Shown: one piece after another, positions 1-64,000 of the stretch
Position numbering within the stretch: position 1 is the stretch's first letter
Layout of the letters: every line of letters starts with the position of its first letter
Assembly (NCBI RefSeq): GCF_037975245.1
Contig: NC_092579.1
Location: forward strand, 11,394,678-11,458,677
Reading direction: 5' to 3'
DNA: 64,000 nucleotides
Source of the DNA: Apostichopus japonicus
Lineage: Eukaryota; Echinodermata; Holothuroidea; Aspidochirotida; Stichopodidae
Position numbers and translations under genes: made by a program
Notes under the pieces: model-generated
The model's input: the letters and a program-made list of their open reading frames with translations, nothing else
Told to the model about the DNA's origin: nothing
Databases searched by the model: none

Positions 1-1050
1 CCCGGTTATAGTGCACCTCACACTTTATTTGCTATGCAGGACCGATTGCCTTACAACAACAGCACATGTTGACAATTGGTAAATTCTTGATCATTCTTAA
101 GCGTTTCAGAATTAAGCAGCGACTTAAAACTTTCGGAAGTAGTTAGTGCCAAACTCTAACCGTGAAGAGAAACTATGCAGCGCAGTTTATAGTAACCTTT
201 CTCATTTTCCTAACTCCCCCCCGCATCGTATTTGCAGATAGCATGAAAACAGTATAATGTAGCCAAATGTTTGGATGGACAGGCCGTTTGGAATAATGGG
301 TATCATTTGTTTAGCCAGGCAGATGGTAAATCAGAGGACCTAACTGAAGGTAGCATATACGCCCATTAAACGCCCCGTTGACTTGCACTCTAACTCACAA
401 AGGTAATGTGGTCTCTAAATCTAGATAGAAGTTCTCAATAGCTAAACGTTGGATAGCTGACGCGTTGGCCATTAATGGCATTATCAAGTTTCCGTATCAT
501 GACCGCGCAGATTTTTGCTATCAGAGCTTGACGTTTTCGTCACTTGTAAACAAACCTCTTCACTCAGTAGTATACAATTTTCGTATGCTGCTCCTGGAAC
601 ACCTAAAGGTGTATTCATTGCCTCAATTGACCCAACTTTTGCACCACATGTACCTCCATTCATACTCTGCAACATGCAAAAATTCATACCCTGATTGATA
701 ATGTATCCCCAAAGATGTTCTCATATTGCATGTTGGCACTTTTCCTGAGATAGGAGAACATCCGGGCGGATTGATATAGACTCCAATAGGAGTATGCCAC
801 CTGAAACATGGTTTCTAGCAAAATATTTTTACATCAAAGTAAAATATGACAATTTCGTTACTGAAAATGTCACTTGAATTCATCTTAATAAAATGCTGTG
901 CTGTTTGCATAAAACAGGGTAAATCAACGTTTATCGCAGGGTTATGCAATCACGGGGGGGGGGTTAGCGCTATTACTGGGTGCATTCGTCGTACGGCGTT
1001 GTGCATCGCTTGCTTTTTAACAAAGCCCTGCCTTATCCAAAATGGGCCTT
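1..1050. repeat. Segmental duplication block, left copy
   Basis: This stretch matches 35440-36505 in direct orientation with scattered substitutions and small indels; for example, the text around the ATGCAGGACCGATTG at 35-50 recurs near 35454. Short open frames on both strands (465-698 and 484-687) persist in both copies. They differ by several amino-acid-changing substitutions and have no recognisable domain, so I do not call them genes. Confidence 0.8.
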
Positions 1051-1817
1051 TGGGGCGTTCAATCGGGGGTAGCTCCAAATTAATTTCATTCACCACAAGT
1101 ACGCTTCAGTCCGACAACGGACTAAAATATTTGCACATAATCATATATAACCAAATATAGGACCAAAATTAAAATATATAAATGTTTATTTGATACATAT
1201 AAAATGTTTAAGTGCTTCAGTGTAATATGTGTTTCATATTCGAAAGAACACTTCTATAACTGCGTGGTCGTTTCAGTAAAGCTTAGTTGGTTGCTTTTAT
1301 AGGCTTGGATGATATATGGTTGAGATTTACTTCCGCTGTGACACAAAATACATGATGAAGTCCTGGATACTATTCGCACATCTCCAATTAGGGCCGTTTA
1401 GATTGAACATTATAAAGATATCTTTAATTATATGAAAATATGTTAAATTTAGTAATTATATAGTGTGCTTTATAATATATTTAGAATATTGCTTTTTGTC
1501 AATAATTGTTGATAGCTTGATCGTGAAATAGAGATGCAAAATTTTCAATACGTAACTGCGTTTCTCGGATGTCAACGGTACGTTCTTTAACTGCACGATT
1601 GCTCAGAATCACTGTAATGAAAACGGTATACACCAGAATTAGAAAAAAAGCAATTAAAAATCCTTTCAAATTTTGCCCTGATGTTCTTTTCCTTTTGTTA
1701 CTTCTTCGTAAGATGGTAGTGAATCGGAGATTGTAGCACTAAAACCAATAGGAATAACATCAGAAGAGTGGCTGTGAATGGAAGAGAGGCAAAAAGGAGC
1801 ATCAATATTATGTCAAA

Positions 1818-1851
1818 TTAGTTGCCACCGCCGTTATCCACTCGGTCACAG

Positions 1852-1852
<1 letters not shown>
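1818..1852 (-). mobile_element. Remnant head of tRNA-derived SINE-1
   Basis: Only the reverse complement of the SINE head (AGCTGTGACCGAGTGG..., A-box region) survives. The orthologous intron at 38936-39219 carries the longer copy, so about 240 bases of the SINE body were deleted here. Confidence 0.7.

Positions 1853-1936
<84 letters not shown>
1852..1936. repeat. (TA)n microsatellite
   Basis: About 85 bases of pure TA directly abut the SINE head; the same arrangement occurs at 39221-39310. A second, shorter TA run lies at 2548-2575. Confidence 0.98.
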
Positions 1937-1938
<2 letters not shown>

Positions 1939-2539
1939 AATAACGGAAAAACTGTTAAACAACTATGCTGCATTTAGGGAAATTTAGGGAAATACATTGG
2001 AGAGTCAAAAAACACTCTTAGAATGAGAATGACACAAGTTCACATAGATCGGCGATCAAAACAAAAAAAGATCTACCAACCTGTTGCAAATCATTTCAAT
2101 CTCCAAAATCATTCAATTGAGAATTTGCGTGTTATTGCCATTGACCAGAACGATTCTTGGACAGATAAATCTAGGAAAGCGAAAAAAATTTCTGGGAACT
2201 AAACCTAAAGACCACGGCACCATTCGGTTTAAACATCAGAAACGATTTGCCGTCCCAGATAAACCAAAACAATTCCTGGCCTTTACAATTACGACGGAAT
2301 CGGATTAAAATAATCCGACGTGGATTAAAATAATCCGAATTTCTAAAACTTCTGCTCAATTCAGCAGAAATCAGTAAGTCGCTTTGCCCTTACAACCATA
2401 CCGACATCTCCTCTATAAAACAGTTTCAATTCCTGCTACTCCTTGTCACTTTCGGTGATCATGCACTGAAGAAGAGCTAGTTTTGCTCGAAAGCTCTGCA
2501 AAAACCAAACATTGGCTGTTTTACTTCCAATCACTTACC

Positions 2540-2578
<39 letters not shown>

Positions 2579-3461
2579 TAAAATAAGGGCTAAACTGCTG
2601 ACCATCATTCAATTCACTTTGATGCATTGGTATGCCACTTTAACTTGTAGACGATAATATGTCACCAGTTGAGGAAATCCGAGTTAGAAGTGTACCTGTT
2701 TGATAAAATTTGTAAATGAGTGACTATTATTGACTTTCTAGCATATTAAAGGTCAACTTACAAATGACCGTTTAAATGCCATCAATGGTCAGACAAAGAC
2801 TGAAGCTACTAAAAACGTCTTACCCTGCTGAATCTGGGGTTTTCTTCCCTGAATCTTCTTGTGCTGATTGCTCCTGTGTAGAAGATGGATTCTCATGCGG
2901 AGCCGGATGGTAACTAACGCCGTATCCTGAACTTGATTGAATGTTTGACGATTGAAATGGTGGAGGCGATTGAAATGGTGGAGGCGATTGCAATGGTGGA
3001 GCCGATGGACATGGTGGAGGCGCAGGTGATGGCTGAGGCAAAGCTGCATGAGGCGGAGGAGGTACGTGGATAGTGTTGATCCTCTGATTCTGACCAGTTG
3101 GTTGATCCTGGTAACGTGCTATGTTCCCTCTGTTTGCCCTCCAGATCTGCAACGAGATCTGACAAAATGCAAAAATGGAAATAGCGACAGGAGCGATTGC
3201 TATATAAGGTGAAAGATAAATGCCTAGCAGGATAGCCAAAAGTGCTGCAATACCAAACCAACACAAGGTGAACGTTAAAATGAATACTTTGAAACAAGTC
3301 GATACCTTGCTTTTAGTTTTAGGTCTGTGTGGCGGTCCGCGGTATTGTACACCAAATCCTATAATTCGCTGACTGTAGTCAATGTTATTATGCTAATTTG
3401 TCGTATCACAAGTGGAATCAATCCCGCCAATTGTCACCACCATCCGTCATTTTTTTAAAAC

Positions 3462-4300
3462 TTATTTTGTAACTATTGACGTCACTCCGCAAGGCAATCT
3501 ACCCCAGTGATCACACGGATATGGAAACCATTCATATTTCACAAGTGACCTCTCCGAAATTTTAACTCCAGTCGGCTTACGAAGAACGATATAGTGAATC
3601 ATTTTTATCGGACACGAAAAATCACAAAAAAACATAACAGTCACAAGAAAGACAAGAACACCAAGCAAGCTATAATATTGAGTTTTTTATATAGCTGTTT
3701 TAATACAATTATTCTTCCCAAAATTAATTTAGATTATCTATTCAATGTCCTGAAAAAATTAGACGCTTCTCCGCTAGATACAACCATGGTATGTGTGTGC
3801 GCGCGTGAGTGTGATTTACAATGAATATACGCGTATATACATAACCTGATGCATTGGTGTGAAAATCTGTAAACAGATTAATGCCACGTCTTTTAAATCA
3901 TATAGGGCAGAAGGAGAGCAACTCGTCATACAAATGTCACTGAAGTTCTGCAGCGTTCTTGCGGTACTGCACCGGTACTTTCTGTCTTAAAATTAATGCG
4001 CTATAGCACCTTCGCTGTGAGTGCGTAATAAGTTAGAAAAGGTCGGTGAACCAGAACTTAGGCCTACCACTGCCCGCTCTATGTCCCTAACCGGGTACAC
4101 TTTACACGAATGTTTGCCGGCTATGCAGCTATATGGCTGGGTCTATATCTGTCATATTTCCTAACTGTAAAATCACTTTAAACCTGAGCTTGGAAACTGC
4201 GGTCACATCAATTAGTTTAATATTGGTGTCCTTCAATTTTCCAACACGGATTGATATGCGTCATATAGCCTAAGAACTGTATACGTCATATTCCTTACTG
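3462..4300. repeat. 5' flank of gene A1, three-copy block
   Basis: This block matches 40255-41500 (upstream of intact gene A2, apart from a MITE there) and 14605-15485 (upstream side of gene B1). It is immediately upstream of the A-gene start codons and so probably contains the A promoter. I see no clear TATA box or other defined site. Confidence 0.7.
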
Positions 4301-4319
4301 TAAAACCACTTAAAAATAT

Positions 4320-5265
4320 TTTGTGACCAAATTTATTTGGGGACTTAATTTTTTTGGACCAACATTTTTTCGGAGCAAATATTTTGAGACCAAAATTGTT
4401 TTCACGAAAAAAAAGTGACCCAAAGTTTTTTTTGGGTACTCACATTTTTTTGCCAAATCAATTTTTGAATAAATGTGTTTAGATTTAGACCAACATATGT
4501 TGTAGGCCTACCAATTGGGGGGGGGGGAGGGCGCAGTGGCCTGCGCAAATTTGGGCAATAGCCAATAGCCATGGAGGGGGAAGGGATGTCAGTCGGGGTA
4601 ATTGGGTACATGGCCCCATCACCCATGAAATCATGCAGACGCCACTGGGCGGAAACCTGAAAATTGTAAGAGTCCTAATTTGTTTCTGACCATAAATTTT
4701 AGGGCTGTGTTTTTGGTTTATAGTCTTGTGTCATGGTCCTCGATGAAAGTACCTTTTGATTTTCCTTCATAAACCTCCTTTAGTGCAACTGAATAAACTG
4801 AAACATTTAACTGACTTTTTCTCTCATTGGCCTATGTATGTATGTACCTTGTGATTTTCTTGCATCTTTCTCGTGCAAACAAACAAAATCGCGCCGCTTG
4901 CAATATTCTTTTTTTGGTCCCAAAGTTTGGCCTAAAGAATTTTTGTCCACAAAATTTGGGGTACAAACAAATTTCGGGTAACAAGCAATTTTGGGTCACA
5001 AGCACTGTTTAGGTCACAACAAAATTTGGTCAAATTTTTGTTTGGGAGGGGGGGGGGGTCACATTATCATTTTAGTCGTACGAAATAATGTACAATTTTG
5101 CTCCTTCATCTCTTAGTGAGCGCATGTACCATGGCAGTTTCGTACGAAACGTACTCAAACGATATTTTGCCTTCGTTTGTGCACATTTCTTACGAAACTG
5201 GCATAGAGCATGAGTTCACTTAAAGGACGATGGGGGACCATGTACAGAGTTCGTACAGTTTGTAC
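4320..5265. other. Low-complexity, internally repetitive insertion
   Basis: The first 70 bases match 41640-41710. The rest is absent from that copy, where the text jumps to the equivalent of 5270. It is full of reiterated GACCAAA/TTTGGTC-type words in both orientations and ends with a section rich in TTCGTACGAAAC-like palindromes (5065-5260). It could be a decayed foldback element; no coding potential is seen. Confidence 0.45.
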
Positions 5266-5269
5266 GTAG

Positions 5270-6040
5270 TGCAGAAACGGCAAGGAGAATTGTGTTGCTA
5301 AGTAGCAACGAATTCTGTCGTCTGCTTCTGTGTCTATGTCAAAGAACCCCTCAATTTCTATGTTCTATGTACATAAGTGCACAGTCCTGACAAGCTGCAT
5401 GCGTTCCAGCTGCCGTTCGATTCTAAAGAATAACTGAACATAGCAAATTTGGAATTGAAAATTGCGGAAAACATTGGGAAAATATACCAACTAGCTAGGT
5501 TACTTCGTTCGCGTGGTAGCTACTGTATAAGATCGTGACATTAGTTATTTTAGAATTTAAATACAAAGAGTAATGTAAGAGTTGAGTGCTACAAGCACAA
5601 GGGAGCGCTGTCGGTCCTTATGACATATCGAGTTATTTTAACATTATTTAACGCTGAATTCGATGTTGATTCTCCTCTCATTTATGAAACCGGGTGAGTA
5701 ATTTCAGTTCAATCGGAGTCACCGTTTGATATTTTGGATGGGGTGAACATTGCCGTTAGATCACCACTTTGACTGCAGGAATCACATTTTATACTTCCTT
5801 GGACATCGGTTACCAATACTTTCTACTGTATGATCTTTGGCTTTACATTGTTTACAGTAGTTGAAGTACCGGTTGCACGAAATCATTGGTGTCCATTAGA
5901 GTTCAATTCTAAAATTCAACGAGACCTAAGTTGAATTTTGATAGGGATTCCACCGACATCACACAAACGAGCTTGTGCAATCTCATGTAATTTCGAAGTT
6001 TAGGTGTGATGGAGGTAGAATGTAGCCCGGAGGTTAACCG
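5270..6040. repeat. Segmental duplication block, left copy
   Basis: It matches 41785-42555 in direct orientation (for example GTGCAGAAACGGCAAG at 5268 and 41781). No gene is seen. Confidence 0.75.
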
Positions 6041-6041
6041 G

Positions 6042-6434
6042 TGCTGTGGCCGAGTGGTTAATGACGGTGGCATTGAAGCAATGAAAGCTTAGCAATCGGG
6101 AGGTTCCGGGTTCGAAACCCGGCCGGGTCATAGTAAGGTTGGTTTTCCATCCATGACCAATTGACGGTTTTCCCATCTGAAATGACTTTCTAATTTTAAA
6201 AGATTCCATAAAAGTTGAATTGGAAGCCTCCCGACGTGTAAGCTGTAATCCAGAAGCCCTTGCGAGTTTCTCCCACATTTGTGGTCGCTCAAAGGGTGTG
6301 AAGACTCGCGCACAAAGAAACGTCTCATGCCGGTAATCTGACCTAGTTTCGAATGAGGTGTAACAGGAGGTTAGACACCACCATCGATCCCAAATAATAC
6401 ACACAGCTTGCTTTACCGTCGGTAATTAGACACT
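6042..6434 (+). mobile_element. tRNA-derived SINE-1
   Basis: The head is tRNA-like: A box TGGCCGAGTGGTTAA near 6047 and B box GGTTCGAAACC near 6108, with a long Ser/Leu-type spacing between them. A body that is not tRNA-like follows to about 6434. Other copies are at 42557-42815 (+), 38936-39219 (-), 1818-1852 (-, head only) and 29543-29701 (-, tail only). The independent tail-only copy helps define the 3' end. It is not a functional tRNA gene because it lacks consistent cloverleaf pairing and is repeated with divergent bodies. Confidence 0.8.
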
Positions 6435-6481
6435 AGTGTACAGTCAATGCACACAGCTATACGTTCAATACCCACAACACA

Positions 6482-7488
6482 TATGGCGGGCCATCAGTCT
6501 CAAATCGACTTCGAGATCGACTTATACCGATTTAAATCGACATATACCAGTTTTCTTCGACTTATACCAGTTTCCAGCAGCTGAAATGGACGTCTACCGA
6601 TTTAAATCGACATATGTTTGTATGTATATGTGATCTTCCCGCAAGCAGGAACTCGCGAAAGAAGCCATGGAGGCTTGTAGACTCGCAAGCTGACCGAAGC
6701 CAATCTCTCGGCACACATCCATTTAACGTCCATGTCAGGAAGTTGTTATTGAACAACACCCTTGCCAGACGACACACATTGCTGTCGGCGGGGATTCGAA
6801 CCGGGATCTCATGACTGGGAGACGCCGGCGTTAACCACTAGGCTATACACTCCGCCTACATATACCAGTTTCATATACCAGTTTCATATACCTACATATT
6901 CATTCTACATATCATCGGTATAAATCGACATATACCAGTTTAATTCGACTTATACCAGTTTAAATTGACATATACCAGTTTAAATCGATGATATGTCCAT
7001 TTAATTGTCCATAATTACTATTGACATAATCATGATGAACACCCTTGCTAGCTTCGTAATTTTGGAACTATTTAATTATTCGCCCGCCTTGTCAGGTGAT
7101 TGCACGTGATGTAGCTTCACATGTCACACAATGCTAAATCGATGATATGTCGATTTAAATAGGTATATGTCAATTTGAGATGCTAGAAACTGGTATAAGT
7201 CCACGGAAATTGACTTCTACCGATTTAATTCGACATATCATTGATTTAAACCGGTAGATGTCGATTTAAATGGACATATCATCGATTTATTTTACATATC
7301 ATTGATTTAAAGTGGTATATGTCGATTTAAACGGGTATAAGTCGAATTAAACTGGTATATGTCGATTTAAATCGGTAGAAGTCAATTTCAGCTGCTGGAA
7401 ACTGGTATAAGTCGAAGGAAACTGGTATATGTCGATTCAAATCGGTATAAGTCGATCTCTCATGATTTGAGACTGATGGCCCGCCATA
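6482..7488. mobile_element. 1.0-kb foldback / MITE-like element
   Basis: The terminal inverted repeats begin TATGGCGGGCCATCAGTCTC at 6482, mirrored at 7464-7488. A 6-base direct repeat AACACA flanks both ends (6476-6481 and 7489-7494), as expected for a target-site duplication. The arms are built of many short units related to CGACATATACCAGTTTAAAT, in opposite orientation on the two sides. The matching place in the right duplication copy (near 42815) lacks the element. No coding capacity is seen, so it must be non-autonomous. Confidence 0.8.
6612..6858 (-). mobile_element. tRNA-derived SINE-2 nested in foldback element
   Basis: Read on the - strand, the head has an A box (TAGCCTAGTGGTTAACGCC, near 6848) and a B box (GGTTCGAATCC, near 6799), and the element ends in a TATG-rich tail at its low-coordinate end. 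A short repeat ACATAT on both sides is a plausible target-site duplication. Further copies lie at 25597-25842 and 50921-51166, all on the - strand. Confidence 0.85.
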
Positions 7489-7599
7489 AACACAGTGTAT
7501 ATAGCAGCGTGGACATCTAATGTCTAGATAACAGATTACAAGGTATCACGTTTCATTACTGTCTGCATTTTGTAGCCACAGGAAGAAAACTTCAGAAGC

Positions 7600-9028
7600 G
7601 AGTCTTCAATGCCTGTAAGCGTCGTATAATAACTGCTACTGATTATATTCTAGACTGTCCTCAACAAACTGAAGAATTTTTTGGGGGGCCTACATACCGA
7701 ATTGTGGTACACTAAAAACTTCATACACCAGTTTAGGACAGCATGACGTCTCCAAACATTTAATCATAATTTTTCTGGGCAATATGTGTTGAAATTAGAC
7801 TACTAGACAGGGCTACAGTATGCTTAGAATAGTGTAGCCAAAAGTTATGAGGCCTGGTTTTATAATCGTTCTATAGCTCACACTGGTCACTTCTGTGATT
7901 AATTTATAAAACTTAAAAAGCAATGATTTTTTTAACAAAACAAAGTTAAAGTTAGGAATCGGAACAATTGGTTTGCCTGGACAACATATTTTGACGGTCC
8001 TGATAAATCGGGGAGGAGTTTACCTCTCTTTGCAGTTATGTAACAAACACATCGAAAATGGTATCTGAGTGACAGCATTCTATATGTCATCAGCAATTGA
8101 TGTTTATTAACAAGATAAACCAAAGTAAATGTATCCCAAAACTGGCTGGGAAATTATCAACAATGGAAACAGCAAAGAAATGTATGGCTAGAACAGGTTT
8201 TGAATCAGTGAGCCCGAGTTAAGAGCACGGTGCCCAGATATCTTATCGGAAATAAACAAAAGTAATAACTACCCAAACCAGCTTTATTAATTGGTCATAT
8301 AGATGGCAATATTCTCATTACATGTTCTTTGTACGAAGTATAAAGTTCAGTACACTCAGCCATTGATGTTTCTGTACATCTGGTCACCAAACATTGCCGA
8401 TTATGTACTGCAGTTTGCAGGCACTTTGCGATCATCTTGTGACTTTGCTATAACCGTGTGGTATACATTGGGAGCGCCTGTGCTTACACCTCCATCTATC
8501 CCAACTATCCCTTTAGTCTCCACATGCACACAACAGATTAATATTTCAAGGCAGATCTTTAATACAGTACTTATTTACATTTACATTATAACTAGACATA
8601 GCAAATGTAGCTTTCAACATGATATTCTAACTGTGTACAGTTGTTGATTGAACTAAGAAATGGATTTTGACCAGCAACAACCCTTAGCAAGGAGGAATAT
8701 GATAGGCTACAAATCAGTTGATGGAGCACAGGAGTTACCATAGTATGTTTCTAGTCCCCTGCTATTAGCGAAATTTGTTTGTTACGGTAGGAATCTTTTT
8801 TTAGTGTGTACTAATGTACGACTACTGAGAACATTACATAAGCTACAATAAAGTGCAATGAAAACATTGGACCAGTAGAACAGTGTAGTGTGTTTTACTT
8901 GGATTACTGTTACTGCATGGGCACGGAGTCAATTGTCCTTACTATGATATAAGAAATATATGTACAGCATGTAAGAGGGTATATTAATGTAATATCTGAA
9001 AGCTAGGTTGGACCCTGGGGAATATTAT
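7600..9028 (+). pseudogene. Duplicated DPH7 5' flank and intron 1, exon 1 deleted
   Basis: It matches 42815-44570, the sequence before and after DPH7 exon 1. The match runs to about 8810, skips roughly 255 bases containing the whole of exon 1 (44133-44300), and resumes at about 8818 (CTACTGAGAACATTACATAAGC in both copies). Without the start exon this copy cannot make DPH7. The homology stops at 9028, where the gene-B duplication unit begins. Confidence 0.8.
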
Positions 9029-9049
9029 ACTCCCTCTATTCGGTTCAAT

Positions 9050-12000
9050 TGAGTTATCTTGGAGTTCTTGGTAACAAAGTCAACGTAACACGTATACTTA
9101 TCATATGGTTACAACTTTCCGTTTTTGTTTTGCTATTTAAAACATACCGTTGAATAGTTTGGACATATAATAGATATTAGGACAACACCAGAGACACTGT
9201 AGCCGAAGTATACAAAGTCGTGACACTCCTGAGTCCTGAAAGGTAGATTTTCTACCAGCCTGGCTTAACTTACAAGGAACGTTAATAAACTGAAAAACCA
9301 TAAAGAAATTATGCCAAAATGATCAATGCTGCTGTTTATATAATATTCTTTATTAAAATTCACCCATATGAAAGAGTGGATAACGCATCTTTCAATTGCC
9401 TTCAACCTTTCAACATAGCTTCTCTTCTGAATCCGAACGTGAACTATAGTCACTATCACATGTCAAACCATCGTATCATGTAAGTACTATGATATTGATA
9501 CATTCAATAATTTACCACAACGTAATTCTGCATCCATATTCTACCTCAACAGTCGCAGCCTCAACAAAATTTCGACGATATATATTCATTCGTAAAACAC
9601 TAAACGAACATTTCTCAGTTATTGGGTTTACTGAAACTTGGCTTGGCAAAAATATTTCCCCCCTTATCAACATAGAGAATTATACACTTGAAGAAAGACA
9701 CAGTGAAACCAGAAAGGGTGGAGGAATCTGCCTATATGTATGTAATGATGTTAGTTATAAATGTAGACCTGATCTATCAATATTTAATGAATCTATTGAG
9801 TCATTGTTTATTGAAATTACAAAGCCTTGTAAACGTGAGGATTCCATCATCGGCTTAGTGTACAGACCACCAAATGGCTCATTGGCTGATTATAACACAC
9901 ACACATGAAAAACATTTTGATCACTTTAACCAATTACCAGAGTACTGCGTATATTATGGGGGATTATAACATTAACTTGTTCAATTTTAGTAAGTCTAGA
10001 GATTTTTTAAACATTATCCACTCGTAGGGTTTTTACCCTACTATAACAAAACCTTCTCGTTTTAATAGTAATGTAGCTACTGTTATTGATTACATTATAA
10101 CGAATGCTAATTCCTCTCTTACTACAGGCATACTCATTACTGATTTAAGTGATCATATGCCTATATTCCCTAAGGTTCTTGACAGGACAAACAAGACAAG
10201 AGAACCCTTTCATATATGAAATTTTAACAGACACAACATATCAAAATTTATCGATGACATTGAGAAGGAAACATGGGATGAGGTGTTAACTAAAGTTGAC
10301 GCTAATTTAGCATACAACTCATTTTTTAACACTTTTAACTTAACTTATAATAAGTGTTTTCCTATTCTATTAATAACTAAAGGAAATAGGCGCAAGAGAA
10401 AACATCCATGGATTACTAAGGGTATACTAAAATCTATTAAAAGAAAAAAACCATCTCTACAGACTTTACTCAAAAGCTCCTACAAATAGCAATAAAGAAA
10501 TTTATGTTGCTTACCGAAACAGGTTAAACCTTAAATAAGATGTTCTAAAAGGTTATATTTTTATAACAAATTCAAAGATGGTAACAATAATGTAAATGAA
10601 ACCTGGGGCGTAATCAATGAGGTTGTTGAGAGAGACCCGTAAGAAATTATTGTACCCATCTGTTTTCAAAGACGGCGATCACGAAACCAGCGACGATCAA
10701 AACATTGCAATCGGCTTTAACGATTTCTTCATTAACCTTGTCCCCTTACTTGCCAGCAAAATCAATCATACTACAAAATCAAACAACCACATATATAGTA
10801 ATAATAGTACGCGAAACTCTATTTTCACCTACCCTGTCAGGGAGGAGGAACTTTTACGTGTAGAGCATCATTGCTTAAAGCCAAAGAAAGCAGCTGGGTA
10901 TGATGATTTCAAGCCAGATATTGTTAAGCAGGTATTACCTTGCATTGTCACCCCACTTACTCATATCTGTAACATATCGTTCACCACTGGGGTATTCCCA
11001 GACAAGTTGAAAATTGCTAAGGTCTTACCCATTTTTAAGAAGAGAGAATCCAATATCTACGAGAACTACCGACCAATCTCTATTCTATCATGCTTTTCCA
11101 AAATTCTCGAACCTCTCATGTCCAACAGAATAATCAATTTTCTCGATGCTAATGACATACTTTGAAAGGAACAATATGGATTCCGCCCTGGTCACTCAAC
11201 AGAGCTTGCCCTGGCAGATGCCATTGATAAATTATACGATAGCCTTGATAAGAAGAAAACCAGTGTATTGGTATATTCTTAGACCTATCAAAAGCATTTG
11301 ATATCATTGACCAACATATTCTCCTACACAGTTATCATTCTACGGAATAAGAGGACCAACCCTTAACTGGACGAACAGCTACTTATCGAAACTTTTACAG
11401 TATACTTCGTATAAGAACACCATGTCTGACTATGCTGAAATCCGCTGTGGTGTTCCTCATGGTTCAATATTAGGACCACTTCTATTCATTATATGTATCA
11501 ATGACATCAGTCATATCTCTAATATTGCAAAAACTATTTTATTTGCAGATAACACTAGTATATTTTTCGAATCCACTAGATTGAATACGTTACATGACAG
11601 TATCCATGGAGTTGAATCAATTTTACGACTGGTTTGCAACTTGTAAGCTATCACTTAATCTTGATAAAACCAGCTACATTGTTTCAATCAAAGTAAATCT
11701 TTTTCTTGAAAAACGAAAAAAACATTTTAATGGATGGTAAGCCTATCAAGCATGTACATAGTGTTAAGTTTCTCGGAGTATATATTGATAGTAAACTTAC
11801 TTGGTGTGAACACATATCAAATATTGCAAACACTGTGGCGAAAAATGTTGGTATCATACTTTCCTCAGAATATTCTTAGAATGCTTAACCAAACATTAGT
11901 TTTCCCCCATTTTTCATATTGCTCTATAATCTGGTCTGGCACTCATAATGTTTATCTTCACCCTCTTGAAATCCTACAAAAGAAAGTCATTCGTCATATA

Positions 12001-12561
12001 TAACTCATTCTGAATATCGTGAACACACCAGCTCACTTTCAAATTGCTCAACTTATTAAAATTTAGCGATATTGTTAGGCTGAATGAAGCCACATTCTTT
12101 TACAAGGCTTGGAATGGCTTACTTCCTGCAGCCTTTCATGACTTCTTCACTATTAACAGCGCCATACATAGTCACCGCACTAGAAGTGCCAGTCAAGCAC
12201 ACCACAACTTATGTAATACAACATTCGGTACGTTAACTTTAAAGAATCGTGCTATGAGAACATGGAATTCTCTAAATGCTACTATAAAATCTTAACCATC
12301 TAAAGTAACAATTAGAAAAACGTCAAAAAAGAAGTAATATCTCAGTATTGATACATCGTTTATATTGTATGTTATTAATTAATACTTATTAAGACATAAA
12401 TTATATTTACATGTATGTAAATATGTATTTTTTCTTTCTTTCTTGGGAGTCCTTTACCTTGTTAAGCCTGAATTGGCTTTTTAGAGTACTTCCCTCCACA
12501 TGTATATACTTATTATCTGTGGAAAATAAAATAAATAAATAAATAAATAAATAAAATAAAA
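9050..12561 (+). mobile_element. 3.5-kb non-LTR retrotransposon (LINE C), degenerate
   Basis: The ends are defined by a 5-base duplication TCAAT (9045-9049 and 12562-12566). The uninterrupted paralogous site at 25245-25275 reads CTATTCGGTTCAATGTTAG. Inside are an AP-endonuclease-like domain (9500-10200; FTETWL near 9635, VYRPP near 9860) and a reverse transcriptase (10620-12300) with the fingers block YRPISIL, then GVPHGSILGPLLF. The usual FADD catalytic box reads FADN near 11550. The frame is broken repeatedly by indels and stops. The 3' end is an (AAATA)n tail. It belongs to the CR1/L2/Jockey group; I cannot assign the clade more precisely. It cannot be active. Confidence 0.9.
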
Positions 12562-12600
12562 TCAATGTTAGGCAGGGCGAACTCTCGATGAATCCATATT

Positions 12601-14049
12601 TCAAAGACGCCCTTCAAAGTTTCCCTCGGTCTGCTTTCCCTTCGTTACTTCTTCGTAGGATGGAGGTAAATCAGAGGCCATAGAGGTACTAACATTTGAA
12701 GGCTGAGATGTCTGACTGTGAGAAAGAAAAACGAGGTAAAACAAAAATGTCAATATATACTGCCCCGAAAAAAAAGGAAGGCGGGAGAATGGTGGGTCGG
12801 ACGCACAGGGGAGTACTGTAAAAGCGCTGTCAAACATTTCCTGACCGGGATGAACCTTGATCCGCGAATCGTCAGTGTACGATAAACCGATTGAATGCAT
12901 TATTATGAAGCAGTGATACGCAGTCCCGTATAGCCATGTAATATTACATTTTCTTGGGGCAGGGCGGATATAGGGACTATCCCGTGCCCAGGCTGACTTT
13001 GGCAATCACCCTGATAAAGTATACTCGATCACCACCAGTAGTATATCTGTATATAGGCCTAATGAGCTAGATTAAGGAACGGGTTTTTATTTTGAAAGAA
13101 ATGGGGTGTGGGAGGGGGGGGGGGTTAGGGCTTATCCATACACATATAGTAATGAATCATTATACTCTAATCACCACAGCTCCTTAATGTTCTTGAGGGT
13201 TGAATAATGGTCACTAATGCTTACTTTTCAATAACCGTTACTGTCAGGAGCGTACGTAGTCAGACCGGGCACCGGGGAATTGCCCCCCCCCTCGTCCACC
13301 CCTCCACCCGTGCCGACTACTATGTCGTCCCATGTTTGTTCCATCACCATCAAGTTACATGACAAAAGCATTTTGCCCTTTCCTAAATTGTTGCTGCCCT
13401 TGCTTAGATTATTGGTCCCGACCACCGTCATAATTCCTTACTATACGGGCCTAGTCAAGACTTTGTCGCTATAATTAGCTTACCATGCTGTCTCTGTGGA
13501 GTATTGCATCCCTGGAATTATTGGAGTTTGTGTAGGATACAAGTTTACGGATGACAGATTCCCATATGTTTGATGATGATTGGTAGCATGAAATCCGTAA
13601 TTTGTTGCAAAGTGCAATGATTGATCGTGAAATCCAAAAGGAACATTTGATGTCTGAGGTGGATGAGCTGAATGAGAAGATGAATCATGGTTTATATTGA
13701 CGTTGATTCCTTCATTACGTGGTTGATTCCGAAGAGCGTTTTGGTTTTGACGGTGACTATGACAAGCTGACATAAAACAACAACATACTAAAACAGCCAC
13801 CGCTACTGGTACAATTGCTAAAAATGGTGATACATAAAGTATGAACACGACAGCCATTAATCCTGAAACTCCAACATAAACCAGTAAAACTAATACAACT
13901 AGTATCAATCCGCGTATGTTCGTGTTAAGTCTACCCGATCCATTGTAGGTTTCACCAGAGCCGGCACTACTGTGAACGTTGTTTAAGTGATGGCTCGTAT
14001 CAACTGTCGAACCAACAAATCCACCACTGTCAAAGCCTCCATCGGCCAT
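12601..14049 (-). CDS. PY-motif two-helix membrane protein, subfamily B (B1)
   Basis: This two-exon gene is predicted to give about 226 residues. Exon 1 runs 14049 to 13484 (donor GTAAGC) and exon 2 runs 12715 to 12601 (acceptor CTCACAG, stop TGA). I chose the ATG at 14049 (MADGG) over the one eight codons upstream because subfamily A starts MTDGG. After a Gly/Ser/Asn-rich N-terminus of about 45 residues come two close hydrophobic segments (LILVVLVLLVYVGVSGLMAV and YVSPFLAIVPVAVAVLVCCC), then a His/Asn/Pro-rich tail, then exon 2 with DLPPSYEEVTKGK. PPSY fits the PPxY consensus bound by WW domains of NEDD4-type ligases (family knowledge), which suggests a trafficking adaptor; that role is inference. 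Both splice sites and the intron phase match the other three copies. I do not recognise the family by name. Confidence 0.7.
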
Positions 14050-14604
14050 ATTTGTTATGTTTTCTGTTATCAATATATATATATTGATTAATTTGTAAAC
14101 TTATGGCGTGATCCCGAAAAGATCACTGGATAAACACTAACGTGTATATATCGATCGATCAAAGCTAATAACAAGAGAACCTTAAAATCCAAGCAGGGAA
14201 GGAAACCACAAGAAGAAAGGCTGCAGAAGAAAATGATAAAGTTTACCTACAATGGCTGCAACACTACAATTGTTCTTTACTAGTCGACTTCCTCGCGGTG
14301 ATATGCCAGGAGTTACTAGTGTACTATTTGGAATTCATATAAAGCACAGGTAGGTAAGTCATGCATAACTTTGTGCATTGAGTCACTGGCAACGGAAATA
14401 TACCACACTATACACGATATTAAAGGACCACAACATTTAAATGAATCACATGAGACAAGGACAGTAAAGTTAGTATTACTCCGGCACTTTGATTGGTAAG
14501 CAGCTAATAACACATTTTCTTGCACTGTAAACAATTCCCATGACGAGTTGACCCTCCAAAGTGCATTCCTACTAATCGCGTTCTAATTTTATTGTCTGTA
14601 AGTA
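14050..14604. promoter_or_regulatory. Upstream region of gene B1
   Basis: It matches 28457-29035 upstream of B2 almost base for base, so it is duplicated with the gene and probably holds its promoter and 5' UTR. TA-rich sequence (TATATATATTGATTAATTTG, near 14073) lies just before the first ATG. No precise element can be assigned. Confidence 0.4.
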
Positions 14605-15485
14605 TTTTTTACTTATTTTGTAACTTTTGAAGTCACTCCGCAAGGCAATCTACTTCAGTGAACACACGGATATGGAAACCATTCAAATTTCACAAGTGAC
14701 CTCTACGAAATTCTAACTCCTGTCTGCTTACAACGAACGATATACCGGTGATTTTTTGTATCGGACTCGAAAAACCACGAAAACATAACAGTAACAAGAA
14801 AGACAAGAACGCAAACAACACGCGGCATTGGTATAATATTGTTTTTTTTTATATAACTGTTTTAATACAAGTATTCTTCCCAAAATTAATTTAGATTATC
14901 TATTCAATGTCCTGAAAAAAGTAGACGTTTCTCTGCTAGATACAACGACGGTATGTGTGTATACGTGTGGTTTACAATGAATATACGTGTATATACATAA
15001 CCTGATTCATTGGTGTGAAAACCTGTAAACAAAATAAATTGAAAGGCCACGTCTTTTAAATCATATAGGGCAGACGGAGAGCAACTTGTCATACAAATGT
15101 CACTGAAGTTCTGCGATGTTCTTGCGGTACTGCATCGGTACTTTTTTTCTTGCTAACACAAAGATGCATCTGAATTAATGCGCTATAGCACCTTCGCTGT
15201 GAGTGCGTAATAAGTTAGAAAAGGGCGGTGAACCAGAATTTAGGCCTACTCCTGCCCGCTCTTTGTCCCTAACCGGGTACACTTTACTCGAATGTTTGGC
15301 GGCTATGCAGCTATATGGCTGGGTCTATATCTGTCATATTTCCTTACTGTAAAATCACTTCTAACCTGAGCTTGGAAACTGCGGTCACATCAATTAGCTT
15401 AGCATTGGTGTCCTTCAATTTGTCGAACACGGATAGATATGCGTCATATAGCCTAAGAACTGTATACGACCAAATCGAGCTGCAA
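14605..15485. repeat. Third copy of the subfamily-A upstream block
   Basis: It aligns with 3462-4300 and 40255-41500 (for example GAAGTCACTCCGCAAGGCAATC near 14629), although the neighbouring gene is a B gene. It suggests that an A copy once stood here and lost its coding part, or that the flank moved on its own. Confidence 0.75.
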
Positions 15486-15817
15486 ATATTAAAACATCCG
15501 ATACATTGATCCTCAGTATTTTTGGAGTGTGCTATACTGTTAGACTACATGACGCAGTTGAGTATAATCTGAACTGCTACCAGATATGTATGATATCTAA
15601 TATTAGTAGGCTACGTACCTGTATATCAACTATTTACAAAAAGAAATAAGGTATTGTAGAAACAAGATGCCGAAGCTGGACAATATTGTTAAACAGTACT
15701 GTAGCCTACATGCCTCTAAACTGCATTTAGATGTTTTAGGAAAAGCCCATTAGTGCCACACGAAACATATTTTTCAGCTCGTTGCTAGGAATTACAAAAA
15801 GTATTTGAAAATCGACA
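15486..15817. other. Intergenic sequence, nothing recognised
   Basis: It is AT-rich sequence between the duplicated flank and the satellite. No open frame with recognisable content and no repeat could be matched elsewhere in the window. Confidence 0.5.
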
Positions 15818-16330
15818 CTAGGTTAATGAGAGGATGGGCATTTTGGGGGTCTACTGGCAGGGGTACCCCACCAATATAAGTTACTGGAAATGCCCATCAC
15901 TTACATATGAAGTGATACCTATCATTTTCCAGTAGGTTTCAACTGGTTACCTCATGAGCTGACCTAGGTCAATGAGGGGATGGGCATTTTGGGGGTCTAC
16001 TGGCAGGGGTACCCCACTAATATAAATTTCTGGAAATGCCCATCACTTACATATGAAGTGATACCTATCATTTTCCAGTACGTTTTCAACTGGTTACATC
16101 ATGAGCTCATCTAGGTCAATGAGGGGATGGGCATTTTGGGGGTCTACTGGCAGGGGTACCCCACCAATAAAAATTACTGGCAATGCCCATCCCTTGTATC
16201 TGAAGTCCTAACCAACATTTTCCAGTAGGTTTCAAATGGTTACCTCATGAGCTGACCTTGGTCAGCCGTGAGGGGTCACTGGTAGGGGTACCCCACCACC
16301 AATAATTACTGGCGATGGCCATTTGTTGCT
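15818..16330. repeat. 146-bp tandem satellite, about 3.5 copies
   Basis: The word GATGGGCATTTTGGGGGTCT recurs at 15833, 15980 and 16126, giving a period of 146-147 bases. A truncated, more diverged fourth unit starts near 16265. Each unit carries GGCAGGGGTACCCCACCA and CATTTTCCAGTA. No coding frame runs through it. Confidence 0.9.
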
Positions 16331-17814
16331 CTTGGGGCCATACCTGACACATTGTACTTACTTTGATGTGGTTACCATGAAAGCTGATCTAGGTTAGATA
16401 TTAGGTGACTTTAAAATTGCTCTCCCAGCCACACCCACCACAGCCGGTTTGCCAGTCGTCTGGTTTCATATACAGGAATGCACTGTGAACATTGTGATGT
16501 ACCAGGCAATTGGTTACCTTCCCAGCTAACCAAACCCTCTGGGCTCCCGCTCTACAAATCAGTAAAAATTTGAACAAACTTATGAACCTTGCACGTTAAT
16601 GATATATTTTAAAGCAGGTTATGAAAAGTATCTTCAATATCATTAAACAGTTGGGTACATTAGTTAAACTCACTCGTCCATCTTTTTTCTCTATGGTACT
16701 TGTTCCTTTGCTTTTTTGGACTCTGGGATGAACTCTTTTGTTCTGCGAATGGTACCAAGATATCATCTTAAAACTTGTCTTTAAGCCATATATAACACAG
16801 TTCTCCTCTTCTGTTGTTGCCTCCACACTGGTGTCGTACATCACAGGAAACCTCATCCTTGACTTGGATATTTGGCTTTTCAATTCTTCCTGGAAAAAAG
16901 AAACAGCAAAGTATTCATCATTTGAAGAAAAAATTAAATAAAATTGTCACCACAAAGTTATGTGAGATTTGCTTCCACTATAGTCTCAAAAAACAATCCC
17001 AAAGTTTGAAGCAGACTGTATAAAGCTGAACATTTGAACCAGAGTGTCATCACCATTGCAACCAGAATCAAATGCCCAGAATACAGAGATAATAAAACAT
17101 GGGCTAAATCTTTGTTTGTTTTTATGATCTATAACAATATAAAATTTTAGAAACACAAATGCACTGAGCCAACTTATTTATAGTCCTGATCGTTTTTAGT
17201 TGTTATTTTGCTTGCTCACATAACAAGCCTTTTTAGACCTAGGCTAGAGAAGAATCAGTACTTTGTTACACTAAGTTTGTCTTTCGGTCGTTTTGATTTA
17301 GTCTTACTAGTAGTACTAAAGTATATAATACCGGTGACTAGCCAATATAATTTGTTCAGCCTACTGTGACTGTAAGTTTGAAGGTCTAGCCCTGCTTATT
17401 CAATATTACATAGCCTACCCTTTTAGATTCACATGGGAAATTACAGGAAATCTTTACGAAATGAGTGTAGACTTCAAATAAACTATTGAGACTTATAGTT
17501 CCAGCATTTGTTTGGGAATAAATTAGAAGATTATGTGCCACTGTTCAATCTAGCCCAATACACACATAACACATTGTTACTTTGTGTTTAGAATGCACAC
17601 TTTAGTGTTGAGAATGCACTGCAGTACCCAGTAGAAGCCTATAGGCTACTCACTGTCATTGCACTTGTGTATTGCGAAACGCCAGTAAAACAACGGTTAC
17701 ACGTACTGCGTAGCGTAACACTAACCATAATACAGTACTAGTGCCAGTGGCCTAACAATTAACTTTAAGTTTACCTTCAAGTTAAAGGAATAACAGGTAG
17801 GCCGATGATGGCAG
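16331..17814. other. Intergenic, one unassigned open frame
   Basis: The only notable content is a 95-codon - strand frame (16596-16883) with no recognised domain and no clear splice sites. The remainder is AT-rich sequence with no repeat match in this window. Confidence 0.4.
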
Positions 17815-17897
17815 TTAATACCTCTGGATCTGGATCTGGGGTGATACTACTCAACTCCTCTAAAAGGGGTAAAACGAGTAGGGTGGTGCAGTCTTGT

Positions 17898-19002
17898 TTA
17901 TGCTGTGATTGGTTTCTGGCTGAAGTGTTGGGCGACAGCCGCTTTGAAGTTATCCTTGTCCTCGATTTCTTTGATGTGTTGTGGGAGGGCGTTCCAGTCT
18001 ATTAGAGTTTCTGGCATGAATGAGAATTTTAAACAGTTTTTGTTACAGGGAATTTCAATGTAAGATCCGTGTCTTGGAGAGCGGACGACCGGACGCAGAA
18101 TTGTTTGCGTTGGTATGGCAAGGCGACCCGATTGGGCTTGGTGTAATATGGAGACACTAGTCACTCTTCTTCTTTCCTGCAACGGTTCCCATTTCAGTTC
18201 TTGTTTCATGTGTGACACACTGCTTGTCCTTCTGTAATCGGCGGTTACGAACCGAGCACCCCTGTTTTGAACGGATTCTAGTTTCTGTTTAAGTTCTTTG
18301 GTTGACGGATCCCATACAGATCCACAGTACTCCATTGTTGGTCGCACTAAAGATTTGTATGCTGTTTTTGACCTGTTTTGAGCATGAATATAAGTTTCTC
18401 TTTATAAACCCTAGAGTTCTGTTTGCCTTTGCAGCAGTATTATTTACGTGTGAGTTCCATGACCAATTTGACGTAAGTGTTACCCCAAGGTAAGGGTATT
18501 CTTTCTTTTCAGCCAACTCTGTATTATTAAGTGTGTATATGAAGTTTTGGGGAGATTTTGAATGAGTCACTCTCAGAACATAACACTTTTGAGCATTAAA
18601 TGCCATTTGCCACTTTGACTGCCATGCAGTGAGCATGTCAACCTGATGTTTTTGGTCTAAGAGACAAGCTATCTCATGAGTTGTATTTATCAGCTGTGTC
18701 TCACATGAGCGGTTTCTACGAAAGCCGTGTTGATTTTCACACAAAATTTGGTGTTTATCCAGGTGTTGCATGACATTTGATTTCAGTATGTGTTCGAATA
18801 TTTTACTCGCAACAGACGTCAGGTTCACCGATCTATAGTTGGATGGTACAGTACGGTCCCCTTTTTTAAAAATGGGAGTTATGTTTGAAATCAACCAGTC
18901 TGTTGGTACTACACCTGTATCTAATGAACGTTGAAAAATTATTTTGACTGCCAAGCCTATCTCTCCTGCTGTAGTTTTGAGATATTTGGCTGAAATTCCC
19001 AT
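17898..19002 (-). pseudogene. LINE B reverse transcriptase lacking its palm core
   Basis: The fingers are present (ITPIFKKGD, NYRSVNLTSVASKIFE, GFRRNRSCETQL). After HQVD (near 18640) the frame passes directly to MLTAWQSKWQM, the block that normally follows the FADD box. The segment that should lie between them, with the first catalytic Asp, the GVPQGSVLGP block and the FADD box, about 110 residues in relatives, is absent. The junction is in frame. The thumb and C-terminal region follow, with a second frame break near 18300. Confidence 0.85.
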
Positions 19003-20380
19003 CGGGGCCGGTGGCTTTGTTTGAGTTCAGTTCTGCCAACAGTTTGATTACCCCAGCCTCGTGTATAATAAAGTCCGGCATAGATGGAATTTTACTTTCA
19101 GGCTCAATTGGAAGATCTTCAAGATTTTCCTTTGGAAACTGGGATTGAAATTGTTTACTTAGGATTTCAGCTTTTTGCTGACTGTCTGTAATCAAAGTTC
19201 CTAATTCCGGATCTTTGAGAGCTGAAATACTGGTGTTATCATTTTTCAATGCTTTTATGAAACTGTATAGTTGTTTAGTGGATTCAGCACACTTGTCATG
19301 TATGAACTTTCTATATGATTTTCTGGTTTCCTTTTTTACAGATTTACGTATTTCACGGAACCTTTCCCACTCCTCAGGAGTGTTACTCTTGACCGCTCTG
19401 TTATATGCTCTTTGCTTTTTTCTTTGATGGCGTTTAATTTGAGATGTTATCCAAGGTGATGTTTTCTTACCCCTAACTATTTTTGAGGGAACATGTTTCT
19501 CCTCTGAAGCCAAAACTCTATCTTTGAGCTCATTCCAAAGATTCTCTGCATCGGTCACAGATAAATCTCTACTGGCGAAATCATCACTTATTTTCTGTGC
19601 GTCCGCCTTCCAATCTTCACAATTTGCTCTCTGATAGAGGTAGATCTTCCTAGGAGGCTGGTTAGACCTTTTAACAGAGGTGTTTAACACAATAGATGCA
19701 ATCCCGTCGTGGTCACTGATACCAGGAACCACTGTTGATTTTGTGACTAAGGTGGGGTTCGTGGTGAAGAAAAGATCTAAAATTCTTTCACCTCTTGTTG
19801 GTTTGTCAATGACCTGCTCAAATCCAAAATCGGCAGCAATATTTATCAATTCTTTACTGATGTTAGCCTTTGGGGCACCTAGTTTGACAGATTGGTTACT
19901 CCAAATTATGTCTCCTAAATTTAAGTCCCCTGCTAACCACACATTACTATGCTGAGACTTTGTGATCTTACTGAGTGACTCCCTTAAGGTGCTCAAGTAT
20001 GCCAAATCTGAACTTGGCGGCCTATAAAAAGCGCCAACAAGAATTGATTTTTCTCCAAACATCTCAATCTGGGTCCAGATAATTTCACCTTCAATATCAA
20101 AATCGGGTCTGTGCATACTAATTATGCCCTTTTTGGTGGCAATTAGGACACCTCCCCAGGATCTATCGATCAAAGACTTCCCATCTTTACTTTTCACTTT
20201 CTTTGGCAACCTGTCTTTCCTTATCACCGATTAATTTGGTGGGAAAATTTCAATACTCTGGATGGAATCTTTTAACCAGGTCTCAGTTCCTATTACAAGG
20301 TCCGGGTCATGTGTTTCCAGGCAAACTGCCAATTCAGCCGCTTTTTCCTTCACGCTTTGGAAATTTATGACAAGAACCTT
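18866..20380 (-). pseudogene. LINE B AP-endonuclease region
   Basis: Conserved blocks are the TETWL glutamate motif (near 20285), FYRPPSS (near 20025), LAGDLNLGD (near 19930) and SDHDG near 19710 with the catalytic SDH. An in-frame stop near 20235 separates the first block from the rest. The frame runs on through the linker to SNKATGPDG near 19015, where one extra base shifts it into the reverse transcriptase frame. Confidence 0.85.
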
Positions 20381-20513
20381 GATAGGACGAGACTTTTTCC
20401 TTTACACCTTTTTCTTCTCTCTTATTGGATGTTTAATCTCCTGTGTGAGTCCTTTGGTATTTCTTTGACACTGTCTTTTCTCTGGTATGAGTTCTTTAAC
20501 ATTATCTTTAACA

Positions 20514-21173
20514 TTATCTCTTTTCAGTGGGTGTACTTTTGTGTTGCGGAGACGAGGTTGCAATAGGAGATTTTAAATTTTGCAAATCTTCCTCATCTAT
20601 ACTTACTATACTACTAGTAGTATAATTGCTCATGGTATTTGCAAGATCAGTGGGTCCTGATTTAAATAGACTACTTGCAAAATTGGGCATATTACAAATC
20701 CAGCACATCCACGTCAGCTTACTGTCCTCGGTAAATATCTCGAAACTCGTGGTATGCATTTCCAAACAGTCAACATGATACCACTCCTCACAATGGTCAC
20801 AGCAGATTGATCTTTCTCCCCATAAACAAGCCTTGTGACACAGATGACATGGGAACATTGAGTCTGAGATACTAGACCTTGAACTGTTAGCTACTTCAAT
20901 ACCTGGGTTTGGCCCTGGATTTGGTTGGCAATCATGGGCCTGAACAATAACTAAGATACATAAATATAATAACGCACATTTGTGTGCCTTTGATTTTGGT
21001 GTTATGTGTCTGTTGAATTTGAGTAAACTGGCTGGATAAAGCTTATACAAGAACTCTGGGTTGCTCACAACTAATTTTCTGTCTGAGTCAATTTTTCCGT
21101 TCAGGGTATTGCTCGTTCTTTTCAACGCATTTAATAACACGGGTCCATCTGTTGTTGGTGATCTGGACAGCAC
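20514..21173 (-). pseudogene. LINE B N-terminal ORF with 2A-like motif and PHD finger
   Basis: It is about 220 codons. A hydrophobic stretch (LLYLCILVIVQAH) leads into DCQPNPGPNPG. This resembles the DxExNPGP ribosome-skipping (2A) motif known at the start of CR1-type ORFs in sea urchins and other invertebrates, but with Q in place of the key E. A PHD-type zinc finger follows: CHLC, CCDHC, WYHVDC and WMCWIC supply the Cys4-His-Cys3 ligands. PHD domains in such LINEs probably bind nucleic acid or chromatin (inference). Whether the altered 2A would skip is doubtful. Confidence 0.75.
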
Positions 21174-21275
21174 CCATACGATGATGATGAGAACATACTC
21201 ACAGTTGATGATGCCATATTTTCAGCACTCTGCAGTGAGTTCGGGTCGCCCTACTCAAACCGCAGCTACTTAACC

Positions 21276-21704
21276 ATACGCCCTGTCCCCAAGAATGTTA
21301 CTCCATTATTGCGACTTCCAGGTGCTTCTTGAGAAATCGGTGTCCACTTGATTTGATGTCTTTCAAAATGGCAGACCAGCTTGGTGTAAAATCACTGAAA
21401 ATCACGATCATCCAATGACCAAAGTTAATAAAAGTGTAACCAATCTACAGCAAAAACGTTTATTGATGATGTTAGTCAACGATTTGGGGTGAAATTAGCT
21501 CGAACTGATGGTAATTTGAGCTTCGGACTTGCAGCGATGTTCTTGGCACGTCCAACCTGATTCACCCACAATGCACCTCCATTCTTCTAAAGACCTTCTT
21601 TTGTGATTTACGTTTGAAAGTTGCTTAGAGTGATCGTATGAAGCTATGCCAAGCCCAGCAAGCTGCCGTTGCCTCTCGGTTTCGAAATCGAATTGAATCG
21701 AATT
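21276..21704. other. Spacer, nothing recognised
   Basis: No open frame of note, no repeat matched elsewhere in the window. Confidence 0.4.
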
Positions 21705-21950
21705 GAGTTAAAATACATTAGTCCGTCGACACCGACTAAGCTACGATTATTTCGTAAATCGGGTTTCCGTATCGTTCTTAGTCCATGGGTTAAAATACCT
21801 TAGTCCGTCGCCACCGACTAAGCTGCCATTATATTTTCCTTAGTCAGTGTAAACTGAATAAGAAGCAGTGATGAAAAGAAGATTTTTGCTTGTCCGTGTG
21901 CATTGACTAACGTTACAGACTAATTTAACGTAAGTCCGTGGCAATATTGA
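21705..21950. repeat. Short repeats around TTAGTCCGTCG(A/C)CACCGACTAAG
   Basis: Two copies about 85 bases apart (21719 and 21801) each form an inverted repeat of the ACTAAG/CTTAGT kind. Looser variants (CCTTAGTCAGTG, GTGCATTGACTAACG) continue to 21950. It is probably a decayed foldback element. Confidence 0.55.
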
Positions 21951-22484
21951 CTAGTTTATTTTTTCAGTGTGGTTATTAATAATAATACTTAAGTTGGGTT
22001 TTTGAGTATGAGGCATGTTAAAGACCATATAGTTTGTTTTGATAACATTAAGCGAAAACTTATTTGAAGCAAACCAATCAGAGTATGACACAAGTTCACT
22101 GCAAGCAGTTCTCTCAAGGCGTTGTACATATGTATCTTTGAAACAAATACTGGTGTCGTCTGCATACATCACTAGTGAGGATTTAGATGAAATCGTGGTT
22201 ATGTCGTCTATGTAGATGACAAAAAGTAGTGGCCCAAGAATGGAACCCTGGGGAACACCACAAGAGATTTTTTTTGCAAGTTAGAGGGGTTTTTTGTTGT
22301 TGAAAGAAGTAAACTGTTTCCTTCCTGCGAAATCCACATGCAAATAATTTATCTAACAAGATAGAATGGTCAATAGTATCAAACGCCTTAGAAAGATCAA
22401 GGAAGACACCTAGAGAAGTTCCATTATCACTTGCAGCTTTACTTAGCTTATCAAAAATACTAAACTCCAGTAAGTTAAGATGTT
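21951..22484 (-). mobile_element. LINE fragment with intact YADD box
   Basis: This is a partial reverse transcriptase on the - strand. It starts near LLEFSIFDKLSKA (22470), then GVFLDLSKAFDTIDHSIL, GVPQGSILGPLLFVIYIDD and MYADDTSICF (near 22160). It has a frame break between the last two parts and a polypurine region near 22270. It stops abruptly at 21951. About 25 bases of its beginning also occur at 45664-45688, so it was already present when DPH7 was duplicated. Confidence 0.8.
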
Positions 22485-24174
22485 TTTCTTAGATTAGATT
22501 AGATAAACTTTATTAACCACGAGGGTAATTGCATGCTCGTATGAAACAGGATATGAGATACAAACATTAAAGTATGAAAACCTAAACTGTACAGTAACAA
22601 ACAATTGTATGAATTTGAAAACATTTGACATTTTAAAACAGGATATGAGATACAAACATTAAAATATGAAACCTAAACGTACAGTATCAAACAATTGTAA
22701 GAATATGAAAACATAAGACATATAAAAAAAAATGCAGTAACACAATATACACAGCACAGGACAATGGCAAGAGAGTACAGTCGGAACAGAAAAAACAGCC
22801 AGACGACATTTAACGTTGAAAGTCGTCATTATAAAGTTTGATGCATTGTGGAATGAATGAGGAAGAATGTCGATTTGTATGAGACGGTGGTATCCGCATC
22901 CTTCCACTTCTAGGAATAACCGCTCTGTCGAAATATTGATGGAGTGGGTGGCTATCATCGCTCATGATTCTATCTGTTTTCACTCTCAGTGGTTGGTGAT
23001 ATGCAGTAGGCAAAGTTGGCTGATTTGTCCCGAGCAGACGATCTGCTTGCCGAATTATTGTTTCAATAAGTTGCGTATCTTCTTTTCTCGCGTTGCCATC
23101 CCACGAGACCAGATGATAACGCCACAACCCAGTAATTATCGAATTATAGAACAAAGGAAGTATTTCAATATTCACGTGAAATTTGTACAACAAACGAAAG
23201 CAATGCATCCTAGTATTTAACCTCTTCAATAATTCATCTAGATGATCATGCCAGGAGAGCCTATTATCGATCACCACCCCAAGAAACTTATACTTATCTA
23301 CCCTCTCAACAACACTACCATCTATAACTACCTCAATTGTGGACATTTTGGACTTTCTCTGACTTACGAAAATCAATGACCATTTCCTTCGTCTTACTAA
23401 CATTTAGTTCTAAAAAGTTACGCTTACTGTAGTCAACAAAATCCTCAATCTGACTCAAGTACTCAGTATCGTCGTCTTTTGATATGAGACACAACAGACC
23501 AGTGTCATCGGCAAATTTCATCAATGAGCAACTCTCGTTGCTAGACCTAACATCTGACGTATAAAGTGTGACTTAAAATGGGGCTAAAACCGTACCTTGT
23601 GGAACACCAGTGTTGGAAGTTTTGACATTAGACACGCTGACGCTATTAGCTGTTTTGATTTTAGCATACTGTGACCTCCCAGTTAGATATCGATAAATCC
23701 ACAAAATAAGATCATGACTGACATTCATACCAACAAGTTTCTTGGCAAGAATATGGGGTTGGATAGTATTAAAAGAAGAAAAGAAATCAAAGAACGTAAC
23801 CCTGGCAGAGTTCCCCTTATTTGTGAGTTCCAAGTGAGAATAGAGCTCCTCGAGGCTGACAAGAACGGCGTCCTCGGCCACTGCGTTTCGATCTGTACGC
23901 AAACTGCATCGGGTCAATATAATCATTCACGAGAGGCTTCAGGGTCTTGAGTATCAAACGCTCGCATACTTTCATGGCTACCGAGGTTAATGCTACAGGT
24001 CCGAGGTCGTTCATACACGTGATGTTAGTCTTTTTTTGCGACTGGAATAATACAGGACTGCTTCCACATGGCCGGAAGTGTATGATACTTAAACGAGAGG
24101 TTATAAAGTATTGCATAAATGTTGGCAAGTTGGTGTGAACGAGTTTTGAGAACACGGGGTAGCATCCCATTTTG
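22485..24174 (-). mobile_element. L2/CR1-group LINE, 5'-truncated (LINE E)
   Basis: On the - strand, RT blocks appear in several frames: PVALTSVAMKVCERLIL (near 24000), FFDFFSSFNTIQPHI (near 23770), NTGVPQGTVLAPF (near 23590), MMKFADDTGLL (near 23515) and DKYKFLGVVIDNRLSWHDH (near 23290). The C-terminal region reaches about 22815 and an AT-rich 3' region reaches 22485. The boundaries are read from the empty paralogous site at 45685-45695. At least three frame breaks make it inactive. Confidence 0.85.
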
Positions 24175-24700
24175 TGTTGGGACATGAGTCATAACTAAAT
24201 TAATGTTTGTACGTTTTATGATCTCTTGGTGGAAGTCCTACAACATGTCCTTGCCGATGATGAACCAATGCAAACTTCACCAACGATGATAAATTCACGC
24301 ACAATGTCGTCATTTAGAGAAAGTATCAATTTGTACTCGCATGGAGGAAGTACAATGCTATGGTTTCCTTGTGTGTAAAGGCTGGTAGTTGTAAACAGCT
24401 AACCTATTCTGAGGTGTTGCTTGGGGGAGGATTATTTACTCAAGAATAAAGATGCTCACTCCCCTACGTCAGCCGTTCAGGGTATGTATTGTAATAGGTG
24501 TCACCGCATAGTTAATAGCACTACTCTGGCTTTGTTATGTAATATCACCTTACAGGTGTCAACATCCCTTTGACTGTAAACCTGCCCTGGTGTCCGTTAA
24601 TGCTGAAGGGTGCTTGGATCTATTTCATCCCTCAATGATAATAACTGACATAATACTCACACATTTACTTACTGTATGATCAGGGAATGATTTAGTGTCA
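24175..24700 (+). pseudogene. Duplicated DPH7 intron 2-exon 3-intron 3
   Basis: It matches 45690-46240. The exon 3 equivalent is 24556-24637, still 82 bases with its TTACAG acceptor and an open frame ([20 protein letters not shown]). The donor is ATGATAAT instead of ATGGTAAT, so it cannot be spliced normally. Two residues differ from the functional exon (L to F, L to P). Exon 2 and exon 1 are absent from this copy. Confidence 0.9.
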
Positions 24701-25243
24701 AAATTTAGTTTGTAAGTCAATATGGGACATTGGTATGGAGCATGCACGCTTCATAGGAAAGCAGTCGTCCTCAAACATGACATAAAAGGCCATGGTAACG
24801 GTAAATGGTGTACAAAGTTCAGTAAGCATTCTTTTCAATTTACATTCCAAATTGTAAGCCGCCACTCCCCAATGCAGGTGCGATTGAACCTGGGAAGGTA
24901 AGGGTTGGGTGGGGGGTAGTGTCAATCGTAGTGGGCTATGTGACATTGATGTGAGGGGATGTCATATTTACCATGGTTTATACCGCGACAACGGTATTTT
25001 TATTTTGACCAGCTCATTTTGAGCAATATATATCTACTTAAATGTGCTCCCTGTTTTTCTGTTCCCTTTTTTTCCGAAAGATGGCGATGGTTATATTCGG
25101 AAGTGTATTGGCCTGTTACATTCGCATGGAATATATATCTCTACATACGGAACTACAGGAGCAATTATACCACTCTTCTGTTATAATAATGACTCTTTCG
25201 TTACTTCGTCGTATACCATTTTGACGTGATGGTGAATCATAGT
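24701..25243. other. Spacer between DPH7 remnant and gene B2 unit
   Basis: There are no confident features. On the - strand near 25221-25185 a short frame reads VYDEVTKES before a stop. It recalls the YEEVTKGK end of the neighbouring family and may be a decayed terminal exon, but no acceptor is visible. Confidence 0.3.
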
Positions 25244-25300
25244 GGACTCCCTCTATTCGGTTCAATGTTAGACAGGGTAAACTCGCGATGAATCCATATT

Positions 25301-26548
25301 TCAAAGACGCCCTTCAAATTTCCCCTCGGTCTGCTTTCCCTTCGTTACTTCTTCGTAGGATGGAGGTAAATCAGATGCCATAGAGGTACTAACATTTGAA
25401 GGCTGAGATGTCTGACTGTGAGAAAGAAAAACAAGTAAAACAAAAATGTCAACTTAAAATTCCCGAAAAAAGGAAGGCGAGAGAATGGTGGGTCGGACGC
25501 ACAGGGGAGTATCGAAAAACTCTGTCAACTATTCTTGACCGGGATGTAGCGTGGTCCGCGAATCGTCAGTGTACGGTACACCGATTGCATGCATTATTAT
25601 GTATGTATGTATATGTGATCTTCCCGCAAGCAGGAACTCGCGAAAGAAGCCATGGAGGCTTATAGACTCGCAAGCTGACCGAAGCCAATCTCTCGGCACA
25701 CATCCATTTAACGTCCATGTCGGGAAGTTGTTATTGAACAACACCCTTGCCAGACGACACACATTGCTGTCGGCGGGAATCGAACCGGGAATCTCATGAC
25801 TGGGAGACGCCGGCGTTAACCACTAGGCTATACACTCCGCCATTATGAAGCAGTGACACGCATTATGAAGCAGTGACATTATGAAGCATTATGAAGCAGT
25901 GACACGCATATAGTCATGTAGTATTACATTTTCCGATTGGGGAGGCCGTATAGGGACTACCCCGTGCCCCTCTGATTTTGGCAATCACCCTGATAACGTA
26001 TATCGATCATCACCAACTTATCTGTTTATAAGTCTAATGAGCTAAATCAAGGATCGGGTTTTTATTTTGAAGGAAATGGGGGTGGGGCGGGGACGGCGGC
26101 TTATCCATACACATATTGTACTGAATCATGATAATATTATAGTATAATATATATATATATATCTACAAGGGCGTAGGAACCGGGGGGGCTGGGGGGCGCC
26201 AGCCCCCCCCCCCCCCCCCAGTGAAAAATGTGGAGGGGCGGAAGCATCATTCCGCCCCCCCGCTCCGCAAGTCAGAAAACCCCTTTTTCATTTCCAAATG
26301 AGAAAAAAAAATCTCATTTGGAGCACCAAATTGCATCTAAGGCCAGGTGAAAATACAAAATTAAGTTTACAAAATGGAGTGGGTGTTGAAGTGTGCTATA
26401 TTGCACCAAATTGTATCTGAGGCCACCTGGAAATGCAAAAAATTCCAAAAAATTCCCTCCCCTTAGACCCCTCCCCCAGGCCGGCCATCAGTCTTCAGCC
26501 CCCCCACTCAAAAGTACCTTCCTACGCCACTGTATATCTATATATATA

Positions 26549-26602
<54 letters not shown>

Positions 26603-28456
26603 TATATTAGATAATATTGCAGAGGGTCGAATAATGGCCACCGATGCGTACTTTTCAACAACCGTTCCTGCCAGGAGCGTACAGTACGTAGCCAGACCGG
26701 GCACAGGGGGTTGCCCCCCCCCCCTCGTCCACCCCTCTACCCATGCCACTATGCCTTCCCATGTTTGTTCCACCACCATCAAGTTACCAATTACATGACA
26801 AAAGCATTTTGCCCTTTCTTACAGGAATTGTCTGGTGAAAGATGTTGATACATTGTCCTTGCATTTATTATTTTTCCCTTTCTAACCATGTAAAAATTGT
26901 TCCCATTAGACGTTTTCAAATTCACAAGTTTCTCACCAAAGGTACCGTTTGTTCGAATGCATCAATATGGTGATTGACGTAGTGCTGGCAAATCGGCAAA
27001 GCAGGCGACTTGAAGTTAGCACTCCCATTTGCGCAGCAAATACACTCTCACGTGTACACGCACATGTGATTGTCTATATAACGTACATAATGCGAACATG
27101 TATAGCCTACTGTACCATGCCCAGTTGGTATACGTATAGCGTTGTACATAATATATTCTCACACTCAAACCACAGTTCATAAACTGTTCTTCGAAATCGC
27201 TGAAATAAAATTCACGGAAATTTACAGTAAAAGGAAACTTGAACAGTATTCGGAACACCGAAAAATGAAACTTGGAGGAATCGATGTCAGAGCAGAATGT
27301 ATAGTACCGAGAAGCTTAGGCTTCGCAGAACTGTCCGATTGTATACGTTAGAGTAGCCTACATGCGAACATTCCTCGCAACGAGGAGTCTGCTGTTAAAA
27401 CTTATCTTGTGTTACAAAATAACCACGAACCCACCGATATAATACATATATCGTGGTTTTTGAAAATATTTGAAAACATTGAAAACATTTGAAAACATTT
27501 GAAAAAAGTTTTTGAAAACATATCTAATTTGTAAGAAATTTCACCGAAAATTAAGGTTTTTGTTGTGATTACTGTAGGTACTGTACGGAGCGTGGGGGGG
27601 GGGGGGGGGCTTAATAACGCAATCTGCATTAGCGTAGATGACATCACGTTCTGTACTGTTCAAATGATATTGGGAAATGTCCATCCTTAACGATTAAAAA
27701 ATCGTTTCTCTGCCAAACGCAACATTAGCGTTCTCATACTTTGACAACATGTTTGGAAAATTATTTATCATTTTTTAAGGCAACTTCTTTGGTCCACCAG
27801 ACAATCCTTTAAATTGTTAATGCCCCTGCTAGATTATTGATCACCCCCCCCCCTCCCCCGTCATACTATACGGGCCTAGTCAAGACTTTGTCGCTATAAT
27901 TAACTTACCCTGCTGATGCTGTGGAGTATTGCATCCCTGGATTTATTAATGTAGCATGAAATCCGTAATTTGTTAGAAAGTGCAATGATTGATCGTGAAA
28001 TCCAAGAGGAACATTTGATGTCTGCGGTGGATGAGCTGCATGAGAAGATGAATCATGGTTTATGTTGAAGTCGGTTCCTTCATTACGAGGTTGAGTCCGA
28101 GTACTGTTTTGGTTTTGACGGTGACTATGACAAGCTGACACGATACAAATACATACAATAACAGACATCGCTATTGGTCCAATTGCTAAAAATGGTGATA
28201 CATTAAGGGCGAACATGACAGCCATAAATCCTGAAACTCCAAACCAAACCAGAAAAAATGATACAACTAGTATTAATCCGCATATGTTCGTGTTCGTATT
28301 CGTGTTCGTGTCCATGTTCGTGTTAAGTCTACTCGATCCATTGAAGGTTTCACCAGAGCCAGCAATCACAATACTACTGTGAACGTTGTTTTGGTGATGG
28401 CTCGTATCAAATGTCGAACCAACAAACCCACCACTGTCAAAGCCTCCATCGGCCAT
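25301..28456 (-). CDS. PY-motif two-helix membrane protein, subfamily B (B2)
   Basis: This is the tandem paralogue of the gene at 12601-14049, predicted to give about 220 residues. Exon 1 runs 28456 to 27909 (donor GTAAGT) and exon 2 runs 25415 to 25301 (acceptor CTCACAG). The N-terminus MADGGFDSGGFVGST is shared with B1. A short DTNTNTNT expansion, coded by a GTGTTCGTATTC-type repeat at 28285-28322, precedes the hairpin (LILVVSFFLVWFGVSGFMAV and VSPFLAIGPIAMSVIVCICI). The His/Pro-rich tail lacks the 14-20 residues near the exon end that B1 has. Exon 2 keeps DLPPSYEEVTKGK. The 2.5-kb intron has taken in a SINE, a hAT MITE and TA repeats that the B1 intron lacks. The function is unknown; a WW-domain partner is an inference. 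Confidence 0.68.
25597..25842 (-). mobile_element. tRNA-derived SINE-2 in the B2 intron
   Basis: It is nearly identical to 6612-6858, with A box and B box on the - strand. The B1 intron at 12895-12915 (GCATTATTATGAAGCAG) is the empty site, and ATTATG flanks the insertion on both sides. Just after it, GCATTATGAAGCAGTGACA is reiterated a few times (25843-25905). Confidence 0.9.
26166..26532 (+). mobile_element. hAT-type MITE
   Basis: The terminal inverted repeats CAAGGGCGTAGGAACC / CAGTGGCGTAGGAAGG are flanked by a perfect 8-base duplication TATATCTA (26158-26165 and 26533-26540), the hAT signature. The interior is full of C/G runs and has no transposase. A second copy in opposite orientation is at 36682-37085. 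Confidence 0.9.
26541..26610. repeat. (TA)n-rich microsatellite
   Basis: An interrupted TA tract lies directly after the MITE. The element appears to have inserted into it, since TA repeats also lie on the left at 26143-26160. Confidence 0.95.
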
Positions 28457-29035
28457 ATTTGTTTTGTTTTCTGTTATCAATATATATATGTATTGATTAA
28501 TTTGTAAAGTTATGGCGTGATCTCGAAAAGATCATCGGTTAAACACTAACGTGTATATAACGATCGATCAAAGCTACCAAAGGGTACCTTAAAACTCACA
28601 CAAATCCAAGCAGGGAAGGAAACCACAAGAAGAAAGACTGCAGGCAAAAATGATAAAGTTTACCTACTATGGCTGCAATACGTACTATAATTGTTCTTCA
28701 CTAGTCGACTTCCTCGCGGTGATATGCCAGGATTTACTAGTGTACTATTTGGAATTCATATAAAGCACAGGTAGGTAAGTCATACATAACATTGTGCATT
28801 GAGCCACTCGCAACGGAAATATACCACACTATACACGATATTAAAGGACCACAGCATTTAAATGAATCACACGAGACAAGGACAGTTAAGTTAGTATTAC
28901 TCCGGCACTTTGCTTCGTGTGCAGCTAATTACACTTTTTCTTGCACTGTAAACATTTCTCAGGACGTGTTGACCTTCCAAAGGTCAGAATTCCTGCCAAT
29001 CTCGTTCTTATTTTATTGTCTGTAAGTGAATTCTT
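28457..29035. promoter_or_regulatory. Upstream region of gene B2
   Basis: It is a near copy of 14050-14604. The match ends sharply at 29035, which marks the edge of the duplicated B unit. It probably carries the promoter and 5' UTR; no specific motif is assigned. Confidence 0.4.
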
Positions 29036-29923
29036 ATTTTCGAACACGGAGCGAAACTTGCCGGATTCATGAAAAGGTTGTGCCACCTGACGACCCGAAA
29101 ATGAATGTATGAATGCATCACGTATTTGTCAAGGCTAAATGGTACTAAATGTTAGCCATTATTTGCAGTTTATATAAAGTTACAAGCACCCGTTTTGATG
29201 TAGTAATTATAACTTGAAACGCAAGGAATAACGTTTTCTGCACAGGTCATCGATTTAGCTTTAAAGGACGGAGCATTACAGATTTATTCTTAAACTCGGT
29301 CTGTTCATAGCCGTGTACATCTGCCTTTAAATGCATTGAAGACTCGCCCCAAACCGCGTGCCACCCTCTGAAGAAAAGCTAACTTTCCGTTGCTTGCAAG
29401 TGACGTTTTTTTCTTGTCGCTACAAAATGCAGACAGTAATGAAACGTGATTCCTTGTTATCTTTTATCTGGACCTGAGATGGCCATCGCTACTGTGTACA
29501 CTGGGTTGTGGGTATTGACCATAGCTGCATGTATTGGCTGTACACATGTGTCTAATTACCGACGGTAGCAAGCTGTGTATGAGTATTTTCTGGGATCGAT
29601 GGTTGTGTCTAACACTTCTGTTACACCTCATTCGAAACTAGGTCAGATTACAGGCATCAGACGTTTCTTTGTGCGAGAGTATTCTCTCACCCCTTTAAGC
29701 TCGGTACTCGGTTATCCGGTTGAAATTTCTAGGAATAGAAATTAACGTGCGTCATGGTGAGTCGATAAGAGTGTGGCTATAAATAGCAATGACTTCAATT
29801 CTTACCGGAAGTGCCGCTTCAACGTATAGAATAAGAGCATATTGTACGTAGGTGTACTGAAAGAGCGCCATCGTATATGTTGTATCATGAAACTAAACAA
29901 TATAGAGAGTCCGAAATACATAT
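29036..29923. other. Spacer with a SINE-1 tail
   Basis: No gene is seen. Bases 29543-29701 are the reverse complement of the SINE-1 tail (compare 6290-6434), a 5'-truncated copy. The rest shows no match in this window. Confidence 0.6.
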
Positions 29924-32900
29924 AGACCGGCAGCCCAGGGCACTTTGATCAAACGAACGAGGTACCAATATCTGAGTATTGGAACATTTGTGGAAAAACC
30001 CAGTATATCCAAAAGTGGATGTCTGCCGTGGTCGCTCTGCTGCATGTGGCCCCTGGGGCCGGTTAAAGGGGGCCCAAAAGTGCATCTGATCAAACGAACG
30101 AGGTACCACTCGAAACCAATGTCAACTTAATGCATGAATGCCACATAGTACTGAATGGCCCATGCCAGACAAATTTTCTGCTGCAAAGGGCCCGCCAGAC
30201 GCCCAAGAAGGGCCCCTAAAAAATGCATCTGATCAAACGAACGAGGTACCACTTGAAACCAATGTCAACTTAATGCATGAATGCCACAAAGTACTGAATG
30301 GCCTATGCCAGACAAATTTTCTGCTGCTAAGGGCCCGCCAGACGCCGCCAAATATGGCCCAAATGCCCATTAGCGTAGCATTGACCCAGATTAAATATGC
30401 AAGGTACCACTCAAAACCGGTTTGGAATGTTCGGGTTGATCTTACAGACTATGGAAATCATCATGCCAGACAAATTTTCTGCTGCAAAGGGCTCGCCAGA
30501 CGCCCCAAAATGGCCCCTAAAAATGCATTTGATCAAACGAACGAGGTACCACTTGAAACCAATGTCAACTTAATGCATGGATGCCACAAAGTACTGAATG
30601 GCCTATGCCAGACAAATTTTCTGCTGCCAAGGGCCCGCCAGACGCCCCAAATATGGCCCAAATGCCCATTAGCGTTGCATTGACCCAGATTAAATATGCA
30701 AGGTACCACTCAAAACCGGTTTGGAATGTTCGGGTTGATCTTACAGACTATGGAAATCATCATGCCAGACAAATTTTCTGCTACAAAGGGCCCGCCAGAC
30801 GCCCCAAAAGGGCCCATAAAATGCATTTGATCAAACGAACGAGGTACCACTTGAAACCAATGTCAACTTAATGCATGAATGCCACAAAGTACTGAATGGC
30901 CTATGCCAGAAAATTTTCTACTGCTAAGGGCCCGCCAGACGCCCCCAAATATGGCCCAAAATGCCCATTATCGTATCATTGACCCAGATTAAATATGCAA
31001 GGTACCACTCAAAACCGGTTTGGAACCACACAAAAACAATATTAAATGCAAAGGTACTTTCCACAGAGTAAAGAACTGCCAATGCAAGACAAATTTTCTT
31101 CTGCATAGGTCCCACCAGATAGAAAGAATAGGTGGCCCAATGTGGCCCTATATATGGGCCTAAAGAATTGGATATATGTGCCTTGTAACATGACATTTCA
31201 AGCTCATGGTTATATTGTTTCCAGCATAAATTGGAGTTACTGTACACAAGACCAGTGTTTTATCTTATTTAGCTATTCGCTGCTCTAAGCAAAATAAAGA
31301 TAACACTTTCACCTAAGCCTCTAAATATTTTGGGATTTGCTGGCCCGGGCAAAAATTACAGTTCCCCACATTATAATTCTAACACTCTGAGGAAGAGTCT
31401 TGCCTGGCTTGGATCCACAGAACTACGGTTGGAAGAGCAAGAATGGGTGCTACAGCCCTGACTGGTTTGAGGGACCGGCTCTCCCAGATCATCTATTCCA
31501 AGAGGGGGAACTGAGCGAAGATTTTCAAAGTAGCCGACCAGACGTGGCTTCCGAGTTTGATGCCGATGATTCAAGTACTGAACCATCTTGGAGTGATGAC
31601 TCCGACAATGAAACATAGATTTGAGCTTCCAATGTCTTTTTAGAATCAAGTTCATGGGAATACTTAATTTTCATAAACTTACTAATGATTCTTTTGAGAT
31701 CTGTCTGAATGGCAAATGCAGTGTCTTTTTACATCACACACTCCAGTGTTTAATCACTGTCAAGAGACATGAATTCTCAGTTCTTATACTTCGAACCTAA
31801 CATGTGTCATGTTCAGAGTAATCACATAGTGATCTTTTGTTACTATCTTTGCCAATTATGATTTTATTACATTTTAAACTAGCAAGATGACTTTCTTGAA
31901 AGGTAAAAGATTCCTTCATAGATGAAAACAAAAACCCTCATCTAGCATTCATATTTCTGAAAAATGGATGCCACATCTATTTGTTGGACTTGTTACAAGC
32001 TATTCGAATTGAATTAGTGTAATGATGGAAGTTCTAAAAGACCAAGATGGAGTAATATAGGCCAATTACTCATTTTATATTTTGTATCAAGGAATGGAGT
32101 CATACGTGGTGATATCAGTATTTGTTTGTTCAATCTTAGCATTTTAAGTCCTTTAAAGAGTGTACCTAGCATAAAGGTACATATACATTTATATGCTTCA
32201 ATTATGTATCTTTCAAAAACCATATTGGACAGTTTCAACCCAAACCTTTATCGTTAAGTACACGTTATAAAGCATTTTCACCATTGTTTGATAATTGTTT
32301 CTTTGTCTGAGCTTAAGAAACAAAACAATCTCTTTTGTTCGACTACATGTATGTCTTAAGATGACACTTAAGCGTTCTTTTTCAAGATTTTAAACTTTGT
32401 AGATTTACAATGCTAACGTAAACACAGTGTTTCAAGATACAAAATGATTTTGGGTTTCTTATTTACAAAACATAAACTGATTTTAATCTGCCCCAGTGTT
32501 TCCAGCGAAACAAAGTAACTGCCAAGTTAAACACTGCTCACGATACAAAGTACTGACTGGATAAAAGAAAAAAGAATGGATAAAAGGAAAAAGAATGGAT
32601 TTGAGAATGCATTATAACTGTCAGGATCTCCCTCAAAGACTGAGTTTCTCGTCATTTTTGTTTTGCTCAATGAAATGTTCAATTATTGATACACCTACTA
32701 GTATACTAATCTCATTATTCCATTGGCCTATGTAGCGGGAAGGAATTTGAATAATTCAGGATGTTCTTGATTGTTATAGATTGGTTTCTTGTGGTATCTT
32801 AACTATTTAAACTGTATAATTTTTTTTACATGTGGTGGGCACTTTGCAGAAGAAAATTTGTATTGTATTGGCATTTCTTTACTCTGTGGAATGCTACAAA

Positions 32901-34010
32901 TGTCATGTCACAAGGCACATATAGTCTGCATCGATATACAATTCATTAGGCCCATATAGGGCCGCATTGGGCCACCTATACTTTCCATCAAGTGGGACCT
33001 ATGCAGAAGAAAATTTGTCTTGCATTGGCAGTTCTTTACTCTGTGGAAAGTACCTTTGCATTTAATATTGGTTTTGTGTGGTACCAACTATGATTGATCA
33101 TGGCCCATTTGGGGGCCCTCTTTTAGTGTGTCTGTTAGCCCGTTTGTAGCAGAAAATTTGTCTGGCATGATGATTTCCATAGTCTGTAAGATCAACCCGA
33201 ACATTCCAAACCGATTTTGAGTGGTACCTTGCATATTTAATCTGGGTCAATGCTACGCTAACGGGCATTTGGGCCATATTTGGGGGCGTCTGGCGGGCCC
33301 TTAGCAGCAGAAAATTTGTCTGGCATGGGCCATTCAGTACTTTTTGGCATTCATGCATTAAGTTGACATTGGTTTCAAGTGGTACCTCGTTCGTTTGATC
33401 AAATGCATTTTTAGGGGCCCTTTTGGGGCGTCTGGCGGGCCCTTTGTAGCAGAAAATTTGTCTGGCATGATGATTTCCATAGTCTGTAAGATCAACCCGA
33501 ACATTCCGAACCGGTTTTGAGTGGTACCTTGCATATTTAATCTGGGTCAATGCTACGCTAATGGGCATTTGGGCCATATTTGGGGGCGTCTGGCGGGCCC
33601 TTAGCAGCAGAAAATTTGTCTGGCATAGGCCATTCAGTACTTCGTGGCATTCATGCATTAAGTTGACATTGGTTTCAAGTGGTACCTCGTTCGTTTGATC
33701 AGATGCATTTTTTTAGGGGCCCTTTTGGGGCGTCTGGCGGGCCCTTTGCAGCAGAAAATTTGTCTGGCATGGGCCATTCAGTACTATGTGGCATTCATGC
33801 ATTAAGTTGACATTGGTTTCGAGTGGTACCTCGTTCGTTTGATCAGATGCATTTTTGGGCCCCCTTTAACCGGCCCCAGGGGCCACATGCAGCAGAGCGA
33901 CCACGGCAGACATCCACTTTTGGATATACTGGGTTTTCCACAAATGTTCCAATACTCAGATATTGGTACCTCGTTCGTTTGATCAAAGTGCACTGGGCTG
34001 CCGGTCTAAT
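29924..34010. mobile_element. 4.1-kb foldback element with tandem sub-repeats
   Basis: The ends are inverted copies of TAGACCGGCAGCCCAG (left at 29923, right ending at about 34009). The arms, about 29924-31200 and 32895-34010, are reverse complements of each other over more than 1 kb. Each arm is an array of roughly 300-base units; GATCAAACGAACGAGGTACC recurs at 30088, 30231, 30531 and 30829. The 1.7-kb core is single-copy here. No unambiguous target-site duplication is visible (TAT/ATA only). Long open frames in the arms arise from the repeat itself. Confidence 0.85.
31371..31618 (+). other. Possible terminal exon inside the foldback core
   Basis: A 72-codon open frame contains GCYSPDWFEGPALPDHLF and an acidic, Ser-rich end (DADDSSTEPSWSDDSDNET) before a stop. 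An aromatic-Gly patch plus acidic tail is a plausible protein C-terminus, possibly a relic of the element's own transposase or of a captured gene. I do not recognise it, and no firm splice acceptor is visible. Confidence 0.3.
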
Positions 34011-35435
34011 ATGTTGTAACTAAGATATTAACTAACCTTGTAGTCATTGTCAAGATTAAAACATGGTGTAAGAATAATTATCGTATGCTTTATACCCCGC
34101 AATTCGTGAATCTCACAGATTATAACAGGAAGTCAGTATAGGCTATAGCAAACAATGAATTGCCGATCTCAAAAAGCCCTGTGTGTGATTGAGTTGTGGT
34201 TGCTGGGTATTCTGCAATTGCTCCACGTTAGAATAGTATCGGTTCAGCTGGGCCTATCGCATTACCAGTGTTAGTCTAGAGGCTACTGTTGATCACGATA
34301 AATAATGCTGTTCCGCTACCACCAACTTTGAGTCTGTTAGAGCCACATATTTAGGAAAACTTGGGAGAAATTTCAGCAAGTTATGAAACTGTCACACGGT
34401 AAGAAGACAAACTCGACAGGTTAAAAACTTTAAACCTTGCATTATTCAAAAAGATCAATAATGTAAAATAAACTGTTCTACCTTGTTTTGATATAAGTTA
34501 TACTGTACTAGTTATACCCAACTCGCCTTTTTCCCATTGAGTACCGAAGTGTATAAAATATTCACACTTCTACCGCAAGATATACACAGCGTAACTTTGT
34601 AGAATTGCATTCACACGGGCCTCATGTACAATGTTTACTTTTAAAACAGACATTTGTGAATACCACCAATCAAAATAATAAAGAAGCACCTTGTTTAATT
34701 GCTCACGAAAAGTGGGGAGGAAGGGGAAGCAATGATTATTATAATTCACATATTGGAGTCTCTGCACTAGCTGCAGCCGTAACATGCAGCTATGCTGTCA
34801 ATTCAACTCGGGCGCTGCAGCAACGTACCCTCTAGGTCCCGGAAGACACAGTTTGAATAGATAGAAACTTAGAGAAAGACATAACAGTGATGTGCGTGAG
34901 AGCGGGTAGGAAAAAATGCGGTGATTACTGTTCAAGTTTCATGAAAAGGACTGGCTGCATGTCGAAAGGAGGGACAGCGCATGGGATTCAAAAGGATCGG
35001 CAGTGATGTCTTCGTTACCCTCACCCCCACCCCCCCCCCCACCACCACCACCACCACGCGCCCCCGAGACCGACAATCGATCCTATCTTATTGATACTAG
35101 CCTTACAATGTAAATGCGTGATTGAATACATCTAATTCTTGAACAGTTATATAGCGTCACACAACAAACATTTCAAACACACATCCAGTGTATACAGACA
35201 TCTAATTTTGGTTGCATTACTTTCATTCACTCAGTTGCAGGGATACGCCATACACAAGTGCTCGAATATACAGATTAACTTTAATATACAGAAAAGGGTC
35301 GAATGAAGCTGGTAGAAGCTTGAAACAGTGGAACGAATGGTTTACACAGGGTCGTACAAAATTGTTGGGGGGAGGGGACAGATGGTGGTGTCAGAATTCG
35401 ATCTCATATCGATAATCTAAATATTGTTTTTCTTT
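34011..35435. other. Spacer, nothing recognised
   Basis: It contains a C-rich/CCA simple-repeat patch (35025-35060) and otherwise unmatched AT-rich sequence. No supported gene. Confidence 0.5.
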
Positions 35436-36505
35436 CTTAACTCTTTATGTGCCATGCAGGACCGATTGCTCTACAACAACCGCACATGTTGACAATTGGT
35501 TTGATTCTTGATCATTCTTTAGCGCTACTATATAGGAGCCTATGGGCGGAGTACTAGAATTAAGCAGAGACTTAAAACTTTCGGAAGTAGTTTATGCCAA
35601 ACTCTAACCGTGAAGAGAAACTATGCAGTGCAGTTTATAGTAACCTTTCTCATTTTCCTAACTCCCCCCCCCCCCGCATCGTATTTGCAGACAGCATGAA
35701 ACAGTGTAATGTAGCAAAATGATTGGATGGACAGGCCGTTTGGATTAATGGGTATGTTTTGTTTAGCCAGGGAAATGGTAAATCAGAGGACCTAACTGAA
35801 GGTAGCATATACGCCCATTAAACGCCCCGCCGACTTGCACTCTAACTCACAAAAGTAATGTGGTCTCTAAATCTAGATAGAGGTTCTCAATAGCTAAACG
35901 TTGCATAGCTGACGAGTTGGCCATTCATGGCATTATCAAGTTTCCGTATCATGACCGCGCAGATTTTTGCTATCAGAGCCTGACGTTTTCGTCACTTGTA
36001 AACAAACCTCTTCACTCAGTAGTATACAATTTTCGTACGCTGCTCCTGGGAGACCTAAAGGTGTATTCATTGCCTCAATTGACCCAACTTTTGCACCACA
36101 TGTACTTCCATTCATGCTCTGTAACATGCAAAAATTCATACCCTGATTGATAATGTATCCCCAAAGATGTTCTCATATTGCATGTTGGCAATTTTACTGA
36201 GATAGGAGAACATCCGGGCGGATTGATATAGACTCTAATAGGAGTATGCCACCTGAAACATGAAAAATAGCAAAATAGTTTTACATCCAAAATAAAAGAT
36301 GAAAATTTTCATTAGTTAAATTGTCACGTGAATTCATATAACATAAACATGTTTCACAACTGAACCAATCCTTTAATAAAATACTGTGCTGTGTGCATAA
36401 AACAGGGTTAATCAACGTTTATCGCAGGATTATGCACTCACGGCGGCCCGGTATAACGCTATTACTGAATGCATTCGTCCTACGGCGGTGTGCATCGCTT
36501 GCGTT
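35436..36505. repeat. Segmental duplication block, right copy
   Basis: It is the partner of 1-1010, in direct orientation. The homology breaks at about 36505 and resumes at 38165 (partner of 1080). The 1.65 kb between holds a MITE and a LINE tail inserted only in this copy. Confidence 0.8.
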
Positions 36506-36681
36506 ATGTAACTGTCACAACCCGTTCTGGGATAACCCCCTTAAGTATTTTATTGATTGCTTTACGTGTTTAGTTAATGGATGCTAATTATTTAGCCATG
36601 GTTTTGTGCATCCTTAAGCATTACGTAATCATTTTTTTGTTAACGAGTATCGGAATTCCGTCGGCCTGGGGTATAAATAGA

Positions 36682-37085
36682 CAGTGGCGTAGGAAGGTAC
36701 TTTTGAGTGTGGGGGCTGAAGACTGATGGCCGGCTTGGGGGAGGGGTCTAATGGGAGGGGTCTAAGGGGAGGGGGCCCTCCCCTTTGGATTTTTTTTGCA
36801 TGGGGGCCCCCTCCCCTTTGGAATTTTTTTGCATTTCCAGGTGGCCTCAGATGCAATTTGGTGCAATAGAGCACACTTCAACACCCACTCCATTTTGTAA
36901 AGAATTTTGCATTTTCACCTGGCCTTAGATGCAATTTGGTGCTTCAAATGAGTTTTTTTTCTCATTTGGAAATGAAAAAGGGGTTTTCTGACTTGCGGAG
37001 CGGGGGGCGGAACGATACTTCCGCCCCCCATATTTTTCACTGGGGGGGGCTGGCTCCCCCCAGCCCCCCGGTTCCTACGCCCTTG
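36682..37085 (-). mobile_element. hAT-type MITE, second copy
   Basis: It is an inverted relative of 26166-26532. It is flanked by a perfect 8-base duplication TAAATAGA (36674-36681 and 37086-37093), with ends CAGTGGCGTAGGAAGG and GGTTCCTACGCCCTTG. It has G/C-run-rich content and no coding capacity. Confidence 0.9.
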
Positions 37086-37439
37086 TAAATAGAACAGTAA
37101 AGCCACGTGCTCTCTTTTTTCAATCTCGGTCTTGAACCGAAAGCAAAACCAGGCAGGGAAGAAGCTAAATTAAAGCTTGAACGAGGAAAGAAAGAGAACG
37201 TGGAACTAAGAAAAGGAAAAGGCCGACGCTCATATAGAAAGAACATTCATTTGTATTAACCATTAACGTTGACAGAACCCTCAACGAAACAAAACTAGGA
37301 CCATAAAAAAGAAAGGATGCCATATGAAGTATAGACATGAAATATTAAAAGAATATATATAGAAAATGATGATTTATTTTGTTCTATGTAATCAATATTA
37401 ATTTATTGTTGTTGTTGTTTATAATTATATTGAACCTTT

Positions 37440-38095
37440 AAAACTGTGTCCTCCAGAAGAGAGCTATCCGCCATATATCACATGCTGCACCACGTGATCA
37501 TACTAGCCCATTATACAAAAGATTAAATTTATTAAAACTAAATGATATTATAAGAGTCCAGCTTGCAACATTTGCATATAAAGCATGGAATGGATTGCTA
37601 CCCGAGGCTTTTAAAGATTTTATATATAGTAATAGACTAATCCACAACCATCAAACACGCCATTGTAATAACGCCCATGTTTTATCCCAACGAAGTACTT
37701 TAAGTTCTTTTAACCCTCGTATTCGTGCTGTAAAAACGTGGAATAATCTCCAGGATAATGTTAAGAATAAGCCTTCTTACTCTGTATTCAAAAGGAATCT
37801 CCAAACTGTAATTATTTCTCACTATTAATGGATTTATTCTTGTGTGTGTTTGCGATTAAGATCATTATAAAGATTGTTAGGATCGCTTATTAACATTATT
37901 AATTTCTAGTAGAGTCAATTCGATTATTTCATCATTGTAGATGCTACTATTAACTTTTCATTTCTATTCTTAAGTTTTTCTTTCTTTTTTCTTTTTGGGG
38001 AGTCTCCTACTTTGTTAAGCCTTACAGGCTTTATAGGAGACTTCCCGTCACACTGTAAATTGTGATGAAACAAATAAATATACAAATACAAATAC
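37440..38095 (+). mobile_element. LINE C-family fragment, 3' end
   Basis: It encodes the last part of a reverse transcriptase ORF (LQKRAIRHI, then TFAYKAWNGLLPEAF, then RAVKTWNNLQDNV) up to a stop at 37826. The 3' UTR holds TTGTTAAGCCTTACAGGCTTT, like 12456-12480 in LINE C, and it ends in an AAATAC-type tail. It is 5'-truncated. Confidence 0.85.
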
Positions 38096-38781
38096 AAAAC
38101 GCATATACTCTCTCTGTCCGTCTTTACGCCGTTGTCGACTTCTCTCTTAAAAGAATCCGTTCAAAAATTCAAATTAATTTCATTCACCACAACTACGCTT
38201 CAGTCCGACAACGGACTAAAGTATCTGCACAGAATCATATATAAGCAAAATATGGGACCAAAATTAAAGTATATAAATGTTTTATTTGATACATATAAAA
38301 TATTTTAGTGTTTCAGTGTGATAGGTGTTTCATATTCGAAAGAACACGTTTATAACTGCGTGGTCCTTTCAGTAAAGTTGAGTTGGTTGCTTATGTAGGC
38401 TTGGATGATATGGTTGAGATTTACCGTTCCGCTGTGACACAAAATACATGATGAAGTCCTGGATACTATTCGCGCATCAGTTAGTTCAGTTCAGTTAGGG
38501 CCTTATAGATTGAACATGATAAATATATATTTAATTACTATGAAAATATGTTAAAATTTAGTAATTATATACTATGCTTCATAATATATTTAGAAGATTG
38601 CTTTTTTGTCAATAATTGTTGATAGCTTGATCTTGAAATAGAGATGCACATTTTTCAATACGTAACTGCGTTTCTCGGATGTCAACGGTACGTTCTACTA
38701 CGTTGCACGATTGCTCAGAATCACTGTAATGAAAACGGTATACACCAGAATTAGAAAAAAAAATAGCAATTAAAAATCCTT

Positions 38782-39219
38782 TCAAATTTTGCCCTGATGT
38801 TCTTTTCCTTTTGTTACTTCTTCGTAAGATGGTAGTGAATCGGAGATTGTAGCACTAAAACCAATAGGAATAACATCAGAAGAGTGGCTGTGAATGGAAG
38901 AGAGGCAAAAAGGAGCATCAATATTATGTCAAATTAGATATCCATTTCAACGTTCAAGCGACCACGAATGTGGGAAAAGCCCGCCGGGGCGTATGGAATA
39001 CAACTTTAACGTCGGGTGGCTTTCAATTCAATATTATAACTCCAGGTTGGAATCTTTTCAATTTAGAAAGGCATTTCAGATGGGAAAACCGTAGATTCTT
39101 TTGGATGAAAAACCCACCTTACTACTGTATGACCCGGCCGGGGATCGAACCTCGAACCTCCAGATAACTAAGCCTCGTTGCTTCAAATGCCACCGCCGTT
39201 ATCCACTCGGTCACAGCTG

Positions 39220-39313
<94 letters not shown>

Positions 39314-40238
39314 TAAAATAAGGGCCAAACATATTATGCTGACCATTCAAATCACTTTGATGCATTGATATGCCAATTTAACTAGACGATAACATGTCAC
39401 CGGTTGAGGTAGTCCGAGTAAGAAGTGTACCTGTTTGGTAAAATTTGTACATGAGTGACTATTATTGACTTTCTAGCATATTTAAGGTCAACTTACAAAT
39501 GACCGTTTAAATGCCATCAATGGTCAGACAAAGACTGAAGCTACTAAAAACGTCTTACCCTGCTGACTCTGTGGTTTTCATCCCTGAATCTTCTTGTGCT
39601 GCTTGCTCCTGTGTAGAAGATGGATTCTCATGCGGAGCCGGATGGTATCTAACGCCGTATCCTGAACTTGATTGAATGTTTGACGATTGAAATGGTGGAG
39701 GCGATTGAAATGGTGGAGGCGATTGAAATGGTGGAGGCGATTGAAATGGTGGAGGCGATTGAAATGGTGGAGGCGATTGCAATGGTGGAGCCGATGGACA
39801 TGGTGGAGGCGCAGGTGATGGCTGAGGCAAGGCTGCATGAGGCGGAGGAGGTACATGGATAGTGTTGATACTCTGATTCTGACCAGCTGGTTGATCCTGG
39901 TAACGTGCTATGTTCCCCCTGTTTGCCCTCAAGATCTGCAACGAAATCTGACAATATGCAAAAATGGAAAAAGCGACAGGAGCGATTGCTATATAAGGTG
40001 AAAGATAAATGCCGAACAGGATAGCCAAAAGTGCCGCAATACCAAACCAACACAAGGTGAACGTTATAATGAATACTTTGGAACAAGTCGATACATTGCT
40101 TGTAGTTTTAGGTCTGTGTGGCGGTCCGCGGTATTGTACACCAAATCCTATAATTCGCTGATTGTAGTCAATGTTATTTTGCTCATTGGTCGTATCACAA
40201 GTGGAATCAATCCCGCCATTGTCACCACCATCAGTCAT
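38782..40238 (-). CDS. PY-motif two-helix membrane protein, subfamily A (A2)
   Basis: This is the intact subfamily-A gene, predicted at 261 residues. Exon 1 runs 40238 to 39559 (226 codons plus two bases, donor GTAAGA). Exon 2 runs 38887 to 38782 (acceptor ATTCACAG, stop TGA). The N-terminus starts MTDGGDNGG. A hairpin follows at about residues 55-95 (FGIAALLAILFGIYLSPY, then IAIAPVAFSIFAYC). The next section is rich in Gln and Pro and has five SPPPFQ units at about residues 165-194. Exon 2 ends DSLPSYEEVTKGKEHQGKI. LPSY deviates from strict PPxY but fits the broader L/PPxY group (family knowledge). Placement, phase and the SPY/SPF-AI-PVA hairpin core tie it to subfamily B. The function is unknown. 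The 671-base intron holds a SINE and a TA microsatellite. Confidence 0.72.
38936..39219 (-). mobile_element. tRNA-derived SINE-1 in the A2 intron
   Basis: On the - strand the head AGCTGTGACCGAGTGG lies near 39217, the B box GGTTCGATCC near 39145, and the body reaches about 38936. The A1 intron keeps only the head, so the SINE predates the A1/A2 split. Confidence 0.85.
39221..39310. repeat. (TA)n microsatellite
   Basis: About 90 bases of TA adjoin the SINE head, the equivalent of 1852-1936. Confidence 0.98.
39683..39791 (-). repeat. 18-bp coding VNTR (SPPPFQ units)
   Basis: GATTGAAATGGTGGAGGC repeats five times, plus a variant sixth unit. The A1 copy at 2952-3006 has two plus the variant. 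The length change is a multiple of 18, so the frame is kept. Confidence 0.95.
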
Positions 40239-40254
40239 TTTGATTTTGATTTTT

Positions 40255-41500
40255 TTTACTTATTTTGTAAATCTTGAAGTCACTCCGCAAGGCAATCTAC
40301 TTCAGTGAACACACGGATATGGAAACCATTCAAATTTCACAAGTGACCTCTCCGAAATTGTAACTCCTGTCTGCTTACGAAGAACGATATACCAGTGAAT
40401 AATTTTTATCGGACACGAAAAATCACGAAAAACATAACATTCACAAGAAAGACAAGAACACCAAACATGGTATAATATTGAGTTTTTTTATATAACTGTT
40501 TTAAGACAATTATTCTTCCCAAAATTAATTTAGATTATCTATTCAATGTCCTGAAAAAATTAGACGTTTCTCTGCAAGATACAACCATTGTATATGTGTG
40601 TTTGTGTGATTTACAATGAATATACGCGTATATACATAACCTGATTCATTGGTGTGAAAACCTGTAAACAGAATAATGCCACGTCTTTTAAACCATATAG
40701 GGCACAAGGAGAGCAACTTGTCGTACAAATGTCACTGAAGTTCTGAGGCGTTCTTGCGGTACTGCACGGTTTTTGCACCGGTTCTTTTTTCTTGCTAAGG
40801 GAAAGGATTCATCTAAATTAATGCGCTATAGCACCTTTGCTGTGAGTGCGTCATAAGTTAGAAAAGGTCAGTGAACCAGAACTTAGGCCTACCACTGCCC
40901 GCTCTATGTCCCTAACCGCAGAGGTGGAGCGTCCATACAGTCAGGGGGCGGATGCCCCCCCCCCCCTGACGGACTCAAATGGACTGCTGGTGCCCTTTCA
41001 GCTTTTTACCACTTTTTACTTATTCGCGATTATTGACTTTTTTATTGCGCTCTCTTCTACATATTGACATTTGACACATTTTTGGGCGATGACACCTATT
41101 TATTCTTCATTTATCTGCCAGTTAGCAAGGCCAGGAAAGGGTCATTTCCGGCGATCTAGGGTACCTTTACTCAAAAAAATTTCTGTACGCTCCGCGCCAA
41201 CCTGTGGTGGCGCTCCGCTTAGATAGTGTCGAAAGCGCCCATACAGACCTCTATCGCCCCCCTTGACCAATACCCCTAGCTCCGTCACTGCCTAACCGGT
41301 TACACTTTACTCGAATGTTTGGCGGCTATGCAGCTATACGGCTGGGTCTATATCTGTCATATTTCCTAACTGTAAAATCACTTTAAACCTGAACTTGGAA
41401 ACTGCGGTCACATCAATTAGTTTAACATTGGTGTCCCTTCAATTTTCGAGCACGGTCACATGTTATATAGCATAAGAACTGTATACGACCAAATCGTACT
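40255..41500. repeat. 5' flank of gene A2, three-copy block
   Basis: It is the partner of 3462-4300 and 14605-15485, enlarged by the MITE at 40919-41290. It probably contains the A2 promoter; no defined site is recognised. Confidence 0.7.
40919..41290. mobile_element. hAT-type MITE, different family, with empty site
   Basis: The ends CAGAGGTGGAGC and AGCTCCGTCACTG are imperfect inverted repeats. A perfect 8-base duplication CCTAACCG flanks them (40911-40918 and 41291-41298). The paralogous sites at 4086 and 15268 have a single CCTAACCG and no insertion. There is no transposase. Confidence 0.92.
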
Positions 41501-42556
41501 GCAAATATTGATGATATCCCTATGCACGACGTCTATTATGTTCCGACGTCTCTGTTCCGATTAAAAGAAAAAATCGGAGCAATTTTTTAATCCACCAATT
41601 TGTTTGTGCCAAGAAAAGTAGCTTTGTGACTCCAATATTTTTGTGACCAAATTTTTTGGGGAACTTATTATTTTTTTTTTGGACCAACATTTTTTCGGAG
41701 CAAATATTTGACTCGGAAAATGCACGTCAGCCATATGATACAACGCGCTTGTTCGTGTTTACGTGCAAAATATTTATTTGGTGCAGAAACGGCAAGAAGA
41801 ATTGTGTCGCTAAGGAACAACGAAGTCTGTCGTCTGCTTCTGTGTATATGTCAAAGGACACCTCGATTTCTATGGTCTATGTACATAAGTGCACAATCCT
41901 GAAAAGCTGCATACGTTCCAGGTGCAGTTCGATTCTTTTAAACAATAAACTTAAAATAGCAAATTTCGGTTTGCAAATTGCGGCAAACATCGGGAAAATA
42001 TACCACTTAGCAAGATTACTCTGTTCGCGTGGTAGCTTTAAGATCGTGACATTAGTTATTTTAGAATAAACATTCAAAGAGTAATGTAAGGTTTGAGTGC
42101 TACAACTAGTACTGTAGAAGTAGGAACGCAGTCTCTATACTCGTGCGATGACACATCGAGGTATTTTTAACGTTATTTTAACGCTGAAAATTCGATGTTA
42201 ATACTCCTTTTGGGTGAGTAATTTCAGTTCAATCGGAATCACCGTTGATATTTTGGATGGGGTGAACATTACCGTAAGATCACCATTTTGACTGCAGGAA
42301 TCATATCGTTTACTTCCTTGGACATCGGTAACCAATACTTTCTACTGTATGATCCTTGGTTTTACATTGTTTACATTAGTTGAAGTACCGGTTGCACGAA
42401 ATCATTGGTGTACGTTGGAGTTAAATCCTAAATTAAACGAGACCTAAGTTGAATTTTGATAGGGATTCTACCGACATCACACAAAAGAGCTTGTGCAATC
42501 TCATGTAGTTCCGAAGTTAAGTGTGATGGAGGTAGAATGGAGGTTAAATTAACCGG
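41501..42556. repeat. Segmental duplication block, right copy
   Basis: It is the partner of 4320-6040. It lacks most of the low-complexity insertion at 4390-5265. The 137-codon + frame at 41656-42069 is interrupted in the left copy and has no known domain. Confidence 0.65.
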
Positions 42557-42815
42557 TGATGTCGCCGAGTGTATCAAGGCGGTGGCATTTGAAGCAATGA
42601 AAGCTTAGCAATCGGGAGGTTCCGGGTTCAATACCTGGCCAGGTCATACATAGTAAGGTTGGTTTTCCTCCATGAGCAATCGACGGTTGTTCCATCTGAA
42701 AATGACTTTCTAAATTGAAAAGATTCCAAATTTGATTTAAAATGTTGAATTGGAAGCCACCCTACGTGTAAGTTGTAATCCATAAGCCCTTGCGGGTTTC
42801 TGGTCGCTTAAGCGT
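42557..42815 (+). mobile_element. tRNA-derived SINE-1, decayed copy
   Basis: It is the partner of 6042-6290 with a mutated A box (TCGCCGAGTGTATCAAGG) and a decayed B box (GGTTCAATACC). Confidence 0.75.
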
Positions 42816-44132
42816 CATAAAAATAACTGGACTGATTAATGATTATAATCTAGACTGTCCTCATCAAACCAAAGAAATTTTAAATAAGGGTTGGGCCTAC
42901 ATACTGAATTGTGGCACACTAAAAACTTCATACACCAGTTTAGGACAGCATGACATCTCCAAACTTTCATTTAATCATAATATTTTTGGGCTGTACATGT
43001 GTTAAACTTAGACTACTAGACAGGGCTAAGCTTAGAATAGTGTAGCCAAAAGTTATAAGGCCTGGTCTCATTATTATTATTTAGCTTACACCACTTCTGT
43101 GATTAATTTATGTATCATAAAAACTTAAAAAGCAATGAATTTTTTTAACAACACAAAGTTAAAGTAAGAAAGTCAGAACATTTATTTTGCCTGGAAAACA
43201 TAGTTTTGTTGCAAAAGAAGACAGTCCTGATGAATCGGGAAGGAGTTTACCTCTTTTTGCAGGGTTTTTGTAACAAATTATTCGAAAAAAGTGTCAGAGA
43301 GACAACATTCAATTCTATGTCATCAGCAATTGATTTTTATTAACAAGATAAACCAAAGTAATTATGTAACCCAAAGCTGGCTGGGAAATTATCAACAATG
43401 GAAAGAGCAAAGAAATTTATGGCTAGAACAGGTTTCGAACCAGCGAGCCCCGATTTAAAAGCAAAGTGCCCAGATATCTTATTGGAAATAAAAGTAATAA
43501 TTACCCAAACCAGCTTTATTAATTGGTCATATACAGTAGATGGCAATGTTCTCATTACATGTTCTTTGTACGAAGTATAAAGTTCAGTAGACTCAGCCAT
43601 TGATATATATTTCTGTACATCTGGTCGCCAAACATTGCAGATTATGGACTGCAGTTTGCAGGCACTTTGCGATCTTCTTGTGACTTTGCTTATACCGTGT
43701 GGTATACATTGGGAGCGCCTGTGATTCAGTACATACTGTATACCCATCCATCTATCCCAACTATCCCCTTTGTCTCCACATGCACACAACAGATTCATAT
43801 TTCAAGGCATATCTTTAATTTACATTTACACTGTATCTAGACATAGCATATATGTAGCTTTCAACATGGGATTCTAACTGTGTATGCACAGTACTGTATA
43901 CAGTTGTTGATTGATTTAAGAAATGGATTGTGACCAGCAACAACCCTTAGCAAGGAGCAATATGATAGGCTACAAATCAGTTGATGGAGCACAGGAATTA
44001 TCATAGTATGTTTCTAGTCCCATGCTATTAGCAAAATGTCTTTGCTACAGTAAGAATATTTTTTGATGTTTCTTTTTACAGCTTAGGCCATTAAATTCCA
44101 GAAGTAAAATAAAGATTTGAGTTTGGACAAGA
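42816..44132 (+). promoter_or_regulatory. DPH7 upstream region
   Basis: It is the partner of 7600-8810. A TTTCTTTTTACAG tract just upstream of the start codon (ending at about 44082) looks like a splice acceptor, so the start-codon exon may be preceded by a non-coding exon in this stretch. No promoter motif is assigned. Confidence 0.4.
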
Positions 44133-47100
44133 ATGGCAAGTAGTGGCAGGTATGACACTGAGGAGTTATATTCAGTGGACACAGGTGTATTTGCTGACAG
44201 TGTGGAGTGGTGTCCTATCCCTGACTATGAGAAGTATCTAGCCTGTGCTTTATATGAATTACATGATGGAAATGACGTAGAAGACGCAACCTTAAAATCG
44301 GTAAGCAAAACTAATGTACAGTGGTGATTACTAATTTACAACTACTGAGAACATTACATAAGCTACAATAAAGGGCACTGAATAAATTGGCCCAGTAGAA
44401 CAGTGTAGTGTGTTTTACTTGGATTACTGTTACTGCATGTGCAGTGGGGTCCCTTGTTTGCAGAGGGCAGGCAGTCCTTTGTTCTTACTATGATCGAGAA
44501 ATATATGTACAGCATGTTAGAGGGTATATTAATGTACTATCTGTAAGGAAGGTTGGACCTTGGGGGATATATCATACCATTTGTTTGAAATCTTCATTTT
44601 CCCTAGATATGTCATGAAAATGAGAATACACTATTCATAATATTTCCCTGTGCTCTCTGATTAACCGGGAGCTGTACCTGTACACGATAGTAAATAATGT
44701 TATGGTACAGCAAAATGACTGCAGTTTTGCTCTGGGCTATATTTCTGTAAGGTAATACAATTAACAGTTTGTAATGTTAAGTGCATCTAGAATGATATGA
44801 AAACTAAGGCAAATTCCAAAATAGAGGTCTATCGGTCTTTGCTCCAACCTTTAGAGTACTACTGTACAAACTTATAAAACTTTATCAAAAGTTCTTTCAT
44901 GTAAACTCTGACATAGTAAAGACAAATTTTGGACACATTCAGTGATCCAAATACAAACATGTTTAACAAATAGTTTGGACTTATCGCTGATCGTATAAAT
45001 GAGAAAAATGTTTGTTGTAAAGTGTGCCCTTACTGTGGAATACCTACAATGTGAAACTAGAAAACATATTCACTTCTCTTTACTTTTCTCATTTTGAGTA
45101 TGTCAATTGTACCATGCATATATCCTGTGACCTTCTTCATTGTATCAAGAGTGCTAAAAATTCACGAAAAGGAGGGATCAGAACATTTCAAGTGGATCTC
45201 AAAGACAGCCCAGGTCAATCTGGAACTGTTTGCAGTACTGAAGTGACAGAGAAGGACTACAGACAAATGCCAGGCATATTAGACATGAAATGGTGACAGC
45301 AAATTTTGTGATATTTCTACCAACAATTTGTAGTACTTACAGTAGCAGAAGACTTAGTTAGTCCATCCTCTACCCATGTTCATGCAGAGTTGCTCATACT
45401 GGTGCACGGCTTCATGGATTTGTACTGCTACTTGATTCATTTTGGAAATCTGGCATCTCGATATGGTATTAGATTAATTATGATTAAATAGTAAATACTA
45501 ATGCTCAATGGCTTGAACTGTAACATATACACATATTCTAAAGGGAAGTGTACTCGACACACATGCTGATGTGCTTTTGGCAGGGAAAGTCTGCTAAAAA
45601 ATTGTTAATATGAATTCAAAAGCAACTTGAATTGTTTGTTAATAGTATGTATGTTGTGCACAGATACTAAACTCCAGTAAGTTAAGATGTTGTTGGGACA
45701 TGAGTCATAACTAAAATTAATGTTTGTATGTTTTATAATCTCTTGGTGGAAGTCCTACAACATCTTTCTTGCCGATGATGAACCAATGCAAAGCCTTATC
45801 ATCAATGTTAAACTCAAGCACAATGTCATCATGATCATTTAGAAAAAGTATCAATTTGTACTCGCCTTGAGGAAGTAAAATGCTATGGTTGCCATTTATG
45901 TAAGGTTGGTAGTTGTGAACAGCTAACCTATTCTGAGGTGTTGCTGAGGGGGGGGGGGGGGAGGGGGAGAATTATTTACTCAAGAATAAAGAGGCTCACT
46001 CCCTACTTCAGCCATTCAGTTTATGTATTGTAATAGGTGTCACTACATTGTTAATAGCACTATTATGGTTTTGTTATTCAATATCACCTTACAGGTGTCA
46101 ACATCCCTTGGACTGTAAACCTGCCCTGGTGTCCGTTAATGCTGAAGGGTGCTTGGATCTATTTCATCTCTCAATGGTAATAACTGACATAATACTCACA
46201 CATTTACTTACTGTATGATCAGGGAATGATTTAGTGTCAACATTTTGTTCAACAGCAATTTTGAAGGCTCCGGTGTTTGTCTCTAATAAAAAATATTATA
46301 CATCTTTGGGCTTGTATAGCAATTTGACCACTTTGTATATCATTTTGGGACACGAATCCAGATCAATTAATCCCTATTAATATTTTGGCTGCAGAGGGTG
46401 GAGGTGGAGGCAGGTTGAGGAGAAGCTGGAATGATGATAGCCAGATGTAAAATATTAAAAGTGTAATCTTGAAAAGTTTGTTGTATGACTATTAATTTTT
46501 TGCTCATTTTGGCAAGTGAATGTGGGTGGTTGGGAAGCTACTGTGGTTTATATTTGGACACTTGCTTTACTATTAAACATGCACTTCCAGTGAATATAAA
46601 CATGGCTATTGATTTACTGATTTGTGTGCCACTCGTTCAGTGTTTAAGTAAAACTGGAATATTAATATAGCAGCTTTGATAGAGTACGACTTACCAAAGT
46701 AGGTTGGGGTTTTGTGTATCATTTATATTTCATCAAGAACTTTGATTACTGCAATTTAAGGTTTTACTGCAGTGTAGAATAGTCTGAAGAGATTCTATGA
46801 AGAAACACATTTTCTTCACTGCTAATGTGGGATAAAGATAGTTGACAAGCATGGATCCAGGAGAGGGATGTTCACCCCTACCACCCCCCACCCCACCCCC
46901 CTTTCCCCTCACCTCCAGTCTGGCTAATCTCAATCCCACCCATGTAGTAATTGAAATAATCTTGCAAATTGACTCAATTATAGAATTAATTTATATATGT
47001 CTCAGAGTGAACCATTTCAAAAAAAAAAAATCTGGGAACCACAGCCAGACCCCCGTAAGTGAGATTCAGTTTCAGTAATCTCTGATTGAATGAACTTCCT

Positions 47101-50100
47101 TCCAATATCAACAGAGTCATCGCACACATCACCAGGGAAATGATGAAAGTTGTTTCTTTTGTTCTTATTTAACCTTTGATAAACTAATTGAGTGATTTTG
47201 GAGATACTTTACTCGCAAAAGCATTCCTTCTCTTCAAAAGTCTTTATGTTTTCGATGCTTCCATCATTACTATAAACTATAACTTGATGAATTATTTCTC
47301 GTAATGTACTTTATAGACAATCGTATCTTTGTTTTCTTTCTCTTCTGAAGGATACAGATTCCACTATCAGATTAATTCCATTAACATCTCTCAAAGTGGG
47401 CTGTGACTCTATTGCTCTGAGTGTTGATTGGTCAACAGGTTTAACAGAAAGGTATGGTGTCAGTTTATTCAGCTAAGGAGGGAGGAGGTGAGGGGAAGGG
47501 AGTGGGTGTCCAACTCGTCAAACTCAAGTTATAGCTATGTATCTCCTGGATCAACGAATTCAAAATAGAGCTGCCCAAAAAGAATCATTAGTTATAATGT
47601 TGCTCTTACATCATAACTTGTAACAGATGTGTGGTGTGGGTGTATTTATTGTTGTTTGATTGAATTGTGAAATTAGCTATAACAAAAGAAATGTTTTAGG
47701 ATTTCAATATAATCAACTTTGAGAAATGACATTTGGAAGCTTCATTGCAGCTCTTACAAAAAAATGTGAAGTAGGCCTCCACTTTTTAAGCTGATGATGA
47801 AACAAATTGTTTACTACTTTTCTGTTTGCTGAATTTATTTTTTCATTTTTGGTTATTTCCACCAGCCAACAGGGGGATGTTGTCTTTGTATCTACAGATA
47901 GAAGGAGGGATTTATAAGACCTTATAAATACTATAATCTATCCATCTGAAGAATTTCGTCTTAGAGTTTTTTAAAAAAATTAGAAGATCTGTAGCAAAGG
48001 CATACAGCTGCAAGCTGATTGGAGGATATAAGTTAGTGTCCGCAAATTTTGTGAAGAGGAAAAGGAATCTGACATCTTAAAATAGTCATTTTGCAATGTA
48101 CAAACTGAGTTTCAATTTAATAAAAGTGACAATGATCGTTTGGTAACAATGGTTTCTCACAGGTGTTGATGAGAAAACTAAAGAAAGATATTTTCACATT
48201 TCAAAGTCTTGCCAATCCAAGCATGAATTAGCAAGGTATCCAAATATTGTTGGGAATTACACACGTTTTGGAATTTGTCTTCTAATACAAGACATGTATG
48301 CAATCTACTGGTAGAAGTAGCAAATGCTGAACTTTTAGATTTGTTCAACAATGTATAGAGTTCCTGACTGATGCTCTGAAAAACTGTTTTCAAAGGAAAC
48401 CGTGATTTTGCTAATTTTTTTTTTTTTTCAAACTGCTCTATTCCAGTAATTCTCCTCATTTAGTGGTAAGTGATTCCAATGGGCAGATAACGTTATGTCA
48501 GTTTGTTGATGGCTGCGAATTGAAATCCACACGGCAGTGGAGAGGACACGACTTTGAAGCTTGGATAGCTGCATTTAATTATTGGCAACCTGAGCTGATT
48601 TGGACAGGTAAACTGTTTAAACATTTACATAAATGAGCATTTATCAAAATCTTGAGTTACCAAACTCCCTCTTCCATCCTCCTTACACCCCCTCACCCCC
48701 ACCCCATACAATAAAGTTCTGGCTTCTGATAGACTTAACTTTTATATATGCCAGTTTACTTGAAGTCTTGAAACAGAGGTATAGCACACAAGCTCCAACT
48801 AATTCATCTTTCTTTGTGAAGGGGTGGGTTTAAGTTTGAGGGGAATGTAGGGGGGGGTCTGTTATTCCTGTCAGTGAGTACATCCCTGGTGGCTCCGATC
48901 TAGCAATAAACACTGACTTTAATACCACATTTTGTCCAGTCAAGCCATATCTAATGAAATTAACCATTCTCAAAGTGGGATTTTTCTGGTGTGCAAACTA
49001 CTGTAACAGTTTTATTTCATATTTCTGTTACACCAGATCTTACAATTATGTGTTTAATATCTTGTCATTAAATTACTAAAGATCTGTATGAACGGAGAAA
49101 TTGAGCTGCAACTTGACATAACAAATTTTGTAATATTTTTCTTATGTACAACACCAGGTATTAAATTGTTCAGCTTGTCCAAATCAATCTTTCTTGCTTG
49201 CTTGGATCTTAAGATTGTACAGTTGAGTGGGCTCTGCTTCTTGTTATCAATCAGGCATAGGTTGTGGGAGAGGGAGGTAGCAGTTTGAAAGGAATGTAAA
49301 ATATGTATTTGTTGAAGTAACTTGAGGGTGGGGGAGGTGTCTGTGTAGGGCTAAGATCAGGGGAGAAACTATTTGCCCTTATGGTCACTCTACTTAATAA
49401 AACTAACGAGCTGCAAAAATTGAGTGTTTTACTCGCATCGTTCACTACAGACAACTGCTTTTATGAAGTGGATGTTCACTCATGCAAAAGGTTTTATATC
49501 ATAATTGAACATATTATGTGAACATCATGTATTTATGTACTTTTTGCCAACAGTTGGGGTCTTAAGTATGTTTTGAATGAGATATATTGATTTAAGACTC
49601 TTTAGGAGGTGAGACAATTTTTCAAGAAAATATTTGTAATTTTGTTTAGAACAGGTGGCGACGATTGCAGATTGAAAGTTTGGGACACAAGATCTGATTG
49701 CACTTGTCCTGTCTTTGTCAGTAAAAGGTAAGATGATACTGCAAGTGAGATGTAGCTCCACTGGTCAGTTTACTCAGTGCTACTGTCAATCACCAGTCAG
49801 AAATTGATACCGTTCCAACCAGTAATCACCTATTACAATAACCAGTACTCACATATTACCACAACCAAAACTCACCTATTACCACAACCAGTACTCACCT
49901 ATTACCAGAACCAGTTGAGCTACACAACCAGTACTCACCTATTACAATAACCAGTACTCACCTATTACCACAACCAGTACTCACCTATTACCACAACCAG
50001 TACTCACCTATTACCACAACAACCAGTACTCTCCTATTACCACAATAACCAGTACGCACCTATTACCACAATAACCAGTACTCACCTATTACCACAATAA

Positions 50101-53100
50101 CCAGTACTCACCTATTACCACAGCCAGTACTCACCTATTACCACAACAACCAGTACTCACCTATTACCACAACAACCAGTACTCACCTATTACCACAACA
50201 ACCAGTACTCACCTATTACCACAATAACCAGTACTCACCTATTACCACAATAACCAGTACTCACCTATTACCACAACCAGTACTCACCTATTACCACAAC
50301 CAGTACTCACCTATTACCACAACAACAGTACTCACCTATTACCACAACCAGTACTCACCTATTACCACAACCAGTACTCACCTATTAACACAACAACCAG
50401 TGCTCACCTATTACCACAACCAGTTCTCACCTATTACCACAACAACCAGTACTCAGCTATTACCACAACCAGTACTCACCTATTAACACAACCACAGCCA
50501 GTACTGTAGGTACATCAGTAGGCCAGAATTCTAAACAATTTATCATGGTTATCATAACTTAATTAGGACATCGAGTAATGTCTGTAAGTATTAAGGTTAA
50601 CTTTGCTACATTCCTGAGTACCATGTGTTACAAGTTAAACAAGCATGACCATTCTCTGTCCTGAACCTAATCTGACCGCAGAACGTATTCATTGTTGTCA
50701 GTGACAAGACAGGCTACAGACAATAGATAATAAACTTGAAGCACCATAGTAATTACCTCAGTACAGAGCAAGATGTGTTTCTTCTCGTTTTTCTTTTGGC
50801 AGGCACTCCATGGGTGTGTGCAGCATTCAAAGCAACAAGCACAATGAAAACATAATGGCATCTGGCAGGTAATGGGGTTACTCTATCAGAAAAAGGTCAA
50901 GTTGCAATAGAAAATACCACATGTATGTATGAATGTATTTTAGATCCTCCTGCAAGCAGGAACTCGTGAAGAAGCCTCATTGGCTTTATATCACAGCTGC
51001 AAGCTGACCGAAGTCAGTCTCTTATTTTCATATTTAACGTCCATGATTATGAATTGACAATTGCCAACAACTCTTTTACTGGACGACATACATTAATCTT
51101 GGAATGACTAGAATCAGGGACCTTATGATTGGAAGGCACCGGCGTTAACCACTGAGCTAACGGTTCTAGTGGGATGTAACTTATGAGATGTAACTTAATA
51201 CAGTGATAGACAAAGTGGTCCAGTCCCCTTTCAGTGTCTATGTCACAGATATACCTGTGTCTTTCACCTCTCAATTATATATTCCTTAAATTTATTCCGC
51301 ACATCACCATCTTGAAAGGTCATCAGGTATTTCCAAGTTTGGCATGCGAACAATAACTAGAAGTTTTGAAAATTTACTTTCATTGAGGTGCTAATCTTCC
51401 AATTCATTCTGAGACGTTGGAAAGGGTTTTGTCTAAGCTAAAAGATTACAAGTGATGTACGGGACACTAACTGAGAAATTGAAGCGAGAATTCATATGAA
51501 ATGTAGAACATTGCTGACTGGTTTACCTGTTATTACCATCTAAAAGACGATATGGATAAAAGTAAATCACAAATTGTCAAGTTTTGGCTTTTTCTTGACT
51601 GGAAATGAAAGTTGAAAATAGTTAGAGAGCTTGATTTTTTTATTGTAGCAGGATCTTCTTCAGAGGTTAACTAAATTACTACCTACACACGTTTTTCTTA
51701 ATTGCATCAGATAAGCAGTTTGTTTAAATAACAGCTTCTTCTCTCTTTGATAAAAATTAATACTTATTGCATCATACTGTAATTTATCCCAATCCATGCC
51801 CAAAAATGCCATAATAATTTTCCATATTAGATTCAAAGCAGTTATTTTTTTTATTTTTTTATCTTTGAAGTTACGATGAAACCATATTTCTCTGGGACAA
51901 TAGACAACTGAAGTCACCTTTACACGAGACCAATGTTGGGGGCGGTGTTTGGAGGCTCAAGTGGCATCCTGATAAAGACGTTGACCTGCTCTTAGGTGCT
52001 TGCATGCACAACGGATTTCACATCATGGACACCTCAAGTATATCTCGTAAGTATTAGTATGTTGGAAGGTAGTGGTTAATATGTGTGCCAGTATGCACCG
52101 TATGATTTGAATTATAAAGATATATTAAAATTAGGATTTTTTAATTAGTACATTTGCTAACTAATCTTAAGGTGGCATAAAGTAAATCTGTAATGGTAGT
52201 AATTGAGGGTTCCTTGAGAGCTCAGTCCTCTTACAGAATGAGGATTTTGTGGTTCCTTACAAATTGAGCCAAAGTGTAACACAATGATGTTACAAAATAT
52301 GGATTGAGTAACATTGTGGTTTGTACAGAGTACCCAAAGCATGATTTTATAAGCACAGGTGTAATTCGATTTTTAATGATGGATAGGGGGGTTCAAGATG
52401 GGATCAGAGTGGCGGGAGGGGGGGGCAAAGTGGAAGATAATCGTTCTGAAGTCCCTCTTTCTACCAGAAATCTTGTCTGTTTCTCTTATATGTTTAGTCA
52501 ACTCTCCTAAGTTTTGACAGTAGTCTCCATCAGGCATTGTATAGACATTTCTGTTTGCCATCGATTAAGAAAAAAAATGTATTTATATATATATATATAG
52601 ATATATTTAAAAGTACATTTTGCAGAACCTCAAGTGATTGTCCCTTCTATACTTAGCACAAACCAGTTTGAAGTTATGGTCTCATACAGTGCTCAGTTAT
52701 CTTCATCTTCTTTAAGGAAGACCAAATCCCTGAAAATCCTTTGCCTGAAGTTTGTATGTTCAGTGGTAATAATTCATTACCAAAGTTTGGTGATAACTTT
52801 TCTTCACAAATGATATCAATCACTTTAAGATTCTGTTTGAGTAACCAAACATCTGTTCTGATTTAAGTGAGAGCCTACTTTCATGTATGTGTCTATCATT
52901 ACTGTGTACAGATTCAAGTGGTGGTACAAATGAAAGCACCTTCCAGTCCGTCTTAAACTATCAAGGCCACGAATCGCTAGCCTACGGTGTTGACTGGTCT
53001 AGACTGAACCCGACAATTTGTGATCCAACAGGAGAGAACAGAGATCGCTCAGATAACATACCAACAAAAAGAACTCACATTGTAGCATCTTGCTCGTTTT

Positions 53101-53141
53101 ATGACCACTTAATGAAAATCTGGCTATTAAAAGAAAGGTGA
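44133..53141 (+). CDS. DPH7: Diphthine methyltransferase / methylesterase DPH7 (WDR85)
   Basis: DPH7 is a WD40 protein that removes the methyl ester from diphthine on eEF2 so that DPH6 can amidate it, in the cytosol. Nine exons with GT-AG borders and matching phases are 44133-44300, 45150-45292, 46095-46176, 47351-47451, 48447-48607, 49655-49727, 50803-50868, 51871-52046 and 52912-53141. They total 1200 bases, or 399 residues plus stop. Family landmarks in order are [39 protein letters not shown] with [48 protein letters not shown] with [19 protein letters not shown] and [13 protein letters not shown]. Human DPH7 is about 450 residues; the difference lies in the variable loop before the last blade. 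Intron 6 holds a minisatellite, and a partial duplicate lies upstream. Confidence 0.95.
49815..50505. repeat. 24/27-bp minisatellite in DPH7 intron 6
   Basis: The core ACCAGTACTCACCTATTACC plus ACAA is repeated in tandem for about 690 bases, with an optional extra CAA or TAA giving 24- and 27-base versions. The array ends about 300 bases before the exon 7 acceptor. It has no spacers. Confidence 0.97.
50921..51166 (-). mobile_element. tRNA-derived SINE-2, old copy in DPH7 intron 7
   Basis: It is diverged but colinear with 6612-6858 (GCAAGCAGGAACTCGTGAA near 50952; GCCGGTGCCTTCC reverse at 51131). Its A box is still visible on the - strand and its B box is eroded. It is older than the two near-identical copies. 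Confidence 0.8.
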
Positions 53142-55402
53142 AAGCATTGATTACATCAAACTTAGAAATCTGCAACTGATGAAATATCTGATGAAAATGC
53201 AACAGAGAAGCATGGATACTCTCACTTCCCCCACAAAAGGAGATTATTTTACTGCGGTCATAGGTAGGGCTCAATGTGAAAGTTTTTGTCTACTTGCCTC
53301 CAGCTCAGTCAAGCTCACTCGATTACATCTGTTCAGCAGCCTCAACAAAGGACAAAGTGGGACAAATTTCACCTCTTAAAATGAGAAAATTGTACTTTGT
53401 TCAGGATATATAGTGTCAGTCATAGTACGCTATAAGTAGCAGTCAGTCTTAACAAACCATTTTGCCCATCCAAGCTCCCTTGCCCTCCCTCCCTCCCCTC
53501 CCTCCCTCCCTCTCTACACCCCTCCCTCCCCCCTCCACTTCATCTCTCTCTTAACTTCTGGTGACACCAATGAGAAAGAATACCCGTTCTACCATGTTTC
53601 TGGTTACACGAATAAGGAAAGAAAGAATGAACATGCAAAGAATATTGTTATGCATTTGGTTTTATTGCCACTATGAAAAGAAGAAAACAAACAACCTTAC
53701 AAGGACAGATTTGTCATGTAGTCATATAAACTAATTGCACTGCATTATAAAATAAAACTCAGCACTTAAGAAATAAGTAATGGGCTATAAATCTTAAACA
53801 TTTCAACAAGGTGCTACACTAAAGCCATCATTCTCCTCCACATCAGGATGAGTATGACAACCGCTGCATCAATAATTCAATCGTCTTCGCCTCAAACCTC
53901 CACCCTTGTCACCCCCCTCATCCTCCCTCACACCATATTATCTCCAAGATAAGCTAAGAAGGTTCATCACCATGTATATTATCTATGCTATAATTATATA
54001 AATTTCTTATGTTCGCAGGGAAAAGACTTCATATTTTAAAATGCGGTTTGTTGATGAATGGAGACTGGGTGTATGATAATAATGAACAACGTCTTGACGT
54101 CATAAGAATAAATTTGATATTAATATACAGCACCTTCTTCTCTGCCAATGGCTTCTCTCTTTTTTCCATAACAAATGTGAATCGAAGCACTTAGATACTT
54201 TCTAGGCCTTCAAAAATAATTCCTTTCATCTGTTTGCAATGTTTATTAAGCCATTTGTACAAGTGAAAACATTTGTCAAGGAAGTCGGATCGCATAACAA
54301 ATTTGAAAACAATGGTTACCAATGTAACAACAACCCCCCTCCTCCCCCCACCCCCTACCCGGCTTCCAATCAGAACTACCCTACTATATGCCTCTGTAGC
54401 ATATTTACCATAATGAAGTACTTGTGATTGAAAATATGGGTTACACTATTCAAGTGTATTACTAAATAAGTACAATTGCAATACTGGCTTGAAGTTATCA
54501 ACCCACTTTGAGATAATATTTTTGAGTGTTTTACATATATCTTGCCGCCAAAACTGCAAGAGAGGCGATAAATTGGTATCACTTTGGAGATACTGAAACA
54601 AAACAACATAAGTTATAGGCATCAGATCGACCACCGTAAGGGGAGTTATTACAGGTGCAAATCTAGAATTATATTCACCAAACCTGCAGATCTCTCCAAA
54701 TAGTGTACATATTGATCATTCTTTATTACTTGCTGCCATTTTCCTTGTAACCTCAAATTCGCCTCTTAGACGACTAGTTGTCTGAGGGACAACCAGACAA
54801 AATACTTGAAAGTTTGCCCTGCTGGAGGGAAGGATTGTCAAAGTGTTATATAAGGTATTAGGTAACAGGGTTATGCACAAAGTTGTTTATTTACATGTAG
54901 GTATCTTGAAACAGACATGGAAACTGGCAAAGAGAGTAACATATTTCTACATAAAAGAAACCTTTGAAGTACTTTTCAGTACAATGAGATATAACTAATA
55001 TTTTTCAAACCACCCTACATCTGGATACCTCTGTTGGGAAGATACCAGGACTGAGCTTCCTCAGGGCAATCTTCAATTCTTGGACTAAGTGCAAATCTCT
55101 TTTCTGTTCCAAATTTGCATACAGTGTCCTAGAATGTTTCAATATGTAATAACTTTTCTGGCAACACAAACCAACCCCCCATCCACCCCCCTCCCCCCAT
55201 AAGAAAATATATAAAGGTTGGGGGTTCTGCCAGGGTTATTCAACAAAAATTATGGAATTTTGAGGATTTCTTTATCTCGTAATAGTTCAGAGATTATTAA
55301 TAAATATTACTTAGTACCAGATCTAAAGTATTTAGCCCCTTTGGTATCGGACGACCGAGTCAGTGGACTGCAACTTCTGATGACATTTCACCCGTTTAGA
55401 TT
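53142..55402. other. Intergenic region between convergent DPH7 and FLII
   Basis: It holds the 3' UTRs of both genes. A CT-rich simple repeat lies at 53470-53540, and an AATAAA at about 53751 could serve DPH7 polyadenylation. No further exon is recognised; short frames here lack support. Confidence 0.5.
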
Positions 55403-58400
55403 TCACCGTGGAGCAGTCCTAAACTTTCCCCATCCATGGAAACATTTGATGAACTTCCAGATCTCTTTGCCCTTCTTGACTGCTGTTAACTTCCTTGGCT
55501 GTTCATTTTCCTTATTCTTAAGATGTTGCACATAGACCTGGATGCATGATAGGAGATGGAAGGAGACAAAAGTGATGTTTTAAATGACTAACATGTATAT
55601 ATGTTAAGAGACGGGCGACAGTGATGAACATATTAAACACAGATAAAACCTATTTCACATAAATTACCAAAAGTCAGACTAAGTTTCTTGCTATTGATTC
55701 AAGGTAAGGTTGTCTGAAGCCAAGTTAAGTCTCTTGAAGAGCACATGAGAGAAGACACTAGCAGTGCAGAAGAGACAATGGCACCAGGCAGGGGGGTAGG
55801 AAGCTTCCAAAAAGTGGGGGGGGCATGTGCCCCAGGCTCTTACCCCCCTGGCACCAGGGCCATAAACATTAAAAGGAAGCTTCCAAAAAGTTGGGGGGCA
55901 TGTGCCCCCCCGGCTCTTACCCCCTGGCACCAGGGCCATACACATTGAAAGGAAGCTACATATCAACACATTTCATAAATGTCTTCCTGCATTATGGACA
56001 AGCTATAAATTGATGTCTGAGCATGAAATGGTTTACCTGTACACTCTTGAAAGCTAACTTCCTTTCTACATCGCTGCTGTCGGGTCCTACCCACATGTAA
56101 ACTTCAAAGCCAGTGTCCAAAATCATAACATCATCATCTGCTAGATCATCCTAGAAGCAGGAGAAGTGGGAATAGAGAGATACACTTGGTAAATTGACGA
56201 AAGGCTCGCATATTTTATATCAAGGAAGAAAACAAAGTAAGATTCATAGAATATCACTCATACCTTTTTCAACAAAAGCAAAAATGAATTTTGAGTTTTA
56301 ATGTCCCTCATTAGAAAAGAAAATTGTAAATTTGGGTCACATTCATGCACTTCGTCAATGATCTGCATTTCTTCAAAAGTATAAACATTGAGTGTTTCAT
56401 CTTTGGCGGTAAATTCTATGCAACACCCAGATAGCGTACAGCCAGATATGGTTAATTAACGCCCATGATTAACTTACAATTTATGCTACTTCCCTTGCAG
56501 TTTATACTTCCACAATGCACCTGACAGTTAGTTTAAATAACACAAAACAGGAAAGGTATAGTTAGCAATACTAGATTTCAAAGTTTCATGAGGTCTGATC
56601 TGTCACTCCTAATCAGGGTAATTCCATCACAAAGATCATTTTTAAAGTGTTCAGTTTTTGGTATTTATAAGCTACTGCAATAAAATCAAATGAAGTGCTA
56701 TTTCTTGTAACACTCTAGGGGTTTATCATATTATAAAATTATATTATAAGTCATATTCACATATTATTCTAAATGTTTACCTGCCAGTACAGTAGGCTAA
56801 CATTTATCTTGAGGGCCAGTCCTGATAGTTAACGGGATCACTTGAAACATCACCATAATAGGAAAACTTGACAATGTTAAGGATGTGGAGTCATACAAAC
56901 CTGACAAAAGTCTGAACATTTCTCCGAGACTGTGTAGTATCCTTTCTCATTTGAACATCTGAAGAGCCTTGAACTCCTCATGTAATCAGCCGATGTCTCG
57001 TATTTCCTATTTCCCGGAAGCGCAACCCACCAAAAGTTTTCTGGTTCTTCTCCTTCGCTGATGACCTGATGGCTGTAACTGCCCTACAAAACAAAAGACA
57101 AAGCAAAAAAAAAAAAAAAACCTTTAGAATTGGTCTGGAGTTTTGTTGTTCCGAAAAATTGAGAATCGGGAGGTCAGTTTACCAACTTTATGTGAAACTG
57201 CTTTTTCTTTTTGTAGCAAATCCCTGTTGGATTATGAACATCACAAAGGTGAAGTCATTTCAGAGGTTTACATGATCTTCTACAATAAGCATACATATCA
57301 TACATTTCTAGAAAAAACATGACGATCAAGCCTGCCAATAGAAAAACAGTCCTCTTCAAGTTCACTCGAGCATTAATAATTTCTTACGTGATAGCATAAT
57401 CTACGCCAAGTACTGCCATTAGGATTCATCCTTGAGCGCACCTAATTATTTGACCAGCCACCGTATGATTGTAAACACAAGTGCTTGAATGGCCAGCATT
57501 ACTTTCCTGTGTGAAGACTAATTTGACTTGACCACTGAAATAGTACACTGTGTGGTGAATCACAAATTTGTGCAGAGGAGCTTTCAGTATGGCTAGCATT
57601 ACCGGGTTGATATTCAATCTCCCCTGTTTTTGGCCAAAAACAGGGGAGTGGTGGTATTTGCTATATAGGCAGGGAAGATCGTAATGAATCATCCCACCAA
57701 TGCTAAAGAGCAGTCCTGTGAAATTCTAGAACAAAATGATTGTGCAAAACAACTGCACACTCAAGTGTCTGAATAGATGAAACAATGTTACAGGTCGTAA
57801 CGTTTTGATGGAAGTCCAACGTTAAACTCACTGGAAACATATCATAGGCCATCTCCTCTGTCAAATGACTCAGTTCTTCGTCAGATTTGCTACCGATCCA
57901 AGAATAAACGATTCCCTTACAGTCTTCACTGTTGAATGGCACCATGAAGATATAACTGAGAGGAGAAGAAAAGTGCAGATATTAATCTTCTTTTCCACTT
58001 ATCAAAGAGTAGTACCAAGAAATTGAATCCATTTGGGAGGATGATGAGCATTGTCTTTATGTATTTTTCTTACAGTTTATTGTTGGTGCAATTTCTCTTG
58101 CCCCTCCAACAAAATTGTGGTAGTGTGGAAAAGGAAAAGATGTGACTGTCAGAATCTCAAAAGACGTCTGTAGAGCTGCAGGGGGTAATGGGTGGGGGGA
58201 GGGGGGTAAGGAGAAGAAGGAGAGGGGTAACTGATATAAGATGATATACCTGTGATGAAATAACACAATGTGAAACAACAATAATATTAATGAAAAATAT
58301 GACAAGACTATGAGTGAAGACATGTATTGAAGGAAGGTTTCTCGCAGTGTTAACAGTTAATTGTTTTATGATCTCCAACTACACAGCGATCTTCCCAGTT

Positions 58401-61400
58401 TCGACTCGATGGGCAGACAACTCTGATATGCTCATTCAGTCTCTCAGGGAGGTCACTCAGCGTAAACTCCTGGTCAATGGTAATGAGTGATTGTAATATC
58501 AATTTCGGGCTTTTGACCATAGCTAGGCATGCATATCAATATCACAAAAAACTGAGCAAGTAATAACATACCAAAATTCTGAGTTGAGCCACAACGAGTT
58601 CGGTGTTACCTCTATGCAGCGGGTGCACAGGTTGCTACCGTTCGCTCTGATGTGAAACAGTCGAGGGTTCATGTCGGCCGTTGCCTCTTCCAGCTGTTGG
58701 CCGTACTTTCTGTTCCCTCGGTAAATGATAAACTTCTTCTTGAAATGTGAGAGAAACTTGAGGTTCTCTTGTTGCTGCAAGGAGTAAGATATATATTTTT
58801 GGTTAATATTTGAGGTTAGAAGACCAAACCTTTTTATAACTCTGAAGAGCAATGCGAGTAGAAAAAGTCAGGGTTGATACTGACGTGATAGTATTTCATA
58901 AACATAAGTGGAGATAGAAAACCTAAGTTATAAACAGCTCATATTAAAATCTTCATTTGTCTGTCAGATAACATCGTCTTAGTTTTTTTTACCACTTTTC
59001 TTTCTTTTACACATGCAAGTTATCTGCCTTGAACAAGTCTAAATATGGCATCCAATAAGCTACAAAAAATCTTCAACATTTTTTTTGTCTTCATTAATAC
59101 TTCAGTCACTTTATTTTCATTGAAAGGAATGTTAAATACCACCTTCAAATGTGTTCTGCACCAAAAAGGAAACTGCAAGTGCCATTGCCTACATTAACAT
59201 TGTTTTAACATTGCCATTAACATTAACATTGTTTTAACACATATGAAAGTATAAATGACACAGATTAAAAAGCATGTACTGAAAAACAGAGAGAAATTAA
59301 AAGATTTCACACCTTGTTAGTTGGATAGTGAGATCACAGAACTGACAACAATAATAAGGAAGTCCTTATATTTGACCCACACAAATTTTACCACTCGATA
59401 TTATTCACAGATCAATAACAATTCAGGTTATTTGGAGGAGTTGCTCTCATGGTTTTATAACATGATATTAAGTATGATATTAAGTAAGATATTAATGAGG
59501 ATATTAACTATGATATTAAGAAGAATTGTCTCCAACCTGACACAATCTCACTACTTCCAGCTTTTTCCCAAAGAGAGACTCAAATTTTTTCTGCAAACTG
59601 AAGGTGAATGTGAGCCATCCCATTTGGCTGGCATTTCTCCCTTGCCAGAAATAAACAGTGTATTGGAATTCTTCTTCTTCTTCCTCCTCCTCCTCCTCCT
59701 CCTCTTCTCCTTTGCCCCCCTCCTTGGTCTTTTCCCCCTCCTCATCCTCATCGACTTCCTTTGGCACCCAGTATCGACAGAGGAAGACATAGCAGTCCCC
59801 ACTGTGAAAATGACCTATGAGGTAAGACACAAAAATGAGAGGACCATTAGTTTCCGGATAGACTGTGCGGTCACAGAGGAGGGATTGGGGGCGAGGGAGG
59901 GGAATTGCATACTCTTTACTTAAGGAGTAACGTATATAGGTTGGTTTGGAGGGAGGGGGGGGGTATTTGATGGTTTAATGAAAAAAATTGTGTAATTTCA
60001 ATTGAGGAGAGTGAATAATATTATATGTGAAACCATCTCTTGATTCTCGCTTCCTCTTTTGTCACGTAAATGTAACAAAACTCTCATCACAGCTCCAATA
60101 AACTGTAAAACAATTGCTACGACCCGTTGTCAGGATTCCTGACTCAGGAATCGCAAGCAGTTGGGAAAATAAGAAAAGAATACCTGCCTATTTAGCTATG
60201 CCATTATCTGGATCGTGATTGTTTGCAACCATCAAACATACACTCATATTAAACCCAATGATTAAAAAAAAAAGTTTAAACAAATTATTCTTGATTCCTC
60301 TAAAAATGTTACACAATTTAATTTTCCCAATTCCCATCCGTTAGTCAATCTTTATGCCTGTACATTGTCAAATTCAATCAGTACATGTATGTATGAGAGT
60401 TCTAAATTACCGAGTTCCTGGGCTGGCAAACGGGCAAATTTCTTCCCTTCAAGAACAAAGGCTTCCATTCCATCTAAATCTTCATTCCATTCTTCCATCA
60501 GAAGATTCTGTCAAAACATAAAAAATTGTGGGTTAACTTGAAAAGAGAAATACACCATACAACACACGCAGAGGGTTCTGAACTTGAGTTACTTATTGAG
60601 GAATACTCATAGTTTATTTATACAACCCAAATTATGCTCTTTAAGGAGAGGGGGGGAGCCCAATTATTATCATCTAAGCTAATAAGTGATAGAGGTTTGT
60701 TACGAACAAACAAATTAAATCATAACAAAATACATCCAGAATGAATTCTGTGGGTTAACATCTCTTGAAACCTGTCATTGATATGATGATTAAAAAAAGA
60801 ACATTCAACGTTTATCTGGGATATCAATTTCATGAGAAAATGGATTTAACATTAAAACTTTGGTTAAAATCAAGCAACTAAATCCATCACCAGTAAGTAT
60901 TTGTGGAATATTTAAGATACTGAAGAAAGCCAACAAAGCAGATATCTTGAAAACCAAGATGGATACAGAGATTCCAAGTCGCATGCACAAAAAATATTTT
61001 GTAGGTTCTAGGTTAACCTAAATATCTTTTACAATCCATTTATTCCACATCTTTCATGAATTCTGTCACTGCCATGTGCCCATTGTCTTTTTTCTGCTGA
61101 CATAATTCGCAAATGTACTTTCTGAGTTTATGAACATAAAGCAAAGTCATAGAAGCCACAGGTACAAGATGACAAACACAAGTCTAACATTTCATTCAAT
61201 TGTAAGTCAATTTTTTTTACCTGTGACTTTGCAGAATCTTGGTCTCTCTCGCTTATCAATGTTACATAGTTTTACTTAAATGAGTTTTAAAATTTCGGAA
61301 CTCACAAGTACTTCCGCAACCACCTTGTAATCCCATCACAGAAAATATGTGTTATAATAAGTTTAATACCACGGTACTCTTTTATAAAATACTTTTCCTC

Positions 61401-62320
61401 CTTATGTTATGCTAAATTCCTGACTGTCCCACTGTTCAATACTAAAATCTTTTTACAAACGTATAAAGTACACACATACAAATATTTTTGACATTTCAGA
61501 TATCTGAGAATGCAAATTTTCATAAATTTATATAAATTCTGTCGATTTGTTTTTGGGTACAAAACTCACTGTCTCTTCCTCCTTCATGGGAGGTTGTCTT
61601 GGCATGAACAAAGCTGATAAATCAGTCTTCAGTGTATCTTTATCTGTATCCTGTTAATAAAAGAAATGAAGATCGGAATTGATAATGGCTATGTGTTTAG
61701 ATTCACCAGTAATAAGAACAGCAGCAGCAGACATCTGTGATGTGTTTTGTAGCATTTTGTTCTGTTAGAGCTTACAATATGCTAATTCCGTTCGTTAAAG
61801 TTAAAAGTAGAAGGTTTACGGTCTTGTTTGATTCCATGACCCCCTCACACAACTTAACCCCTGTCATTCGTAACTTGTAATACCCACACAACAAAGTGTG
61901 CACAATTCAGACAATCCCTCCTGGGGCAGTACAGTACACCACATCTACGTCTCCCCCGGGGGACTTCCCATAGAGGGCAGCTACAAACCGGCACACGCAA
62001 CTATATTCACAAGTTACCTCGCAAGTCCCCATTTATGAACCTGGGTATAGAGAGGCAATGGAGATAAAGCACCTTGCCTAAGGACACAACATAATGATCT
62101 GGCCACAAATGCTCTTTCGTTATTTACTACTGCATAGAAGTTACGTTATTCATGGCATGTTCTTTCAATGATTTCTCGAAAGAGGTCAATGAGGCAATAA
62201 GATTGACTGACCTGTTGTATCCTTGGACCCCTCCGAATATCTTCAGACCGTTTGGTGAAATCTACGGCTAGGACATCGTCCCATCCAGAAAATTTTGACT
62301 TGTAAACAGCTCCCTCAGTT
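55403..62320 (-). CDS. FLII: Flightless-1 homologue, C-terminal part (3' exons)
   Basis: FLII is an LRR plus gelsolin-repeat actin regulator and nuclear co-activator. Nine exons on the - strand are 62320-62212, 61650-61570, 60507-60411, 59814-59537, 58774-58572, 57955-57832, 57083-56901, 56150-56037 and 55537-55403. They join without a frame break into about 440 residues and a stop. Family landmarks in order are [118 protein letters not shown] block [45 protein letters not shown] and the C-terminal CFHGWGKF. This is the second gelsolin-like half. A run of about 14 Glu in the acidic linker sits where vertebrate FLII is also acidic. The 5' two thirds lie beyond the window; the first exon here starts in phase with one leftover base. 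Confidence 0.95.
55780..55960. repeat. Two tandem units of about 95 bases in an FLII intron
   Basis: GGAAGCTTCCAAAAAGT...GGGGGGCATGTGCCCC...CTGGCACCAGGGCCATA occurs twice. Each unit contains the GC-rich inverted motif GGGGCATGTGCCCC. Confidence 0.85.
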
Positions 62321-64000
62321 CTGGTGAAAGATGGAATAAAGTTTAGTTTCATGTTGGGAGTGTTCACAAACTTGATATCTATGAAGACATCATGTTATGA
62401 CTGATGGGAGCACAAGACCACTCATGAGCAAACTATGAGTACAGACTTGCAAATATAGAGGGTGTACTACCTTTAAGCATATAAAACCTGTTTTTATGCA
62501 TTTCTATACAAACACAGTGACATACAATGACAGATACTGTCAATGGAAACAGTTCTCTTCTACAATATTTTAAAATACTTGAAAACACCATGAAACAGTT
62601 TTGAAACCAAGCATGAATTGGACGTTTGGGATTAAGGAAAGAAAAAGAGCTCGGTAACTTGATCAAAAATATTGTCTAGGTCATGGACGGGAGACGAATT
62701 TGGTGACTGTCATGTGACAATATGGTAGTCACTGGGAATAATTTATCCAGCATTGCAACCCAAAGTGCTATACAGCAGTATTGGCAAAATGCTATACAAA
62801 TAATGCAAAGAAAGTATAGCAGTATTGTACACGGGGACCTCGGTACTTTATAGGAGACAAAATATCAGGGACTTAAGAACTGCTACACAGAAATTGAACA
62901 CTAAATTATTCCGTGACCGTTTGTTATAGTCCGAATGTTCATGGAAGTAGGTCAAACTTCTGAGGACTCAGAATTGGACATTGTAACAGGCTTTACCTGG
63001 TTTCGTATTGCTAAATTACTGCCACAGAGTGCTATGAGTAATATCAGAAACATGCATATAACTTACTACATACCATTCCCTACAAGTACCAACCTTAGCC
63101 CATTACTCCCTACCTCCTTCCCCAATACCTCCCCCCCCCCTCCCTCCAACTCACTTTTCCCAATCCCTATTCCTAATATTACAATAACAAGTCATCATAA
63201 ATATATCATCAAAGGAAAAAGGTTGAAAAAATTGATGTATATACAAAAAGCTGCTACTCTCTTAAATGAGCACTGCAAATATGGCTGCATTCAAAAGCAA
63301 TTTTTGCAATCTGGTCGCTTTAATCTTGAAATCGAGAAAGCAGAATATAAATGAACTGAGTAAGAAACAAGCCACTCTTTAAAAAAAAGAAAGAAATGTT
63401 ATTCCATGATAACAATAACACTGCAGGTATATGCATCGTTGGGGACGTAAATCTCAGGGCCACAGCAAATTATCAAAAAGTAAATTTTTTTAATCCAAGT
63501 CATCAAATTTTTAGGATAAATTAATATATTAACCACATTTTTAGAAATCCACACTGTAAATAAGATCTTCATGCAGGACAGAGCTAAGCTGATCCTAAAA
63601 GTAGTTGTATTTTTTGTTGTTGCTGTTAAGAAGCTGGTTGTCATGGCGATGTAACATCTCCCTGTGTAGACACATGAGTATAATATAGCCTGTTAGCTTA
63701 TACACTCTTAGCTTTATTTGTAAGCTTTAGTCATTAGAATCACAGGAGGTGTCTAAAAAGAAGATTCTATACCGAGTGGGCTCTCAATTAATTTTCTTCA
63801 AGACCCAGAGAGAATCACTGGGTAGACCAAAGGGGGAACAAAATCTCACTACAACTAGATTGGTAGGCTCAAGGGATGCTCAAGCTTATGGGGTTAAGGG
63901 TTAAATTACCTGATTAGTGCTAGAATGTTGGCTTAATGTTCCCCCACAGCCCTGGTCAAGCCTGTAAGAGCTCTGGCCAGAGGGCCATATCTATGGAGAA
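62321..64000. other. FLII intron, upstream exons not found
   Basis: On the - strand I find no exon matching the FLII segment expected just before residue block [10 protein letters not shown], so this is probably one long intron reaching beyond the window. A C-rich tract lies at 63130-63150. Confidence 0.5.

Follow-up and report, generated by a model that had tools for sequence, protein, structure and literature searches.

Gene units in the window

In the current analysis we have identified four gene units (G1 to G4) on the - strand between positions 1666 and 40238 of the window, the whole stretch of 64,000 nucleotides of Apostichopus japonicus DNA that was analysed. In each unit an exon encoding a helical hairpin is separated by a phase-2 GT-AG intron from a terminal exon, which carries the tail motif (P/L)PSYEEVTKGK. 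The motif search located this tail at four sites, all on the - strand (1687-1716, 12634-12663, 25334-25363 and 38803-38832), and none of 100 shuffles held four matches. An earlier note, made from the letters alone, had described both the terminal motif and a single phase-2 intron per unit, and the two features are borne out; GT...AG borders are found in 4/4 units, G1 being included by setting aside its 1-base frameshift. The units fall into two types, A (G1 and G4) and B (G2 and G3), with exon 1 about 30% identical between the types.

G1 (1666-3450) is a broken A-type unit. Its exon 2 (HSSDVIPIGFSATISDSLPSYEEVTKGKEHQGKI) lies at 1666..1771 on the - strand. Its exon 1 (2824..3450, - strand) is a pseudogene, with a frameshift of 1 base near the start, inside the first ten codons, and an in-frame TAG in the resumed frame. 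The open frames that had been noted at all four loci are therefore found in G2, G3 and G4 and not in G1.

The B-type unit G2 has an exon 1 of 188 codons plus two bases, ending in phase 2 (13484..14049, - strand), and an exon 2 with the PPSYEEVTKGK tail (12601..12715, - strand). Its hairpin segment, residues 45-98 (13756..13917, - strand), is the segment tested for positive selection. G3, also of B-type, is encoded by exon 1 at 27909..28456 and exon 2, with the same tail, at 25301..25415, both on the - strand. The intact A-type unit G4 has a proline-rich (PPPFQS)n tail behind the hairpin in exon 1 (39559..40238, - strand) and LPSYEEVTKGK in exon 2 (38782..38887, - strand). The predicted proteins are of 226 (G2), 220 (G3) and 261 (G4) amino acids. 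Elsewhere in the window, Rfam gave no match at gathering score and ARAGORN no tRNA, and seven ORFs in the right part, taken as exons of neighbouring genes, are without a Pfam match at E 0.01.

The tandem array and its duplication

A genome search has shown the four units to be members of a tandem array that spans 110 kb and contains 12 units, all on one strand (C19:11,324,257-11,434,915), so that the family of four copies first described is the part of a larger set lying in the window. The array is made up of eight open frames (seven B-type and one A-type), two frameshifted A-type units and two units with exon 2 only. All seven B-type units having exon 1 retain an open exon 1 and the phase-2 donor. 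PPSY or LPSY is present in 11 of the 12 exon-2 copies and IPSY in M4, and one open B-type frame, M8, ends just after PPSYE with the loss of TKGK. The starts MTDGG and MADGG noted earlier are an incomplete set, as MAAGG also occurs in the array. Lysines are present solely behind the PY motif in four of the seven B-type proteins (M3, M6, M10 and M11) and ahead of it in M1, M5 and M12. Reverse-transcriptase remnants and repeats surround the array units.

Growth by local duplication, as had been proposed, is evident from the tandem arrangement and from a segmental duplication whose left arm (20..9025) carries G1 and whose right arm (35440..44570) carries G4, the aligned pieces being 80-92% identical. 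Beyond the B-type 5' flank of G2 itself lies an A-type 5' flank (14605..15490) with pieces 87-90% identical to the G4 flank.

The PPSYEEV pattern with serine encoded by TCN has seven matches in 671.6 Mb, namely six array B units and one single-copy relative, which is the sole match outside the array. As controls, the reversed pattern gave one match and the version with serine encoded by AGY gave none.

Coding constraint and selection

Gap intervals in exon 1 are multiples of three in 12 of 14 cases, against 11 of 36 upstream (Fisher p 0.001). About 10.4 stops are expected under neutral change and one is seen, that of M8 behind PPSYE (p 0.0003). As judged from these patterns, selection is preserving the reading frames.

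The dN/dS comparison suggested earlier for two B copies has been extended to the seven B units having exon 1. Overall omega is near 1 (1.02-1.08), and this value is made up of a more constrained part and a positively selected hairpin. Whole-gene site models assign an omega of about 0.4-0.5 to 57-67% of the sites. Exon 2 tends to be constrained, its omega of 0.4-0.6 being not significantly below 1 (p 0.35-0.43). For the B-type hairpin the comparison of models M1a and M2a gives a 2dlnL of 15.4 (p 0.0005), against p 0.26 for the rest of the gene, and none of 80 neutral simulations (omega 1) reaches the hairpin value. With a single omega the hairpin shows a weaker excess over 1 (1.8-1.9, p 0.03). 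Applied to seven paralogs with a home-made codon model, the test shows site-specific positive selection on the predicted membrane hairpin of the B units. The description of the family as fast-evolving thus applies to this hairpin, the rest of the gene being more constrained.

The noncoding windows upstream are roughly as divergent as the hairpin, or more so, which leaves relaxed constraint on the hairpin as a weaker alternative. Signs of gene conversion are seen in the N-terminal part, for which its own tree has a lnL of -464.7 as against -478.8 for the full tree.

Predicted structure and family searches

AlphaFold2 models covering the exon 1 chains have two helices separated by a short loop, at residues 42-72 and 79-107 in G2 (mean pLDDT 49) and at 48-78 and 85-114 in G4 (mean pLDDT 57). 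Outside the helices both chains are predicted to be disordered. The two close helices proposed from the letters are thus recovered as hairpins in G2 and G4, with low model confidence. The array proteins share with the PY-adaptor class a PPxY or LPxY motif in a presumably cytosolic tail, the exon 1 part of which is predicted to be disordered in G2 and G4. The combination of two close transmembrane helices, predicted here at low pLDDT, with a C-terminal PY motif is that of Sna3/Pmp3-type proteins.

The family could not be named from the sequence at the outset, and searches of Pfam, NCBIfam (a bacterial and archaeal library) and PDB sequences likewise gave no convincing match for the array proteins. 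Weak matches to WBP-1, DUF2207_C, ABC_membrane and DUF3561 vary by copy and cover hydrophobic stretches, and were rejected. WBP-1 has the best E-value (0.00097) among the five Pfam families listed for G2. WBP1 (PF11669) was not accepted, as G2 scores 20.2 bits against a curated cut-off of 28.1 and 2 of 8 members match at E up to 1. The N-terminal extracellular domain of WBP1 is cysteine-rich; such a domain is absent from the array, each of the eight proteins having at most one cysteine before residue 50.

The Pfam listings of G2, G3 and G4 at E up to 10, made with filters that drop most matches above about 0.1, contain neither Pmp3 (PF01679), the Sna3/Pmp3-type profile, nor NDFIP (PF10176) nor CD225/dispanin of the IFITM proteins (PF04505). 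TMEM51 (PF15345), TMEM174 and TMEM252 are likewise missing from the Pfam listings, both those of the array proteins and that of the single-copy relative. A search of the available papers found none with the strings SYEEVTKGK, PPSYEEV or PSYEEV, or with TMEM51 together with PPxY.

A single-copy relative

The single-copy gene (locus L031) is situated at C19:17,740,636-17,741,761, 6.3 Mb from the array. Like the array units it has a hairpin exon, a phase-2 intron and a next exon with KPPSYEEVMAG; unlike them it has a much longer tail. It is also the best non-array match of the A-type exon 1 (27% identity, E 0.17). The reverse search from this gene did not return the array, and when its profile was compared with that of the array, no more than the 15 columns surrounding the motif could be aligned (probability 81%). 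The similarity of its hairpin to that of the A-type M12 is reached by 4 of 500 shuffles; for the seven B-type hairpins it is not above shuffles, 220-394 of 500 reaching it. As this gene has the same architecture, the combination of hairpin and PY tail probably predates the array.

Proposed function

We infer that the most likely function of these proteins is that of a ubiquitin-sorting adaptor. The array would encode small membrane adaptors, Sna3- or Commissureless-like, that recruit NEDD4-type ligases by the tail and a partner by the diversifying hairpin, a reading to which we assign a probability of about 0.55. The two close helices are predicted to form a hairpin with both ends cytosolic, followed by a disordered C-terminal tail. 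The PY motif of this tail, LPSYEEV in A-type proteins and PPSYEEV in most of the B-type, would serve as a docking site for a NEDD4-type ubiquitin ligase through the WW domains of the latter. The hairpin may bind a membrane partner within the bilayer, and partner and adaptor would be ubiquitinated and sent to late endosomes. The TKGK lysines behind the motif are likely ubiquitin acceptors; four of the seven B-type proteins have no lysine before it. M8, which lacks TKGK, and M1, M5 and M12, with their lysines ahead of the motif, count against this. Tandem duplication would have given rise to a set in which the ligase end is kept and the membrane end varied, as the sequence pattern suggests.

The same anatomy would fit PY-tagged cargo, in which the hairpin has a job of its own, such as membrane shaping or the limiting of pathogens, and the PY tail sets the turnover of the protein itself. 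IFITM3, which is degraded through NEDD4, provides a precedent (PMC4532365), and fast change of the membrane part with turnover of copies (eight open, two frameshifted, two partial) would suit an immune or conflict gene. Neither CD225 nor any other fitting profile is listed for G2, G3 and G4 at E up to 10, and we regard this explanation as possible, at about one chance in four. More speculative is the suggestion that the adaptors form a germline repertoire, with a constant ligase tail and a variable transmembrane reader of host or pathogen membrane proteins, in which the buried hairpin rather than an exposed domain would be the diversifying recognition surface.

Somewhat less probable still is that the units are mostly decaying duplicates under relaxed constraint, most copies doing little. 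The overall omega of the B-type units and the four frameshifted or exon-2-only units are in keeping with decay; the avoidance of stops and frame-breaking gaps, the large class of sites at omega about 0.4-0.5 and the hairpin excess above all 80 neutral simulations argue against it. A transposable element or virus with its own gene, to which the surrounding reverse-transcriptase remnants and repeats might point, is rejected as very improbable, since 12/12 units were found on one strand in one array, introns are present, genome searches (lower bounds) gave no further clear copy, no transposon profile matched, such a match having been named at the outset as grounds for refutation, and 50 pattern matches in viral contigs yielded no confirmed relative.

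Membrane PY adaptors select the membrane proteins that will be ubiquitinated and degraded. If the array encodes adaptors with the ligase end held and the transmembrane end diversified, its copies would be natural variants for the study of partner choice within the bilayer, which is otherwise hard. Should the array be an immune locus, the diversified genes of echinoderms would include one of an unusual kind.

Comparison with known systems

Proteins of the vertebrate TMEM51/TMEM174/TMEM252 group cross the membrane twice and have tails of the PSYEEV-like or PPxY kind, and NDFIP is a PPxY adaptor with three transmembrane segments. The transmembrane PY adaptors WBP1 and CYYR1, like the array proteins, have PY motifs in the tail. 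Commissureless has one membrane span, unlike the two-helix hairpin of the array, and its PY motifs include LPSY, the form present in the A-type proteins. The term LPSY also occurs in papers on Commissureless. This Drosophila membrane protein recruits Nedd4 through PY motifs, which are required for the complex with Nedd4 and Robo1, and the receptor is down-regulated (PMC12101832). LPxY has been treated as a canonical PY motif for Nedd4 ligases (PMC8509885).

Yeast Sna3p has two transmembrane domains, binds Rsp5 through a PPAY motif in its cytoplasmic C terminus and is ubiquitinated on one lysine; its family has been placed in plants and fungi (PMC2171029). The array differs in being a tandem set with a diversified hairpin, of which the available portion of that account makes no mention for Sna3p. 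The array proteins resemble Sna3p in their small size, their two transmembrane segments, predicted in the array, and their C-terminal PY motif.

Architecture of the units

The tail motif has been identified at four places in the window, all on the minus strand, a count of four or more being reached in none of 100 shuffles. The rebuilt models of these units (G1 to G4, by rising coordinate) have a common layout. In exon 1 a helical hairpin around SP(Y/F)(I/L)AI.P.A stands between an N-terminal and a low-complexity tail; a phase-2 GT-AG intron, between 671 and 2493 bases long, follows, and the last exon, 106 or 115 bases in length, carries (P/L)PSYEEVTKGK. The architecture shared by four minus-strand loci, as described in the earlier note, is borne out by the motif and by the intron of each model. 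The open frames hold for G2, G3 and G4 (226, 220 and 261 codons when joined) and fail for G1, which is broken by a 1-base frameshift near its start and by a TAG once the frame resumes. Type A comprises G1 and G4 and type B comprises G2 and G3, exon 1 being about 30% identical between the types.

The tandem array

A survey of 200 kb around the window (C19:11394678-11458677 of the 671.6 Mb, 35-contig genome searched) revealed 12 copies of exon 2 inside C19:11,324,257-11,434,915, every one of them minus-strand; the family is therefore not the four-copy one supposed before. In seven B-type units, M1, M3, M5, M6, M8, M10 (G2) and M11 (G3), exon 1 is open and has a donor in phase 2; the last exon of M8 terminates directly after PPSYE. 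One A-type unit, M12 (G4), is open and two, M2 and M9 (G1), are frameshifted; a scripted search of M2 found no splice donor. Exon 1 was not found in the survey for the B-type M7 and the A-type M4, the exon 2 of the latter having IPSY in place of PPSY or LPSY. Searched against the whole genome, B-type exon 1 gave at least 10 matches, all within the array, and A-type exon 1 (E up to 10) at least 15, of which 11 fall inside the array and 4 outside it. Some of the units may already carry gene models in the annotation of this assembly.

A-type 5' flanks that adjoin no A-type exon 1 are seen at window 14605-15490, directly behind the flank of the B-type G2, and at C19:11,355,235-11,355,840, beyond M5. 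Unequal exchange between types A and B may have left them behind.

Surrounding sequence

The duplicated arms carrying G1 (window 20-9025) and G4 (35440-44570) align on both sides of 8801-8809 and 44065-44328, the left arm being without about 264 bases of the right (44065-44328) that contain a short coding exon. This exon is interpreted as the first of a plus-strand, DPH7-like WD40 gene, three of whose presumed exons gave no Pfam match. A large inverted repeat (29918-31025 and 32994-34014; longest aligned arms 93% identical) is composed of tandem units, each some 141-158 bases long, and at 49816-50516 there is a minisatellite whose period is mostly 26 bases. Pfam searches indicate endonuclease and reverse-transcriptase ORFs (18289-20116 and 23573-23926, the latter scoring slightly under the cut-off) and a PHD-finger ORF (20514-20858). 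Short minus-strand ORFs at 56258-62394, by appearance possible exons, look like those of a villin/supervillin-type gene; four of them, tried as single exons, gave no Pfam match. Contig C35 (16,099 bases) is a mitochondrial genome. At conserved positions of its COX1, AAA is found where Asn is expected and AGA where Ser is expected, which indicates the echinoderm code.

Reading frames and selection

Exon 1 of the seven B units shows 14 distinct gap intervals, 12 of them divisible by three, as against 11 of 36 upstream (Fisher p 0.001). The remaining two measure one base each and have nevertheless left all seven frames open. About 10.4 stop codons are expected from the estimated substitutions and one is present. 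By both observations the reading frames have been kept.

The fast evolution proposed earlier, with dN/dS between two B copies as its measure, was followed across the seven B units that have exon 1 and is supported for the hairpin. The overall ratio is 1.02 or 1.08 by two estimates. By segment it is 0.74-0.87 in the N-terminal part, 1.56-1.86 in the hairpin, 0.81-0.88 in the tail and 0.42-0.63 in exon 2. When each segment is given a single omega, only the hairpin departs from 1 (p 0.03; for exon 2, p 0.35-0.43). Site models M1a and M2a, in our own implementation, differ by 2dlnL 22.8 on one tree, by 12.9 (p 0.0016) with a separate tree for each of the four segments and by 15.4 (p 0.0005) for the hairpin alone, where sites 62, 64, 68, 69, 70, 80, 87, 88 and 91 (G2 numbering) have posteriors above 0.9. 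Outside the hairpin the value is 2.7 (p 0.26), with residues 28 and 186 still exceeding 0.9. For the hairpin with its own codon frequencies 2dlnL is 25.9, reached in none of 80 simulations at omega 1 (largest 13.5). The test is weakened by its sample of seven paralogs, by indications of gene conversion in the N-terminal segment, and by upstream noncoding windows whose divergence roughly equals or exceeds that of the hairpin.

A probable relative outside the array

Among the matches listed, the best non-array match of A-type exon 1 (C19:17740636, E 0.17) lies in a single-copy gene, L031. In it a hairpin exon leads, by way of a phase-2 donor behind PAYA, to an exon starting PDPSTDKPPSYEEVMAG. 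The genome-wide motif count, made for the PPSYEEV form, gave seven matches with Ser as TCN, six B-type units and L031 (one match for the reversed-pattern control), and none with Ser as AGY. The exon-1 search and the motif search thus lead to one gene, their matches lying some 0.7 kb from each other on the same strand. Its hairpin similarity to the array exceeds shuffles for type A only (reached by 4 of 500; for B-type hairpins by 220-394 of 500). The profile comparison aligned 15 columns, around the motif only, and the reverse search returned, besides L031, a single weak match (on C16) and not the array. These results and the E of 0.17 count against close kinship; L031 is probably a distant relative and, taken as such, a sign that the architecture predates the array.

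Proposed function and comparison with known systems

Structure prediction gives a hairpin and disordered exon-1 tails, and the proteins carry a C-terminal PY-type motif. Since Arg and His follow helix 2, a cytosolic tail is favoured. The PY motif would probably bind WW domains, with ubiquitination likely at TKGK and sorting to late endosomes, while the hairpin may choose the partner. In M3, M6, M10 and M11 lysines occur exclusively downstream of the motif. LPxY is counted among the PY motifs of Nedd4 ligases (PMC8509885), and the LPSY of type A, judged by its letters, is of this form.

No curated family fits the array proteins or L031 in profile searches, in keeping with the earlier remark that the family could not be named, and the motif as a letter string was not found in the literature searched. 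WBP1 was rejected, its match lying under the family cut-off and the Cys-rich N-terminal domain being absent; profiles gave no support to TMEM51 and similar proteins, a further lead. The array proteins are taken as a variety of membrane PY proteins. The nearest known system is Sna3p in anatomy (PMC2171029) and Commissureless in probable mechanism (PMC12101832).
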